64,000 nucleotides of DNA from Tribonema minus (taxonomy: Eukaryota > Sar > Xanthophyceae > Tribonematales > Tribonemataceae). The stretch covers positions 62,001-126,000 of the forward strand of contig JAFCMP010000085.1 of assembly GCA_017506865.1 (NCBI GenBank), given 5' to 3'. Every line of letters begins with the position of its first letter. Position 1 is the first letter of the stretch. Positions 1-64,000 of this stretch are shown in pieces. The position numbers and the translations under genes were made by a program. Under the pieces are notes generated by a model, which was not told the origin of the DNA, did not search any database, and saw only the letters and a list, made by a program, of their open reading frames with translations.

Positions 1-2
1 GT

Positions 3-62
3 CGCCGCCGTGTGTGTGGATGTCCCCATGGTCAGCTCTGCCAGGCCAACGCACAGCAGCAG
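3..62 (+). CDS. Possible upstream exon of the CTD phosphatase-like gene
   Basis: The window opens in an open frame that ends CAG CAG CAG followed by GTGAGA, a good donor. Read in frame 3 it ends QANAQQQ. It would join in phase 0 to EDMQREQ at 1213, giving a continuous Gln-rich stretch. The match in phase and composition is the only support; there is no homology signal. Confidence 0.35.
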
Positions 63-1212
63 GTGAGAATGTCAAGTGCATCACCTGTTAGCATTGCTAC
101 GACACATGTTTTGAGAGCTTGTGGCGGCGCAGGTGGTGACAGGTATTTGAATAGTTGCTGAGATTTGTTGGGTGCACAAACTTGAAGTTACATTGACTTT
201 TAAGTTACGTATGTGGACGCGTCCAGCAAAATGATAGGTACGCATGTGCATTAGCGACAAAGTCTTCATGGGAGATCGTCATCACTGCAGTGATCTGAAA
301 GCCGCTCTGTGTATGTAGGCGTAGCGCCCGCTGACAGAGCGAACTATACCGCCGCCGCCGCGTGAACACAGCTGATAGGCACAGCACAGCACGCAACGCA
401 CCTGGGTCAAGCCGGCGCACGTTCATGACGCCATCCGCGTCGAGCTTGCGCAATGGCGAGCTGTCACGTGTGCGGCACGCAGCAAAAATAACGACCATCG
501 CCAACAGCCCCATTAACGTTACTTGCAATAATGGGCTGCTGCAGTGTTTCCTGGCACGAGCGGTCATCATTTTGCCGCTGGTGCTGCCGCTACTGAGGAT
601 CCTCGTTCTATACGCCACGCCACGCTCCGCGAGATCACAACAGCAGTCGTGAACTTCTCGAACTTCAAATCCGTATACCTACCTCGTTGGATGGAATTCT
701 TTTTGGCACGGAGCGAAGCAAGCAGGGAAAGAGCGTGAGGCGTGAGAGATTGTTATTTAAAGGAAGTCGGAGCGCATCGTTGCATTCAGTGCGCGCTCTG
801 CGCTATCACAGGAAGGCTCCGAAGTGACCCAAGCATCAGCTTGGTCACGCACCCGGAGTTGAACAAAGAACTCTCAATGGTGCTGCAGACCAGCGACATC
901 GTTACCGCGATCCAGCCACAAAGAGTGGCGGACTTACTCTGCAGCTTTGTAGGCTGCTTGCCTTACAACCCACGGGATGTCCCTCTCCCGTCCTCCGAGC
1001 TGGCCAACTCGCACATTGCCACAGTACTGCCCACGCAGTATCTGACCAAGGTAAATAATACCATGAAGCAGTGCAGCTCCACGGAGACATTAAGCGATTA
1101 ATCTGCCGCACTCAGCAAAAGCAGTTATCGTGAAGCGTTGATGCACATTGCCCATGTGCAGCAGGCTGACAAGCTCTGCTGATGTTGTTGTGCTGCGACA
1201 CAAAAACAACAG
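63..1212 (+). other. Putative first intron or upstream region
   Basis: About 1.15 kb lies between the possible upstream exon and the first certain phosphatase exon. I see no domain in either strand. If the 3-62 exon is real, this is an intron with a GTGAGA donor and an AACAACAG acceptor at 1211-1212. Confidence 0.4.
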
Positions 1213-4200
1213 GAAGACATGCAGCGGGAGCAGGCGAGCCTGCGGCAGCAAGGAGACACTAGGCCGCTGCTGCCACCGCAGGCACCTCAGGACTTGGGCA
1301 AGAAAACCCTGGTTTTGGACCTGGACGAGACGTTGGTGCACTGCAGCTTCGAGGTGAGGCACTGCTTTGAATCTACCTCTGCTGCCAGTTTAAAAAAAAA
1401 GCACAATTGTGGAGGTACCCACCAACATCTCTGGTTTGCAGTCAAATGAGCCTGCTTCAGCTCTCAAGCGGGCGGTCCTTTCTGTTGTATACATCATCAC
1501 CACTGTCAACAATTCAACTTTTGTCGCTGCCATGGGTGCATCGGCTGCTGTTGCAAGGCCATTTATGCTGGGGCCACATTCCTAAGCTGCGGAGGAGTTG
1601 CTACAAAAGCCACACTTTACAAAACACATATGAGTCAGCACAGCCGAACGGCACATGAGTTGAATCTGTGGAAATCTGTAGGCACCAGCCGTGTCGCTGC
1701 CCGGCCCAGCCGAATGAATGCCGCACATCAGCTGAACCTATCGACTTGAGATTTGTGAGAGACACCCTGCAGTGGACAGCTGTGGTGGCTGCTGGAGCAA
1801 CTCTGACGGCTGGGTATCGGAGCGACTCTGCGGCAGTGCTCGCACTCGGTGGACGGGAGTACATCAATGAACCTTTTGCTGCAATTTCTCCAGCAGCACC
1901 TCCCAATGGACATTGCTGTACGCGCCATGTTCACACTTCAACTTGCAAAACTTCAACATGTGTGCTGCGACCCCGCCGCGCTCCCCGCACGCAGCCCCTG
2001 CCTGGCGCGGAGTGCCTGCTGCCGGTAGTCTTGGACGGCGTGAGGTACACCCGCCATGTGCGCACTTCAACTTGCAAAGCTTCAACATTTGTGCTGCGAT
2101 GCCCCCCGCGCGCAGCCCCTGCCTGGCGCGGAGTGCCTGCTGCCGGTGGTCTTGGATGGCGTGACGTACACGGTGTACGCGTGCGTGCGGCCGGGGGCGA
2201 CGGAGCTGCTGCGGCGCCTCGGCCAGGTGTACGAGATCGCGGTGTACACGGCCAGGTGAGCGCAGCTGCTGCGTTCGTGTGTGTTATGACCTGTATAACT
2301 TTTAAAGTGACATTTGGTTAAGTTGACAAGAGGCGAGTCTGTAGTACGCGTGCGTGCGGTTGGGCGCGACAGAGCTGCTGAGGCGCCTTGGTCACGTGTA
2401 CGAGATCGTGGTGTACACGGCCAGGTGAGCGCTGCTGCCTTCATGTGGAATATGGTACGTTCCGAATGGATAGGAATGGCAGCCAAACGTAGTGAACGAC
2501 TCCACGCGCTACTGGCAGAATGGCTCATTGCGCGATAGCGGAGCTGAAGTGTGTGGTGAAGGTAGAATATGTTGAAGTTGACAGTTGGTTGAAGTTGACA
2601 TCAGATGCGTGCGGCCGGGCGCGACGGAGCTGCTGAGGCGCCTCAGCCAGGGGTCCGAGATTGTGGTGTACGCGGCCAGGTGAGCGCTGCTGCTGCGTTC
2701 ATGTGTATCACTATACGTCACGAATGTCGATAGGGGACCGGCAGCCAAACGTAGTGAACGACTCCACGAGTTGCTGGCAGAATGGCCTGCTCACCGCCCA
2801 TCAGCGGTGTTGAAAGGTGTGTGAGTGTAACTGCTTGTTGAAGTTGATATTTGGTTGAGTTTAACATGGCAAGAGGCGAATCTGTGGTACTTATGCGTGC
2901 GGCCGGGCACGACGGTGTTGCTGCGGCGCCTTGGCCAGATGTACGAGATCGTGGTGTACACAGCCAAGTGCGCGCTGCTTCTCTCGCGTACTGGCATACT
3001 CTGCACACCTCGATATTTCAAAGTACGTCTGGAACACGGCGATGTAGGTGCTGCTGCTTCCGCGTTGGCTGTATACTCTACTTTTGCTTTAAAGCGAGTG
3101 TATACTTGAAGTTGTTGTTGCAGTTCCCTTAGAGGTACTCGCGACAAACTGTTTTGTAGCTCAGGGGAGTGACCAGTTGGCCACGTCGTGATGGCCTCCC
3201 GCGCCGCAGCGCATGGCGTGCGCACATGCCACACAGAATGGCGCGGTGGAACGTCCCCAGCACCATAATCGATGCGCAAGAGGCGCGAGCGCATGTGCAA
3301 CGATGGGCAGAAGCGACGCAGGGCGTACGGCAATCCGCCAGTACCCAGTTCCGTACCGAGTCGCTGCGTGTGCGCAGAGACCGCGCGTACGGCGCGCTGC
3401 GCGCTCGCGCCGCCCTCCAGCACCAGTTGCAGTATCCAGACTTTGGACAAGTCTGGAGCTGCAGCCGCTGGCGCGACAGTGCATCGGAAGATTCGGCGCT
3501 CTGCTGCCGATACGACGCTGATCTGGCAGCGCTCACTGTGACTCAGCGCCCAGCTGCCAATTGAAAGCGCTCTTGAACTGCGCGTTCACGCCGCCCCTCA
3601 GCAGCGGCTGGTTGCTCGCTTTCAGGCTCAGAGCCGTAAGAGTCCCAGCGCTCAGCTGCCGACACGGCAGCGCTCAGTAAGAGGCAGCACTCGGCGGCTG
3701 ATGCGGCGCGGTGTTCAGCGCGAACCAGCGCCTCCGCCGCAGCAGGTGGTTCAGCAGCAATCGCCGTCATCAGTGCGACTCAGCGCTCAGCCGCGGATAC
3801 GGCAGTGCTCTGCGAGAAGTAGTGCTGCAGCGACCGGTACAGTAGTGATTGGTGAGAGTCAGCGCCCAGCAGCTGATACGGCAGTGCTCTGTGGGAGCCA
3901 GCGCATCGGCGGCCAACAGGGCTGCGGCGCGGCGTCGATACCAGCGGCGGCTGCCCGGCATTTGCACTCAAAGGTTGCGACGCTCTCTCTCGTGGCGTGC
4001 GTGCGTTCGCCGCCGCCTTTTGCGCGCACCTCCGTCTGCCTCAACACGCCGCTTGTCGTCGGCTGCAGTTGACTCTCACGCCGCGTCGCCATAGGCAGTC
4101 GACACGCGTGGAGCGTCACCGCTGCTGCAACTTCAACATAACCCAGAACTTGAACGTGACCCAAATCCTGACCTTCGCCGCGCCCTCGCCCCTTGTCTGC

Positions 4201-6717
4201 CTGCGCCATGCATTGCGCGCTCTCTCGCCGCCACGCTCGTGGCGCAGCCTGCGGTTGTATGCGCAGCAGTCGACACGCTCAAAGCGTCACCGCCGCTGCA
4301 ACTTCAACCACATGCCAACGTTGAACATGACCCGAATTCTGACCCTCGCCCTGCCATCGCCCCCTGCCTGCCTGCGCCGCGCATCGCTCGCGCTCTCTCC
4401 GCCGTGCTCGCGGCGCAGCCTGCGGTCGTACGCGGAGATTATGGTGCGCCACCTTGACTCAGGTGAGCGCGCCGGTGTTCGTTGGCGGGGCGCGTGTGCC
4501 GCTGCTTCCATGCCTGACCCACGCATGTAGGTGTGCCTGTGAGGGTGCGGGGTAGGGCTCGGTGCGACACACTGTGCTACCGCTGCCATGCCTGACGCTC
4601 CCGTATAGGTAGGTATGCCTGATAGAGTGAGGGTTTGGGGCTTGGTGCGACACACTGTGCTACCGCTGCCATGCCTGACGCACGCGTATAGGTGTGCTTG
4701 TCAGAGTGAGGGTTGGTGCTTGCTTCGACACTTTGCGCTACCGCTTCCATGCCTGAAGCACGCGCATTGGTGTGCTTGTTGGAGTAGGGGTCAGGGCTGG
4801 GAGCTCGGGTTGGGGGTAGAATGCTTGCACGTCCCCTGCAGCTTTTGCACTCGCTGGTGTGCACTACGGAATGCGCGGCAGGCGTGTTTGGCCTCCTGCA
4901 TAGCGCAGCGCCACCTTTGTTGCAGGGCGGGGCGGAGGTGACCGGCTTGTCGCATATCAGTGACCGTGCGGCTATCCTCGAACACTATAACTTCAAGTAG
5001 ATGTTTCTGAACGCGGCAAGGTGTCGAACAGCTGGATCTGCTGCAGTTGTCGCGGTACGTAGAGGAGGTTCCAGTGAAGGCATCGAGGTGATACCGCTGC
5101 TCTGCCAGGCTTGTTGCAAGCAAGCAAGTCACAGTACGCTTTGAGTAGAATTCGTGAGCACGGCTTGACACCGTCTGAAGCACCTCGCAACTGAACCTGC
5201 GACAGGGTCATACGACATTGCTGAACTGCAACTTTACCAGACAGCATCGTGCGGCACCTGCGGAGCCGCGACACGTGCTTCACACCCGCGCCCCTCGCAG
5301 CAACACTCTCCTCGTCCTGACAGTCTGCTGACCCCCCCCAATCCCCCCCTATCCCCGGCGCACTGCTGCGACGCAACCTCAACTTCAACAGACTGCGTCG
5401 TGCGGCATGTGGTGAGCCGCGACGCGTGCTTCGCATTTGAGCAGCAACCTACTCTCCTCGTACGGACAATTTGCTGACGTCCCCTTCCCCTCACACTGCT
5501 GCACCGCGCGCCCGCAACCTCAGCTTCAACAGACGGCGTCGTGCAGCACGTGCTGGCCGCGACATGCGCCTTGCATTCGAGCAGCAACACACTCTCCTCG
5601 TGTGGACAGTCCGCTGACCCCCCCTCTCCCCCGCCGCACTGCTGCGCCGCAACCTCAACTTCAACAGACGGCGTCGTGCGGCACGTGCTGAGCCGCGACG
5701 CGTGCTTCGCGCCGCGCGCGCGCGCGTCGCCGTTCGCGCCGCTCCTCGGCAGCAGCGGCGGCGGCAGCGGCGGCGTGCTCAAGGACGTCGCGCTGCTGCG
5801 GCGCTCGCTGAGCGATGTGGTGCTGGTGGACAACTCGCCCGCGAGTGCGTCGCCGCAGCCGCTCAACGCCGTCATCGTCGCGAGCTACCTCGGGCGCGCC
5901 GACGACGAGCTGCTGCGGTGAGTAATTGAACTTCAATGCTGAATTCTGTTTGTGCCAAGAGTTTAGATTGACATGCGTGATGTGGTGCGGGTGGACAGTC
6001 GCGTGCAAGCGCTGTGCCGCAGCTGCTCAATGCCATGTCGTCGCGAGCTACCGCGGGCGCGCCAACCACGAGCTGTGCGGTGAGACTCTGAATCTCAATG
6101 TTGAAGACTGTGTTTTCTTTATTATCGGCAAAGCTGATTGATTGACGAACGCAATGAGCTACCTCGGGCCCGCCGCCGACGAGCTACTGCGGTGAGAACC
6201 TGACCTTCGACACCCCAAAGAGTGTGTTGGCGATGCGTTTTGCCCATTGACGGGGGAGTGGCTGCATGCGGGAGGTCGGTCCCGTGGCAGCAACATGTCA
6301 CCGCAAGAGAACGGCGCCCCACATGGACCAACTTCCCCCCCCCCCGCCCCCCGGCTGCGCAGGCTCGTCCCCTTCCTGGAGTCGCTGAGCGCTGCCCCCG
6401 ACGTGCGCGCGTACGCCAAGGCGTGGCCCGCGTACCGCAAGCGCGCGCGCGCCCTCGACTCGCGCAAGCGCCGCCTCCCGCCCGCCGCCGCCGGCAGCAG
6501 CGGCGGCGGCGGCAGCGGCAGCGGCAGCAGCGGACTCATGCTCACCGGCGCCGCGTCGCTGCAGCGCGCATGGAGCCTGCTGCAGGGGAGCCCGCGCGGC
6601 AGCGGGGCGCCGAGCGCTGACGCCGCGATCGCAAACCCTGGCCCTAGCAGCGACGCTCACCCAGAGCAGATGGCGCCCTGCTCCACTCAGCCTATTTGCG
6701 CGACGGGTGGCGCATGA
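1213..6717 (+). CDS. CTD small phosphatase-like (NIF/FCP1, HAD superfamily) protein, 5 clear exons
   Basis: Exons I can join in phase: 1213-1353, 2116-2255, 4419-4462, 5668-5917 and 6363-6717 (TGA 6715-6717). From the first ATG (1219) this gives 307 aa. The HAD phosphatase signature is complete. The catalytic DxDxT motif reads DLDETLVHCS at about residues 32-41. Motif II is VYTAS, formed across the 2255/4419 splice. Motif III is VLVDNSPAS near residue 160. PVVLDG and RPGATELLRRLG match the SCP/Dullard core. These enzymes dephosphorylate serine/threonine, typically on the RNA polymerase II tail or on membrane-remodelling substrates; the substrate here is unknown. A Gly/Ser-rich insert lies between RDACF and VLKDV. 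The C-terminal exon adds a basic segment and a long Gly/Ser/Ala-rich tail of low complexity. A further upstream exon at 3-62 ends in CAGCAGCAG and would join in phase 0, so the true N-terminus may lie off the left edge. Confidence 0.88.
1927..2045 (+). repeat. Acceptor-side echo of phosphatase exon 2
   Basis: A partial copy of the start of exon 2 (CAG then CCCCTGCCTGGCGCGG...) with its upstream intron flank lies about 118 bp before the real exon at 2116. The copy keeps the AG and about 45 nt of coding-like sequence, then diverges. The flanks share TGCGCACTTCAACTTGCAAA-type sequence, so the unit was duplicated in tandem. Confidence 0.85.
2341..2970 (+). repeat. Three donor-side echoes of phosphatase exon 2
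   Basis: Copies of the 3' part of exon 2, from TGCGTGCGGCCGGG to the TACACGGCCAG/GTGAGC donor, occur at about 2341-2425, 2605-2682 and 2886-2970. Each is followed by intron-like sequence related to that after the true donor (GCGCTGCTGCxTTCATGTG). All three keep an open frame over the copied part (VRPGATELLRRL-like). The first two keep GTGAGC; the last has AAGTGCGC. They lack a usable acceptor of their own, so they look like duplicated exon ends and not cassette exons. Confidence 0.9.
3485..3965 (+). repeat. Degenerate CAGCGCTCAG-type tandem array in phosphatase intron 2
   Basis: About six diverged units of roughly 60-80 bp carry the core GACTCAGCGCYCAGC followed by GATACGGCAGYGCTCTG. They lie inside the intron between 2255 and 4419. 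The core contains the palindrome AGCGCT. No gene is visible here. Confidence 0.6.
4226..4275 (+). repeat. Acceptor-side echo of phosphatase exon 3
   Basis: CTCGTGGCGCAGCCTGCGGTTGTATGCG repeats the true acceptor and exon start CTCGCGGCGCAG/CCTGCGGTCGTACGCG at 4408-4433, about 170 bp upstream. The flanks (CACCGCYGCTGCAACTTCAAC, CTCGCCCC) are also repeated. Confidence 0.75.
4500..4800 (+). repeat. Tandem array, about 100-bp unit, three-plus copies
   Basis: Just after the donor of phosphatase exon 3, a unit of about 100 bp with CTACCGCTGCCATGCCTGAC and GGTGTGCYTGT is repeated at least three times with moderate divergence. It lies within the intron. Confidence 0.75.
5236..5640 (+). repeat. Three acceptor-side echoes of phosphatase exon 4
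   Basis: Copies of CAACAG/ACGGCGTCGTGCGGCACGTG, the acceptor and first codons of the exon at 5668, begin near 5243, 5389 and 5530. They have a period of about 140 bp. Each is followed by GAGCAGCAACNNACTCTCCTCGT-type sequence. All three keep an AG dinucleotide. Confidence 0.9.
5985..6196 (+). repeat. Two donor-side echoes of phosphatase exon 4
   Basis: Copies of the end of exon 4 (CGAGCTACCTCGGGCGCGCC...GAGCTGCTGCG/GTGAG) occur at about 5985-6081 and 6153-6196. Both end in a GTGAGA donor. The first also carries a degraded version of the VVLVDNSPAS-coding region further upstream. Confidence 0.88.
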
Positions 6718-8056
6718 AAGCCCGGCGACTGCCCCCTCCCCCCCATTTGCCCCCCATTTGTCTAGGTGTTACTTGTGACCCACGCCTTCTTGCCAGTGTG
6801 AAGGCGCCCATTAAGCCCCTCCCCCCTGCCCACTCACGTCCCTTCCAGTAGAATCAGATGCCGAATCCGGAGCGCGTTTCGTTTTGCAGCGGCCATTTGC
6901 TGCGATGCTGCGCGTACCTAAAACACCTCGTGTGCTGCGGGCTCTTCAAGCCCGCCTGCGCTTTTCTTTTCTGCGATTGTCACGTGGCGACAGCCAAGTT
7001 AAAAGTTGCACGCGCCGCCGGGCGCTGGCGCTTGCTCTTAGGGGCTGCTTATGGTTCCGCACCGGCCCCGTGTTGCATGTAGATGAAGAAACCCCCTGTG
7101 CTCTGTCCTTCATTCAAGCAAGTCGGGAAGTAACCGCCGCCCGGTTCTGGTGGGGTCCCTTCAGAGTTACTGGACGTGCCATCGCTCATTTCCCTGATCT
7201 TTGGCAGCCTCCTGCCAGTCACGTCATCTGTTCCCCGCACAATAGCCCTCCGCCTAGCCTGTAGGCTGCCGATACAGCCCCTTTTGTCGCAATCGCATCA
7301 GCGCTCCGCCTAGCCTGGTGGCTGCCGATACAGCCCCTTTTCTCGTGACACATGTGGTGGATAGGTTCGTGCTCGTGTACGCGGCAAGCGGGCATTTGCA
7401 GCGTACTGCGCGATGCTCCTGTGTAATGGACTGTCTGCCTCATCATGGCGCTGCCGCCTTTCCCCGTTGCCTTGCTGTCCAGTTGCCTTGTGGCTGGCAG
7501 CCCCCATCCTGTTTGTCAACAAGGTGCATCGATCAGGTTGTTTCAAAATTTGCTGTGAAAAAAATCGAGCTTCAATGCAGGCAGACAACTTGAATTTTCA
7601 AGTGCGTCCACTAAAGCTGAGTGTACAGTGTGGTGCCACTCATGATGCAGATGCAAGTATGATGATCCCAGCTAGTGTGTGGGCAAGATCGCATGTGGGT
7701 GTGCCCAAACAACGCCATTGTTGGCACGCCTTTCGACCTCAAGCCTTGGCTTCAACTTCAACCGTACAACTTCAAACCAGATCTGTTCTCGGGAACGAAA
7801 CATTCTCGGGGAACGGAGAATCCGGTGTGTTGAGCTCACTCTGACTTTGTTGGGAGATCTACAGCTGCAAACCACAGCTGCAAACCACAGCTGGCGGCAC
7901 GGCGGAGGCGACGGCGACGGCGGTCCATATATCAGGCGAAGCGTCAGTGAACGGCTCGCAGCGGGAGCGGACACTGTTAACGAAGCTCGCCTGGCCAGCA
8001 AGGACTTTGCCAGCTGCTTCCGCGTTGTAGAGGCTGCAGCCTGCAGCCGTGCAAGC
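6718..8056. other. Intergenic region between phosphatase and transporter
   Basis: No gene is recognised. A 43-nt block, CCGCCTAGCCTG followed by GGCTGCCGATACAGCCCCTT, is directly repeated at about 7248 and 7304. The part just before the transporter ATG contains two adjacent copies of CAAACCACAGCTG (7868-7890). The transporter promoter probably lies here, but I see no clear core element. Confidence 0.5.
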
Positions 8057-11000
8057 ATGGGGATCTTCTCAAAGACACCCAAGGATGCATCTGCTGTAGA
8101 ACTGGGCACTGTGCAGAAGGTGGCGCCACTCAGCAGCCCCACCAACACCGACCCCGACATGATCCTTACGAAGGGCGTTGCTCGGCGGAGACGGCTTTTC
8201 TTAGACAAGTTTGACGATGCAGAAGAAGAGATCAAGAAGACTGGCGTTTGGAAGACTGCTTTCTTCCTAGTTCATACAATGATAGGCTCAGGCATCCTGT
8301 CCCAGCCCAAGGTGCGCTGTACAAAGTCGTCAAAGTCAAACTTGCCAATCCTCGCCAAATTCTTGATTTGTGGATCACAATTTGATCGCAGCGCGCGTTC
8401 GGACGATCGCGAGCCATTGTGGCCTGTATCTGTCTTCTGAGAGTGCCCCATAGCGAATCCGTCATGCCCAGAGTTGTCAATTGAGCTTGGCCTCTGCTGT
8501 GGCAATGACGCTGCATGTTGCTCTTCACTCGGAGACCCATCTCCGGTTGACGGCATGTCGCCTGCTGTGTGCAGCGGCAAGAGCTTCATGTGGTGTACTG
8601 ACGAAGGCAGTAAGATGCTGACACTAGAAATGCGCCTGTGCCATCGGTAGCACTGGTGCTGCTCGAGGAAGCATGGTGCATGTCTTGACCACATCAACAT
8701 TTACGTGTTCAACAAGAAGTTGTAGTATCATGAAGACGCTCTTCAGCTCAGCAGGGCACGCACATGTGCATTGATTGAATGATTGCTGGCGTAATTGCGC
8801 GTCTGGTTGCGCGCCTGCTGCCATAGTGTAAGACTGCACGCCATCAAGCTGACTGTCGTACTCAGTTTCGCCACCCCGGTTGACTGCGCACTCACACAGA
8901 GCATTGCAGCTGCACTAGTGTTATGCCGTCGTATTGAAGCTGCTGCAATGCAGTCGTACCGCCAACGCTGTAGTTAAATCACGCCGCGTGCAATGCAATG
9001 CGTTCAGTCGCGCAAGTGTCGCGTGGCTTTGGTGCTTGACGCAGAGGGCGGGTTGTCGCATGCTCCAGTGCACTCGTTGCAGCCTCGCTTGTCAAACAGT
9101 CTGCCTGCTACAACTTTTCAAGTCATGTGCACCCATCGGCTTCCAGCGAATCATAACATCAGTCCAGTATCATCTCAACAGGGCTCAGTTCTGTACTCAG
9201 TTCAGTATGCTATCCAGCGAATCATCGCACTGTCAGGCATCGTGAATACCGATACTCTGCAGATGAGTTCGGGCTGGTGGCCAACGGTCGCACTTTATCG
9301 AAGGCGCGACAAATGCAGGAATCGCTCTGCCTCGCAAGTCAGTCAACAAGTGGCCAGATAGCACGAGTGCAATGGCGCCGATGTAGCCTGCGCCGATACC
9401 CAATATACCATGGCTTGGATCGCAGCAACCGTTTCTGGAGGCTCTGGGTCCCCCATGCATTGAATTCCCTTCACTCCCTCAACAGCACTGTGGATGAATG
9501 CCCTGTGCATGTCCACCATGCATGGTGCCTTGAAGGCTCGCCAGCATATGACTGTAAAACCCTTTTTACTCCCCCACAGCACTCTGCATGCCCTATGCGT
9601 GTCGACCACGCAAGGTGCCTTGAGGGCTCGCCAGCACACGACTGCTGCCGCTCCACTCGCCGCGTTGACAGGTGCTCGCAGACACCTTGGAGGCTTCCCA
9701 GCACACGGTCACGACTGTCGCCTTTCCATTCTCCACTTTGACAGGTATTCATTCTCCGCGATGACAGGTTTTCAAAGACGCGTCAGAGGCCTGCCAGCAC
9801 ATGATTGTTGCCGCTCCATTTTCCTGTTGCGGCTCCACTCTCCGCGCTGACAGGTTTTCGCAGACGCCGGCATCGGCGCCACGACGTTCCTCTACATCGT
9901 CGCACTCTTGCTCATGTGGCTTGGTGGCGTGCTGCTGATCAAGACGGGGGAATACCTCAAGCTCGTCGGCGCCAAGCTCGACTACAATGCCGTCGCGTAC
10001 ATCACGCACGGTGAGCGCTGGCGCTAGGCGGACCACTAGCTCCTAGTGGTGGCCCCACTCGTAAATGTAGCCCTAGCCCTAGCTGTAGCGCTGCAACCCT
10101 GCCTAGTGCTGCAACTCTGCCTAGTGCCTGAAGCTCGTCGGCGCCAAGCTCGACTACAAAGCCGTCGCGTACATCACGCACGGTGAGCGCTGGTCCTAGC
10201 TGCAACCCTGACTGAAGGGCTGGCCACACTTGTAAATGTGGCCCTAGTCCTCAAGCCCTAGCTGTAGCCCTTAGGCCAACCCTTCTTAGTGCCTCAAGCT
10301 CGATAACATCGCCGTCGTGTACATTGTACGTGATGCACAGTGAGCGCTAGCCCCAGAGCTTGGGCAAGTGTCAATCACATTGAGCACTCGACTACAATGC
10401 CGCCGCGCGCATCATGCACACTGAGCCCCAACTTCAGGGTTCAGCGATGCCAATTGGTTTGAGCGAGCCTGCAGGGCGCCAAGCTTGACCACGGTGCCGC
10501 CGTGTACGATTAAACCTAGGTTTACGGCTTGGCAATTTGCCAACTGCTGCTTGATTCCATGGCTTTACATGCCTCAACATGAACCTTGTGCGCACGGCGC
10601 GTTTTCAGGATATGCCTCACAAGCACCTGCTCCCGCAGCACACATATACCAGGGGCATTGGTTGATATCGCACCATCGTAGGTGGCGCGTTCTCTGCAAA
10701 TGCTTCACGAGCACCATTCACATGCGACGCAAAACGGTCCAATGTCGGCGCTTCAAGTTCCCAGCTGTACGACAGCATTCATATGATACCTGTTGCCTGT
10801 TACCTAACAAATGCGCGTAATCCGCGCTGGTGGATGCGACTTTTGACCAACATCACTTTAAACTTCAACAATAAACTTCATCATCAGGAGCGTCATTCGA
10901 TACAGTACCCTGTATCGGATACGCCGCGTTGCAGGGCGCATCAGGGGCGTCACCGCGGACGTCAACATGGCGCTGCTCAACTTCTTCGCGGTAATCTCGT

Positions 11001-14000
11001 CGACCAAAATTACATTGAACTTCAATAATCAAACTTCAACAATTCAACCTTCAACAATGAACTTTCATCATCAGGACTGTGATATCGCCGCGCCGCAGGC
11101 CGCATCGGGGGCGTCACCGCGGACGTCAACATGGCGCTGCTCAACTTCTCCGCCGTCCTCTCGTACGTCCTGCTCATCGGCTCCATGACCAGCAGCCTCA
11201 TGCAGCGCTGGACCGACTCGGAGGCGTGGTACACGCAGGTGAGCGAGAGCGCGCTGCGCGCACGACCTGAGCGCTGCTGCGCAAGCGCGCAGTGCCCAAT
11301 GCAGGGGGGGGGGGGGGGGGGCTGCATAGCTCAGGCGGCGAGGGGGGGGGGGGGCTGAGCGCAGCAGCGCTCAACTTGAGGCGAGGGGGGGGGGGGGGGG
11401 AGCAGCGCTCAATTTGGGTGGAGGGGGGGGGGCTGCATCGCTGAAGCGTGATGCACGTGGCGCGGGGGGGGGGGGGAGGGGGGGGAGGGGGGCTGAACGC
11501 TGCTGCACATGCTCGCAGTCTTCAGCCGCAGGGATCGCCTGCTGGCCGCCAGTGCCGCGCCGTCGCGCAGAGCAGCGGAGCGTTACGCTCCGCACTGATG
11601 ACGCCTGCGGTCCCGCGTCGGCATGGCCGCACATGCGCGCACCGCACGCGTCCCGTGGAAGGCAACGCCGTGAGGTGAATGCGCCAGTCAGCAGCGCTCA
11701 GCTCATTTGACGCCTCGCGCCGGTCGACACCGGCCCTGGGTTCGAGCCACTGCGTCAGCTGTCGCCGGCCGCGCCACTGCTTTCGAGGCTGCGGGAAGCT
11801 CGCTGGAACGGGCGCGCTGCGAGAGGCTTTCATCTCAGCCGGCGGCGCTCGTGCGCAGCTGCTCTTTTGCGGTGCCCGCTCACGCGCGTTGGCGATGCCG
11901 CGCCGCTCGATGACGTCCTCAGTCGTCTGGTTTCGTGTCGCCGTCGCCGCTTCGCTCCGCACGCCCGCACGCATTCGCCACACCGCTGAGACCGTCCAGT
12001 CCGCCTCCATGGGCTCACACCGCAGCGCTCTTTACCGAGCGGCATCGCCGTGCAAAAGCGTGCTTCATGCAGCAAGGGCCGCGCCGCCCCCCCCTTTTCT
12101 CCCCTGCCCCCTTCCCCCCCCCCCCCCCCCCCCCCCCCCCCTCAGGAGTACTTCACGTGCCCCATCATGCGTAACCACTATATGCAGAAATGCAGAAATA
12201 GCCATGCCGACCCCCTCTCCCCCCCCCCCCCCCTTCTTCCCCCCCTCAGGAGTACTTCACGTGCCCCATCATGGTGCTCATCTTCATCTTCCCGCCGACG
12301 CTCGTCAAGCACATGACTGAGATCTACTGGCTCGCGTACGTCGGCCTGGGCTCCGTGCTCATCGTCATGGCGCTCACCTTCCGCGAGGCCGGGGTGGTAA
12401 GACTAAAACGGAGTATCAATTGACTACTGTGGATATGATGGCACTGTTTGACTCGTGGCCAATGACTGCAACAGCGGCGACCACGGTTATTGGTGGAAGA
12501 GGCTTGCGGCTAACCAGTCCTTGTCACCTAGAGCTCTACGATCTTGCGATTGGTTCCCATAAATTGTTGAAATGTTAATGCCCGCCCTGCTGCCTGCCTC
12601 CATGCCTGCAAGGGGCAGCAGTTCTGTTGCAGCAGCTGTCCGCTGTGTTCGGGCCTTCTGGCTCGCGAGGGCCATGTTGTGAGCTGTCACGCGTAAGAGT
12701 GACACACAGGGAGGTGTTGACCTTCTGACAGCGATGAGGCATCCGCGAGGTTGCGGTGGCAAGACGCGTTGCAAGCGGTAAACTGGCCTCAACTGCAACC
12801 TCCTCTGCAACTCTTGATTTGAGAGACAATGCTCCTTGCGGCAACCTCAACCTTAAACTCTTGATTTGAGAGGCGCGGACGAGTCGTTGAAGTGGTGGGT
12901 GATGCTGCTCAAGCATACATGCCCTAGAATGCTCAGAGGCTCTCATTGATACCCATACCCTTCGTTCAAAAGGCCCCTAGAATACTCTCACGGATACCCG
13001 TACCCCCCCCCCCCCCCCCCCCCCCGCCTTTTCACAGGGCCCCCCTGCATCCGTCGCGGACGAGTCGTTGAAGTGGTGGGACACGGAGATGCTCTTCAAG
13101 AAGTCGGGGAGCGTCATCTTCTCCCTCATGTTCGGCTGCGCGGTGAGAGCGTCGCAAAAGCAATCAAAACTTTCAGTATTCTACTGCGATCGTTGATTCG
13201 ATTCCATGTAGGTCTCCACACTTTAGGTCTTGGGGTTAGCCCACCCCCTTTCCCAGTCACTCATGCGGGATGCGTAGACACATCTGCTGCCCCCGGTGTG
13301 TCACGATGTGCCTGGCCTCTCCAGATTCTCGGCGCCACCGCTGAGCCTTGGCGAGAGTATTGAGCCTACAGAGCACTAATTGATGATCGGTACAAGAGCG
13401 GTACTCGTTGCTGAGCGACAGCGCCGCCTGGCTATTCCCACTCAGCTGTGCGTTGCGCAGCTGTTGACGATTCGGAGATGTGAACATGAGTCGCGCTTGC
13501 TGGCAGGTCTCAAGCACGCTCACGCAACAACCATGCGCTTCATGAGCTTGTCTGGCAAATGCGATACGACGCGCGGTCGACACGCTTTTGACGTACTGCC
13601 ACTCTATCTACTCATTCTCACCACCACGTGCTTTTATACTATTTTGAAGCGTGTGCAGAAGTATGCATACAGCGGGCTGCTCCTGCGCACCGTCGGCACA
13701 ATTTCCTGTCCATCACCACTAGAGCGATGTGGTTACTAACTTCAACCCCACATTGGTTGACTACCAGCACAATGCGCTGCCGCCACTACGTCTAACGCCC
13801 TGCTGCTGCGCGCCGCCGCCCGCAGGCGCTGCACGCGTACGCAGGCCTGCTGCCGCGCAGCGTGCCCGCCTGGAGCAAGTCCACCGCCATCGCGCTGATC
13901 ACGGGCGGCGTCATGTGCTACACGACCGGCATCGTGGGGTACTGGACCTTCCGGTGGGTATGTAGGCATGCGCTGCTTCCAAGCACTACGTATCAAAGCA

Positions 14001-17000
14001 TCGGGGAATTGCATTGAGGGCTATTTTGAAGCAATATTGCGACCGTATCTGGCGCGTGCACTGAGGGTCACGTGGGTGGCACGCATTGCTCTAAAGCGCA
14101 GTTGTGACCACATCAGGCACCAACACGGAGTGTGCGTTGTTCCGAAGCGCAGCTGTAACCGTATCCGGCGCTTGCACAGAGCGTGGCTGCTCCAAATCAC
14201 CAAGTGTTAAAGCATCTGGCGCTTGCACTGAGGGTGAAGGCTCCATATCCAATTTTTTTTTCTGTGGTGTCGCAAGCGATTCAGACCGTGCCTGGCGGCG
14301 CTGTGCGCAACGTTGCGGGCATCGTGAGGTACTGGAGCTTACGGCGGGAGGCGCGTCAATGACATCACACTGGTTCAGGAGGTGGCCCTTCAGGCACCTG
14401 TACAGTCTGTTCAAGCTGTAAGCCTTGCTTCACTGACGCTCGCTGCGGGGGGGTTGTTGGGGACATCAGCGCCTTGAAGTGTGCCTGAAGGGCTTGAGGT
14501 ACGGCACATTGAGTTGTTGTGGTTGAGGGCGGCATCTGTTGCCCATGAGATGGACAAACCTAGTGCAATGCACTACATACATTCCTGGCACGCCGGGCCC
14601 GCTTTGCGAGGGTGCTCGACAGACGTTTTGAACTATATGATCAGCTGTGCGCATGTGGCTTGATGAGCTGCACTATGGGCTACTGTGGCACATGGCGACC
14701 TGGCGATTGCGCTGGACGACCCTGAAGATTGGCCTGCTATGGCTACATTGCCAGCCCCCTCATATGTACCACCACTGCTGCTGTTCAACAAGCTGAAGTG
14801 TGATCTCAGCCAAGCACGTGCGGAGCATGTACTACACCATAAACATGTACTACTTCGAGTCATTATTCTGGTGCACTCTTCGCTGTGAATGGTGGCAATT
14901 TCGTAGACTATGTGAGGAGCGGCAAGGCCATTTCTGGAATGCAGGCCTTTGGTAAGTTGTCTGCTTCTTGAAAGAACACTATATACCTGTGAGAGCTTTC
15001 ACAAACTGCTACTCCGCGTGTGAAGATCGTCAAGCAGCATAACATACTATGTAGTACTTACAGGTACCAATTACGTGAGCTGTCCCCAACTGCTGCTCCG
15101 CGTGTGTGAGGATCCTACAAAAAGGCAGCAGATATCAATTATCTGGGCTGCCGCAAACTGCTGCTGCGCGCATGAAAATCTGCAAGGCAGCAGCTCGGCT
15201 CACCAACGTCCTTGGCGGTATTCGTTGTTGACCTTGCCAGATCTGAGACGGAGGGAAACATCATCTACAACTTCACGGGCTGGGCCAAGACGTTCTCTGA
15301 GGTCCTGCTGGTGAGTGCGATGCCGCGTCACTTCAAGTGCCGCTTCAAGTGCTGAGGCCTCTTGAAGTTCACACCCGCGCTGCGCGTTGCCGCTCGCAGA
15401 TCGGCGGCAGCGCTCGTGACCAAACCGGGGTAGCTTAAGATGCCCCCGAGGGGGTGCTGCATCTGATGTTTTGCGAAGAGCGCACGCTGTCGCCCCCCCC
15501 CCCCCCCCCCCCCCCCGGCCCCCGCCGGCCCCCGCAATTTTCCCCCGTTGCGTAGAGCGGCGGCGGCGGTGGCGCTTGCGGTCATGTGCATGTACGCGCG
15601 TGCTGAGAAGTGCACTCGATCAGCACTGCGCGGCACGCTCGCGTCTGTGTGCAGTGCAAAGTGTGCATGCAGACATGCCAATAAGGTCCTTGTGCGGCGC
15701 TCAAGATAGCCGTGTCATGGCTGGAAGCGCGTGTCTGAATAGAGTGTCCGCGTGCGGCGACGTGCCAACACCGCTCCGCAGGGGGAGGCAGTGGCGCGCC
15801 CTCTTTGCAGAGCATGCGCGGGTACGCTCCAATCATGGTTCAACGTGGCACAACGCACCTTGTTGCCTGCGCAAATGGCTGCAGTTTTGAGGTTACCCTG
15901 ATGCTGAGCGTTGACCCCAGTTCTGAACCAGTCACTGACACGTAACCGTGATTTCTGCCGGCCCCTCCCCCCCCCCCCCCCCCCCCCCCCTTTTCTGACA
16001 GGTTGTCCACCTGTGCTTCTACACCCCTCTAGAGTTTGTGATCATGCGGCACAGCATCGTACAGGTACGCTTTCCGCCATGGTATGTAGCTGCCGATAAG
16101 CTGGGAGCCTGCATGACTATGAATCTTAGATTTTGTCAGTATTGCATCACTGCGCCCGTGCCACATGATGCTATTCAACTGGCGCTTGGGACGCAAGAAG
16201 CGAGGTCAGCAACAATTCCTATTAGAGGAGCTGATGTAATATGCCACAACTAACCAGTATATGGAGCAGAGACGCAGTGCACAGTGCTCAACTACGTTCA
16301 TGTCACCCCTATACAGCGCCTCCCCCGTGCTCTTCAAAGCACACACCTCGCGTGATGCGCCTCTGCGAGACTCTGCAAGCACGATGGCGTCCTTCAGTCC
16401 ACACATAATAAGTATTTGATGACATCTTCCTCTTGTTAGTTGATGGGGATTAGAGCTACTGTATGGTTAACGCTGCTGTTGCGGCCGCCGCCGCCACCTT
16501 TCAACAAGCGCCGGCTTTTCTGGTGCTCTGCCGCTGCTTGCCTGCAAAGCCTGAGACCGAGCCTGTCCCCTCACCACGCGAAACCTACTCCCGTGCCAGG
16601 TCTTCTCTCAGGTTGCTTCTCATGTTCTTCGTCGCTCGCGTCATTAAAATTTATATCAGATAATCAGATGCAAGCACTGCTTGCCTGCAAAGCCTGAGAC
16701 CGAGCCTGTCCCCTCACCACGCGAAACCTACTCCCGTGCCAGGTCTTCTCTCAGGTTGCTTCTCATGTTCTTCGTCGCTCGCGTCATTGAAATTTATATC
16801 AGATAATCAGATGCAAGCACAGATTGAGAGGAGGGATGGAGCGTAACCACTTGAACCCACCACTTCCCCCCCCCCGCAGCTCGTGGGGAAGGAGCCCCTC
16901 AAGCTCTCGCGCGTCGTCGTCGTCCTCCTCTCGGCCGTGCTGCTGGCGCTGCTGGTCGGCTTCGTGCTGCTGCTGGACCTCACGGGCATGTCGGACGGCG

Positions 17001-18245
17001 ACGCGTACGCGCTCATCCTAGACGTTTCCGGCAGCATCCTCGGCTCCATGGTGTCCTTCATACTCCCCGGGTTCCTGTACTACAGGTGCGCGCGCGCGGG
17101 GCAGCTCTATGCAATCGGTGCCACACGGCAAGTCCCTACGTACTTCCATGGTAGCAGTGGGGTACCCTATGGATACACTTGCGTTGCCTTTCAGACACCA
17201 CCATAGGAGGTACACCGTATCAGGCAGCGTTGTGGGCTCTACGGTATCCTTCATACTCCCCGGGTTCCTGTACTGCAGGTGCGCGCATGGGGCAGCTTTG
17301 CGTGTTGCACGCCACCGTCCTTTCCGGGTTTCTGAACTACAGGTGTGTGCACAGGGCAATTTTGCGTGTTGTACGCCACAGTCTTGTCCGGAACTCTAAA
17401 CTGAAAGTGCGTGCATGGGGCAGCTTTGCGTGATGTACGCCGCAAACCCACTCTGAAGATGCACTGGCATTGAAATTCGAACCCACACAGGAGGTGTTTG
17501 GCAGCGTCCTTAAGCCCATGGTAGTGTTCATGCAGCCAGGGTCCCTGGTGTGCGCACAGGGGGCTTTGTGCAGCCTGACGCCACACGGCAGCGTCGCACG
17601 TGCTGCCGGTACCGTAGGGATGCACTTGCAGTACCTTTTGGACCACGGACGCAGCAGGTACCCAGCAGCGTCCTCAGCGGCGCCGTCGCGCGCTGTTCAA
17701 CCCACTGTACCCCTGCATGCGCGCACGCCCTTCGCGCCGCGCCGCCGCCGCCTGCCCTGCAGTGTTCGGAAATGTTGGTGGTCAATGACACCGACTATAC
17801 CGACTACACGCGCGTCATGCGCCGTACCATCTGCCTTGCGCCGCTGGCGCCTCACTCGTTCAATCCACTCCGCCACGGTCCTGTACACACATGACGAACG
17901 CAACCTGCGCCTGCGCCGGCTGCTTTTTCAACAATATGTTTGACTAGTGCGGCAGCGGCGACCACGGTCAACGGTGGATTGGTGGCTGACCACACCTTGT
18001 CACCTAGAGCTCTACGAACTTGTTGTTCGTTTTCATGAATGAGAATCTCTGATTTCTGCAGGGCCCAGTCCTTGGAGCTCTATAGACTTTGGTTCATTTT
18101 CATTGATGTGATTTTGTGATTTCTCCTCTTCTGCAGGGTCCAGTCCAAGGGCGCCTGGTCCATCCTCGCCATCATCACGGCGCTGGCCGGCATCGGCATC
18201 GCCATCTCGGGCACCATCACCATCAGCATGGACGTGTACGGCTGA
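8057..18245 (+). CDS. Amino acid/auxin permease (AAAP)-family transporter, 10 exons, complete
   Basis: Exons: 8057-8311, 9854-10010, 11099-11238, 12250-12396, 13038-13142, 13826-13953, 15241-15310, 16002-16064, 16880-17085 and 18137-18245 (TGA). All phases agree and give 459 aa, normal for the family. After a hydrophilic, acidic N-terminus the first membrane segment reads AFFLVHTMIGSGILSQP, the GxG-type unwound helix 1 of APC-fold carriers. About ten further hydrophobic segments follow: FLYIVALLLMWLGGVLLI, LLNFSAVLSYVLLIGSM, MVLIFIFPPTLV, SVLIVMAL, VIFSLMFGCA, AIALITGGVMC, VVHLCFYTPLEFVIMR, RVVVVLLSAVLLALLVGFVL, FILPGFLYY and ILAIITALAGIGIAI. It probably carries neutral amino acids by proton coupling at the plasma or vacuolar membrane; the substrate is not decidable. 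The ATG at 8057 starts MGIFSKTPKD. Several introns contain echoes of their flanking exon ends. Confidence 0.92.
9480..9790 (+). repeat. Intronic tandem repeats and acceptor-side echoes before transporter exon 2
   Basis: A unit with GTCxACCAYGCAxGGTGCCTTGAxGGCTCGCCAGCA is repeated near 9515 and 9600. Copies of the exon 2 acceptor (TGACAGGTNTTCGCAGAC-like) then occur near 9667, 9740 and 9768, before the real acceptor at 9851-9853. Confidence 0.75.
10127..10512 (+). repeat. Donor-side echoes of transporter exon 2, graded decay
   Basis: The end of exon 2 with its donor (CTCAAGCTCGTCGGCGCC...ATCACGCACG/GTGAGCGCTGG, 9957-10020) is repeated almost perfectly at 10130-10192. It appears in progressively eroded form near 10290-10345, 10380-10425 and 10477-10512. 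The erosion increases with distance from the real exon, as expected for an age series. Confidence 0.9.
10924..11008 (+). repeat. Acceptor-side echo of transporter exon 3
   Basis: GCAGGGCGCATCAGGGGCGTCACCGC and the following MALLNF-coding sequence repeat the start of exon 3 (11099), 170 bp upstream. The copied frame diverges after LLNFFAV. Confidence 0.88.
11300..11495 (+). repeat. Cluster of long G-runs in transporter intron 3
   Basis: At least five G-homopolymer runs of 10-18 nt lie shortly downstream of the exon 3 donor (11238). Matching C-runs sit before the next acceptor at about 12110-12141 and 12219-12246. They are separated by short AGCAGCGCTCAA-type spacers. Confidence 0.85.
12143..12175 (+). 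repeat. Acceptor-side echo of transporter exon 4
   Basis: A poly-C tract followed by TCAG/GAGTACTTCACGTGCCCCATCATG repeats the true acceptor and first nine codons of exon 4 (12250), 106 bp upstream. The copy is perfect over the coding part and then diverges. Confidence 0.9.
12470..12560 (+). repeat. Dispersed repeat 'CTAGAGCTCTACGA', copy 1
   Basis: CAGCGGCGACCACGGT...CTTGTCACCTAGAGCTCTACGATCTTG matches copies at 17945-18045 and 23850-23905. It lies in transporter intron 4. Confidence 0.8.
12860..12912 (+). repeat. Acceptor-side echo of transporter exon 5
   Basis: GCGCGGACGAGTCGTTGAAGTGGTGGG repeats codons 7-15 of exon 5 (13056-13080) nearly exactly. Related flanks (CCTAGAATRCTC, GATACCCRTACCC) recur too, giving a unit of about 190 bp. 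Confidence 0.85.
14300..14350 (+). repeat. Donor-side echo of transporter exon 6
   Basis: GGGCATCGTGAGGTACTGGAGCTTACGGCGGG is a degraded copy of the exon 6 end GGCATCGTGGGGTACTGGACCTTCCG/GTGGG (13927-13957). The region between (14040-14260) holds diverged repeats of GCGCTTGCACTGAGGGT. Confidence 0.75.
16536..16817 (+). repeat. Near-perfect 143-bp tandem duplication in transporter intron 8
   Basis: Units start at 16536 and 16679 with GCTTGCCTGCAAAGCCTGAG and run to CAGATAATCAGATGCAAGCA. I see one clear mismatch (ATTAAAATTT against ATTGAAATTT), so this is much younger than the exon echoes. Confidence 0.93.
17220..17560 (+). repeat. Series of donor-side echoes of transporter exon 9
   Basis: The exon 9 end (TCCTTCATACTCCCCGGGTTCCTGTACTACAG/GTGCGC, 17055-17090) recurs nearly intact at 17238-17284. 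Shorter, more degraded copies end near 17341, 17406 and 17550. The post-donor motif GCxTGGGGCAGCTTTGCG recurs with them. Confidence 0.88.
17945..18110 (+). repeat. Dispersed repeat copy 2 plus acceptor-side echo of transporter exon 10
   Basis: GCGGCGACCACGGTCAACGG and CTTGTCACCTAGAGCTCTACGA match the repeat at 12470. It runs into TTCTGCAG/GGCCCAGTCC, an echo of the real exon 10 acceptor TTCTGCAG/GGTCCAGTCC at 18130-18146. The echo is itself followed by GGAGCTCTATAGACTTTGGTTCATTTTCAT, a second partial copy of the dispersed repeat. Confidence 0.82.
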
Positions 18246-20389
18246 TGCGCATTCGCTGCCACTGCTGAACCGCGCTAGCAAGCGTCTGCCAGGGTTCAAC
18301 TTGAAGAAGATTGTGCGCTGCTGCCGCCGCTGCAGCCGGGATTCCTGGAGCTCCGTTGCGCGTTTTCCCCTGGTTGAGGGTCAGGCAAGCGTGTGCCAGT
18401 ACACCGGTCCAGACCCGCCCGTGGTTAAGTTAATGCTCTTTTTGCCGTTTTGAAATCTTTTGGGGGGGTCTGGCATAACCAGGAGTTGCCAGGCGCTGAA
18501 CGCCGGGCGATGTTCGGTTCCATGCAAAGTACGGGCAAATGTCTGTATACCGCTGGAGGATCCTCCGAGTGCACAACATGCGTAACCACGCACCGAAACC
18601 TTCCCATTTTGTGAGCTGCTGTTTCCGTGCAGCTAGTTTGACAGCACTGGCGAGTGCTGATGCTGAGTGACATCGTTGCCAAGTGACACACACGGACCGT
18701 GTGTGTACCGCATTTGGGGGGACAGGGGGGGGCAGACAGGCAGCGAGGGACGGTGTGTAGTTTCTGCATGTATATCCAGCTGTGCGGGAAGCGCCTGCAA
18801 CATTAACAACCATGGTGCCACAGCATCACCAGAAGTGATGTTGCAGGCAACAATGGAGTCAGTAGGACTTGCTGACGATGCAGTGGTATCATTTGCATAC
18901 ACGCCACCGGCTGGATACCTGCGTAATGCCAGCAAGAGCACCCAAGCCGTTGTGCGCAGCAATGGAGATGGAATTTATGTTGATGAATTGGTGTGTGTCT
19001 TGCTGCTCGGTTGCCTACTAGCCTGTGGTTTTGCGGCGCAAAAGTGAAACGCACAGCACCGTCAGTGTGGTATGCGTAGTTCTGTACTGCTCGCCATGCC
19101 TGCCGTGCGTGTTCATCATGAAAACACTCAGGGAACACCTGGTGATGCTCCGCGTTGTCTTGAATGAACCAGTCCCTAGGAACGCAGGTAACTGAGTAGA
19201 CTATACCTTTGCATACTATGCTGCATGTATGGCACGTACTCAGGGGCAGAGGTAGACCGGTTGCTGCGACGGTCGCAGTTGCGGCCGGCCTCCCTGCAGA
19301 CGTATGCGCTGCCGTGGACCTGGTTGTATCCATTACATTGCAAGACGCAGCCGCTGCAAAGCCCATCAACATGATTTAAATTCCGTTAGTTTCGAATGCT
19401 TGGTAGCACAGACGGTGAACTTAGGTGGAGAGGCCAGCCTCTTGCGAGCCGCGGCCATGCTCAGCAGCGGACTTCAACACTGCACCCCTCAAACAAGTAT
19501 GGATGCGCTCTTGGATGTCAGCTTCAACTTGAACTTCTTCAGGTCGGACTCAGCGCTCAGGCAAGCCCCGCGCGGCCCCCTTCTCTCGGAAACCTTGATG
19601 GCCCCGGTTGCCGGTGCAAGCAACGCGAGCTGTTCTGCACACTGATCAGTCGATGGACGAGCAGCACAGCGCGCTGCTGGCGTGGCTGCCACGTGCAGAG
19701 TTGTGACGTCACAGTGCCAGCGGTGGCCCCATGGGGGTAACCGCTGAGGGTGACTGTCACAGGGGGCACTTGCTGAAGGTGGACCGCTAGTCGTCGATGC
19801 AAACATAGGGCATTAGTAGTCATTAAGCGTGTCGGTCTACCTCATGAACTGTGCGGGCAACTCCACATTCAAGGGCGTCCCCGGCACGTAACTGGCAGCA
19901 GACTGTACTAGCATGCCGAGCCCGACCCTGACCCTGCCCTGGCCGCTGAACGTGCATAAAACATAGGAGCTGCGCAACGCTGTCCTGTGAACATCTCATC
20001 ATTCTGAGGCTGCTGCCAACTGGGGCATGACCTTGAAAGGAATACACGAACGCATTCTGTCAGCACATGCACGGTCAGGTGAAATGGCACTCAGGTACGC
20101 GCTGATGAGCGGCGGCTTTGAGCAGACACGATATCACCACAGTTGGAAGCTCGTTGGTGCCTGATGAAGGAGACGAGCGAGTGGGCACCAAAGACTGGTG
20201 AGCGATGGTCGAAGCTGGTGGGGTGCCATCTGAAGGCAAGCGAGTCGCCCCTGTGGAAGGCAGGCGACTGGGCCCCGCACGACTCTCACAAGAACGGCGG
20301 CCCCCCAATTCAATTCGGGTCCGCTCGCCGCTCGGTTCGCAACTATTGAAGTTGAGCCTGCCCCTCATGCATATGTTGCCGCCACACTG
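18246..20389. other. Intergenic region after the transporter
   Basis: No recognisable family. On the minus strand 18803-19372 is open for 189 codons and contains a plausible-looking hydrophilic stretch (PRDWFIQDNAEHHQVFPECF). A 126-codon plus-strand frame at 18667-19047 overlaps it. I cannot support either as a gene. Confidence 0.4.
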
Positions 20390-20804
20390 CGGCGCATTCA
20401 AGCATGTGGCAGCAGGCGACAAGCGGAAACGTCTTCAGCCAGCAGCCCTATCGTTGCTTATGCAACAGCATCCACTGTGCAGCCGCCGCCGCCGCCAGCG
20501 GGTGCCGTCCATAGTCTGTCAGCAGCACCCTGGGGCACTTGCGCCAAATCCGCCGCTGGTGCATGCTGCCTGTGGTGTACTTGATGTCATTGCTCTGCAC
20601 TTGCAATGCAGCCAGAGGCGCCTGACCCAGAGTGCGCTTGCGGACGCCGTTGCCACCATGCTTGCGGTTAAGGTGAAGGCGGACCTCCAACAGTTGCTAC
20701 AGGCACGCATCACGCAAGCACTCGCCCAGTTCCAGGCGCAGCGCCACATGCACTCCATCGGCATGGCATTCCTCAACGAGCCGTTGTACCCCGGCGGCGT
20801 TTGA
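20205..20804 (+). pseudogene. Degraded conserved ORF at the left edge of the inverted-duplication arm
   Basis: A 199-codon frame ends in RHMHSIGMAFLNEPLYPGGV. The same protein segment (QRHMHSIGMAFLNEPLYP) is encoded on the minus strand in the other arm (48870-49119), where the frame is split. In that arm it continues with HGMPWQLASEALIG. Here the equivalent DGMSWQLASEALIG lies in another frame after the stop, so both copies appear broken. The first half of the frame shows no coding character. The family is unknown. The conserved part suggests a former exon that predates the duplication. Confidence 0.4.
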
Positions 20805-23115
20805 TGGAATGTCTTGGCAGCTGGCTTCTGAAGCGCTCATCGGAGGTGGAGCAGACGAGCGCGTGATGTCCGCGAAATCGCTGGGTTGCAGTTTGCGCGC
20901 GCGGCTGTCAAGCACAACGCATCATGACAAATCATACACATTTTTTGCTTGGCAAGCGAGCCACGCAGCGCACGCTGCGACAGTACCTCAAGAGCTGACC
21001 GACGAGCACTACACGACGTCATTCCTGGCGTGCGGGGATCGCAGGATGGACATTGTGCTGCGCGCTGACGACTTCTGACGTGACGCGATAGCTGTTGCTG
21101 AGCAAAGCTACCCGCTTCTGATATTGCAGCTGCCTCTGCCTTTGGGAGTGCTTGTGGTAGCTTCCGGGCTGCGCGAGATTGGCAACTTCAACTGAAGGAA
21201 ACTTCAAAACTGAAGTGAAGTGAGTGTTGGCCCACTTGGGAGAGAGAGAGCGAGAGAGATCTTCTTGGCACGAAAACTACTGAAAAGAGATGGCTTCATG
21301 TTCACAGGTCAGTGATGGTGATGCAAAAGCTCTGGCAGTTCCTTCTTGAACGAGCTGACAAAACGACAGTCAGCGCATCCTCACACACACAGACCGCTTC
21401 TTCGTCCGCGGGACATGGAGCTCGCCTGGCCCAAGGTACCCACAATCCCTGCAGAGCACCAGGAGATGATGAGAAGGGTGTTTACAATCATGGCGGGGCG
21501 CAGATTGCTGCCTAAGAACTGCTGGAGCCTCAACAGGGTCATCCACGACACAGCCGCTCCCACAGTCAGGGCTCGCCTAGTGGCTGACAGCACCGACTCC
21601 GCCATCTCACATCTCCTCCTGGAGGACACCACCAAGAGGCTCGTCGTCGATTTGAGGTTGGAGGGCAATTTTACAGGCATCCAGGAGCGGTCACTGAACC
21701 TGCCTCCCTCCCTGGTGCGGCTGGACCTCAGAGGATTTAGGGGTGAGCTAGGCCCAGCGCCATCGGGCTTGCGTGAGCTGCGTTTTTGCGCTCACTGTTA
21801 CAGGGATAGAGCAGATGACAGATACAGCCCTCACCCACTTCTTACGGACTGCACCGACGGTGATGCCGTGCACCTGTTCCTCCGAGAGACGTTAGAGATC
21901 ATCGGGGCACTGTTGCCCACTCTGCGGGTCCTTCAAGTAGGTGGTGTGTACATGAGTGCCAGACGTAAGGTCGATTTGATTTGTTTCAGCACCTGCGTGC
22001 AGGCGTTGTGCAAGCTGCCACATCAACATCTCGAGGAAGTTCGCCTCGATACTTGGCAACTGCACTGGGAAGACCTGCTCCCGCTGCTGTCGTCGCCGGC
22101 AGTGAAAAAGGTGACGATGGAGCACTGCCACTTCTCCTCACATGTGGTCGAGGGCAGATCAATTGTCCTGTTATTGCCCGAAGGACTGATGTCCCTAACA
22201 ATGATAGGCTGCAACTTCGATAGTGAAGAGCTAGTATTCAGCAGGTTGCCGGACAGTCTGCGTGACATCACCATAGAGATATGTTACATGAAGGTTGTTT
22301 TCGAGCAGCCACTGCCGGCCCTCTTGAAGACATTCAGTCTAGACATGGAGGATGCCCTTGCCAACATCAATGCAGGCGTGCTGCCAGCGGGCCTGCATGC
22401 ATTGGAACTAGGCGGGTCGCAACATGAGCAGCTGGATTATGTGCCACCCGGCTTGCGGGTGCTCAAGCTGCGCGACCACGAGCACCCGCTGCCGCAGCTT
22501 CCAGGCACGCTTGAGACGTTGGTGCTGAACCAGTGCACGCACCACATCGCTCACATCCCCGACAGCTTGCGCTCGCTGTCGGTATATTGGTGCCACCCCA
22601 GTCCCCCACCGCCACTGCCTGCCTGCTGGCCCCCACAGCTAGAGCATCTCATTTACTGGATACTTGTAGATAGCGACGACCCTGACGTACCACAGGGCTT
22701 ACCACACGTTTACCTTGGAAGTCTGCCTCCCACTGTGAGGCAGCTGGAGCTCAATGGGTGCGCCATTGACACGGATTTGCCGCAGGCGCTGCAGGAATTG
22801 CGCCTAGGCCACGAGTTTGAGCAAATCTTGACCCTCAAATATTTCAGAGGGAGCGTGACAATCAACGGAGGCAACAGCGAGCAGATCGAGTTCGGGTGGT
22901 GACTTCTGCTTATTCCACAAACATGATGGACACATACGGGCATTCTTATTGACAAATCACAGTGTCCCCTTTTTTGTTCTGGTGCATGGCCACGTCCGCA
23001 CTCAGTCTGTTATCCACAGTTAACGCACATGGCATCACAGTGTTGTGTATGATGTATGCATTCATGTCACATTCTGTGGTGAGGCGCTTTGCTTGTAGGC
23101 TGATAGCATTGGCGG
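20390..23115 (+). repeat. Left arm of a large inverted duplication
   Basis: This segment matches the reverse complement of about 46680-49205 with small indels. It includes the ORF fragment, a GA microsatellite (21240-21260), the whole LRR gene and about 200 bp of 3' flank (TGTCCCCTTTTTTGTTCTGG...). Similarity by eye is high throughout the LRR part and fades near 20390. The arms are 23.5 kb apart. Confidence 0.88.
21346..22902 (+). CDS. Intronless leucine-rich repeat protein, 518 aa
   Basis: This is the longest uninterrupted frame in the window. From about residue 120 it holds about eleven repeats of the form LPxxLxxLxLxxC/G: LPPSLVRLDLRGF, LPEGLMSLTMIGCNF, LPDSLRDITIEIC, LPAGLHALELGG, VPPGLRVLKLRDH, LPGTLETLVLNQC, IPDSLRSLSVYWC, LPPTVRQLELNGC and LPQALQELRLGHE. 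Repeats that begin 'LP.SL' recall FNIP-type and IpaH-type LRRs, which make a curved protein-binding surface. I see no signal peptide, membrane segment, kinase or nuclease domain. The ATG at 21346 (MNELTKRQ) is conserved in the second copy; an alternative ATG at 21415 (MELAWPK) is also conserved. It has a broken twin on the minus strand at 46894-48414. The function is unknown beyond likely protein binding. Confidence 0.82.
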   Translation: MNELTKRQSAHPHTHRPLLRPRDMELAWPKVPTIPAEHQEMMRRVFTIMAGRRLLPKNCWSLNRVIHDTAAPTVRARLVADSTDSAISHLLLEDTTKRLVVDLRLEGNFTGIQERSLNLPPSLVRLDLRGFRGELGPAPSGLRELRFCAHCYRDRADDRYSPHPLLTDCTDGDAVHLFLRETLEIIGALLPTLRVLQVGGVYMSARRKVDLICFSTCVQALCKLPHQHLEEVRLDTWQLHWEDLLPLLSSPAVKKVTMEHCHFSSHVVEGRSIVLLLPEGLMSLTMIGCNFDSEELVFSRLPDSLRDITIEICYMKVVFEQPLPALLKTFSLDMEDALANINAGVLPAGLHALELGGSQHEQLDYVPPGLRVLKLRDHEHPLPQLPGTLETLVLNQCTHHIAHIPDSLRSLSVYWCHPSPPPPLPACWPPQLEHLIYWILVDSDDPDVPQGLPHVYLGSLPPTVRQLELNGCAIDTDLPQALQELRLGHEFEQILTLKYFRGSVTINGGNSEQIEFGW

Positions 23116-23251
23116 TTAGCGTGCCTGAGGCTGCCACTGAGCATCGCAGCAACTGTCTCTGTACATGACTCTTGGAAGTTCAACTGTGAAGTTCGTCAAC
23201 TTCGTATTTGAAGTTCAAAGCGAGGACCTTGCTCTTCTACCTGCAGCCGCG
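23116..23251 (+). promoter_or_regulatory. Short 5' flank of the first fucosyltransferase-like gene
   Basis: Only about 140 bp separate the end of the inverted-repeat arm from the fucosyltransferase-like ATG. It contains three copies of a GAAGTTC/AACTTC motif (23174-23220). The promoter probably overlaps the LRR 3' flank. No TATA box is evident. Confidence 0.3.
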
Positions 23252-26200
23252 ATGCATCGATGGCCATGCTGGCCGATCTGGGCAGTGCTGCTCATGGTGT
23301 TGGTGCTGCCAAGTATGGCAGATCCTACAATGTCAGCCGAGAGTATCGAGCCTCAGGTGGATGGCGAAATGTCGCCTGCAGCTGCGGCCAGCCACCCCTG
23401 CGACGGCCTGGAAGGGCAGGATGCAGTAAGATGCTGCGCCAGGGCGGCGTATGACATATCCATGGAGGCACAGCAGCGCGCGCTGGACGTCGCGGACACA
23501 CAGCTCGCGGCGTACCACGCGGCGCAGGACGCAGCGGATGGGACCTTGGCAACAGCTGCACCAGCCCCAGGCGACAGGATCTACGTAGATATGATGCGAG
23601 ACTGCTTGAGACAGAAACGGCAGCTCGCGAGGGTGCCTGCATGTCGAGTGGTGAAGGATCAGTTCAGAAACAACCTGGATATTTGCAGCTTGGAGCCGTA
23701 CACGGATCAGCAGTTCATGCTCGGGAACGGGCTGCTGCCGGAGCCACCGCCGCCGCCGACGGAGCTTGTGCAGGTGAGCGGCGCTTCGCATGTGCGCCTT
23801 GTTCAATGTGCGAACACTCTATTCCGTGTGGTACCCCCACGCTAACATTAATTCTTGTCGCCTAGAGCTCTACGATCTTTTGGTTCGTTTTCATTAATTC
23901 TGTCGTCGATGAAGCATCGCTTTCACTGCAAGACAGACTTCTCTGGCGCGCAGTCCATGTACAAGAGTTACACATGGTGTCACTGTCACCTCATGGTGCG
24001 CGGTACGAACGATGCCTGATCTTCAGGTATTGCGCGCACTTGTGCAGCCGCGCGCGGCGTGGTCGGCTGTGCTTTCTCAGCCAGAGGCAGTGCATAGGCC
24101 CAAGGTGTTTCCCACATAGAAGTAGCAAATCAGTCTGTAGCACTTGCGCCATTGACACTGACTCATTGAGCCATTGACATGTGAATTCGCCAAGCATTGC
24201 TTGTTGTTGCAGGAGCGCAGCGCACGGCACTGCAATCCAAGATGTGTTGCAGTGGCACACTTCGCACTTGAAGTTGATCGTGCTCAGCGGATGCGGCCGC
24301 CACAGTCAAGATCGAAAGCGCACCTGTTGGCAGCGCACGGCAAACGCCACTTGCCCTGCTTGTTGCGCACGGCTTGACACATCGCAATAGGTCATGAGGC
24401 ACCTTGTGTCGTTGTTGAAGCGCGGCACTTAGAGGCATACATCATAGTCGTGTCCAGTGCACTGCTACATACATGCATGCTTCAACTTCATCACGAAGCG
24501 CGGTTTACATCCGCCCCCCCCCCCCCCCCTCCCCGCGCAACAGGCGTGCAGCCAGCAGAACAGTAACTTGAAGCAGTACCTGTTGTCGCACTCTGAACAT
24601 GCAGAAGCGCCCGAATACCTGCAAGCCGTCAGCGTACCATCTCCTCTGACACTCAAAGCCCCATCAATATACTTCAGTTGATGTACACCGCTCCGTTCCG
24701 CCGCGCGACACGCGTGCTGCAGCCAACGCTTTCTGCCTTTGGCGTGTGCCCCCCCCTGAAGTGCATGCTACATACATGCTTGCTTCAACTTCATCCTGAA
24801 GTACGGCTTGCCTCCGTTCCCCTCCCCCGCTGCGCGACAGGAGTGCCGCAGCCAGCGCTTCCTGCTGTGGACGCGCAACTGGCTGGACTACAACGCCGGC
24901 CACAGCCACACGACGTGAGTGAACTCCCGCTGCACTGCGCTTGCACTGTCGGTGCACTGCAATCTTTGAAACACGACGTGAGCGCCGCGCTGCCCCTTTA
25001 CGCATGCTCTGCAGACCGCCGATGTTTGTCCGCTGTGCATGCGATGACGGACCGCTCTTCTGTTGTGCCTGCGGTCGCGACTGCCGCGCCGCTGCTGATG
25101 TGGTGGAGACGGACTGCAGCATTAGGACTTCACGGGTCCTTGTAACCGGTTGTGAGCTTGCGCCTTATGGTCAAACCTGCCAGCGACTGCGAGAAGTGCG
25201 GTCCGGAGCGCTGATGCAACTTCAACTTGAAGTCGCCTGTGCAGGCCCGCGACTTCTCTCCTGTCGCCGTTGTCAGCTTCGTGTATACTCTCACGCACGT
25301 ACGTGCGAGGGGCACAGCGCATTCCCCACGCTCATGGCACGCCTGCCGTATACGCGCATGCACACTAGCATGCCGCAAACAGGCAGGTGCTCCTGCGGCA
25401 CTCGCATGGCGTAGATGGACGAGGTGCTTCTTGAAGTACAAGTGCTTCTTGAAGTGTGCGTACAGCATGACGTCAGCTTCCTCTCTGCCGTGCGAGCGCT
25501 GGCTGCACATTGAAGTCCTTTTCTCTCAGCAACGCCTGTGACGGTCGGCGCATGCATGGTGTATACTGCAAGAAGATATGACTTGCAGTGCCTGCAGTAC
25601 TCTGCTGAGTGTGAACGCGACATCGCATCTTACTTCAAGCCTGTGCCGCCGTGTGCTTGCTTCGCGCAGCTTCTCTCTGTCGTGCGCATTCTGGGAGGCG
25701 CAGCGGCTCAATCGCACGCTCGTCCTCGACAGCTTCGCGGGGATCAACAAGTGAGGCCGATTACAGAATGCACGTGATAATGCGTGTGCACGTAGGAGAG
25801 TCCACTCTTGAAGTACTTGTTATGGGAGGTGCAGCGGCTCAACCGCGCGCTCGTCCTCGACGGCTTTGCGGGGATTAACAAGATGAGGCTGGTGGCAGTT
25901 TACACATAACTGTGCGTCTTGAAGCACGCATGGTGTAAGTGCCTTCCAGTTACTCGGCTGCTGTGAGGCCGGCTACAGGACGTGATGATGCGTGTGCGAC
26001 GTGGGAAAGTCAACTCTTGAAGTAGATGTTATGGGGAGGCGCAGCGGCTCAACCGCACGCTCGTCCTCGACAGCTTTGCGGGGATCAACAAGTGAGGCCG
26101 CCAACAGAGTGGACGTGATATGTGCGTCCTGAAGCACCCATAGCGTAAATGCCTTCCAGTTGCTCGGCTGCCTGCTACGTGCGGCTCTGACATGGCGCGG

Positions 26201-29200
26201 CAGTGATGCGCCACCGCACCCGTAGCCAGCCCGAGACGACGGCCATACCTAGTCGATGCTGAGAGGCGCTACGCTGCGAATTCTTGCTGCTCTGACACGG
26301 CGGCAGTGATGCGCCACCGCGCCGTAGCCAGCCCAATACGGCTGCCATTGTCAGCGTTACTCCTGGCCAGGGTGAGCTCTGTCCTCCGTGCGCCATTGCC
26401 TGCAGCGTGCTTGCTGTGTTTAGGCTACCTACCCTCTTGACAAAGCGCGCGCACATCGCCTGATGCATACATACCCCCCCCCCCCCCCCTGCCCCCCAAT
26501 GCCTACGTACCACCCTCAACCCCCCCCCCAGGCTGCACTTCGGCGGCAATTTTCACGGCGATGTGCCGTACAAGGCGTGGTTCAACCCCGCGTGTCTGTC
26601 CAAGCTGGACCGCGGCGGCATGTTCTACCACGAGTTTGCGCGCGGGTGCGGCGCGCCGGGCGTGCTCCCGGAGGTATGCACGTATGTATGTATGGGGGCT
26701 CCAGCGCCTGCGCATGTCATGTGCATGTTTGACCACTGGCACCTGCGTCTGCCGCGCGCGCGCGCCTCTTGGCACTTCAAGTTCAACTCACTTCATGACA
26801 CTGCGCCGGGATGGCGCCGGGAGCAGCACAACTGGGCCAGCAAGCCCGCCCTGTGGCCGCTCGCCCCGTCCACCACTTCAACTTGAACTGACAAGTTCAC
26901 CTGTGACCCGCCGCCGTTGTGCGTGTCCACAACTTTAACTTCATATTCAACTGTCAAGTTCACCTGTGAACCGCCGCCGCCGCCGCCGCGCGCAGGAGAG
27001 CGGCGACGCCGTCGTCATGCCCTCCGGCGCGACGCACGCGGAGATGCTCGCGCATGCGGACGCGCCGCTGCTCGTGCGCCAGTGGCAATACGACCAGGGC
27101 GACTACGCGGCGGCGGCGCTGCGCAGCGCGCCCGACGCGTTCACCTCGCGCTTCGGCTTCCAGGTGTGCCACCGCCCGGAGCGCGCGCGTGCGGACTACC
27201 CGAGCGTCTTCAAGGAGCCGGGCGTCGACTACGCGCTGCCACCGGGCATCTGGTGCGTCGCGCGTGTGCGTGAGTGTTTAGCAACTTCAAGCGGTTGAAG
27301 AGCGGTGCTTCATCGTGACGCGCTGCCACGGGGCATCTGGTGCGTCGCGAGTGTGCATGTGCGCGTGGTTACCAACTTCAAGCAGTTGAAGTGCGGTGCT
27401 TCATCGTGACGCGCTGCCGCAGGGCATCTGGTGCGTCGCATGGCGTTGTCAAACTGCAAGCACTTGAAATGCAGTGCCTAATCGTGACGCGCTGCCGCGG
27501 GGCATCTGGTGCATCGCGTGCGCGTGTGCGTTGACCAACTACATGCACTTGAAGTGCAGTGCCTCATCTTGACGTCGGTTCTTGGCGCTGAAGTCCCTCG
27601 GAGGGGATCACTGGCACTTGAAGTGCGTACCCATCGTCAGGGGCACTGTCCTCTGAAGTCCCTGGCGATGAGGGCTGTTCGCTGCGGTGTCCTCTTCCTG
27701 CGCTGTGGGGCGGCTGATTGCAAAGCTTGTGACGTAGTGTGTAGACGGCAGTCCCAGCGATCATGTGGTGCGCGCAAGGTGTTGTGGTTGAAGCGCTCCG
27801 CACAGAGCTGCGCGTCAACCAGACCATCGGGTGCTTCACTCCAATCGCCAAGTGCTCAGCTGAACTCGGTTGGAGGAGCACTCGCGGACTGCCCTAGCGC
27901 ACTCTGCGGCACACAGATGCAGCATCACCGCCGCGGGCTGACGCGGTTCCCATGCGCTAGGGTTACAGTTAGGGTTAGGGTTTGGTTGAAGTCGCGTGCA
28001 CACGCGCGTGCGCCTCTGCCGCTTACCAGCCCGCCCTCCCACGTCTCCTCTGCTTCACTCCGAATCCTCCTTCACTGTCTTCTACGCTGCGCCGCACCCC
28101 CTTACCCCCCCCCCCCCACACACACACTTTCCCCTTTGCCAGGTCCCGCATCTACTCCGAGTGGGTGTACAGGACCGCCAAGGTCATCGCGGGCGACCTG
28201 TGGCGCACGACGCGCGCGCGCGGCGATGCGGCGGCAGCAGCAGCGGCGGTAGACAGCGCTCAGCACGGCGCAGCGCCCGCCGCCGCCGCCGTTACCGGCA
28301 TGGTCGTCTGCCTGCACGTGCGGCGCGGCGACAAGATCACCAACCCGAACGTCAGCAAGAAGTGAGCGGCGGCAGCAGCGCGCCGCAGAGCGCGCCGCCG
28401 CGGTGCTGCCAGCGGCGGCGTGCATCGTTGTTGTCGCCAGCAGAAGTGCCGCGTGTGCGCCGGTCCTGTGCCAGTGCATGCCACCTTAGTCGGCAACAAC
28501 AGAAATGGGGCCTTGCCAGCGCCTCAGCGCAGTGAATGAGGCGGGGCACGTAGGGCAAGATCAACAGCAGCACTGGGGTTACGGCTAGGGTATGGACCGG
28601 TTCTAACTCTAGTATGGCATGCGGTAGGGGTAGACCAGCGCCAGTGCACCGGCGCGCTCACGTGCCGCCGCATGCGCCACAGCTATCAGATGCCCAGCCA
28701 CAACAGCGGCAGGACGTTAGCGACTGCAATGCCCGTGCGCTCACGCGACGCGTATGCATGTACGCATAGCTTAGCGCCACGCCAGTTGACAGCTGCAGCA
28801 ATGCCGCTGCTGCCCGGGCTGGTGCGCGTCTACACTGTGTCACCTGCAGGTGATCTAATTGTCCACACCGTCGGCCTCTGCCGGACTGAAATCCGTAGGC
28901 TCGCCGTCCCTGGAGAGCCGTAGTAGGGGCAGCTAGCCCCCCCCCCCTCGTTCGCCCCCCCTCCCCCCCCTCCAGTTCAGCTGAGCCTTGTCCCCCTGCC
29001 CCCCCCCCCCCTCCCCCCCTCCTCCCCTGTTCAGGTACCCCGACCTCGACTTCGACACGTCGCCCGCGGGCATCTACCGCACCATCTCGCTGTACGTCCC
29101 GGACGGCTCGACGCTGTTCATCGCGACCAATGAGCGCGACCCCGTGGCCTTCTTCCGCCCGCTCGAGGCGCACTACCGCGTGACGTCGCTCGCGCACTAC

Positions 29201-29359
29201 CCCACCATTCTGGCGCCCGGCGCGTTCCTGGGATCGACGCTCGCGCTCGTCGACTACACCATCCTCGGCGGCCAGTGCCCGCTGCTCATACCGACGTTCA
29301 CGGGCGAGACGGCGCGCGGCTTCGACTACGACCTCGCGCTGTCTCTGCTGCACAAATAG
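23252..29359 (+). CDS. O-fucosyltransferase-like (GT65/68-type) protein A, 7 exons, complete
   Basis: Exons: 23252-23773, 24841-24914, 25670-25750, 26532-26673, 26996-27252, 28143-28361 and 29035-29359 (TAG). Phases agree and give 539 aa. The N-terminus HRWPCWPIWAVLLMVLVLP is a signal peptide or anchor. LHVRRGDK at about residues 416-423 is the GDP-fucose-binding HxRRGDK-type motif of the O-FucT/FUT8/FUT1 superfamily. FIATNE (about 460-465) and STLALVDY match its C-terminal nucleotide-binding block. It probably transfers fucose, or a related sugar, from a GDP donor to secreted or wall glycans or proteins in the Golgi or ER. The gene converges on a nine-exon paralogue (32286-40196); exons 2, 3 and 4 have the same lengths (74, 81, 142 nt) as exons 3, 4 and 5 there. 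I am confident of the superfamily but not of the acceptor. Confidence 0.9.
23850..23910 (+). repeat. Dispersed repeat 'CTAGAGCTCTACGA', copy 3
   Basis: TTGTCGCCTAGAGCTCTACGATCTTTTGGTTCGTTTTCATTAATTC matches the copies in transporter introns 4 and 9. It lies in intron 1 of fucosyltransferase-like A. Confidence 0.82.
24535..24735 (+). repeat. Acceptor-side echoes of fucosyltransferase A exon 2
   Basis: CAACAGGCGTGCAGCCAGCAGAACAG (24538) and CGACACGCGTGCTGCAGCCAACGCTTTCTGCC (24705) are eroded copies of the real acceptor and exon start CGACAG/GAGTGCCGCAGCCAGCGCTTCCTGCTG (24835). The second has an exact counterpart in the paralogue's intron (about 37640-37680), so it predates or was shared after the gene duplication. 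Confidence 0.8.
25815..26096 (+). repeat. Two donor-side echoes of fucosyltransferase A exon 3
   Basis: GGGAGGxGCAGCGGCTCAACCG...GGGATYAACAAG recurs at about 25826-25886 and 26035-26096 with few differences from the real exon end (25691-25752). The second keeps a perfect GTGAGGCCG donor; the first has lost it (AAGATGAGG). The copied frames stay open. Confidence 0.92.
26183..26350 (+). repeat. Tandem duplication in fucosyltransferase A intron 3
   Basis: GCGGCAGTGATGCGCCACCGC followed by CCGTAGCCAGCCC occurs at about 26198 and 26302. The unit is about 105 bp. No coding content is seen. Confidence 0.8.
27300..27530 (+). repeat. Three donor-side echoes of fucosyltransferase A exon 5
   Basis: The exon end (GACTACGCGCTGCCACCGGGCATCTG/GTGCGTCGCG, 27227-27262) recurs as GTGACGCGCTGCCxCRGGGCATCTG/GTGCRTCGC. 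The copied GT lies near 27340, 27431 and 27509. Each unit also contains CAACTTCAAGCRGTTGAAG. The real site and three echoes make a four-unit array of about 85 bp period. Confidence 0.92.
27955..27985 (+). repeat. Short interstitial TTAGGG tract
   Basis: GCTAGGGTTACAGTTAGGGTTAGGGTTTGG lies in intron 5 of fucosyltransferase A, followed by TTGAAG. Two perfect units plus degraded flanking ones. Confidence 0.7.
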
Positions 29360-32285
29360 CGGCGGCAGCAGCGCTGGGCGCGCTGGAGCTGCGCGCAGCG
29401 CCGCGCGGCGGCGCCGGCGTGCGCGCGCGGCTCCGTAGTGAGGCCTCACGGCACAAGATGGCGGCGGCGGCGGCGGCCACAGCAGCGCTCGGCACGCGGG
29501 AGGTGCGCGCAGAGCGGCGCGTCAGCGGCGCGCGCGCGCGACGCGGTGGTGAGGCTCACGGCTCGAGACGACGGCGCGCTGCACGACTGCGGGCTGTGAC
29601 GCCATCGCCGCTGCCACAGATGGCGATGCTCGGCGGCTCTGAATTGCGCGTGCGGCGTTCTCATGAGCAGTGCTCTGGTCGCGTGCGGCAGCAGCGCTCG
29701 CGCTCAGGCGCGCAGCCTCGCAGCGCGCAGCGTCGACACGACGCCCGTGCTGCTGCTGTACCCTAGGCAGCAGCAGCAGTCTTGGACCGCCACGTGCTCG
29801 CGCTGCTCCGACCGACCGCCGTTTGCGCGCACCACGGCGCCGCATCTTCAAGCTGCACCGTTGCCGCCGCCGCTGCCGCACGGCAAGCGCCATTGGCCCT
29901 CGCGACTGCGCGCACGGCGCCCCGCGGGGGCGCGCGCATCGACCCTGCAGCAGCACCCGTGCAACAGCATCGAGTCACTGTGACGCCGCACCGCGGGCAT
30001 GCGACGTCTGCGCTGCGCCGCCGCTGCCGCCGCGCTGCTGCCGCCGCGCCTCATGTGGCAGTGCTCAGTAGCAACGCTGCGCGCGCTCGCCGCCGTCGTC
30101 GCGCATACACTCAGCGATCCCAGCGCTTGCACACGCCCGTGGTGCCCCCCCCCCCCCCCGCCCCCCCGGCGCTGTCGCCGCCTCCGCGCGCTGTCGCAGC
30201 CAGCGCTGGCGCAGCCAGCGCTGCCGGCACAACCGACCGTTGTTTGAGTCGCTGTGTGCCACCGCCAGCGCCGTACGCGACGCCGCTCGGACCGCCGCTG
30301 CGGGCCGCTTCGACCCTCGACACAAGGCTTACGGCTCTCGTGCACGAGACTTCTGCGCTGGCGCTCGCTTGCGCCGACGCCGGCGCACGCGCGCGCACCG
30401 CAGCATCCGCGCCGCTGCTGCGCTGACCGCGCAGCGCGATGCTGCGCCTGCGTTTTCCGGCTGCGCCTCTGCTGCCCGCTCAGCTGACCCATGGTCGCGT
30501 CAGCGGCGCGCCGGGTACAGGCTCCTGAGCTGCCTGCTCTGCAGCAATGTGTGGTCGGTTCGCAGTCTTTTCGCTGCAGCGCCAGGGGCGCTACTGCTGC
30601 CGCCGCATCGAGTGCATAAGCCTCTTGAGATTTTGGGCGACGTGCCTTCACCGCACCCCGCCGTGCCATCAGACAAAGGCCCCGGGGCCCGATGGCCTGT
30701 ACTGCTGCAACACCGCAGTGTGGCCGCTGCAGGTGCAGCCAGCAACAGTGTTAGATCTAACGCGTTTCGACTTTGAAGCAGCGCCAATTGACACGCTGCA
30801 GCACAAAGAGGCAGCGGTTGAGCTTACAGACTTGCAGGCCGCTGTGTCTCGCCATTGCAGGGAGATTTGTTGTTTTTTCGTGGAGAACTTGCTGTAATTT
30901 TCCTGGAGCAGAACGAATCGTTGATTGGTCGCCCGGCAGTGGACGGGCTCCAGGGTGCTCTTGAAGAGGGGAGCATTGCGACTAGTTGAATGCATGTCAT
31001 GAGCCGGCGGACTTGCATGCACTATATTTCATGCGCGTGATGAGTAGGCATCTATCTGCATTGCTCATCATACATTGTGCTTCAAGGTGAATCAACGTGA
31101 GCGGATGCACTCCCCCCCCCCCTACAAGCCCCCCTGCATATGCCTTGATGGAGAGACGTGGGCTGCTCTTGAGTTCGGAGCATGTGCGCAGACACGTTGC
31201 AGGCATGAGGAGGGCTTGTACGCATTACAGGGCCTGTCGCAATACGAGTGTGGTCAATGACAGCGGCAAGCATTGCGTGTAGCGCCGTGCGCTTCACAGG
31301 ATAGTACATATCATCGTACTGCCGGCCCTGCACATAGTTCAGCTACCGTAACTTGGCTGGAACTATCGCTTTGCGCGAAGTGTTCTACAAGATGCCCCCA
31401 TGTCATTTTGTGAGGACATGTTGCAATGGAGGCGTCGTGTACGAGCGCACACGAAGTCAGGCGCGAGAGACGCCAAGAGATCGAGCCCACGAAAAGCAAC
31501 TTGGCCGGTGGAAGTGCCGCTTTGCGCATGTTCTGCGCGATGGCCAGGTCCTTCTCTGAGGCACAGTGAGTCGCTGTGTACAAGCGCAGGTGCATGCAGA
31601 CGTGAAGAAATCGTGCCCACAGAAGGAAGCTTTGCCGTGAAGTGAATTCAAATGCGCCTCACGATGTCTCAACATGTCCTGCTGAGATCCACGTCTCTTG
31701 TCGATGTAAAACGCGGGCAGTCCGGAAACAATGAGAGCCTCGCCCACAAGTGGGCGCGGCCAGAACTTCAATTTGAACTTGAACTTGCAGCGGCAGGACG
31801 GCCACTCCGTGGACGCCTGTGACTATGCCCCCACACAACACATACCCCCGGGTGTGTAACGCCGCAGCTACGGTCGTTACGGACAGCGTCGTGAACACGC
31901 ATAGGCCGCACACGCGTGTGCGTCGCGCACGCAGGCAGATGACAGAGTTGAGCGCTGCCGTGGTCAGCGCCTCTGCGGGGGGCCTCTGCCGGCGGCAGCG
32001 GCGGCCGCCACCGTGGTTTCTAATATAAACACGTGCAGTACAAAGGACTTCCGTCGATCCACTACATACTTCAAGTACTAACTCCAGGCCGTGGCCGTTG
32101 CCAATGCAGAAAAACAAATCATGATAATAGTTGTAGAAGACTGCGAAGAAAGCGGCGCCACGTGCTGAGCGCTGCTTGGCTGAGCGTTGCTAAGTGTGAC
32201 GCGCCTCCGCGCAGCCTTCGCTGGCGGCCGCCGCCGCCGCCGCCGCCGCCCCCGCCGCCGCAGCGGCAGCGGCAGCAGCAGCTCC
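29360..32285. other. Intergenic region between the convergent fucosyltransferase-like genes
   Basis: About 2.9 kb of very GC-rich sequence holds the 3' ends of both genes. Long frames on both strands (for example 29782-30426 and 29848-30669) are Arg/Ala-rich products of GC-rich composition with no domain. A poly-C tract lies near 30145-30165. From about 30540 the composition becomes more ordinary. No gene is supported. Confidence 0.55.
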
Positions 32286-35200
32286 TCACTTCTGCAGCTG
32301 GCTGAGGCTCAGCGGCGCGTCGAAGCCGCGCGACCGCTCGGACGCGAACGTCGGCACGAGGCGGCGGCACCTGCTGATGACGGCGTAGTCGACGAGCGCG
32401 AGCGACGACGGCAGGTACGCGTCGGGCGGCGCGAGGTGCGGGAAGTCCGCGAGCGTCACCGCCGTGTAGTGCGGCCAGAGGTCCGCGAAGAACGCCGCCG
32501 CGTCGGGCTCGTTCGTCGCGATGTACAGCAGCGCGCCCTCGGGCACGTGCGGCCGCAGCACGTCGAGGATGTGCGCGGGGGACGTGTCGCGGTCGAGGGT
32601 CGGGTACCTGCACGCGGCGGCGGCGCCAGCGAAAGTAGGGTTAGGGTATCAGGCGCGCGTGGCAGCGGCAACAGGAGGGCCGTCCACACTGCAGGTGCCA
32701 GGTATCACATGCTTCGAGAGGTGCACAATAACGGCACACGAGCGCGCTGCATTCGTTGCGCCGCCAAAGCGCTGAGGCTGCAGGCCTGCGGAGACGGACA
32801 TGCCGCGATGTGTCGCAGGTTTCATACGGTATCATGCTCCGTCGCATTGACAGGGCAGGGCGGCTGCGCACACTGCCGCGCGGCTCGATGGCCGACACCC
32901 TGGTCCACCATGGACCAACGAGAGTAACTCCACTGTGGTGTTAACCTGTGCAAATATGTATACACATGCGAGTGGGGCGTGTAGGTTTTTCATGCTCCGT
33001 CACATTGACAGGGGGGGGGGGGGGGGGGGGGGGGACTGCGCACCTGCCGCGCAGCTTGGCGGCCGACACCTTGTCGCCGCGGCGCACGTGCAGGCACACC
33101 GCGACCTCGTCTTCCGCTGCGGACCTGGGCTGTAAGATGCCCATGATGGTGTCCACGACGTGCGGGACCCACCACGCGTGCCACATGCTCCTGAGAAGTG
33201 TGCGCGCACGGGGATGAGAGAGGCGGGGGGGGGGGGGGAGGCGTGAGGGGGGTGAGGGGGGGCAGGGGGGGGGGGGGGGGGGGGCGCTCTGAGAGCGTAC
33301 GACGGAGCGCAGTGTGCGCGGTCATGATTGGAACGTCAGGGGTGACGGAATGCCTACCATGATGGTATCCACAACGTGCGGGACCCACCACGCGTGCCAC
33401 ATGCTCCTGCGGTGCGTGCGCGCGCGTGGAGAAGTGAGGGGGGGGGGGGGGGGGGGGGTGAGGGGGGTGAGGGGGACGGGGGGGGGGAGCTCTGAGAGCG
33501 TGCAGAGCGCTGCGTGCACGGTCATGGTTGGAGACGTCAGGGGTGACGGTATCCTTACACATGACACCTGCGATATGTACCATGTCTTGATGGCGCACGC
33601 TCGTGGTAAGTGCAGAGGTTAGGGTTAGGGTTAGGGTTAGGGTTAGGGTTAGGCTGAGCGCGCCCGATGCAGCTGGCACCAACGAGAAGGGGTGAGCGTG
33701 CGAGGTGCCGCGCGTGCGATTACGCCGCCGGCGAGCCGGATTTGATGGTAGACCAGCCAGCCCCTGACACTCGTGTTACTTGCCCCTGGTTGTACACATG
33801 ACGTGGATGGAACCAACCCATGGCATTCATGTTGCTGACCTCAAGAGGCGTTTCTTCTTCTTCCTTCACAAAGCGTGGGACATATTGCGCGCAGTGCGCT
33901 GCTGAACACGGTAGAGCCACACGATCGGGCTGTTACCATTCAATGTGCAATCCGAGGAGGGCGGGCGCTGATGCACCCAAGCGCACTTCTGCCATAGGAA
34001 TGTACTCCACTTCAGCTGCAACGTTACACTTCAATGCTGATGCAGCCTCAAATGCCTCGTACCCCAGCTCTGGCGGTGTGCTGCAGCCAACGGCTGGCAG
34101 CATACTGACTTGACGTGCTCCAACTTCAGCCTCAAGGGGAACAACTGCAACTTCAACATTCTCACCCGTTCACGCTGCATAGCGAACTTGGCGCGCTCCT
34201 CCACCAAGCACTCATTCAAGTAGAAGTACTTCAATTCCAACCTTGAACGGGCACATTTGAAACTTCAACGTGTTGCTCACCCCCAAGCTCCGGCGGCATG
34301 CTGTAGTCGACGTCCGGCTCGCGCAGCATGGCAAAGTTGGCGCGCTCCTCTGGCAAGTAAGTATGATTATTTGTGAAGTACTTCAGCTTCAAGAGTGATC
34401 AGTACTTTCAACTTCAGCGTCAGCACCGCTCACCCCAGGTCCGGCGGCATGCTGTAGTCGACGTCCGGCTCGCGCAGCGTGGCGAACTTGGCGCGCTCCT
34501 CAGGCGGGCTGCGCATTCCGGGCGGCTTGCACACCTGCCGCAAGTAGGGTCGCATCGTAGCACAGCGCATGTGTTTAATAGCTACGAGCGCCGTGCATAC
34601 GCCGTGAATGGGACAGGCATGCGCGCCACCACCGTACCAGCGAAAAGCGCAGGCATGCGGCGCACGTGAACGGTGCTCTCGCATGGTGCTGCGCCGTGTC
34701 GAGAGCCGAGTGTGCATCAACGGTGTTCAATGCTCTCGCATACTTTCCACGCAGTCAAGAGGCGAGCCATGGCGCCTCGTGCGCACTGGCACCAACGCAC
34801 AGGCATGCGGCGTACATCAACGGCGATCGATGCGTTTCGCATAGTGCTGCGCCGTATCGGGTCACGACTCCTCCTGCGAACTGGCGAGATCATCGCCAGT
34901 ACGCAAATGTTCATGTTCGCACGGTGCTCTCGCGTACTTTGGCGCAGCGTCCGTCGAGAGGCGAGCCGCGGAGCCTCCTCTGAACTGGCTGAACTGCTCA
35001 TGCACGGACCTCGGAATCTGCAGCCTCCCCTACCTGGTAGCCGTGCTTGACGCTCTGCGCGGGGTCCTCCTCCATGCGCCAGCCGCGCACGAGCAGCGGC
35101 ACGTCGCCGCGCGCGACCATGTCCGCGTGCGACGCCGCGGACGTCATGACGGCGACGTCGCCGGCCTCCTGCATGGTGCGGAGCGTTGTCACGAGGCTGT

Positions 35201-35861
35201 CATGAGGTGCGGAGCGTTGTCGCGAGGTGTGGAGTGCTGTCGCGGGGTGCGGAGTGTTGTCACGAGGTGCGGAGCGTTGTCATGAGGTGCGGAGCGTTGT
35301 CACGAGGTGCGGAGCGTTGTCACGAGGTGCGGAGCTTTGTCACGGGGTGCGCAGCGCTGCGGAGTGCGTGGGGGCGCGGCGCATTGAGATGTGGGAGGGT
35401 CGCATGCTGAAGTTCTTCATGAAGTTGAAGTTCTTCATGAAGCTGAAGTTCCTGATTAAATTGAACGTTCTTTGTACCGTTGAAGTCATATCTGAAGTTG
35501 GGGCCCACGTAGTGCGGGGCACGCCAGGATGGAGGACCGCGCGGGTCAGTGCGCTGCGGGTACATAGACGCCCTATGCAGGCCCCAGACCAGCCTCTGTG
35601 CGTTACAGCACCACCGGGGGCCATGCAGCAAGGCGGGCGGCGTGCTGCGGCCCGAAATTTCAAGCAACCCCCCTAGCCCTAGGCCTCGGGCTGACGCTAC
35701 GTACATGCATACCTCCGTGAGGACCCCCGGCGCGCCGCACTTCGCCTTGAACTCGTGGTACAGCATGCCCCCCTGCGGCAGCTGGCTGAGGTGCTGCGGC
35801 GCGTACCACACGCGGTACGGCACCTCCGCATCGTGCGCCATGCCCGTGTGGTCGCTGCGCA

Positions 35862-35921
<60 letters not shown>

Positions 35922-38900
35922 GAGGAGACGCGGGCACCGGTGAGCCGCGAGGCAGGGAGGGGTGCGCGGCTACCATGAGGACGTGCGTCGCAAGCGCAGC
36001 GCGGCGCGGTCGGGTGGCATGCCTACGGTATGGCTACCGTTGTGCATGTGGGGGTGAGGCATGACATTTTGCTGGCCAGCGCGCGTGGTGCGCCGTGCCC
36101 CGCGCCGTCCGCTGCGCGCGGCGGCGGCAGCGGCAGCGGCACCGGCAGCAGCGGCGACAGCGGCGGCAGCAGCGCCAGCGGGGGGGTGAGCGACTGGCGA
36201 CCAGAGAGCTGCAAGGCGACGCTGCTCTGCACAAGTGGGAAGCAGCAGCGCTGCACAGGGTTTTCTCACTGGGCACGAGAGCGTCATCGTGAGCTGCGCG
36301 CCACTAGAGCCGCCCCTCGCCGCAGCTGCGCAGCACGCAATGCCTCGACGCTGCCAGTCATCACAGCACAGCGTATCAGTTGGGCAGCGGTGTGCGTTCA
36401 CTAATAGAAGAATAGAACTCGGCCTCTTGACCCGCTCACCCCCGCCCACCCCCCAAACAAACTCGCGTGCCCCCCCCCAACCCCCCCCCGTATTGGTACA
36501 TGCCATCGCAAGCATCCAGTCCCACACAGCAGAGTTTCAGATTAGTGCGGCAGCGCTCCTCACCTGTTCATGCCCTGGAAGCTGTCGATGACGAGCGTGC
36601 GGTCGAGCGAGTGCGCCTCCCACAGCGCGCAGCTCATGGCCCACCTGGCAGGCGCGCGACGCGGCAGCAGCAGCGCTCAGTGAGGTCAGCGGGGGGGGGG
36701 GGGGGGGGGGGGGGGCGAGTCCCTCAAACACGTCCAGAGATGAGCTACTAGACTGGGTGATCCTCCCCTTGTCAGACGTTAAGCCTGTGAGCGCATTGGC
36801 TGAGCACTGAGCGACTGCACCTCCCCACAGCGCGCAGCTCATGGCCCACCTGGCAGGCGCGCGACGCGGCGGCGGCAGCAGCGCTCGGCAAGGTCAGTGG
36901 GGGGGGAGGGGGGTCCACGAGTCCCACAAACAAGTCCTGACCTCAGCAAGATCAGGGGGGGGGCGGGGGGGGGGGGTCGCGAGTCCCACAAACAAGTCCT
37001 GAGGTCAGTCAGACTGGTCAATCTTCCCCTCCCAAGCCCCTAGCCCCAAGTACATACTTCTGTTAGCTATGCGCAGTGGAGGGTGTCGTGAGCTCCCCAC
37101 ACAAGTCTTGAGGCCAGCTAGACTGGGTCACCTTACCCCTGCCAAACTCCAAGCCTGTGAGCGCATTAGCTGAGCAGTGAGCACTGATGTAGGTAGAGAG
37201 CAGCGCTCTCTTAGGTTAGGGTTAGGGCCAGGGTTAGGATTAGGGTTAGGGTTAGGGTTAGCGCTCTGCGGCGAAGACGGTGCGTCCGCCGGCGGGGCGC
37301 TGCACTGATCGTCAGTATTGTCGCTGCGCGCCCGCAGCGCAGGCGCAGTGCAGCGGGAGTTCACTCACCCCTTGCCAGCATTGCAATCCGGTTCGTTGCG
37401 AACACTGTTCGTTTCAGACGGCGTGCACCCAGAGTGCAAGCGCGGTACAGCGGGAGTTCACTCACCCCTTGTGGGCGTGGCCGGCGTTGAAATCCAGATC
37501 GTTGCGCGTCCACAGCAGGAAGCGCTGGCTGCGGCACTCCTATCGTGCAGCGGGGGGAGGGGGGGGCAAACCGTACTTCGTGATGACCTTGCAGTATGTA
37601 ATGTAGCAATGCACTTCAGGGGGGGACACACGCCGAAGGCATGAAGCGTTGGCTGCAGCACTCTTGTCGTGCGGTGAAACGGGGCAAGTGGCAAACTTCA
37701 AAATTGAAGTGCGTCGATGCGTCCACGGACGGCACTGCATGCAGAGTAGAAGCTATGCTGACGGGGGTACTATTCGGACGCTCTCTGCACGTTCAGAGTG
37801 CGACAACACGTGATTCATAGTATGTGGCGGTATTGCAGTCGAGGGCGCAGGCAACAGTGACGTCAGGCCGTGCGCACCGAGACTGAACATTACAGGCGTG
37901 ACGCGCGCTCGCTCGCAATCGCGTGCTTGAGTCTCGGCGGACGAAAACCTGCCTGGCAAGGGTCCTCCTCCCTGCAGGCGGACGTGCTGAGCAATGGCCG
38001 ATGAATGGCGCGGGTCATCTAGCGCGTTTTTGTTGCAGTTGACGCTCCCACGGCATAGGGGGTTTTCCACGGGTGGCGCTGGTGACCCCCCCCCCCCCCC
38101 GCAGCAAACATGAACTTTATACACTGAACTACCACCCGCACTTCACGTGATCACAATGTGCAGACGCACGCAACAGGCACGCGCGCACGCATCCCACGAC
38201 TGCCCACCGCGTTGCCTCTCACCGCGCACACACGCTGTCGCGGCCCCGCCCCCGCAGACACGCACGCAGTGCACGCTTCCGGCGAGCGCGAACCTCAAGT
38301 TGCTAACCTCAACACGAATTTTGCCGCAAACCTCAAGTGCCTCTCACCTCAACGAGCTTAGCCGACCTCAGCACATTTTGCCGCGAATCTCAAGCGTCGC
38401 TCACCTGAACCAGCTTCACCGAGGGCTGCGCCTGCGGCGGCAGCAGCTCCGGCGCGACGAACTTCTTGAGCTGCTGCTCGTGCGCGAAGGGCGGGTTCGT
38501 ACAGGACCCCGATATCCCGTAGAAGGTGTGCGGGCCGCCCGTGCGGCGCCCGTCGTAGTAGCTCACGCCCTTGCACAGGCCCTCATCACGCAGCCTGCGT
38601 GGGCGTGGGCGCCATGATATTCAGTTCAAGTAATGATATGCACTTCAAGTAGTGATATTCACTTCAAGTAATGATATTCATGAATTCATCTGAGTTGAAA
38701 GCGGATGCAGGATTGGCGCCCGTCGTAGAAGGTCACGCCCTTGCACAGGCCCTCATCGCGCAGCCTGCGCGCGCAACGAACATCAACGGAATCTACTTCA
38801 AGTGATGACGCTCATGAATCATAGAAGGTGTGCGGGGCGCCCGTGCGGCGCCCGTCGTAGAAGCTCACGCCCTTGCACAGGCCCTCGTCGCGCAGCCTGC

Positions 38901-40196
38901 GCGCAGCGCGCCGCGAACGCCAACGAGGTGTACTTCAAGTAACAAAATTCATGAGTTCACTCAGATGAGGGGATGCGAGAATGCCGCCCGTCGTAGTAGC
39001 TCACGCCCTTGCACGGGCCCTCGTCGCGCAGCCTGCGCGCGCAACGAACATCAACGGAATCTACTTCAAGTGATGACGCTCATGAATCATAGCAGGTGTG
39101 CAGCCGCCCGTGCGGCGCCTGTCGTAGAAGCTCACGCCCTTGCACAGGCCCTCGTCGCGCAGCCTGCATGGCCGTGCGCGCCGTGATATTCAGTTCAGGT
39201 GATGATGTTCACTTCAAGTAGTGATATTCACTTCCAGTAACGATGTATATATGAATTTATCTGAGTTGCAAGCAGATGCAGAATCGCCGCCCTTCGTAGT
39301 AGCTCACCCCCTTGCACGGGCCCTCGTCGCGCAGCCTGCGCGCGCAATGAACATCAACGGGATCTACGTCAAATGATGACGCTCATGAATCGTAGGACGC
39401 GTGCGGGGTCACCCGTGCGGCGCTCGTCGCAGTAGCTCACGCCCTGGCACAGGCCCTCATCGCGCGCCACGACCATCGACGGAATTCACTTGAAGTAATG
39501 AAACTCATGCATTCATTGGTCAGGCAGTGCTCAGAGGGCTTTGAATGTGTTCACGACTGTGTGCGGACTGCCTGAGCACAACTACGAACGTCCACAGACG
39601 CCTTCGCGTCGCTGCAAGGCAGCGCTCGCAGCACCCTCCATTTGGTACGCGTCGCAATCACCACATCGTCGTTCGTCCCGCGGCACTGCACACCGACCCC
39701 CCCCCCCCTTCACCACAACGCTCGCTTCAGCCCTACTTCAACTCCCAACCTCAACTGCGACGCACCTCCTCTTGCGCAGCAGGCAGCGCTCCGCCTCGTC
39801 CGCGAACGGCCGGTCGCCGACGACGTCGACCATGTCGTGCAGCATGCGCGCCTCCGCGCGCTCGCCGATGCGGTGTGACGCGAGCGCGCAGCAGCCGCTC
39901 AGCAGCGCGTCGCTAGGCGCGAGCACCTCCGGATCGATGCCGGCGGCGCCGCTGCTGCCATCGGCGAGGCTGCGCGCGAGCGCCGCGACGGCGGCGGCAG
40001 CGCCGCCGCCGCTGCCGCTGCGCGCGCGCTGCTGCCACGCGCGGTGCCTGAACATGAGGTTGCACTTCTCGGAGGACGTCATGTTGAAGTTGTGAGCCGC
40101 GTCGTCTTCGGAGTCCGGCGGCGCTGCGGTAGCGGCGCATGGGGGCTGGCTGGCAATGGCGAGGCCAAGGCCCAACGCTCTCAGGCACTTCCTCAT
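32286..40196 (-). CDS. O-fucosyltransferase-like (GT65/68-type) protein B, 9 exons, complete
   Basis: Exons in gene order on the minus strand: 40196-39766, 38594-38405, 37539-37466, 36644-36564, 35854-35713, 35168-35034, 34534-34434, 33190-33044 and 32607-32286. Phases agree and give 540 aa. It starts MRKCLRALGLGLAIASQPPC, a signal peptide-like N-terminus. It has LHVRRGDK at about residues 418-425, YIATNE in the last exon and SSLALVDY near the end, the same superfamily signature as protein A. The last exon is roughly half identical to A by eye, while ECRSQRFLLWTRN in exon 3 is identical. Relative to A it has two extra introns: after LLRKRR, and after GYQ where A reads straight through CAG-GTGTGC. 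Its introns are longer and full of exon-end echoes and TTAGGG tracts. Confidence 0.9.
32815..32915 (-). repeat. Donor-side echo of fucosyltransferase B exon 8
   Basis: CATGCTCCGTCGCATTGACAGGG...GCGCACACTGCCGCGCGGCTCGATGGCCGACACC repeats 32990-33070, the end of exon 8 with its donor and following intron. It lies downstream in gene sense. The long homopolymer of the original is absent here. Confidence 0.85.
33012..33034 (-). repeat. Homopolymer of 23 G (C on the gene strand)
   Basis: The run sits ten bases after the exon 8 donor of fucosyltransferase B in gene sense. It is absent from the echo copy of the same region (32848-32858), so its length changed after the duplication. Confidence 0.85.
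33222..33500 (-). repeat. G-run cluster and acceptor-side echo of fucosyltransferase B exon 8
   Basis: Several G-runs (C in gene sense) at about 33225-33283 and 33437-33487 precede the acceptor at 33190. Within this, 33362-33412 repeats the first 45 nt of exon 8 and its acceptor (ACGTGCGGGACCCACCACGC...CATGCTCCTG). Confidence 0.88.
33617..33653 (+). repeat. Interstitial telomere-type tract, six GGTTAG units
   Basis: Six perfect GGTTAG units in a row, in intron 7 of fucosyltransferase B. Telomeric arrays of this unit are known in stramenopiles, animals and fungi. Here it is internal and flanked by ordinary intron. Confidence 0.92.
34025..34352 (-). repeat. Donor-side echoes of fucosyltransferase B exon 7
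   Basis: 34280-34350 is a close copy of the exon 7 end (CACCCC...CTCCGGCGGCATGCTGTAGTCGACGTCCGGCTCGCGCAGC, plus orientation). An older copy is split over 34062-34095 (CCCCAGCTCTGGCGGTGTGCTGCAGCC) and 34165-34205 (GCGAACTTGGCGCGCTCCTC). Confidence 0.88.
35185..35365 (-). repeat. 20-bp tandem array (GAGGTGCGGAGCGTTGTCAC)
   Basis: About eight units lie just upstream, in gene sense, of fucosyltransferase B exon 6. The unit matches the acceptor flank itself (CATGGTGCGGAGCGTTGTCAC at 35172-35192), so a splice-site neighbour seeded the array. Confidence 0.9.
36690..36980 (-). repeat. G-runs and acceptor-side echo of fucosyltransferase B exon 4
   Basis: A G-run at 36690-36714 lies about 46 nt upstream of the exon 4 acceptor in gene sense. 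36822-36890 repeats the exon start plus acceptor (CCACAGCGCGCAGCTCATGG and the following CCACCTGGCAGGCGCGCGAC). It too is followed by G-runs (36898-36912, 36955-36977). Confidence 0.88.
37207..37261 (+). repeat. Interstitial degenerate TTAGGG tract
   Basis: About eight TTAGGG-like units with substitutions (GGGCCAGGGTTAGGATTAGGG) lie in intron 3 of fucosyltransferase B. Confidence 0.88.
37362..37410 (-). repeat. Donor-side echo of fucosyltransferase B exon 3
   Basis: GAGTTCACTCACCCCTTGCCAGCATTGCAATCCGGTTCGTTGCG is a copy of 37455-37505 (exon 3 end and donor). It keeps CTCACCCCTTG, which is CAAGGGGTGAG in gene sense. Confidence 0.85.
38595..39480 (-). repeat. Higher-order array of acceptor-side echoes of fucosyltransferase B exon 2
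   Basis: The acceptor and first 50 nt of exon 2 (plus orientation: CGCCCGTCGTAGTAGCTCAC, GCCCTTGCACAGGCCCTC, GTCGCGCAGCCTGCGCG) recur six times in intron 1, near 38720, 38850, 38985, 39115, 39290 and 39420. Two spacer types roughly alternate: one with AACGAACATCAACGGAATCTACTTCAAGT, one with TGATATTCAGTTCAAGT. The original and its echoes therefore form dimers of roughly 270 bp. Confidence 0.93.
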
Positions 40197-41449
40197 TGCT
40201 CAGCGGTTGCGGGTGACGCTCCTGCGGGGTGGTGTGCTGTGCTGAGCAGTGCTGCAGGGTGTGTGCGCAGGGATGATCGCGGAGCGGGCAGGCGGGGTGA
40301 GCAGGGCTTGTCGGTTGCGTGTGCTGGTGGCGCAGTACCCGCCGTAAAGCAGGTGAGGCAAAAGGCAGCTGCCTGTGGCAAACAGAAATGTGGTGTGTGC
40401 ATGTTGATTTCTGGCATCTCGAGTGCAAGCGCTCGAAGGTAGTGCAGTGTCTCCGTCATCGAGGCACCCTTTGCGACTCGCACTGCTGCCTGGAAGGTCC
40501 AATGAGCACCAAATCACTTTAAGGTGCGAGGGTCGCAGCTGCATGCGTCGCGCGACGCTGTGCGTTTGGGCCGCAATACCATGGCAATACCGTGGCAGGG
40601 CGTTGGGAGTGCCATGTGCATGCAACGACAGCAGCAGAGGGGTACATCTCAGCAGCAAAGGACTTGCAAAGTCGTTACACTATGCGGCGTGCGCATGTAT
40701 TCAACGCACGCTACAGGATCCTGCTGCGCCTACCTGAACGCGCTTGCTGGCACCGCCGCTGCCCTGAGCTAGCGTCGCTATCGGTCGTGACCGGATAACT
40801 CGCAAACGCACAGTAGTTCCAGCTTGTGCTGCCCGGTGCAGCCAGCCATCGCGTACAACAGGTACGCCGCCAGCCGCAAACCAGCAGCTCGAGCACGATC
40901 GCAAACTACACTTCTACAGTTACAGGGCTTTTTAACATCAACGAGCACGGAAGCCTTTTTTCGGCAACTCACCAGCGGCTGCTTTGGCGCCGGCGCCGTA
41001 GCAGATTAGGGATGATCACCTCATCTCTCGGCTAGCTCTTTTCTGGAACGGTTTCAGTTTTGTAAGGCACATTATGGTTCTTATAGGCACCAGACACTTC
41101 TCCAGGCGCATTGTCGCGCGCTTGCATTGGCAGCAGCACAGCCGTGCTCCAGCCTGTGGGATAGATCGATCGTGATTGAAAAAAAATAACGTTCGATGAA
41201 ACCGTTTTCCGGAGAAAGAATAAATGATCACACTGATAATTGATCACTAAAATACAGTACTACCCCTTGGGCAGATATCACAGCGTTCAGGTGTGCCGCA
41301 TTTACTTCATGTCAAATTCCGCTCCGCATCCTCGAGCCCCTCGCAAAGCCAGCCTCCTGACAGCAGGGGCTGGAAATTGACCTGCGGTGTGGAGCTGGCT
41401 GCATGCATGAGCACCAACACACCACCGCCACCTCCAACTCCGGCCTGCC
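40197..41449. other. Divergent intergenic region between fucosyltransferase B and the GT31 gene
   Basis: This should hold both promoters, since the genes diverge. It turns AT-richer at 41040-41280. A candidate miniature inverted-repeat element is described separately at 41035-41222. No other gene is evident. Confidence 0.5.
41035..41222. mobile_element. Candidate MITE-like inverted-repeat element
   Basis: TTTTCTGGAACGGTTTCAGTTTTG (41039-41062) is complementary, with mismatches, to CGATGAAACCGTTTTCCGGAGAAAG (41193-41217). The pair encloses about 130 bp of non-coding sequence. The element is AT-rich against its surroundings. No target duplication is clear and there is no second copy in the window. 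Confidence 0.3.
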
Positions 41450-43726
41450 GTGGTTGCGCAAGCATACAAAATGGCAAGCATATGCTGTTGCGAGGCAGGA
41501 CGGGACGATGCCGATTGTTGCATGGTCGCTGGCGGGCTGCAAACGAAGCTGCGCAAGCGACGGGTGGCGTACGCATCGTGCTTGCTATCGGCGATGGCGG
41601 TGCTGCTGCTGCTAGCCGCTGCCGTCAGATCATTGCAAGAAAACGACATTACTATAGTGCGCGCTTCTAGGCGGATAGGGCACCGCATCTTACACGCTGT
41701 CGCAGCAAGGTCGTTGAGCGGGCCCACGACAAGACCTCAGCAGCATATCGAGGAGCGCCGCAGGCTGCAGGAATCGACACTGCAGCAGACCGTCACGCCC
41801 TACTTCGACTTTGTACTCACCATCTTCTCTGGGGACAGCGAGCAAGCAGCGGAAAAGAGGGAGCAGCTGAGGACGAGCTACTCTGCCTACAGCAAGGGCC
41901 TCCACGTGCAGGACGCAAACGGGCTGTCGCACGATTACACCGTCAAGGTGAGAGAGACTGCGCAGCAGCTGAGCCTCAAGCCTCAATGTACAGACATGAG
42001 GGCACTTCAGGTATCAACGGGGCTGCCCAGCATGCGGGCGTGATTGGCGTTGTTAAAATCGACAAACTGACTGCTTCTGCTGGGGATGCGTGTGCCTTGT
42101 GTGAACCCGTATACTGTCACTACGGTAGGCCCCCCGTGACCGCTGACATTGCTGTTACAAACAAACAAACAACAAATGGACATAAACTTTGTGTTTATGT
42201 CGAAGGATGTCCTCAAGGCTGTCGCTGCGCATGCTCCTTCTTTCACACACAGCAGCAGTGAAGGCATAGTGTGCAGCGTCGCGGTTCAATGCGGGTGCAC
42301 CGGTGTACTGGGGCACTGAGCGATGATGCTGCAGCTGCTGCAAACGCCCGTATACGCCATGGCTGTCCCAGCTTGCGCTTGCGGCTGGCACTGTCATGTG
42401 TGTCCACTTTCAAATGCGGACAACACCTCACGCACGGGGTGAGCGCGAACCACAAAGCAGGGAGAGTCGCCACCTCATGCCTCGAAGTGTGCGGCACTTC
42501 TGAAAGCACGCCAGCTCCACATGCAGGTAATGAGCAAGGCACATGCACAAGGACGGCAGGCCATCCTGTCGAGTGTTCCATGGCCCTCCCTGCTCTCGTG
42601 CGCGGCTCCGGTAAACCCCACAGAAACCTCAAACTGCACAGCCCGAGAACATCCAACATGAGACTTTGTCGCAGCGCTTCGATTGAGCAGACGGGACGGC
42701 GACCACAAATGCAGTCCGAACTACTCTCTTGACAACTTCTTCTGACTTGAGAGCACCTGCCATGCTCGCGCACTGGAGAGACCCTCGCACTCCGTGCCAC
42801 GCTGGTGCGCGCGCCTGGGGCAGCTGCCTCGGCAACAGCGTGTTCCTGGCCGGCCCCGCGCATCAAGACAAAGGGGGTCAGGCCACCTCGAAGCACATGG
42901 TCTTAAGTCAGAAAGGGGACCTGTGGCAAGTGCATGAGGGGGCGAGGGGGAAGTAATTGGGGGTTGGGGTGGGGGGGGGGGGGTCAACTACTTGCAAGTA
43001 GTGTGGCTTTGCAGTTCAGACAAGCCTGGTGCGTGGCAGCGGGCATGCCATTATTTTTCCGTGGGTGGTGAGAAGGGACGAAGCGCCCCTGCGAGTCGCG
43101 TTTGTGACTTCACGCGCCCCCCCCCCCCCCCCCCCCCCGCTGACACGCTTTGTCACAGGTCCTCTTCCTGGTCTCGCACCCCGACGCGCCCGAGGATGGC
43201 CTTCTCGACGGAGACGTGCTGTACGTGCGCTGCCCGGAGGGCTACCGCAACATTGTGCTCAAGACCAAGGCCATGCTGAGCGTGGTGGCGCACTTCAACT
43301 TCAAGTGAGTGTGGTCCGCGCGAGCACTGCGCGCGCCTGCAGCGCCGGCGTTTGGCGCGCATGCCGTAGCTGCATGTGCGGGCGTATAGTGTTCGGGCGG
43401 CATATCATTTTCTCTGTGTGGCAAGCGGCACTTTTGTATATGAATGTGAAGTGCGTTTGTTTTTTTTTGGGGGGGGGGGGGGGGGGGGGGGGGGGATGGA
43501 TGCTGCGCTTCACCAGCATCCGCCTTGCGATGCGCTGCATGACAATGAGCAATGCTGATGCAGCGGCGCGCGCCTCTGCGAGCCTGCCAGACCTCAGTTT
43601 TGAGCTGTGATAATTGCACGGCCCCGCAAAGGGAACCTCGTGAAGAGCAACGACAGTACCTCAACCTCAGCCTCTGACCCATCCAGGTTGCGCCTGCCAC
43701 AACTCCTCAACATCGCACAAACACTG

Positions 43727-43757
<31 letters not shown>

Positions 43758-45350
43758 TGCAGGTACCTCATGAAGAGCGACGACGACACCGTGGTGTGCC
43801 TCAACAAGGTCGCCAAGCGCATGGCCGTGCTGCCCCCGGCCGTGCAGGACAGGGTATATGCGGGCGTGCCGACCGCGTGCGGCCTCGAGGCGCACAGCGA
43901 CAGTGGCCGCATCATTCGCGACCCCACGCACAAGTGGCACGACGCCAAGTTCGTCGCGCACACGCTCGGCGGCCTCGACTGCTACCCGGCGTACCACCAG
44001 GTGAACAGCTGCTGCTGCAGCCCTCGGCGCTGACATGTTTGGGCCCAAGGCTGTTGTTGTTCAAGTCCAACTTTGTGGCGCACACGCTCGGCGGCCTCGA
44101 CTGCTACCTGGCGCACCACCAGGTGAGGAAGTGCTGCTGCTGCTGCTGCTGCGCTCGCCGCCAGCACTTTTGCGCCCAGCGGCAGCGCGGTCTAAGAGGC
44201 GGGGCATGCGGGCAGTCTTTGCTCGAGTTGAAATTGGCTGTGCACAACAGCCTCGACAAATACCCGGCGTACCACCAGGTGAGAGGGGCGCTCATGCTGC
44301 TGCGCTCGGCGCTAGCAGTTGAAGCTGGCATGCACGCTGTCCATGTTGAAGTTAGTGGCGCACACGCGGCCTCGACTGCTTCCTGACGTACCACCAGGTG
44401 AGGGAGGGGCGCTGCTGCTGCTGCTGCGCTCGCCGCCAGTACTTTTGGGCCCAGCGGCAGCGCGGCGTAAGAGGCGGGGCATGCGGGCAACCTTTGCTCA
44501 AGTTGAAGTTTGCAGTGCTTACAGCCTCGACTGCTACCCGGCGTACCACCAGGTGAGAGTGGCGCTGCTGCTGCTGCAGCGCTCAGCGCTTGCAGTGGAA
44601 GCTAGGCATGCGCGCTGCGATGTTCAAGTTGAAGTCTGCAGCGCACTTGCCCAGGTTGCCTTGCCTGCTTCCTGCCTGACCTATGGTGACGCTTGCAAGA
44701 CAGTACGTGGCATTCATCATCTCTAAGATCATGATCGGCTGACGCTGCCACTAGCAGTTTGTCAGTCGCCCAGCTTCAACGCCAGAGTTTGTACTCCGCC
44801 CAATGCCGGCAGACGGGTACAACCGATGCGCTCAGCTCCTCCAGACCGCATTTAATCAACAATTCACAACCCTTCAAGTACCAATACTTGACTAAAAGCA
44901 GAATGCCTAAAGCTTTCAAGCATAGCCACAAACTGTCAACTTGGTGCAACACCGCCAGTCAAGGCCAGGACGGGCTCGTGCCGGCTGCCAAGCAGCCGCC
45001 TCACGCACTTCGGCTACTCACTGCAAGCTATTCTAACCCCCCCCCCCCCCCCCCTCCCCCCTGCCGCACAGGGCGCCTTCTACCTCCTCTCGCAGCCGCT
45101 CGTCGCGCACCTGCACCGCGGGCGCGCGCAGCTCGTCGCCTTTGCCAACGAGGACGTCACCGTCGGCGCGTGGATGATGGCGCTCAACCGCGAGATGGTC
45201 GCGCTCGGCTCGCTGAGCGCCGCGCACCTGTGGGACTGCACGTGCGCGACGCCCACCAAGTGGCTGCGCTACGACCCCAACGTCTTCCACCACAACTGCA
45301 AGGCGCTCGCGCAGCTGCAGGCGTGCGCGGCGAACCTGCCCGCGTGCTGA
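41450..45350 (+). CDS. GT31-family (beta-1,3-galactosyltransferase-like) type II membrane protein, 4 exons
   Basis: Exons: 41450-41947, 43159-43304, 43763-44000 and 45072-45350 (TGA), giving 386 aa with consistent phases. There is one membrane anchor near residues 42-59 (SCLLSAMAVLLLLAAAV) and a lumenal catalytic domain, the usual Golgi type II layout. GT31 landmarks are in order: KREQLRTSYSAY (R..LR.TW region), GYRNIVLKTKAML (YRNLTLKT), KYLMKSDDDTVV (DxD metal site, about residues 221-223), RIIRDPTHKW, LDCYPAYHQ (YP.Y.xG region, with the Gly next across the intron) and NEDVTVGAWMMALN (EDV motif near 321). It probably adds Gal or GlcNAc in beta-1,3 linkage to glycoproteins or polysaccharides, using a UDP-sugar and Mn. 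It ends in a Cys-rich stretch. The start could also be the internal ATG eight codons in. Confidence 0.92.
43469..43757 (+). repeat. Paired G-run and C-run in GT31 intron 2
   Basis: A run of about 26 G (43469-43494) follows T-rich TTTTTTTT. A run of about 28 C (43730-43757) lies directly before the CTGCAG acceptor. They are complementary and could form a long stem that loops out 235 nt of intron and brings the splice sites together. Confidence 0.85.
44066..44700 (+). repeat. Four or more donor-side echoes of GT31 exon 3
   Basis: The exon 3 end (GTCGCGCACACGCTCGGCGGCCTCGACTGC...TACCACCAG/GTGA) recurs with donors near 44122, 44280, 44398 and 44553. The first is the most complete. Each donor is followed by a GCGCTGCTGCTGCTG-type stretch, and most units contain GTTGAAGTT. 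A fifth, much eroded piece may lie at 44620-44700. Confidence 0.93.
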
Positions 45351-46679
45351 GCCGCCGCTGCCGCAGCAGCAGCGCTCAGTAGCCCCCCGCCCCCCGTACA
45401 GGACGGTCCTCGCCAGGGGGGTGCGGGGATCAAGCACCCATCGGCACAGTACTTGGCAGTTGCCGCTGTTGGTGCGGCAGCGGCGGGTGGCTGTCCGCTG
45501 TGGGCATGCAGGCGCGCTTGCGGAGATCCCGCAAGCAACAGCGCTCAGTATGTAAGGCCGATGACGCTACAGTCGCAGTCTGCATTGAGAAGACCTTTGG
45601 AGCGGAGTATCGCAGCGAGGACGAAGGGACATAGTCCAGGCGGCGTAGCGCGCCTCGCGTGTGTCGCGCACGCACATTCAAGTTGGTGTGCACCCGCCGC
45701 GCCCGTGTCGGTGCGACGGCCCATGCGAGTGTTTCAACTTTGTACACTATTCTTATTCTGAAAAGGTATTCAACTTGAAGTTGGAGGGGGCGGCTTAACC
45801 AACCCCTGCCCAAGTGCACAGGTGCAGGCTATTTACTTAGGGGTGTTGGTGATGTGTCAGCAGTTGCATACGTCTATATTTCTCTCTCTCTCAAGCTCCC
45901 TGATGGAGTTGTTCATTACCTCAAGGCAGCAGCGCGCCGCGCAACGCGGACCGAGCAATTTCTGTCTTGTTTCGTAAAAGCGTCTGAAGTCCGCGGCGCC
46001 CATCGAGTGCAGCATCGACGCCTTTGCCACGGCAGAGAGCGTACCCACACCGGAGCTGCCACGGCGCACATACATTTGTAAACAATCACATTGTGTTTTG
46101 TTCCATGGCAACCACCACAATACCACCTTTCTCTGCTTGGCCAGGTTGAAATAGTCATTGCTGAGTCTCTTGTGACAGTGCGCTTTACCCTGCCAATGCT
46201 GTGCAGTCTTCGGCGCTCACGTGTGGCAGACAAGATGCTACTTGATTTCGATTTCATACAGTACAACGTTGACCGTTGTGGCTTGCACGGAACGGAGCGA
46301 TGCCATGTACACGCCAGCAGTGAGTCCCCTGCTCACAACAAAGAGACAGCCTGACATTACACACACACACTTGCCTGACTGCTGTGATGGCGTGTTTGAG
46401 CCCCCTTCTCTGTCTCTCACTCTATTTGCTAATGGTCAGTGCTTGTGCCAACTTGTCACCCTTTGGCCGCAGCAGCACTGGTAAATGATCATCGCGCGAA
46501 GGACAATCATTGCTACGATGCTGATTGCATTGCTGCGATGCTGTCATGTACCAGCTCAGGCGCGCTAATCGCCAATGCTATCAAGATCCCAACAAGCAGT
46601 GTGGCTGAGATTGGCTGGTGAGAGTTTGCTCGGAGTCCACGGGCGCTGTACAGCAGATTACTGATAGGGACTGCAAAGG
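45351..46679. other. Intergenic region after GT31
   Basis: No recognised gene. A minus-strand frame at 45857-46126 contains a possible exon-like segment (ASMLHSMGAADFRRFYETRQ) ending at GAG/GTAATG, without recognisable family. A CT microsatellite lies near 45880-45892. Confidence 0.45.
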
Positions 46680-49205
46680 CTGGATGACCACTGGCAGCCT
46701 ACAAGCAAAGTGCCTCACCACAGAGTGTGACATGAATGCATGCATCAGACACAACGCTGTGATGCCATGTGCATTGACTGTGGACAACAGACTGAGTGCG
46801 GACGTGGCAATGCATCAGAACAAAAAGGGGGGACACTCTGTGATCCGTCATGAAGAATGCCTATGTTCGATGATCATTGTCAAGCAGAAGTCATTACCAC
46901 CCGAACTCGATCTGCTCGCTGTTGCCTCCATTGACTGTCACGCTGCCTCTGAAGTCTTTGAAAGTTAAGATGTGCTCGAACTCGTGGCCTAGGCGCAGTT
47001 CCTGCAGCGCCTGCGGCAAATCCGCGTCAATGGCGCACCCATTGAGCTCCAGCTGCCTCACAGTGGGAGGCAGCCTTCCAAGCAGTATGTGTCGTAAGCC
47101 CTGTGGTACGTCACGGTCGTCGCTATCTACAAGTACCCAGTAAATGAGATGCTCCAGGTGTGGGGGCCAGCGGGCGGGCGGTGGCGGCGGGGGACTGGGG
47201 TGGCACCAATATACCGACAGCGAGCGCAAGCTGTCGGGGATCTGAGCGACGTGGTGCGTGCACTGATTCAGCGCCAACGTCTCAAGCGTGTCTGGAAGCT
47301 GCGGCAGCGGGTGCTCGTATTCGCACAGCTTGAGCACCCGCAAGCCGGGTGGCAGATAATCCAGCTGCTCATGTTGCGAACCGCCTAGTTCCAATGCACG
47401 CAGGCCCGCTGGCAGCACGTCTGCACTGATGTTGGCAATGGCGTCCTCCATATCTAGACTGAGTGTCTTCAAGGGGGCCGGTAGTGGCTGCTCGAAAACA
47501 ACCTTCATGTAGCTTATCTTGATGGTGATGTCATGCAGACTGTCCGGTTGCTGAATACTAGCTCTTCACTATCGAAGTTGCAGCCGATCATTGTTAGAGA
47601 AACCAGGCCTTCGGGCAATGACGGGACAATTAATCTGTTCTCGGCCTCACTTGAGGAGAAGTGGCAGTGCTCCATCGTCACCTTTTTCACTGCCGACGAC
47701 AGCAGCGGGAGCAGGTCTTCCCAGTGCAGTGCCAAGTATCGAGGCGAACTTCCTCAAGATGATGTGGCAGCTTGCACAACGCTTGCAGGCAGGTGTCGAG
47801 ACAAATTGCCTTTGACATTTACAGACCAGCTACGTGAAGGACTTGCAGAGTGGGCAACAGTGCCCCTCTGACGTCTCTCGGACGAACAGTTGGACGGCAT
47901 CGCCATCGCGGATGTCCGCAAGAAGTGGGTGAGAGATGGATCTGCGAACTTGATCATCAAAATAACGAGCGTCAAAGTGCAGCTCGTGCAAGCCCGATGG
48001 CGTTGGTCCTAGCTCACCCCTAAATCCTCTGAGATCCAGCCGCACCAGGGAGGGAGGCAGGTTCAGTGACCGCTCCTGGATACTTGTAAAATCGCCCGCC
48101 AACTCCAGAAAGACGACGAGCCTCCTAGTGTTATCCTCCAGGAGGCGATGTGAGATGGCGGAGTCGGTGCTGTTGGCCACTAGGCGAGCCTTGACTGTTG
48201 GAGCGGCTGTGTCGTGGATGACCCTGTTGAGGCTCCAGCAGTTCTTTGGCAGCAATCTGCGCCCCGCCATGATGGTAAGCACCCTCCTCATCATCTCCTG
48301 GTGGTCTGCAGGGATTGTGGGTGCGTTGGGCCCGGCGAGCTCCATGGCCTGCGGACGAAAAGCGGTCTGTGGTGTGAGAGGATGCGCTGACTGTCGTTTT
48401 GTCAGCTCGTTCAAGAAGGAACTGCCAGAGCTTTTGCATCAACATCACTCACCTGTGAATATGAAGCCATCTATCCTCGGGTGTGAGATCTCTCTCTCTC
48501 TCCAAACTCATTTCAGGTTTTTGAGTTTCCTTCGTTGAAGTTGCCAAAGATTTTTATCTTCAACCAGAGCTCTTAAAGGCAGGCAGGCAGGCACAGGCAT
48601 AGGCAGCTGCAATATCTGAAGCGGGTGGCTTTGCACAGCGACAGCTGTCGCGTCACGTCAGAAGGCGTCAGCGCGCAGCACAATGTCCATCCTGCGGGAG
48701 ACGCCAGGAATTCGTAGTGTGGGCTCGTTGGTCAGCTCTTGAGGTACTGCCGCGGCGTGCGCTGCGTGGCCCGCTGCCAAGTTAAAAGTGTGCAGATAGT
48801 GTCAGCATGCGTGGTGCTTGACAGAGCCGCGCGTGCAAACTGCGGCCCCAGCGATTTCGTGGACATACGCTAGTCTGCTGCCCATCCGATGAGCGCTTCA
48901 GAAGCCAGCTGCCAGGGCATTCCATGATATGCCGCCGTCGTGGGGTACAAGGGCTCGTTGAGGAACGCCATGCCGATGGAGTGCATGTGGCGCTGCGGCC
49001 GGAACCGGGCGAGTGCTTGCGAGCGATGCGTGCTGTAGCAACTGTTTGAGGTCCGCCTCCACGGTGGCAACGACGTTCGCAAGCGTACTCTGGGTCAGGC
49101 ACGTCTGGCTGCATTGCACCTGCAGAGCGATGGCATTATGACGGCTGCTGGCATCAGATGTTCCAGCTCGTCACCTGTTGCCACATGCTGGGTTGCGGCA
49201 GCTGT
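46680..49205 (-). repeat. Right arm of the large inverted duplication
   Basis: This is the reverse complement of about 20390-23115. It spans the LRR pseudogene, the CT microsatellite (48484-48502, matching the GA tract at 21240) and the ORF fragment with QRHMHSIGMAFLNEPLYP. The match ends near AGCATGTGGCAACAGGTGAC (about 49170-49195). Confidence 0.88.
46894..48414 (-). pseudogene. LRR pseudogene, inverted twin of the 21346-22902 gene
   Basis: The coding sequence is split into three frames: 48414-47830 (same N-terminus MNELTKRQ), 47735-47514 (ALHWEDLLPLLSS onward) and 47508-46894 (from MKVVFEQPL to the C-terminal EQIEFGW). Frame changes occur near 47850-47735 and after EELVFSN, near 47545, where LPDSLRD is lost. 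The remaining LRR repeats are close to the intact copy. Single-base indels of this kind point to relaxed constraint on this copy, unless they are assembly errors. Confidence 0.82.
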
Positions 49206-49581
49206 GGCGGCAAAAGCTGCGTGAGGGGCAGGCGCGCCACCTCTGATGCGCTGCGCCTTGTAGCGTTGCTGAGCAAAATGAGCAAGGGAACGATAGGGAG
49301 GAGCATCGAGCGGCCAGCACAGCCGTTTCGTCCACTCAAAGAGACATCAGCAGCGCAGTGCGCATCCAATACGAAGGAGCTACTTGCATCGCTGCGGCCG
49401 AAGACAAAGTGTGACGCGAGTCAAGGCCCCGCATGCAGGCAGATGTAACACAGAAATTTCCTTAAGGCAGCTGTGATGTGTAGCTTGCGCATGCGGTGCA
49501 GCCCTGTTGTGGCCAATTTACTGCATGGTCATCTAACAAGCGCGCCGTCAGACGAGACTAACTCGTCTCATTTCACGCATA
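49206..49581. other. Short region between the inverted-duplication arm and the retrotransposon
   Basis: No gene is recognised in about 375 bp. The element's 5' boundary follows ACGCATA at 49575-49581. Confidence 0.5.
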
Positions 49582-49951
49582 TGATACAAGCTCTCTGTTT
49601 TCTGTGCTAGTTCAGTACAGAGCACCAGGGGAGTCGTTCTAGAACCGGACCATTCCTGGACCGTTCTTCAACTTCAAGTCCTGGCCAGCACTAGAGGACA
49701 GGCTCTCTTTTTGCTCAGGCCCTGGGCAAGAGAGACATTCTGCTGGGAGAGAGCAAGCTTTCTGGAGCTGAGCCATATCAGTGGCTTCTCATCCATGTCC
49801 AGAGGTGTGTCTCATTTCTCTTGTCTCATTTCTCTTGTCTCTTGCTTTGCTAATGTTTGTCCAGCAAGTTGAGCTGCTCCTTGATCTTGCCAGCAGCACT
49901 ACAGCCCATCTGCCTTTGGCAGCATGGAAGCCAGGCCGTTTTGCTGTATCT
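49582..49951 (+). repeat. 5' LTR
   Basis: Starts TGATACAAGCTCTCTGTTTT and ends GCCGTTTTGCTGTATC(T). It aligns along its whole length with 60204-60577. Internal direct repeat: TCTCATTTCTCTTG twice in tandem near 49808-49840. I could not assign a primer-binding tRNA from the bases that follow (GATGGCTCAGCTCC). Confidence 0.92.
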
Positions 49952-50525
49952 GATGGCTCAGCTCCAACTTGCTATCGACAGCGTTAGCACCAGAACAAGC
50001 TAGAACTCGCCTACTAGTCTCTGTGCAGCCAGGCACGAAGGGTATTCCGAAGTGCAGCGTCCGCGAATACGTTGTCGCGATGGCAGCACCGAGGAAGCTA
50101 TAGGGATGCTGAGGTATAACCTGATGCGTCAGGATCCATCAGTTTCTGTTATGTCATGGCAAGTCGTGTTTCCCTGCACACGACGACATAGTTAGCAACG
50201 AAAACCTTGCCTCGCGCTCCCTCGAAACACAACAGCCGCCGAGCATACAACTAAGATGCTGCAGCTGCTTGCAGAATTCCGTGAGCATAGATGTGCGACT
50301 ACGCAAACAGCGGTTTTCGATCAGTCGGTGTGAGCACCACCGGCTGAAGTGCACTCGATTCCTGGCACAAAATCGCACACAGCGTGAAACTCAAATGCTG
50401 CGGGACTGATCACCCCGAAGTATTGAGTTTTGAAACAATGTGGAGTTGTTATACGCTGTCTAGACCAGACCATGTGGATCCTCCAGCACTTTTTAAGTGG
50501 AGGGGGGATGACTTCTGCATAACCT

Positions 50526-51977
50526 TTGAGCAGAACTGCATCACCATTGAGCAGACCACGCTGCCAAGAGCGAAAATCTCGAGTGCTCCAGCACGCCGTC
50601 AACGTGCATGTTTTAAGCGTTTGCCCGCTTGCCACAAAGTGCACGCTGTGGCGAGTTGCTGCCCTGTTCTCGTGCTTCAGGGAGACGCTGCAAACCTCGC
50701 TGGTAACGCCGGGCAGCCTGCGGCCGGCGAAGCGGCATAAGGGGAAACTGGAGCCATGGGAGCCAGCGGTGAAAGCGGGATCAGTAGTGCGGGTACCTAG
50801 GCGCAGCCCCTGCGCAGCCTGTGTCAGCACCTCCAGTTGTACAGGCCGGTACGTCGGTCGCGGTCACCTCGATCGTCTCGTCTGCGACGTCTACCACCCC
50901 GCCTGCTGTAACTGTCGCCGCTGCTGGTACCCCGTGACGCTGGGAAACCTGCCGGCTGCAACGTCCGCTGCGGCTGTGGCGACGCCCAGTGTTGGGTCTG
51001 TGCAGCTTGACATCATTGTCAGGGAACTCCAGCAGCTTGACATCATTGTCAGGGAACTCCGGAACGCCTCCCGAGCGTTGATGACGCGGCTGTGCGCCGT
51101 GCTGCGGAGAGCACGCGCGCCACCATGAGCCACGCCCCCGCTGCTTCCTTCAACCTCCATGCTTCTCTACTGAATACCACTCCCGCCGTCGCACCTAGCA
51201 ACCCGACCCTTCCAGTGAACCGCGAGAGCATTGAGAGCGCCGCGAGCAACATTGACGCAGAGATCGAGCGCAACCTGGCGCTGGCCTCCGCCGCTCGCGA
51301 CGAAGCTTACCGCGGCGTCCAAGCCCTACCAAAGTTAGCGCCGGCGCTCTTTGCCGACGCTGCCCAGTGCGCGCCACGAGCTCTTTGGCGCCCAGCAGCT
51401 GCCCCCCGGCGCCCAGCAACTGCCCCTCAGCGCTCAGCCATATCTCAGCGCTCAGCAACTCCCCAGCGCTCAGCAGCTGCCCCCAGCGCTCAGCAGCTGC
51501 CAGTACACCCCAGCACTCAGCAGCAGTATCCCCCGAGCGCAGGCGCCTACCCCTTCGCGCCAGCGCCCAGCTCCACCCAGCTACACCAGCGCTCAGCTAC
51601 ACTCAGCTACACCAGCGGCTACACCGGCAGCTACGACAGCTCCCACACCCCGCGCCGACTGTCGGCGCAGGCAGCGTCATCGACCCCGCGCGCGCGCTGC
51701 TGATTGCTACAAGGCGCTGCGCCCCGAGGAGCTCGCAGCCTCTAAGCACAACCTCAAGTCGGCTGCAGAGCTCGTCGGCTACGCCCTCGCCGGCATCACT
51801 GGCGGCACTGCTATCACAACTACCTCCAGCGGCGCCAGCTTGGCCGGTGGCGCTGCCGAGTCCGCCGTTATGTCCGCCCCAAGACCTCCCAGAAGCCTGA
51901 CAAGCCAGCCGACAAGCCCCAGAAGCTGCCACAAGCATTTCCCCGGCGACGGCAAGCTGCACGAGCACCAGGTGTAG
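50526..51977 (+). pseudogene. Gag-like region, three overlapping frames
   Basis: Frames 50526-51128, 51092-51703 and 51351-51977 overlap and look like one broken gag. The first has a Cys cluster (CAACVSTSSC, then HPACCNCRRC) like zinc-binding motifs of transposon capsid proteins. It ends in a perfect in-frame tandem 30-bp duplication (QLDIIVREL twice, 51000-51060). The second begins at a good ATG (51125) with a helical segment (ESAASNIDAEIERNLALASA). The rest is Ala/Pro/Gln-rich, built on QRSA/QLP repeats encoded by CAGCGCTCAGCA. No CCHC knuckle is visible. Confidence 0.5.
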
Positions 51978-52403
51978 TATGTCCCTTGGTACGACCAGCG
52001 CATCGAGAAGCTGAAGAAGGAGAAGCGGCCCGTGACCAGCTTGAAGCCAGACGTGACGAGCTCCGCGCCCAAAAGCGCAACCGGACGAGTGAGTCACCTG
52101 CAACTGCTTCTCATGTCTTGCCTAGTGTTCCCATGGATGTTGACGTGCCAGAGCCACTCGGGCTAGTCAAACATCTCACCAGCTCCACGTAAGACATGAT
52201 TGAAGTACCAGCTGCGCAGCCAGTGGCCGTTAAGGCCAGCGCACCGGTCACATGCGTGCTTGACAAGACAGTTGGCATTTGCGTGCTAGCCTCGGTCTTG
52301 TACGCGCACAGCGGATCAGCAGCGTGCATGCCTGACTTTGATGCACACGTGACTGCTCCAGACACTAGTGACACGCCTAGTTGTGCATCACTTGTAGCAC
52401 AAG

Positions 52404-53667
52404 ATGTCACTCTCGACCCAGACACCGCCTAGAAGTAAGACCAAAGCTCCTGATTCTAACCCTGGCCCCATCTCTCCCGCCACTTCGCCCGTGCCGCGTC
52501 CGCAGCCTAAGGAGGTGCCGAATGCCGGCGTGACGTCGTCGGGCAGGAAGCAGCTGCGGGTAGCAGAGCTGTGTTGCGGCATAGGGGGGTACATAGGGGG
52601 TTGCAGGAGTTTGCACGTGCAGCAGACGCAGACGTGCAGGTAGTACTTGCGGTGGATAGTTGCAAGACTACGTGCGAGCAGTACATGAAACTCTTCCCAG
52701 GCACAGAAGTCATTTGCGCAGATATAGCTAGCTCCAAGGTCCGCAAGCGGCTCAAGGAGCTTCAGCCAGACGTCATCTGGAACCCATCTTCGTGTGTTGA
52801 AATTTCCCCAGCCGGGCAGGGGATTGAGGGCGATGCAGCGCGCACACTCGTACACGTAGCGCAGATTGCTGCCGATTGCCTGCCAGCCTTGATAGTCATC
52901 GAGAACGTGCCTAGGATGCTCCTATCCAACTCGTGGCGCGACTTTTGCCGCATCACGGGAACAAAGGGGTATTTCACCTGAGGTGCAGTTTTTGTGGCAC
53001 AGACGTAAATGGTGCATCTTAACGCGAGCGCGTTTACACTGTGTCTGCTCCGAACACTTCTCGACTGCCTGAGCGCTTTGCACGCTTGAATGCAATTTTC
53101 AATGAGCGCTTTCGCACCAGCAAGCCTTGCACTGTTCGCGAGCATCTTGGCTGCTCCCATGACACGTTGTACTGGGATCCTAGGCAGCCCACGACGCCAG
53201 GCGTGCTGTCCACTGACATGCCGCTTCCTAGCCCTGTTACTCGTCAACCCGGACGAGGCCCTTCCTCATCTTACCAGCCGCGTGAAAAAGATGTGGGACC
53301 AGCCAATAAAGCTCTTGTGTTGAGCCCTGATCAAGTCATGTCCTTGCTTGGCTATAGCGAGCCCTATCCTGAAGGGACGCTTACTCAGAAGAAACGCTGG
53401 GCTGCAAACCTAATGCAACCCAACTGTGTGGCTACAATCATGCTTGCTTTACATGCAGTTGCATCCCTGCCTGCAGAATGGCCTAGTCCTAAGGATACCA
53501 CCGAGCTTGCACCGGGTGAGGTAGTGCTGCATGACCACACCTCTCCCCCTCCTCAATGGCTGGTGGAGTCTAGCCTTGAACAACCTGCAGTGCTGCGCCT
53601 AGCTAGTGCTTGCGTGAGAAGCTTTTACCAGTTCACACGCAATGCAGCATGTTGCTTGCCACGCTGA
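52404..53667 (+). pseudogene. C5-cytosine DNA methyltransferase domain embedded in the retrotransposon
   Basis: The motifs of the DCM/DNMT fold occur in canonical order, across several frames. Motif I is LRVAELCCGIGGYIGG (52556-52603), followed by VVLAVDSC. Motif IV is NPSSCVEISPAGQG (52782-52823), with the catalytic Cys kept but PPC changed to SSC. Motif VI is VIENVPRMLLS. Motif VIII is RERVYTV (53023-53043). Motif IX/X is LSPDQVMSLLGYSEPYP followed by NLMQPNCVATIM (53320-53450). The frame changes near 52607, and stops lie at 52979-52981 and 53020-53022, so this copy cannot make one protein. The enzyme class methylates cytosine C5 in DNA using S-adenosylmethionine. DNMTs captured by Ty3/gypsy elements have been described in charophyte algae and dinoflagellates. 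Here the domain sits between gag and protease. Confidence 0.85.
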
Positions 53668-53815
53668 CTTCCGGAAGTGACGTGCCAACTTCAAAAACTG
53701 CCTGGGTATACGGCGAGGATGCAGAAGAGCTTGCTGCTTCTCCTGCAAGACGTCGAACGTAAGCCTTGTTGAAGTACCACTTGATGTTGCGAGCAGTACA
53801 GACAACGACTCGGAC

Positions 53816-54475
53816 GTGCAGCAGTCTGATGCTCAGCAACCTGGTCTGCGCGCTGTCACTACTGACGCAATTAAAGCCATGCCCAGATGGCAAGCACGTC
53901 ACAAACCGCCTAAGGCCTTACAGAGAGCACATGTGATTGGCAAACCCAAGAAAAACGGCTTTGTACGCATGCCAATGCGCACACAGGTCGGTGATGGCAT
54001 ACAGGAGCTGGTGCTTGACGCGCTGGTGGACAACGGCGCCGAGGCCGAGTTCATCAACACCGAGCGCGCACAACAGCTGCCACGTGGTTCAATTTGCCCG
54101 CTCTCTGATGGCGACTTTACCAGTGTTGAACTAGCTGACGCCAAGAAATCAGTGCCGATTACTGGTGTTGTGCACGCCCAGGTGCGCTTCAAGGACACCA
54201 TTTTCACACATGCATTCTATGTGGTGGACTTGCCCTATCAGGCCATCCTAGAGTCTAGCTTCTTTGGCAAGTTTGGCTCATCCATCACATATGAGCACGG
54301 GATGCGCTTTCATCCCGCTCTGCTGGACCTGTTGTGCATATATGCGCGAGCACACGAGGTTGGGGACTCTAGACCCCCCCGCGGCAAACTCGATCAAAGT
54401 GGGCACTGCCAGAGTGCAAACATCCCAGAAACCCACTTTGCAAGCGCATACATACCTTCTGCGCACAACGCATGA
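53816..54475 (+). CDS. Retropepsin-like aspartic protease of the retrotransposon
   Basis: A 219-codon open frame. LDALVDNGAEAEFIN at about residues 65-79 is the active-site loop (D-S/T-G-A in active enzymes; here DNGA, with Asn for Ser/Thr). YQAILESSFF is the second conserved element (hydrophobic-ILG-like). Such proteases cut the Gag-Pol polyprotein. The DNGA change is unusual and may reduce activity. Shortly downstream, a 23-bp tandem duplication (ACCATGCCAGTGTTCATACC, 54690-54735) breaks the linker to RT. Confidence 0.75.
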   Translation: MQQSDAQQPGLRAVTTDAIKAMPRWQARHKPPKALQRAHVIGKPKKNGFVRMPMRTQVGDGIQELVLDALVDNGAEAEFINTERAQQLPRGSICPLSDGDFTSVELADAKKSVPITGVVHAQVRFKDTIFTHAFYVVDLPYQAILESSFFGKFGSSITYEHGMRFHPALLDLLCIYARAHEVGDSRPPRGKLDQSGHCQSANIPETHFASAYIPSAHNA

Positions 54476-54955
54476 TCAACTAATCAATGCTGACACCGCT
54501 AGAACCATTGAAGTTGTGTCACACCCGCCAGTACAGTGCTCTGGACCTGTTGAAGTGCTGCTCACTGCTGACGCGCCACAGGCGTCTGTGACAGTGAACA
54601 GGCTGGCCACTCAAGGCACTGTGCTCATGGACACGGTGGACTTCGCGTCGCCACACGAGCCGCTTGGGCTGCTAGCCGAGAACACCTCTACCATGCCAGT
54701 GTTCATACCGCTACCATGCCAGTGTTCATACCAGAAGCCGCGATTGTAGGTGTCATTGAGACGCCCGACATGATCTGCGACATGGACGTTGGCAGGGAGG
54801 AACTTACTGCAAACCTGACTAGAATAGCGTTGAAGCATCTTGGCCAAGACGCGCCTGCCATGAATCTGGACCTGCACGACAGCCAGACTCCTCTTGCGCG
54901 CCAGAGCGCAATACATCTGAACCGGACCCTGTCACACGAGCTGATGCGGAACTAG

Positions 54956-56549
54956 ATGCGTTCAGACGCAAGGTGGCAGAGGAGCAGAATGCCACCTTGG
55001 CCACATGCACAGATGAGGAGTTACATGAAGTGCTATGCAAGGACGGCAAGGTGCTTGACGTTCTCAAGCAACGCGATCAACACGGCGTCACCTACTACGA
55101 GCGCGCTATGGAGGTGCTCCGCCGCCGGTTCAACAGGCGCCTTCGCGCAAGACCCCAAGAACCCCAAGGTGACGGACCGCTTTGACGTTGACATCGATAC
55201 CGGCGATGCAGCGCTAATTGCCGACAAAGCACGCAGGTGGGCTGCGCGAGAGGTTAAAATCATCTTTGAGGCCGTTGAAAATGAACGTAAACGCGGTCAG
55301 ATGAGGCCTGCCAGCGGCCCCTGGGCCAGTAATCCTGTATTGGTAACACAGAAAGACAAAGTTCGCTTCTGTGTGGACTACAGACCCTTGAATAAAGTCA
55401 CCCGCCGCGACGAATACGGGCTGGGCAATATGGACGACTTGGTCCAAAAATGCTCTGGTGCTCGCGTCTTCTCCGCGCTTGACTTTGCATCCGGTTATAG
55501 GCAAATTCCCATGACCAAAGAATCCGCTTGCAAAACGGCATGGCTCACTCTGGGAGTACAAGGTCGCGCCGTTTGGACTAGTGTGCCTACCCAGCATATT
55601 CACTAGATGCATGCATGAGCTGCTAGGCTCAGCCAGACAAACGCATGCGTGTGTGTACGTAGACGATGTGCTCGTGCACAGCAAGACGCTTGAAGATCAT
55701 ATTGCTCACTTGCACGACGTGCTTCGACGCGTGGAAGAGTACGGCGAGTGTGTCTAGGCACAAGTGTCAGCTCTTTGCCGAGGAAGTCACGTACTTGGGC
55801 CACAACATGGGCAGGTATGGCATCAAGCCCTGTGAGGACAATGTTAAGGCAATGGTCGACATGATGCCTCCCGTTGGCAAGGACGGGAAGGTAGACAAGC
55901 GCCTTATGCAGGTCCTGCTAGGCTGCTTTAATTACTATAGGCGCTACATACATCGTTTTGCGCATATTGCAGCTCCGCTAGTCGAGTGTACGCGTGATGG
56001 CGCGGACATGTTGTGGAACAAGCGCCGCCAGGAAGCGCTTGCGAAGCTTAAGCGCGCCATGTCAAACGCTCCCGTGATCATGCGTCCAGACTTTGACCTG
56101 GTTTTTGTAGTGCATACAGATGCAAGCAAGCTAGCCATGGCAGGTGTGCTCTCTCAGTTTGTACCACTTGACAAGCTGCGTGAGAGGCACAAGGTTTCCC
56201 TTGGGCAAGGACACTGCGTGCCAAGACGGTCGATGGTAAACCTGCCAGAGAGGTGGTTGTAGCATTTTTCAGCAAGATTAATTCCGTGCAGGACGCAAAA
56301 CTTGGTGCTACTGCGCTGGAATGTCTGGCTGTAGTGCTGGCTCTGAACAACCTCCGTAATTACATCTGGGGCAGGCCTGTAACCGTCGTAACCAATGCCT
56401 CTGCGATACGCTGGCTGTCAACTTTGAACAATCATAACAGCAAACTGCTGCACTGGGCCATGCGTCTTCAGGAGTACGACATCATGGTCGTACACGCCCT
56501 GGAAAAGGCAATGGCAATGCAGATTGCCCCTCGCGTATGCCCCAAATGA
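54956..56549 (+). pseudogene. Reverse transcriptase and RNase H, frameshifted
   Basis: RT fingers and palm are in 54956-55606: DIDTGDA, PWASNPVLV, RFCVDYRPLN, RVFSALDFASGYRQIP. The frame breaks just before the FGL region near 55570. The catalytic YVDD (VYVDDVLVHSKT) is in another frame at 55650-55690. The frame changes again near 55735 before the thumb and connection (LFAEEVTYLGHNM, LLGCFNYYRRYIHRFAHIA). RNase H follows as FVVHTDASKLAMAGVLSQ and, after another shift near 56250, VVAFFSKIN and ALECLAVVLAL. The usual TDH of the last block reads TNA. At least three breaks mean the copy is inactive. Confidence 0.9.
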
Positions 56550-57238
56550 CAGAAATACTGGGGGCCCGAAGCTATGAACCTGCTGATGAGCAGTGGCCAG
56601 ACTGCACTGATGCTGGAGCTGCGCCTCGCAGCGGCGTACAATTCGAAGATGAACAAGTTGAAGAATCACCTGCATGTGTAGGCCGCATAGGCGCCTATGC
56701 TGCATATCCAGGTGGCACGAACTTCAAAGTCACCAAGCTCGCTCTAATCTCGACAAACCTGACCAGTCACATGAGTACACTGGACCCCGGGAAGTCCATG
56801 AACTCATGTACAACTCTGCGCTTGAAAGTGCGTGCGGAGACACCGCACTTTTCAAAGAAGAGGGAGGTGAAGAGCTGACAGAGCCAGAGCCCACGCCCCT
56901 CGCTTCTGTGCTTTGCAACCTGAAACCAGGCACGTACTCGCCAGATGTGTGGGACAGTTGTACTCGCGCCGCTCCAGAGTGCAGCTGCTCCTGCTGAGTG
57001 CCGATCCCGAACCAGAACTTGAAGATGCTGAGATGGATACTTCAGACGACGCTGTGTCTACCCAGACTGAAGAAACCAACCCACGCCCGGAATCCTCACT
57101 TGCTATGCTAGAGCGCAAAAACTTTGTGCGTTGGCAGGAACGTGACCACTTCTGCTCGTCTTTGAAACGCTACCTAGAAACACACGACCAGACCCTTGAC
57201 CGAATATTGCCAGATTCGCGAGTCAAAATCAGAAGTTT

Positions 57239-58430
57239 TTGACAGTTGAACCTGACGGCCTGCTTGTGCATTTCATGGCTAGTCGGTCCAAGAAGGGCTC
57301 CCTAATTACCCAGTTGGTAGTCCCCGACGCTTTGAAGCCACTTGTACTTTGCCTTTGCCACGACGATGGCAGGGCACAGCACCCCTCAACTGCGACTACG
57401 CACGCCAAGGTGCTAGAGCGCATGTACTGGAGAGGTTTGGGTGCAGACGTCCGAGACTATGTACGCTCGTGCGTACCTTGCCAGCAAACCAAACCACAAG
57501 CTACTGCCAGGTATAAACAAGCCTTGATGCCACCCCTGCGCATGTGGCAACGCCTTCATATTGACTACACAGAACCCGGCGTCCTTTCCCTAGAAGGGCA
57601 CCGATACTTGCTTGACATTGCAGAAGCTCGAGCTGGATACTGCTGGATCTTTCCTGTAAAGACGCGAACGGCAGCTGAGACCGCTCCTCTGCTAGCGAAA
57701 GTGCTTCTTGAGTGCGGCGCGCTAGTAGAAGAGCTAGTGTCCGACCAGGCGGCTGAATTCAAAAGGTCGCTCATTACCAGCCTATGTCGTTTCTTTGCAG
57801 CTTGCAAGATTGAGACCACTGGCAGCGCATACCATCCTCAATCTAACGGCGTTGTTGAGTATCTGAATGGGCGCATGAAGAAGGCGCTCGCTAGACTGTG
57901 TTCTCACTACCAGGCACGCTGGCACGAAAACCTTGACGCTGCGCAATTCGCGCTCGGGAACAAGCCGAGGGAAGAGACGGGCCTGACCCCATTCTTCTGT
58001 GTTTTTGGCCGCGAGGCGAATGGCGGAAGAAGCTATTGGCGAGGCGTTGCAGCGCCGCGCTGAACGCATCCAGACTCGCAATGACCAGATTTCACGCACT
58101 CTGCACCTTGAAGTCGGCGACTACGTGTGGATCAAGAAGCCACCGTCGCGCGGCAGTGCAAGTGCCATTGAAGAACATTACACTGGTCCCTGGAAGCTAG
58201 TTGCTCACAATGGTGATTCTGGGCTCTCTTTTCCGTGCCAACTTACGGGCACACGCATACGCGAGACAGACATGTGGAGAACATAAAACCCTATTACCCT
58301 AGACCTAGACCCAGACCTACCAGTAGACCTAGACCCAGACCTAGAACTAGACCCACTAGACCTAGACCTAGACCTAGACTAGACCTAAGCAGACCTAAGA
58401 CCTAGACTTAGACCTAGACCTACAGGACTT
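57239..58430 (+). pseudogene. Integrase with HHCC zinc finger, DDE core and Arg-Pro tail
   Basis: 57239-58063 has the HHCC finger (CHDDGRAQHPS...THAKV, then YWRGLGADVRDYVRSCVPCQ). The catalytic triad is in LHIDYTEPG, ELVSDQAAEF and HPQSNGVVEYLNGRM. A shift near 58020 moves the C-terminal domain to the 57999-58286 frame: LEVGDYVWIKKP and HYTGPWKLV, the GPY/F-type module. A further shift leads into ENIKPYYP, the usual end of Ty3 integrases, and then an Arg-Pro tail encoded by the CCTAGACC minisatellite. Confidence 0.88.
58295..58425 (+). repeat. CCTAGA-type minisatellite within the integrase tail
   Basis: About twenty degenerate units of CCTAGA(C) with CCCAGACCTA variants. Read in the integrase frame they encode alternating Arg-Pro. 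Confidence 0.88.
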
Positions 58431-58439
58431 GAAGTTGAG

Positions 58440-58601
58440 GGAATTAACGCCCTCCTAGACCCCGCACAGCTACAAGAACTGGACCCTGACCAGAAGCTGT
58501 GCCAGTTGCTAGACAGTAAGGCAGAAGAGGACGGCAGCTGGTCATACCAGTGGCTAGCACGCGATGGTGCTACCTCGGAGTGGGTGCGCGAGAAAGAGTA
58601 G
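58440..58601 (+). pseudogene. Chromodomain-like segment of the retrotransposon
   Basis: After the Arg-Pro tail one frame reads LDPAQLQELDPDQKLCQLLD, then DGSWSYQWLARDGATSEWV and REKE before a stop at 58600. The Leu-Leu-Asp, aromatic-x-Trp and Glu-Trp spacing resembles a chromodomain, which in chromoviruses follows the integrase and targets insertion to marked chromatin. The similarity is short, and a search is needed to confirm it. Confidence 0.45.
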
Positions 58602-58607
58602 GTAGAA

Positions 58608-58898
58608 TTGCTGTTGATACCACCTTGGGTACTGGACACTTTTCACGCTCTGTACGAGTTCAAGCACCAAGGCAACATTCCCTCGTACGCTGAGCGCCAT
58701 AGCCCTCACGGGGATCGCACGCTGTCCAAGGTTGCTGCGTTACAACAATACCCCTGTGGCACTCAAGTAGTACGGCAAGTTACAGACACGCCGGGCACGA
58801 CTGACTACTTGTGGGGTCAAGTACGTGACTTTGCACGAGCTCGTTGGCGTGTGTACTTTTTATTAATTCTCGCTCAGGGCGCGAAAAAGCCCAGATGA
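58608..58898 (+). CDS. Unknown retrotransposon ORF, 96 codons
   Basis: It directly follows the chromodomain-like segment and includes WVLDTFHALYEFKHQGNIPS and GTQVVRQVTDTPGTTDYLWG. No family is recognised. It could be the end of the same polyprotein, since only one stop separates the two. Confidence 0.35.
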   Translation: MLLIPPWVLDTFHALYEFKHQGNIPSYAERHSPHGDRTLSKVAALQQYPCGTQVVRQVTDTPGTTDYLWGQVRDFARARWRVYFLLILAQGAKKPR

Positions 58899-58964
58899 TT
58901 GGCATCTAGCTGTAAGGAATCTACATGTCGTATGACAGTCTGAAAGTGTCGCAACGACAACCAC

Positions 58965-59573
58965 TCAAACGCCGCCGCCGCCAAATGGCATCTCGGGGTC
59001 CTCCCCTACGTCCTCCTCCATGTGCCCCCCCCCCCTGGATTCTGCCATGTGTGTCATGACACGGCCAGAGTACGCCATGTGGAGCGCTGCCGACAGTGCC
59101 GAGCGTAAGCGCGCCAGGGCGATGCCCTTGAGAGCTTTAGGGCGCGCTCCTCCGGGCACTGACATCCTGCTGGCATACTCCGTCGCCACAGCCTCCAGCA
59201 GCTTCCGCCCCTGCTCCCCGATGCTGCCAAATGACCGTATTGCCAAAGTGGCAAGTTTGTAGCAATTCTGATCATAATGACCAGAATAGTGGGTAGTCTT
59301 GGCGGCCTCTTGGTCGCGGCAGCATCGCTCGGGGTCTGCTGCAGTCTTCGCCGCCCGCGACGCCACCTGTGCGTGTGTACTACACGGACGGGACGTGGGA
59401 AGACTTGACTTCATCGCAAGTGCGCGCTGGCAAGCTCTTGGCTGAGGGTACGCGTGACAGACTACGCAGACTCGCACGCCAGCGTGCACCCATGGCCAGC
59501 CGGAACCTGCCTTTGACATGAGCCCAAACTCTGACCTACCTGCAAACGTACGAGTGACTGTCAGTCCATGCAT
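58965..59573 (-). pseudogene. Antisense ORF, possible C-terminal fragment of another retroelement
   Basis: A 202-codon frame opposite to the element. Its last part (LAIRSFGSIGEQGRKLLEAV, ALARLRSALSAALHMAYSGR) has the composition and spacing of the C-terminal tails of non-LTR or tyrosine-recombinase retroelement polyproteins common in algae. It may be a nested fragment or an antisense gene of the element itself. No RT core is present. Confidence 0.35.
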
Positions 59574-59919
59574 GCCAAGTGATTTTGGACCACTCTACGT
59601 TGGTCAAGTGCTCCGCTACCGGTCTCCCTCTGGATGGAGCCGCGGCATTCTGCTCAGGTTTGTTTCCGCCAAGCGCGACCGCGGGGAGTTCACATTTGAT
59701 GTGGAGTTTCCCAATACGCGAGGAAAGCAGCCCATAGAAAAGCGCCTGAAACGTAGAGCAGAATATTATCATGATGATGCTCATGCTGAGCCGTCATCCT
59801 GGAACTTGTTTTTAGCACGTGAGCTTGCTGAGGAACCGCCAACTGAAGCGGAGGCCACCAGACCCAGCAAACGCTCACGCACGAGTAGCGATGTCACGTT
59901 GAGCTCGCACGCGCAGTGA
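59518..59919 (+). CDS. Accessory ORF of the retrotransposon, Tudor/chromo-like beta fold possible
   Basis: An intact 133-codon frame. LYVGQVLRYRSPSGWSRGIL followed by EFTFDVEFPN resembles the beta-barrel pattern of Tudor-like domains (W-x-R-G-x-L...F-x-V-x-F). It ends in a basic/Ser-rich tail (RPSKRSRTSSDVTLSS) that looks like a nuclear signal. Just upstream (59360-59500) another frame reads VRVYYTDGTWEDLTSSQV, which may belong to the same protein. Its location between the integrase tail and the 3' LTR suits an element-encoded accessory protein. Confidence 0.45.
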   Translation: MSPNSDLPANVRVTVSPCMPSDFGPLYVGQVLRYRSPSGWSRGILLRFVSAKRDRGEFTFDVEFPNTRGKQPIEKRLKRRAEYYHDDAHAEPSSWNLFLARELAEEPPTEAEATRPSKRSRTSSDVTLSSHAQ

Positions 59920-60191
59920 CGAAGGAGTGACAGAGCACTGACACGTATGTCTGAAAACCATGTTGAGCTTGCGCACCCGGCGCAGGGGAATGGTGAATGA
60001 CACGCGTCCTAGACCCCGGCTATGCCCAGAAGCCATGCTGAATTCGCGCCCCTGACGCGAAAGAATGGTGAACGGTATACGCGCTAGCCCAGACCAGACC
60101 AGAAACTCAGGCTGTGATGCGACAGAACTAGTTTGTCTTGCTAAAATTAAGTGTAATGCCGGCCAGACGGCCCGCGCAAGGCGGCCCTTTC

Positions 60192-60203
60192 AAAAAAGAG
60201 GGG
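60192..60203 (+). promoter_or_regulatory. Polypurine tract
   Basis: AAAAAAGAGGGG lies immediately before the TG of the 3' LTR. This is the expected plus-strand primer site for reverse transcription. Confidence 0.9.
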
Positions 60204-60577
60204 TGATGCAAGCTCTCTGTTTTCTGTGCTAGTTCAGTACAGAGCACCAGGGGAGTCGTTCTAGAACCGGACCAATCCGTTCTTCAACTTCAAGTCCTGG
60301 CCAGCACTAGAGGACAGGGCTCTTTTTGCTCACACTGGATTCTGGCCCTGGGCAAGAGAGACATCCTGCTGGGAGAGAGCAAGCTTTCTGGCTGAGCCAT
60401 ATCAGTGGCTTCTCATCCATGTCCACAGAGGTGTGTCTCATTTCTCTTGTCTCATTTCTCTTGTCTCTTGCTTTGCTAATGTTTGTCCAGCAAGTTGAGC
60501 TGCTCCTTGATCTTGCCAGCAGCACTACAGCCCATCTGCCTTTGGCAGCATGGAAGCCAGGCCGTTTTGCTGTATCA
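60204..60577 (+). repeat. 3' LTR
   Basis: Starts TGATGCAAGCTCTCTGTTTT and ends GCCGTTTTGCTGTATCA. It matches 49582-49951 with a few substitutions and indels. Confidence 0.92.
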
Positions 60578-61958
60578 CATACATATCCACCAGTGCAGAG
60601 TGAAGACTGCGTGCCAAGGCACGTCGCTGCCGCTGCAAGCGTCGTTGCCGTGGACAAGTTCATTGGACGCGTGAAGGGCGCAACGGCAAGGCACACAAGA
60701 GGCCGAGTCACAGAGCGTGCGGTGCATGCGTGTGCTTTTGACAACCACATGCGACAGTGTGGCACGCCGTGCCGTCGGATACCCCCGCATCCCCTGCCTT
60801 GCCGGCCTGTTGTGATGATTTCAGCACAGGGCTCAGCGCCGGGGCCTGAGCTGACGGGGCCTACCTTAACAGTCCGCAGCTGGGGTTAACCCGAAGCCCT
60901 AGCATCCTAACCCTAATTGTGAGCCTCGCAGTGCCCGCGAAGAGGGGCAGCTGCGCGCTGCGCAAAAAGCACTCTCTGAGACCCTGAGGCGGGTGAGTGA
61001 TTTACGCGAGAACGACCCTGCGTAGCGGAGACAACCACGCCTTCGCGCGCATGACCCTGGCAAAGCCGCGGCATCAGAGCTCAGACATTAATCTGAGCGT
61101 GCCAGCGCCCGCGGCGCCACGCGAAGACAGAAGCTGGCAACGGCGTCGGTCGGCGGCGCGAGAGCGCAGCGCCGCCGCCGCCGCAGGGCGCATGTCTCCG
61201 GCGCTTGTGCGCGGGTGCGTCACTGCGCGGCGGCGCAACTGCAACTTCACGATCCGTAACTTCAACCGTTGCCTGCGCGCATCACCGCTCCGCATCGGCC
61301 TCCGCCTTGGCCGCCGCCCCCGAAACGTCTGCACGACAAGAAACGGGGCAGCGGGCGAATGGCGAAGGCTGAGTGAAGCAAACAGCCACGCGGCAGGACA
61401 GTTAGGGATGCCTTTGGAGCGACAACGCGGGAGCAGCAGTGACGTGCGGCGTGCTCATGGCACGCGCTGCAAATCCAGCTGTTCGTCCCCAGCGTCTCCG
61501 AATGCACTCCCCACGGCTGTACCCCTGAAGCCCTGTACAAGAGGGGGTCGTCCCTCTAGAAGGAGGTCTGGTCACACCTCATGCAGACGCGATTGCCCCC
61601 CTGCACTCCACTGGCACGAACTGACCAAATATACACTGTCAAGTTACCATAAAGGCGTTTCGCACGGAGGATCGTCAGACGTGGCGTGTCATATCGGTGT
61701 TCGTCTTGCGTGCCTGCTCAACTGGCACGACCACCCTAGAGAAAAGGTGCAGTGTTATTACTGGTATGCGCAAAGTCTCGCCTTTTTCGGAAGTAAGAAC
61801 GGCAATGCGCATGTCCGCACCCGTGGCTGGCACCCTTGCCCCACTGAATGGGTGGCGCCATAGCACCCCCATTTTCTCCAGCATCAATCAAGAGGGTATG
61901 ACAACTGTGGAAGTCTCTTTTGTCGTCTCGCTTCCAGGTACGAAATATCAGTTCTTAC
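60578..61958. other. Region between the retrotransposon and the PPR gene
   Basis: A 288-codon plus-strand frame (60997-61863) is Arg-rich and low in information, and I do not support it as a gene. Further 3' exons of the minus-strand PPR gene should lie in this direction, but I could not find another PPR repeat here. The retrotransposon may have landed within or just beyond that gene. Confidence 0.45.
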
Positions 61959-63932
61959 CCTCTTCGGGGGCCAATCCCGCGATGCGCATGTCCTCCAGCA
62001 GCTGCAGCGCTGTCTGCCAGCGGCCGCTCTTCTCGCACGCGTCGATGGCCACGCTGCAGACGCACAGAGAAGGAGCAGCCGCATCATCATATCTATACCA
62101 TGTGTACACCTCTCAAGTACTCAAATTGTGCATGTGCAACAGCAGTACCATGTATGTCGCAATGCAGCTGATTGCAGCGACAGCAAGGCGCCGGCGTTAG
62201 CACAGGACATCGGGCTGTCAGCGGCCATGCTGCGGCACGCAGAGGCGGAGCAGCCGCGTCGTCATGTATTTTGAAGCGCTGCAACAATTGCACCACCAAC
62301 TGCAACAACACTGTACACTTTGCAACACAGCAAACACGGCAACAGCAAAGGCGCCGGTATCAGCACATCTCAACGGGCTGTCAATGGGCACGCTGCGGCT
62401 CACAGAGAAGGGGCAGCCCAACATCACGTACTTCAAAATACACCTCTACACTTCAGGTGTATACATGAAGCAGTGTTGTACATGCAGCAACACATCAAAC
62501 ACAGCAACAGTAAGGCCCGAGCAACAGTAAGAGTTCGCGCTGACGATCAGCCGGCACACATGCACTCAGCTCGCATGCGTCCATTGCCTCGCTGTGGCGC
62601 TCGCCAAAGGGGTGGCATAGGCGACGGCAGCATGTGAAAAGTTGCTACATGCGGCGATCGCGACACATGGAAAGCAACGGTGTGGTGGCGGTACTGATAC
62701 GACCTGTTGAGCTGACATGTGGGTGGGGGCACGGAACACCATATATTAGACTGAACTTGGGGTCGGGTTTCATTCAGCCGGAGAAAGCGCATACGTGCTG
62801 CAGTGTTGCCTGCGGCGTATGCATGTACACAATTTGGAAGCGCGTGTACAAATTATGCTGGAAGCATTCTCTGTATATCGTGTGTACAAATCTGCTGGAT
62901 AGAGTGTTGTTTGGGGTGTACGTATGTATGTACCTGTACGCAGTGTTGTCCGGGGTGATGCCGGTGTCGCGCATCTCGTGCAGCAGCTCCAATGCGCGCT
63001 CGTACTGCCCGCCCTGCAAGTGCGCCGCATGCAGAGAGACATCGCGCGAGAGGCCGCCTTCAGCACCGCGCCACGCACAAGTGTGGTACACCAATCGGCT
63101 GGCGAGATGCACACCCTTGCTGGGTGTGAGATTTCAACTGATGCATCATCAAGTTCACGTTGCCCGCACGCTGACGGCAGGGCCGCTCCTGGTGGCAGCA
63201 TCGAGAGCACCCCGCGCGAGCGGCAATTACAAGGACGGCGAGCAACACGAGCGGGTGCCGTCAGCGCCGCGCAAACAAACATGCGCCATCAGCTGCGGAT
63301 ATGCACGCCGCCGTCACGATACGCTGCAGTGTAGAGCACCATCATCTCCTTGTCGCCCAGTCGCTGGTGGCGGGGCTTCTTCTGCTGGCAGCACTGCGGC
63401 AGCTCGCGCACTCGGGCATGTGCCATTACGCAGCGCGAAGCATGAGCAGCACAAAATGTGGCGCGCGCTCAGCGCTGCGCACGATCCGTAGGGCTGCAGC
63501 GCAGAGCTGGCATGCTGCGCGGCGTTCAACGTGTCCGCCCGCTGACAAAACGATTAAAATGCATAAACTTGGGCTAGCGACGGTCGAGGGTGGATGGAAG
63601 TGGCCACGTTCATTGTGCTGTCCAACGCATCCGCCCGCTTCTGACATATAAACTGAATATTTGTAAGTCGCATGCACTTGGCTAGCAATAGTGAAGAGTG
63701 GCTTGTAGAGATCGTGCTCCTCACGGCTGGCGTCATCCCCCGCTGCTGTCGCCCGTGCGAATGGGTTCTTGGTGTAGAGGTCGGGTGTGAGATTTCGTAG
63801 CCCAGCACTGCCATGCAGACTCAGACTCGGACTCACCTTGCTGCACGCGCTCATGGCCGTCGTGTACGTGTAGAGGTTGGGCGTGAGCCCGTCCTTCCGC
63901 GCCTCCTCCAGCAGCTGCAGCGGCACGCACAC
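61959..63932 (-). CDS. Pentatricopeptide repeat (PPR) protein, three exons, partial at both ends
   Basis: Gene-sense exons: about 63932-63837 (5' boundary unsure), 63013-62934 and 62053-61959, with phases 0, 2 and 1 at the donors. Each holds one repeat: LLEEARKDGLTPNLYTYTTA (then MSACSK), GQYERALELLHEMRDTGITP (then DNTAY) and, across the splice, VAIDACEKSGRWQTALQLLE (then DMRIAGLAP). This is the 35-residue helical-hairpin pattern of P-class PPR proteins, which bind single-stranded RNA in plastids or mitochondria for editing, splicing or stability. In this exon layout each exon carries about one repeat. The gene runs off the right edge, so the targeting peptide is not seen, and its 3' end was not found. 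Confidence 0.8.
62170..62420 (-). repeat. Two acceptor-side echoes of PPR exon 3
   Basis: Plus-orientation CAGCGGCCATGCTGCGGCACGCAGAGGCGGAGCAGCCG (62219) and CAATGGGCACGCTGCGGCTCACAGAGAAGGGGCAGCCC (62382) are eroded copies of 62028-62080 (exon start, acceptor and flank). A related flank (CAACAGxAAGGCxCCGG) recurs too. Confidence 0.82.
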
Positions 63933-64000
63933 ATCGCAGCACCGGCATGAAACGACATGGTCAGCGGAGCGGCATGGCTAGCGGCGTGTGACGTCGTGAC

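Follow-up and report, generated by a model that had tools for sequence, protein, structure and literature searches.

Exon sequence is duplicated beside itself within a gene in cases of tandem exon duplication and of mutually exclusive exons. Staggered breaks or paired nicks can also yield short tandem duplications, which are direct in orientation and have units of tens to hundreds of base pairs. PMC3443670, with reference to Hellsten et al. 2011 and Gao and Lynch 2009, outlines how introns are gained when an exon segment bearing AGGT undergoes tandem genomic duplication. In the account given for Drosophila (PMC2891723), 5 of 31 novel intron positions arose by tandem duplication, within exons, and work cited there counted 1901 duplications in natural lines, with a median of 367 nt, 624 of which held some exonic sequence. 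Introners, as described in PMC9860276, are self-copying elements that enter many genes.

Here, we describe introns of the yellow-green alga Tribonema minus (Xanthophyceae) that hold old, decaying extra copies of the adjoining exon edge and of the splice site at that edge, referred to as echoes. The sample for junction counts consisted of the window (the whole 64,000-nt stretch of contig JAFCMP010000085.1 that was analyzed) and 19 further loci.

Echoes in the window and further loci

A preliminary description had reported echoes at 25 splice sites in the window, and the observation was confirmed. All 25 listed sites have GT or AG. An HMM gene finder that was run without the listed coordinates, and whose initial splice consensus and codon bias were hand-set after reading window positions 1800-6300, also placed exon ends at 25/25 of these positions. 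With a 40+20-nt junction query, the junction's own 1-kb intron side outscored all 400 foreign 1-kb stretches in 25/25 cases. The weak junctions were those at 18137 (score, 31), 35168 (score, 28) and 62053 (score, 38); when a 70+20 query was used, 15/400 foreign stretches attained the score of junction 35168. The range of one to six copies per site was recovered at 22/25 junctions (60+20 query, cut 40), 20 of which have one to three copies, one has four and one has six, while the three weak junctions have none. The exons and their copies are as follows.

2116..2255, + strand, exon of a NIF-type phosphatase gene (gene finder); acceptor copy 1980-2050; donor copies 2366-2438, 2621-2699, 2910-2982
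4419..4462, + strand, short, weakly scored exon (gene finder); acceptor copy 4228-4266
5668..5917, + strand, exon; acceptor copies 5229-5291, 5372-5434, 5513-5563; donor copies 6022-6099, 6156-6208
9854..10010, + strand, exon of an amino-acid transporter gene (Pfam Aa_trans); acceptor copies 9652-9686, 9750-9781; donor copies 10127-10199, 10387-10426
11099..11238, + strand, exon (gene finder); acceptor copy 10918-10992
12250..12396, + strand, exon (gene finder); acceptor copy 12135-12169
13038..13142, + strand, exon; acceptor-side copy 12874-12899, exon sequence only
13826..13953, + strand, exon (gene finder); donor copy 14318-14348
16534..16826, + strand, intron-only tandem duplication; 143-bp offset, 150-bp match, 98% identical, no exon
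16880..17085, + strand, exon (gene finder); donor copy 17220-17296
24841..24914, + strand, exon backed by transcript-derived protein P0001; weak acceptor copy 24698-24736
25670..25750, + strand, exon; donor copies 25823-25889 and 26034-26111, both skipped by P0001
26996..27252, + strand, exon backed by P0001; donor copies 27318-27359, 27409-27439, 27487-27531
33044..33190, - strand, exon; acceptor copy 33357-33426; donor copy 32858-32902
34434..34534, - strand, exon; donor copy 34275-34342
36564..36644, - strand, exon; acceptor copy 36809-36869
37466..37524, - strand, exon; donor copy 37351-37400
38405..38594, - strand, exon; acceptor copies 38715-38769, 38838-38901, 38985-39037, 39104-39182, 39285-39340, 39412-39465
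43763..44000, + strand, exon of a galactosyltransferase gene (Pfam Galactosyl_T); donor copies 44067-44140, 44250-44282, 44349-44401, 44524-44579

The phosphatase gene was assigned by Pfam NIF, and the junctions of exon 2116..2255 score 95 (acceptor) and 85 (donor). For the amino-acid transporter, 7999 candidates were scored and none was a homologue at E 0.001. Four of the six acceptor copies of exon 38405..38594 (- strand) were called small exons by the gene finder.

Counting a 40+20-nt query score of at least 44 as an echo, intron-side echoes occur at 59/219 scored junctions in the window and 19 loci, and exon-side echoes occur at 8/212 (P = 4.5 × 10−12 by Fisher's test). The copies thus lie intron-ward of the junction. 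In the window alone, 16/57 junctions reach this score, so the earlier statement that most splice sites are echoed was too strong; about a quarter are. The suggestion of a genome-wide presence holds within our sample, with 43/162 junctions echoed in the further loci (17/55 in a later batch of these). Echoes are most frequent in introns of 900-1500 nt. Only 1/219 junctions passed in the reverse complement and 1/219 with one foreign stretch per junction; when 30 foreign introns were searched per junction, 5/193 junctions had at least one match at score 44. The foreign, reverse-complement and exon-side controls rule out chance similarity, and confinement of the copies to the adjacent intron essentially stands. 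Whole mini-exons and zero-length recursive sites were considered and rejected, as the opposite splice site is not regular at the copy edges (judged by eye).

Geometry, divergence and splicing of the copies

Near repeats are direct: 161 direct and 1 inverted after low-complexity filtering, and 259 direct and 18 inverted unfiltered (window and L001-L014). Offsets between copies are mostly 100-270 bp. When pairs were picked by intron sequence alone, 26 of 42 matches straddled the junction; with an exon-sequence-only query, 15/51 matches do not straddle it. Of 26 listed pairs with a likeness of at least 89%, 22 are separated by more than 40 nt, and some are not nearest neighbours in their array; in the remaining four, the BLAST coordinates of two pairs overlap (by 7 and 3 nt), and the other two pairs are 7 and 10 nt apart.

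For identity analysis, we used the 51 echo pairs scoring at least 50. Identity is 0.908 in the exon part and 0.772 in the intron part, with mismatches of 7.1, 7.7 and 13.0% at codon positions 1, 2 and 3. The intron-picked pairs diverge by 7.3% at exon positions 1/2, 15.1% at position 3 and 16.4% in the intron, a pattern that fits drift in one or both copies, and the decay of the copies is near neutral. The exon could accordingly be read as a slow clock, in which coding positions record the drift of one copy and intron flanks that of two. Erosion of copies with distance, as earlier proposed, was not borne out by eye: the greatest likeness at 44000 (0.98) is that of the most distant copy, and the three copies of donor 2255 have likenesses of 0.90, 0.90 and 0.86.

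The exonic reach of the copies is mostly 25-75 nt (median, 56 nt; >75 nt in 6/51), and the whole exon is covered in 3/51 pairs and only a part in 48/51. Nine of the 51 copies have a net frameshift. In-frame stops number 0/888 copied codons, compared with 3.6-4.2 expected, and nonsynonymous codons number 107, against expectations of 124 when codon position is matched and 148 irrespective of position.

In 44/51 copies, the splice-site score lies within 2 units of that of the real site (best position within 6 nt). The transcript-derived protein P0001 skips both donor copies after exon 25670..25750 (at 25808-25891 and 26030-26092 in that comparison). Annotation may suffer from such copies, as one public T. 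minus protein, JKP88DRAFT_306743, appears to have intron echoes at 44000 built in as coding sequence. Its 52-aa insert appears to take in donor copies 44067-44140 and 44250-44282 plus the intron sequence preceding the second, and it is missing from 5/5 aligned homologues. Internal repeats of that kind were found in 4/12 annotated T. minus proteins returned by searches, including this one. Proteins P0006, P0008 and P0016 carry repeats. Strong-looking decoy splice sites have been tolerated at roughly a quarter of scored junctions, and exon recognition in this alga is therefore directly testable.

Probable duplication and selection, and the alternatives

The echoes are probably old direct tandem duplications of 100-270 bp inside genes, which survived where they left the mRNA unaltered, with the copies removed by splicing. 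Short segments would have undergone direct tandem duplication at numerous sites within T. minus genes, possibly through replication slippage or through the filling-in of paired nicks or staggered breaks. A duplication wholly within an exon would alter the protein and be removed by selection; when a duplication straddles a junction, the outer, exon-attached site would stay in use and the other copy would become intron. With the exon copy nearly fixed and the intron copy drifting, the event would therefore still be recognizable as an echo of exon edge and splice site. Such duplications are apparently tolerated because splicing removes them, and partial exon copies, having only one splice site, would be ignored if exons are recognized as units. 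Intron growth by local duplication would follow. Both this route and the supply of ready-made cryptic sites, as previously suggested, are plausible given the near-real splice-site scores of most copies and the intron lengths at which echoes are commonest.

That splice sites themselves are habitually echoed, as had been proposed, was not demonstrated. On any side, 17-20% of intron 60-mers at 30-90 nt from the junction are duplicated, compared with 20-26% at 90-700 nt (cut 38). On the intron side only, the first 60 nt of the intron match in 42/217 cases, compared with 308/2744 per side for interiors. Exon-end echoes also remain recognizable over more time, since the copy in the exon changes very little; after decay was calibrated in simulation, a roughly 1.5- to 2-fold exon-end excess was left. 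Junction targeting would thus be at most weak, although this residual excess and the short exonic reach mean that some junction anchoring may occur. Uniform-duplication simulations best fitting the exon-end scores gave intron self-echo of 33% and 29%, compared with 15.1% seen (cut 42), within a range of 8.8-47% across all ten settings. Exonic reach exceeded 75 nt in 38-58% of cases in four simulations, far above that observed. Uniform duplication without calibrated indels was set aside, as its simulations mostly overshoot the seen intron self-echo relative to exon ends; raising indels towards the observed rate narrowed the gap, which is still present in settings fitting the exon-end scores. 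In predicted intergenic stretches, local duplication was found in 57/1877 (cut 38; mobile elements unmasked), a low level perhaps due to mobile elements.

The short exonic reach is the feature that resists a reading by duplication plus selection. Also counted against that reading are the twofold simulated intron self-echo, the 42/217 versus 308/2744 comparison, the 15/51 non-straddling matches, the 22/26 pairs more than 40 nt apart, the sparse intergenic duplication and the 0/888 stops. In a rival reading, exon edges themselves would prime the repeated copying of ~60 nt (~25-75 nt) of exon and neighbouring intron into the intron alongside, for example through chromatin at exons or transcription stalled at splice sites. 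The tight reach, the remaining exon-end excess, the enrichment in the first 60 nt and the presence of as many as six copies at one junction point this way, and, if true, such copying would expand introns and at the same time make strong decoy splice sites. We nonetheless regard it as unlikely: any-side intron duplication is flat over 30-700 nt from the junction, similar intron-only duplications exist, including the window's most alike long tandem duplication (16534..16826, + strand), and the short reach could reflect selection against copies big enough to splice in as exons.

It is doubtful that any echoes serve as alternative exons or splice sites, which would make the array a functional splicing feature. 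The near-real splice-site scores, the lack of in-frame stops, the deficit of nonsynonymous codons and the use of two copies at 44000 by the annotation are in its favour, but copies with net frameshifts occur, divergence at exon positions 1/2 is close to the neutral rate for one lineage, the 52-aa insert is absent from the five aligned homologues, P0001 skips its copies and few pairs cover a whole exon. It is very improbable that the echoes come from a dispersed element with splice sites, introner-like or otherwise; some short sequences in the window do recur far off (48 far direct matches), but the echo content is gene-specific exon sequence that almost never matches foreign stretches. Assembly artefact is equally hard to credit. 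T. minus was omitted from one gene-cluster analysis for which, according to PMC12459048, its assembly quality was insufficient, but the copies are ~10% different, with a codon-position bias, and echoes are found in loci across many contigs; the data examined gave no support for an artefact.

Comparison with described duplications and intron gain

The T. minus echoes are direct and similar in unit size to the duplications that arise when breaks are staggered or nicks are paired, although most copies here are old. Tandem exon duplication shares the adjoining exon copy, but most T. minus pairs copy part of an exon only, and duplication of a whole exon with both splice sites, as in mutually exclusive exons, was the exception (3/51). 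Introners, in the outline cited above, likewise add intron sequence on a genome scale, whereas the echoes are local and gene-specific: echo sequence did not form homologous introns at unrelated loci (1/219 and 5/193 in the foreign searches).

A further likeness is to intron gain by tandem duplication as that literature sets it out. The AGGT model also invokes short tandem genic duplication with an extra copy made harmless by splicing, and direct tandem duplication of genic DNA is what the 161 direct repeats against 1 inverted and the straddling pairs display. In the Drosophila account, too, tandem copies of coding sequence turned into intron. In the AGGT model, however, the duplicated exon segment gives rise to a new intron, and the novel Drosophila introns arise in exons, whereas the T. 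minus copies sit within existing introns. The echo of an existing junction into an existing intron, which thereby gains a copy, is a difference from tandem-duplication intron gain as described in these sources. The interpretation in the preliminary description was thus partly upheld, for genome-wide occurrence in the sample and a plausible route of intron growth, and not for a splice-site-specific habit; what distinguishes T. minus from the described cases of intron gain by tandem duplication is that the existing junction itself is duplicated.

Splice-site echoes and their controls

We predicted exons in the window and in further loci, all from the 158-Mb assembly of the yellow-green alga T. 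minus, using a self-training HMM gene finder that was blind to the 25 splice sites named in the preliminary description. Its start values (splice consensus and codon bias) were hand-set from a reading of window 1800-6300. From the window and loci L001-L014 it learned the donor AG|GTGAG, the acceptor GCAG, and a third-position GC of 87%, and all 25 named sites are exon ends in the resulting gene models. Across the window and L001-L020, it predicted 34 genes, 256 exons, and 222 introns. As the finder mistakes some echoes (intron-side copies of an exon edge with its splice site) for small exons, e.g., at 26074-26091, at 44066-44122, and four times in 38720-39163, tests were limited to exons scoring at least 12. 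Scored junctions also had an exon length of at least 45, a total gene score of at least 25, and a flank of at least 500 nt, a filter that excludes some of the named sites (e.g., 25750). Loci L015-L020 were obtained after the first run of the junction test and form a partial hold-out, since retraining of the gene finder included them.

When a 40+20-nt junction query was aligned to 1 kb of its own intron side, each of the 25 named sites outscored 400 of 400 unrelated 1-kb stretches. The preliminary claim of one to six copies per site held at 22 of them; at 18137, 35168, and 62053, the echoes are weak. At a score of at least 44, echoes were found at 16/57 junctions in the window, 26/107 in L001-L013, and 17/55 in L015-L020 (total, 59/219), compared with 8/212 for the exon side, 1/219 for the reverse complement, and 1/219 for one foreign stretch per junction. 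Genes with at least one echo numbered 4/5, 12/19, and 6/9 in the same three sets. With laxer exon criteria, an earlier run had 45/193 junctions at 44, and when each was matched against 30 foreign introns, one or more of these reached 44 at 5/193; the alignment crossed the junction in 42 of the 45 matches, and GT or AG was retained in 39. The remaining copies read AT, GC, and AA, and the predicted real donor of the GC copy is also GC. The proposed comparison of exon ends with adjacent introns and foreign controls, made on the sampled loci, showed enrichment: the echoes are real and, within the sample, genome-wide. Their frequency peaks in introns of 900 to 1500 nt (n = 21), where 38% of donor and 57% of acceptor exon-end 50-mers were echoed (cut 42), versus 15% and 0% in introns of 200 to 500 nt (n = 20).

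Exon-edge/intron-copy pairs with an alignment score of at least 50 numbered 51. Window genes had Pfam matches to a phosphatase (NIF), an amino-acid transporter, a galactosyltransferase, and a PPR protein. Among the near repeats detected, none was direct in window ~45.1-62.0 kb. Individual features of the window are as follows.

21322-22902, + strand, and 46894-47565, − strand: long open frames that match FNIP repeats
23252-29356, + strand, and 32290-38594, − strand: neighbouring paralogues, the former with no Pfam match
54956-58060, + strand: open frames matching RNase H, integrase zinc-binding, and reverse transcriptase (22.9 bits, under the Pfam cut-off), which we take to be probably a Ty3/gypsy-like retrotransposon
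58965-64000, − strand: PPR-repeat gene containing the weak site 62053 and contributing no junction to the 51 pairs

Anatomy and decay of the copies

In the 51 pairs, the copies lie at a median offset of 177 (quartiles, 145 and 266) and are 0.908 identical in the exon part (2924 nt) and 0.772 in the intron part (3840 nt). Near repeats were 161 direct versus 1 inverted after low-complexity filtering (unfiltered, 259 versus 18 in the window and L001-L014). In pairs picked on intron sequence alone (26 straddling), mismatch was 7.3% at exon positions 1/2, 15.1% at position 3, and 16.4% in the intron; in those picked on exon sequence alone (n = 36), the values were 6.7%, 12.7%, and 20.2%. By site class, therefore, coding positions track the drift of the copy alone, and other positions that of both copies. 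Indel events occurred at 0.010 per site in the exon part of the pairs and at 0.044 in the intron part. The splice-site score of the copy was within 2 units of the real site in 44/51 copies, although taking the best position within 6 nt biases this in the copies' favour. Only 3/219 junctions scored at least 100, indicating that young copies are rare. At L008 7406-7682, a 99-nt exon-edge copy is 98% identical to its original, with 79 nt of unmatched sequence between them, and is something other than a plain head-to-tail duplication; part of the second copy was called as an exon.

Junction specificity and exonic reach

We compared junctions with the rest of the intron. At cut 44, the echo rate was 59/219 for junction queries and 243/2744 per side for intron interiors, an excess to be read against the slower decay of exon sequence. 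Counting copies on the intron side only (cut 38), the first 60 nt were echoed in 42/217 cases versus 308/2744 for interiors (~1.7-fold). When copies on any side were counted at the same cut, duplicated intron 60-mers were not enriched 30 to 90 nt from junctions (17 to 20%, versus 20 to 26% at 90 to 700 nt and 11% beyond 700 nt). In introns of 200 to 1500 nt (cut 42), 22.8% of exon-end 50-mers (n = 127) and 15.1% of intron 50-mers (n = 1734) were echoed, or 25.3% and 14.3% for exons scoring at least 20. When duplication was simulated as uniform, with indels, intron echo rates ranged from 8.8 to 47% over ten settings, the two that best fitted the exon-end scores giving 29% and 33%. Exon ends thus look ~1.5 to 2 times richer than under this uniform null, which is one without composition, intron mobile elements, or model errors. 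Simulations with older events reproduced the exon-end/intron ratio but yielded too few high exon-end scores.

The exon part of the 51 pairs is short (quartiles, 44, 56, and 67 nt), exceeding 75 nt in 6 and 100 nt in 3, whereas four uniform-breakpoint simulations run through the same pipeline gave 38 to 58% and 18 to 41%, respectively. Larger copies may have been included by splicing and then purged; alternatively, duplication breakpoints may be concentrated near exon edges. No other result speaks more strongly for a process linked to junctions than this limited reach.

Coding traces and annotated proteins

No stops occurred in 888 aligned codons of the copies, against 3.6 to 4.2 expected when the same changes were re-placed (P = 0.014 and 0.006, uncorrected for multiple tests). 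Nonsynonymous codons, likewise uncorrected, numbered 107, where 124 are expected if changes keep their codon position and 148 if they may fall at any position. A net frameshift was present in 9/51 copies. The coding signal is weak.

One window gene is backed by P0001, a transcript-derived EukProt protein, 6 of whose 7 exon pieces align at 92 to 99%; the piece at 24841 matches at 72% because the alignment overruns the exon start. In P0001, 24841-24914 is joined to 25670-25750 and later exons, and the echoes at 25808-25891 and at 26030-26092 are skipped. A search with the 23252-29356 paralogue found 19 proteins, nine of them annotated T. minus proteins. The annotated protein JKP88DRAFT_306743 of the galactosyltransferase gene (P0020 in our protein searches), whose pieces locate to window 41762-45347, carries at junction 44000 a 52-aa insert made of two echo copies plus intron sequence. 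All five aligned homologues are without it, and we infer that the insert is probably a misannotation and not real use. Among 27 proteins compared, internal repeats were present in 4/12 annotated T. minus proteins (P0006, P0008, P0016, and P0020, the last being the only one linked to DNA), 0/7 EukProt proteins, and 0/8 others. P0008 and P0016 each have four internal near-repeats that, at the protein level, resemble echoes translated as exons.

Among the papers listed in searches of the open PMC literature, we found no title or abstract opening that describes splice-junction echoes, be it in T. minus or in any other genome. The most likely reading of the echoes, with anchoring at exon edges possible, is that they are old, short tandem duplications on which splicing acted as a filter.
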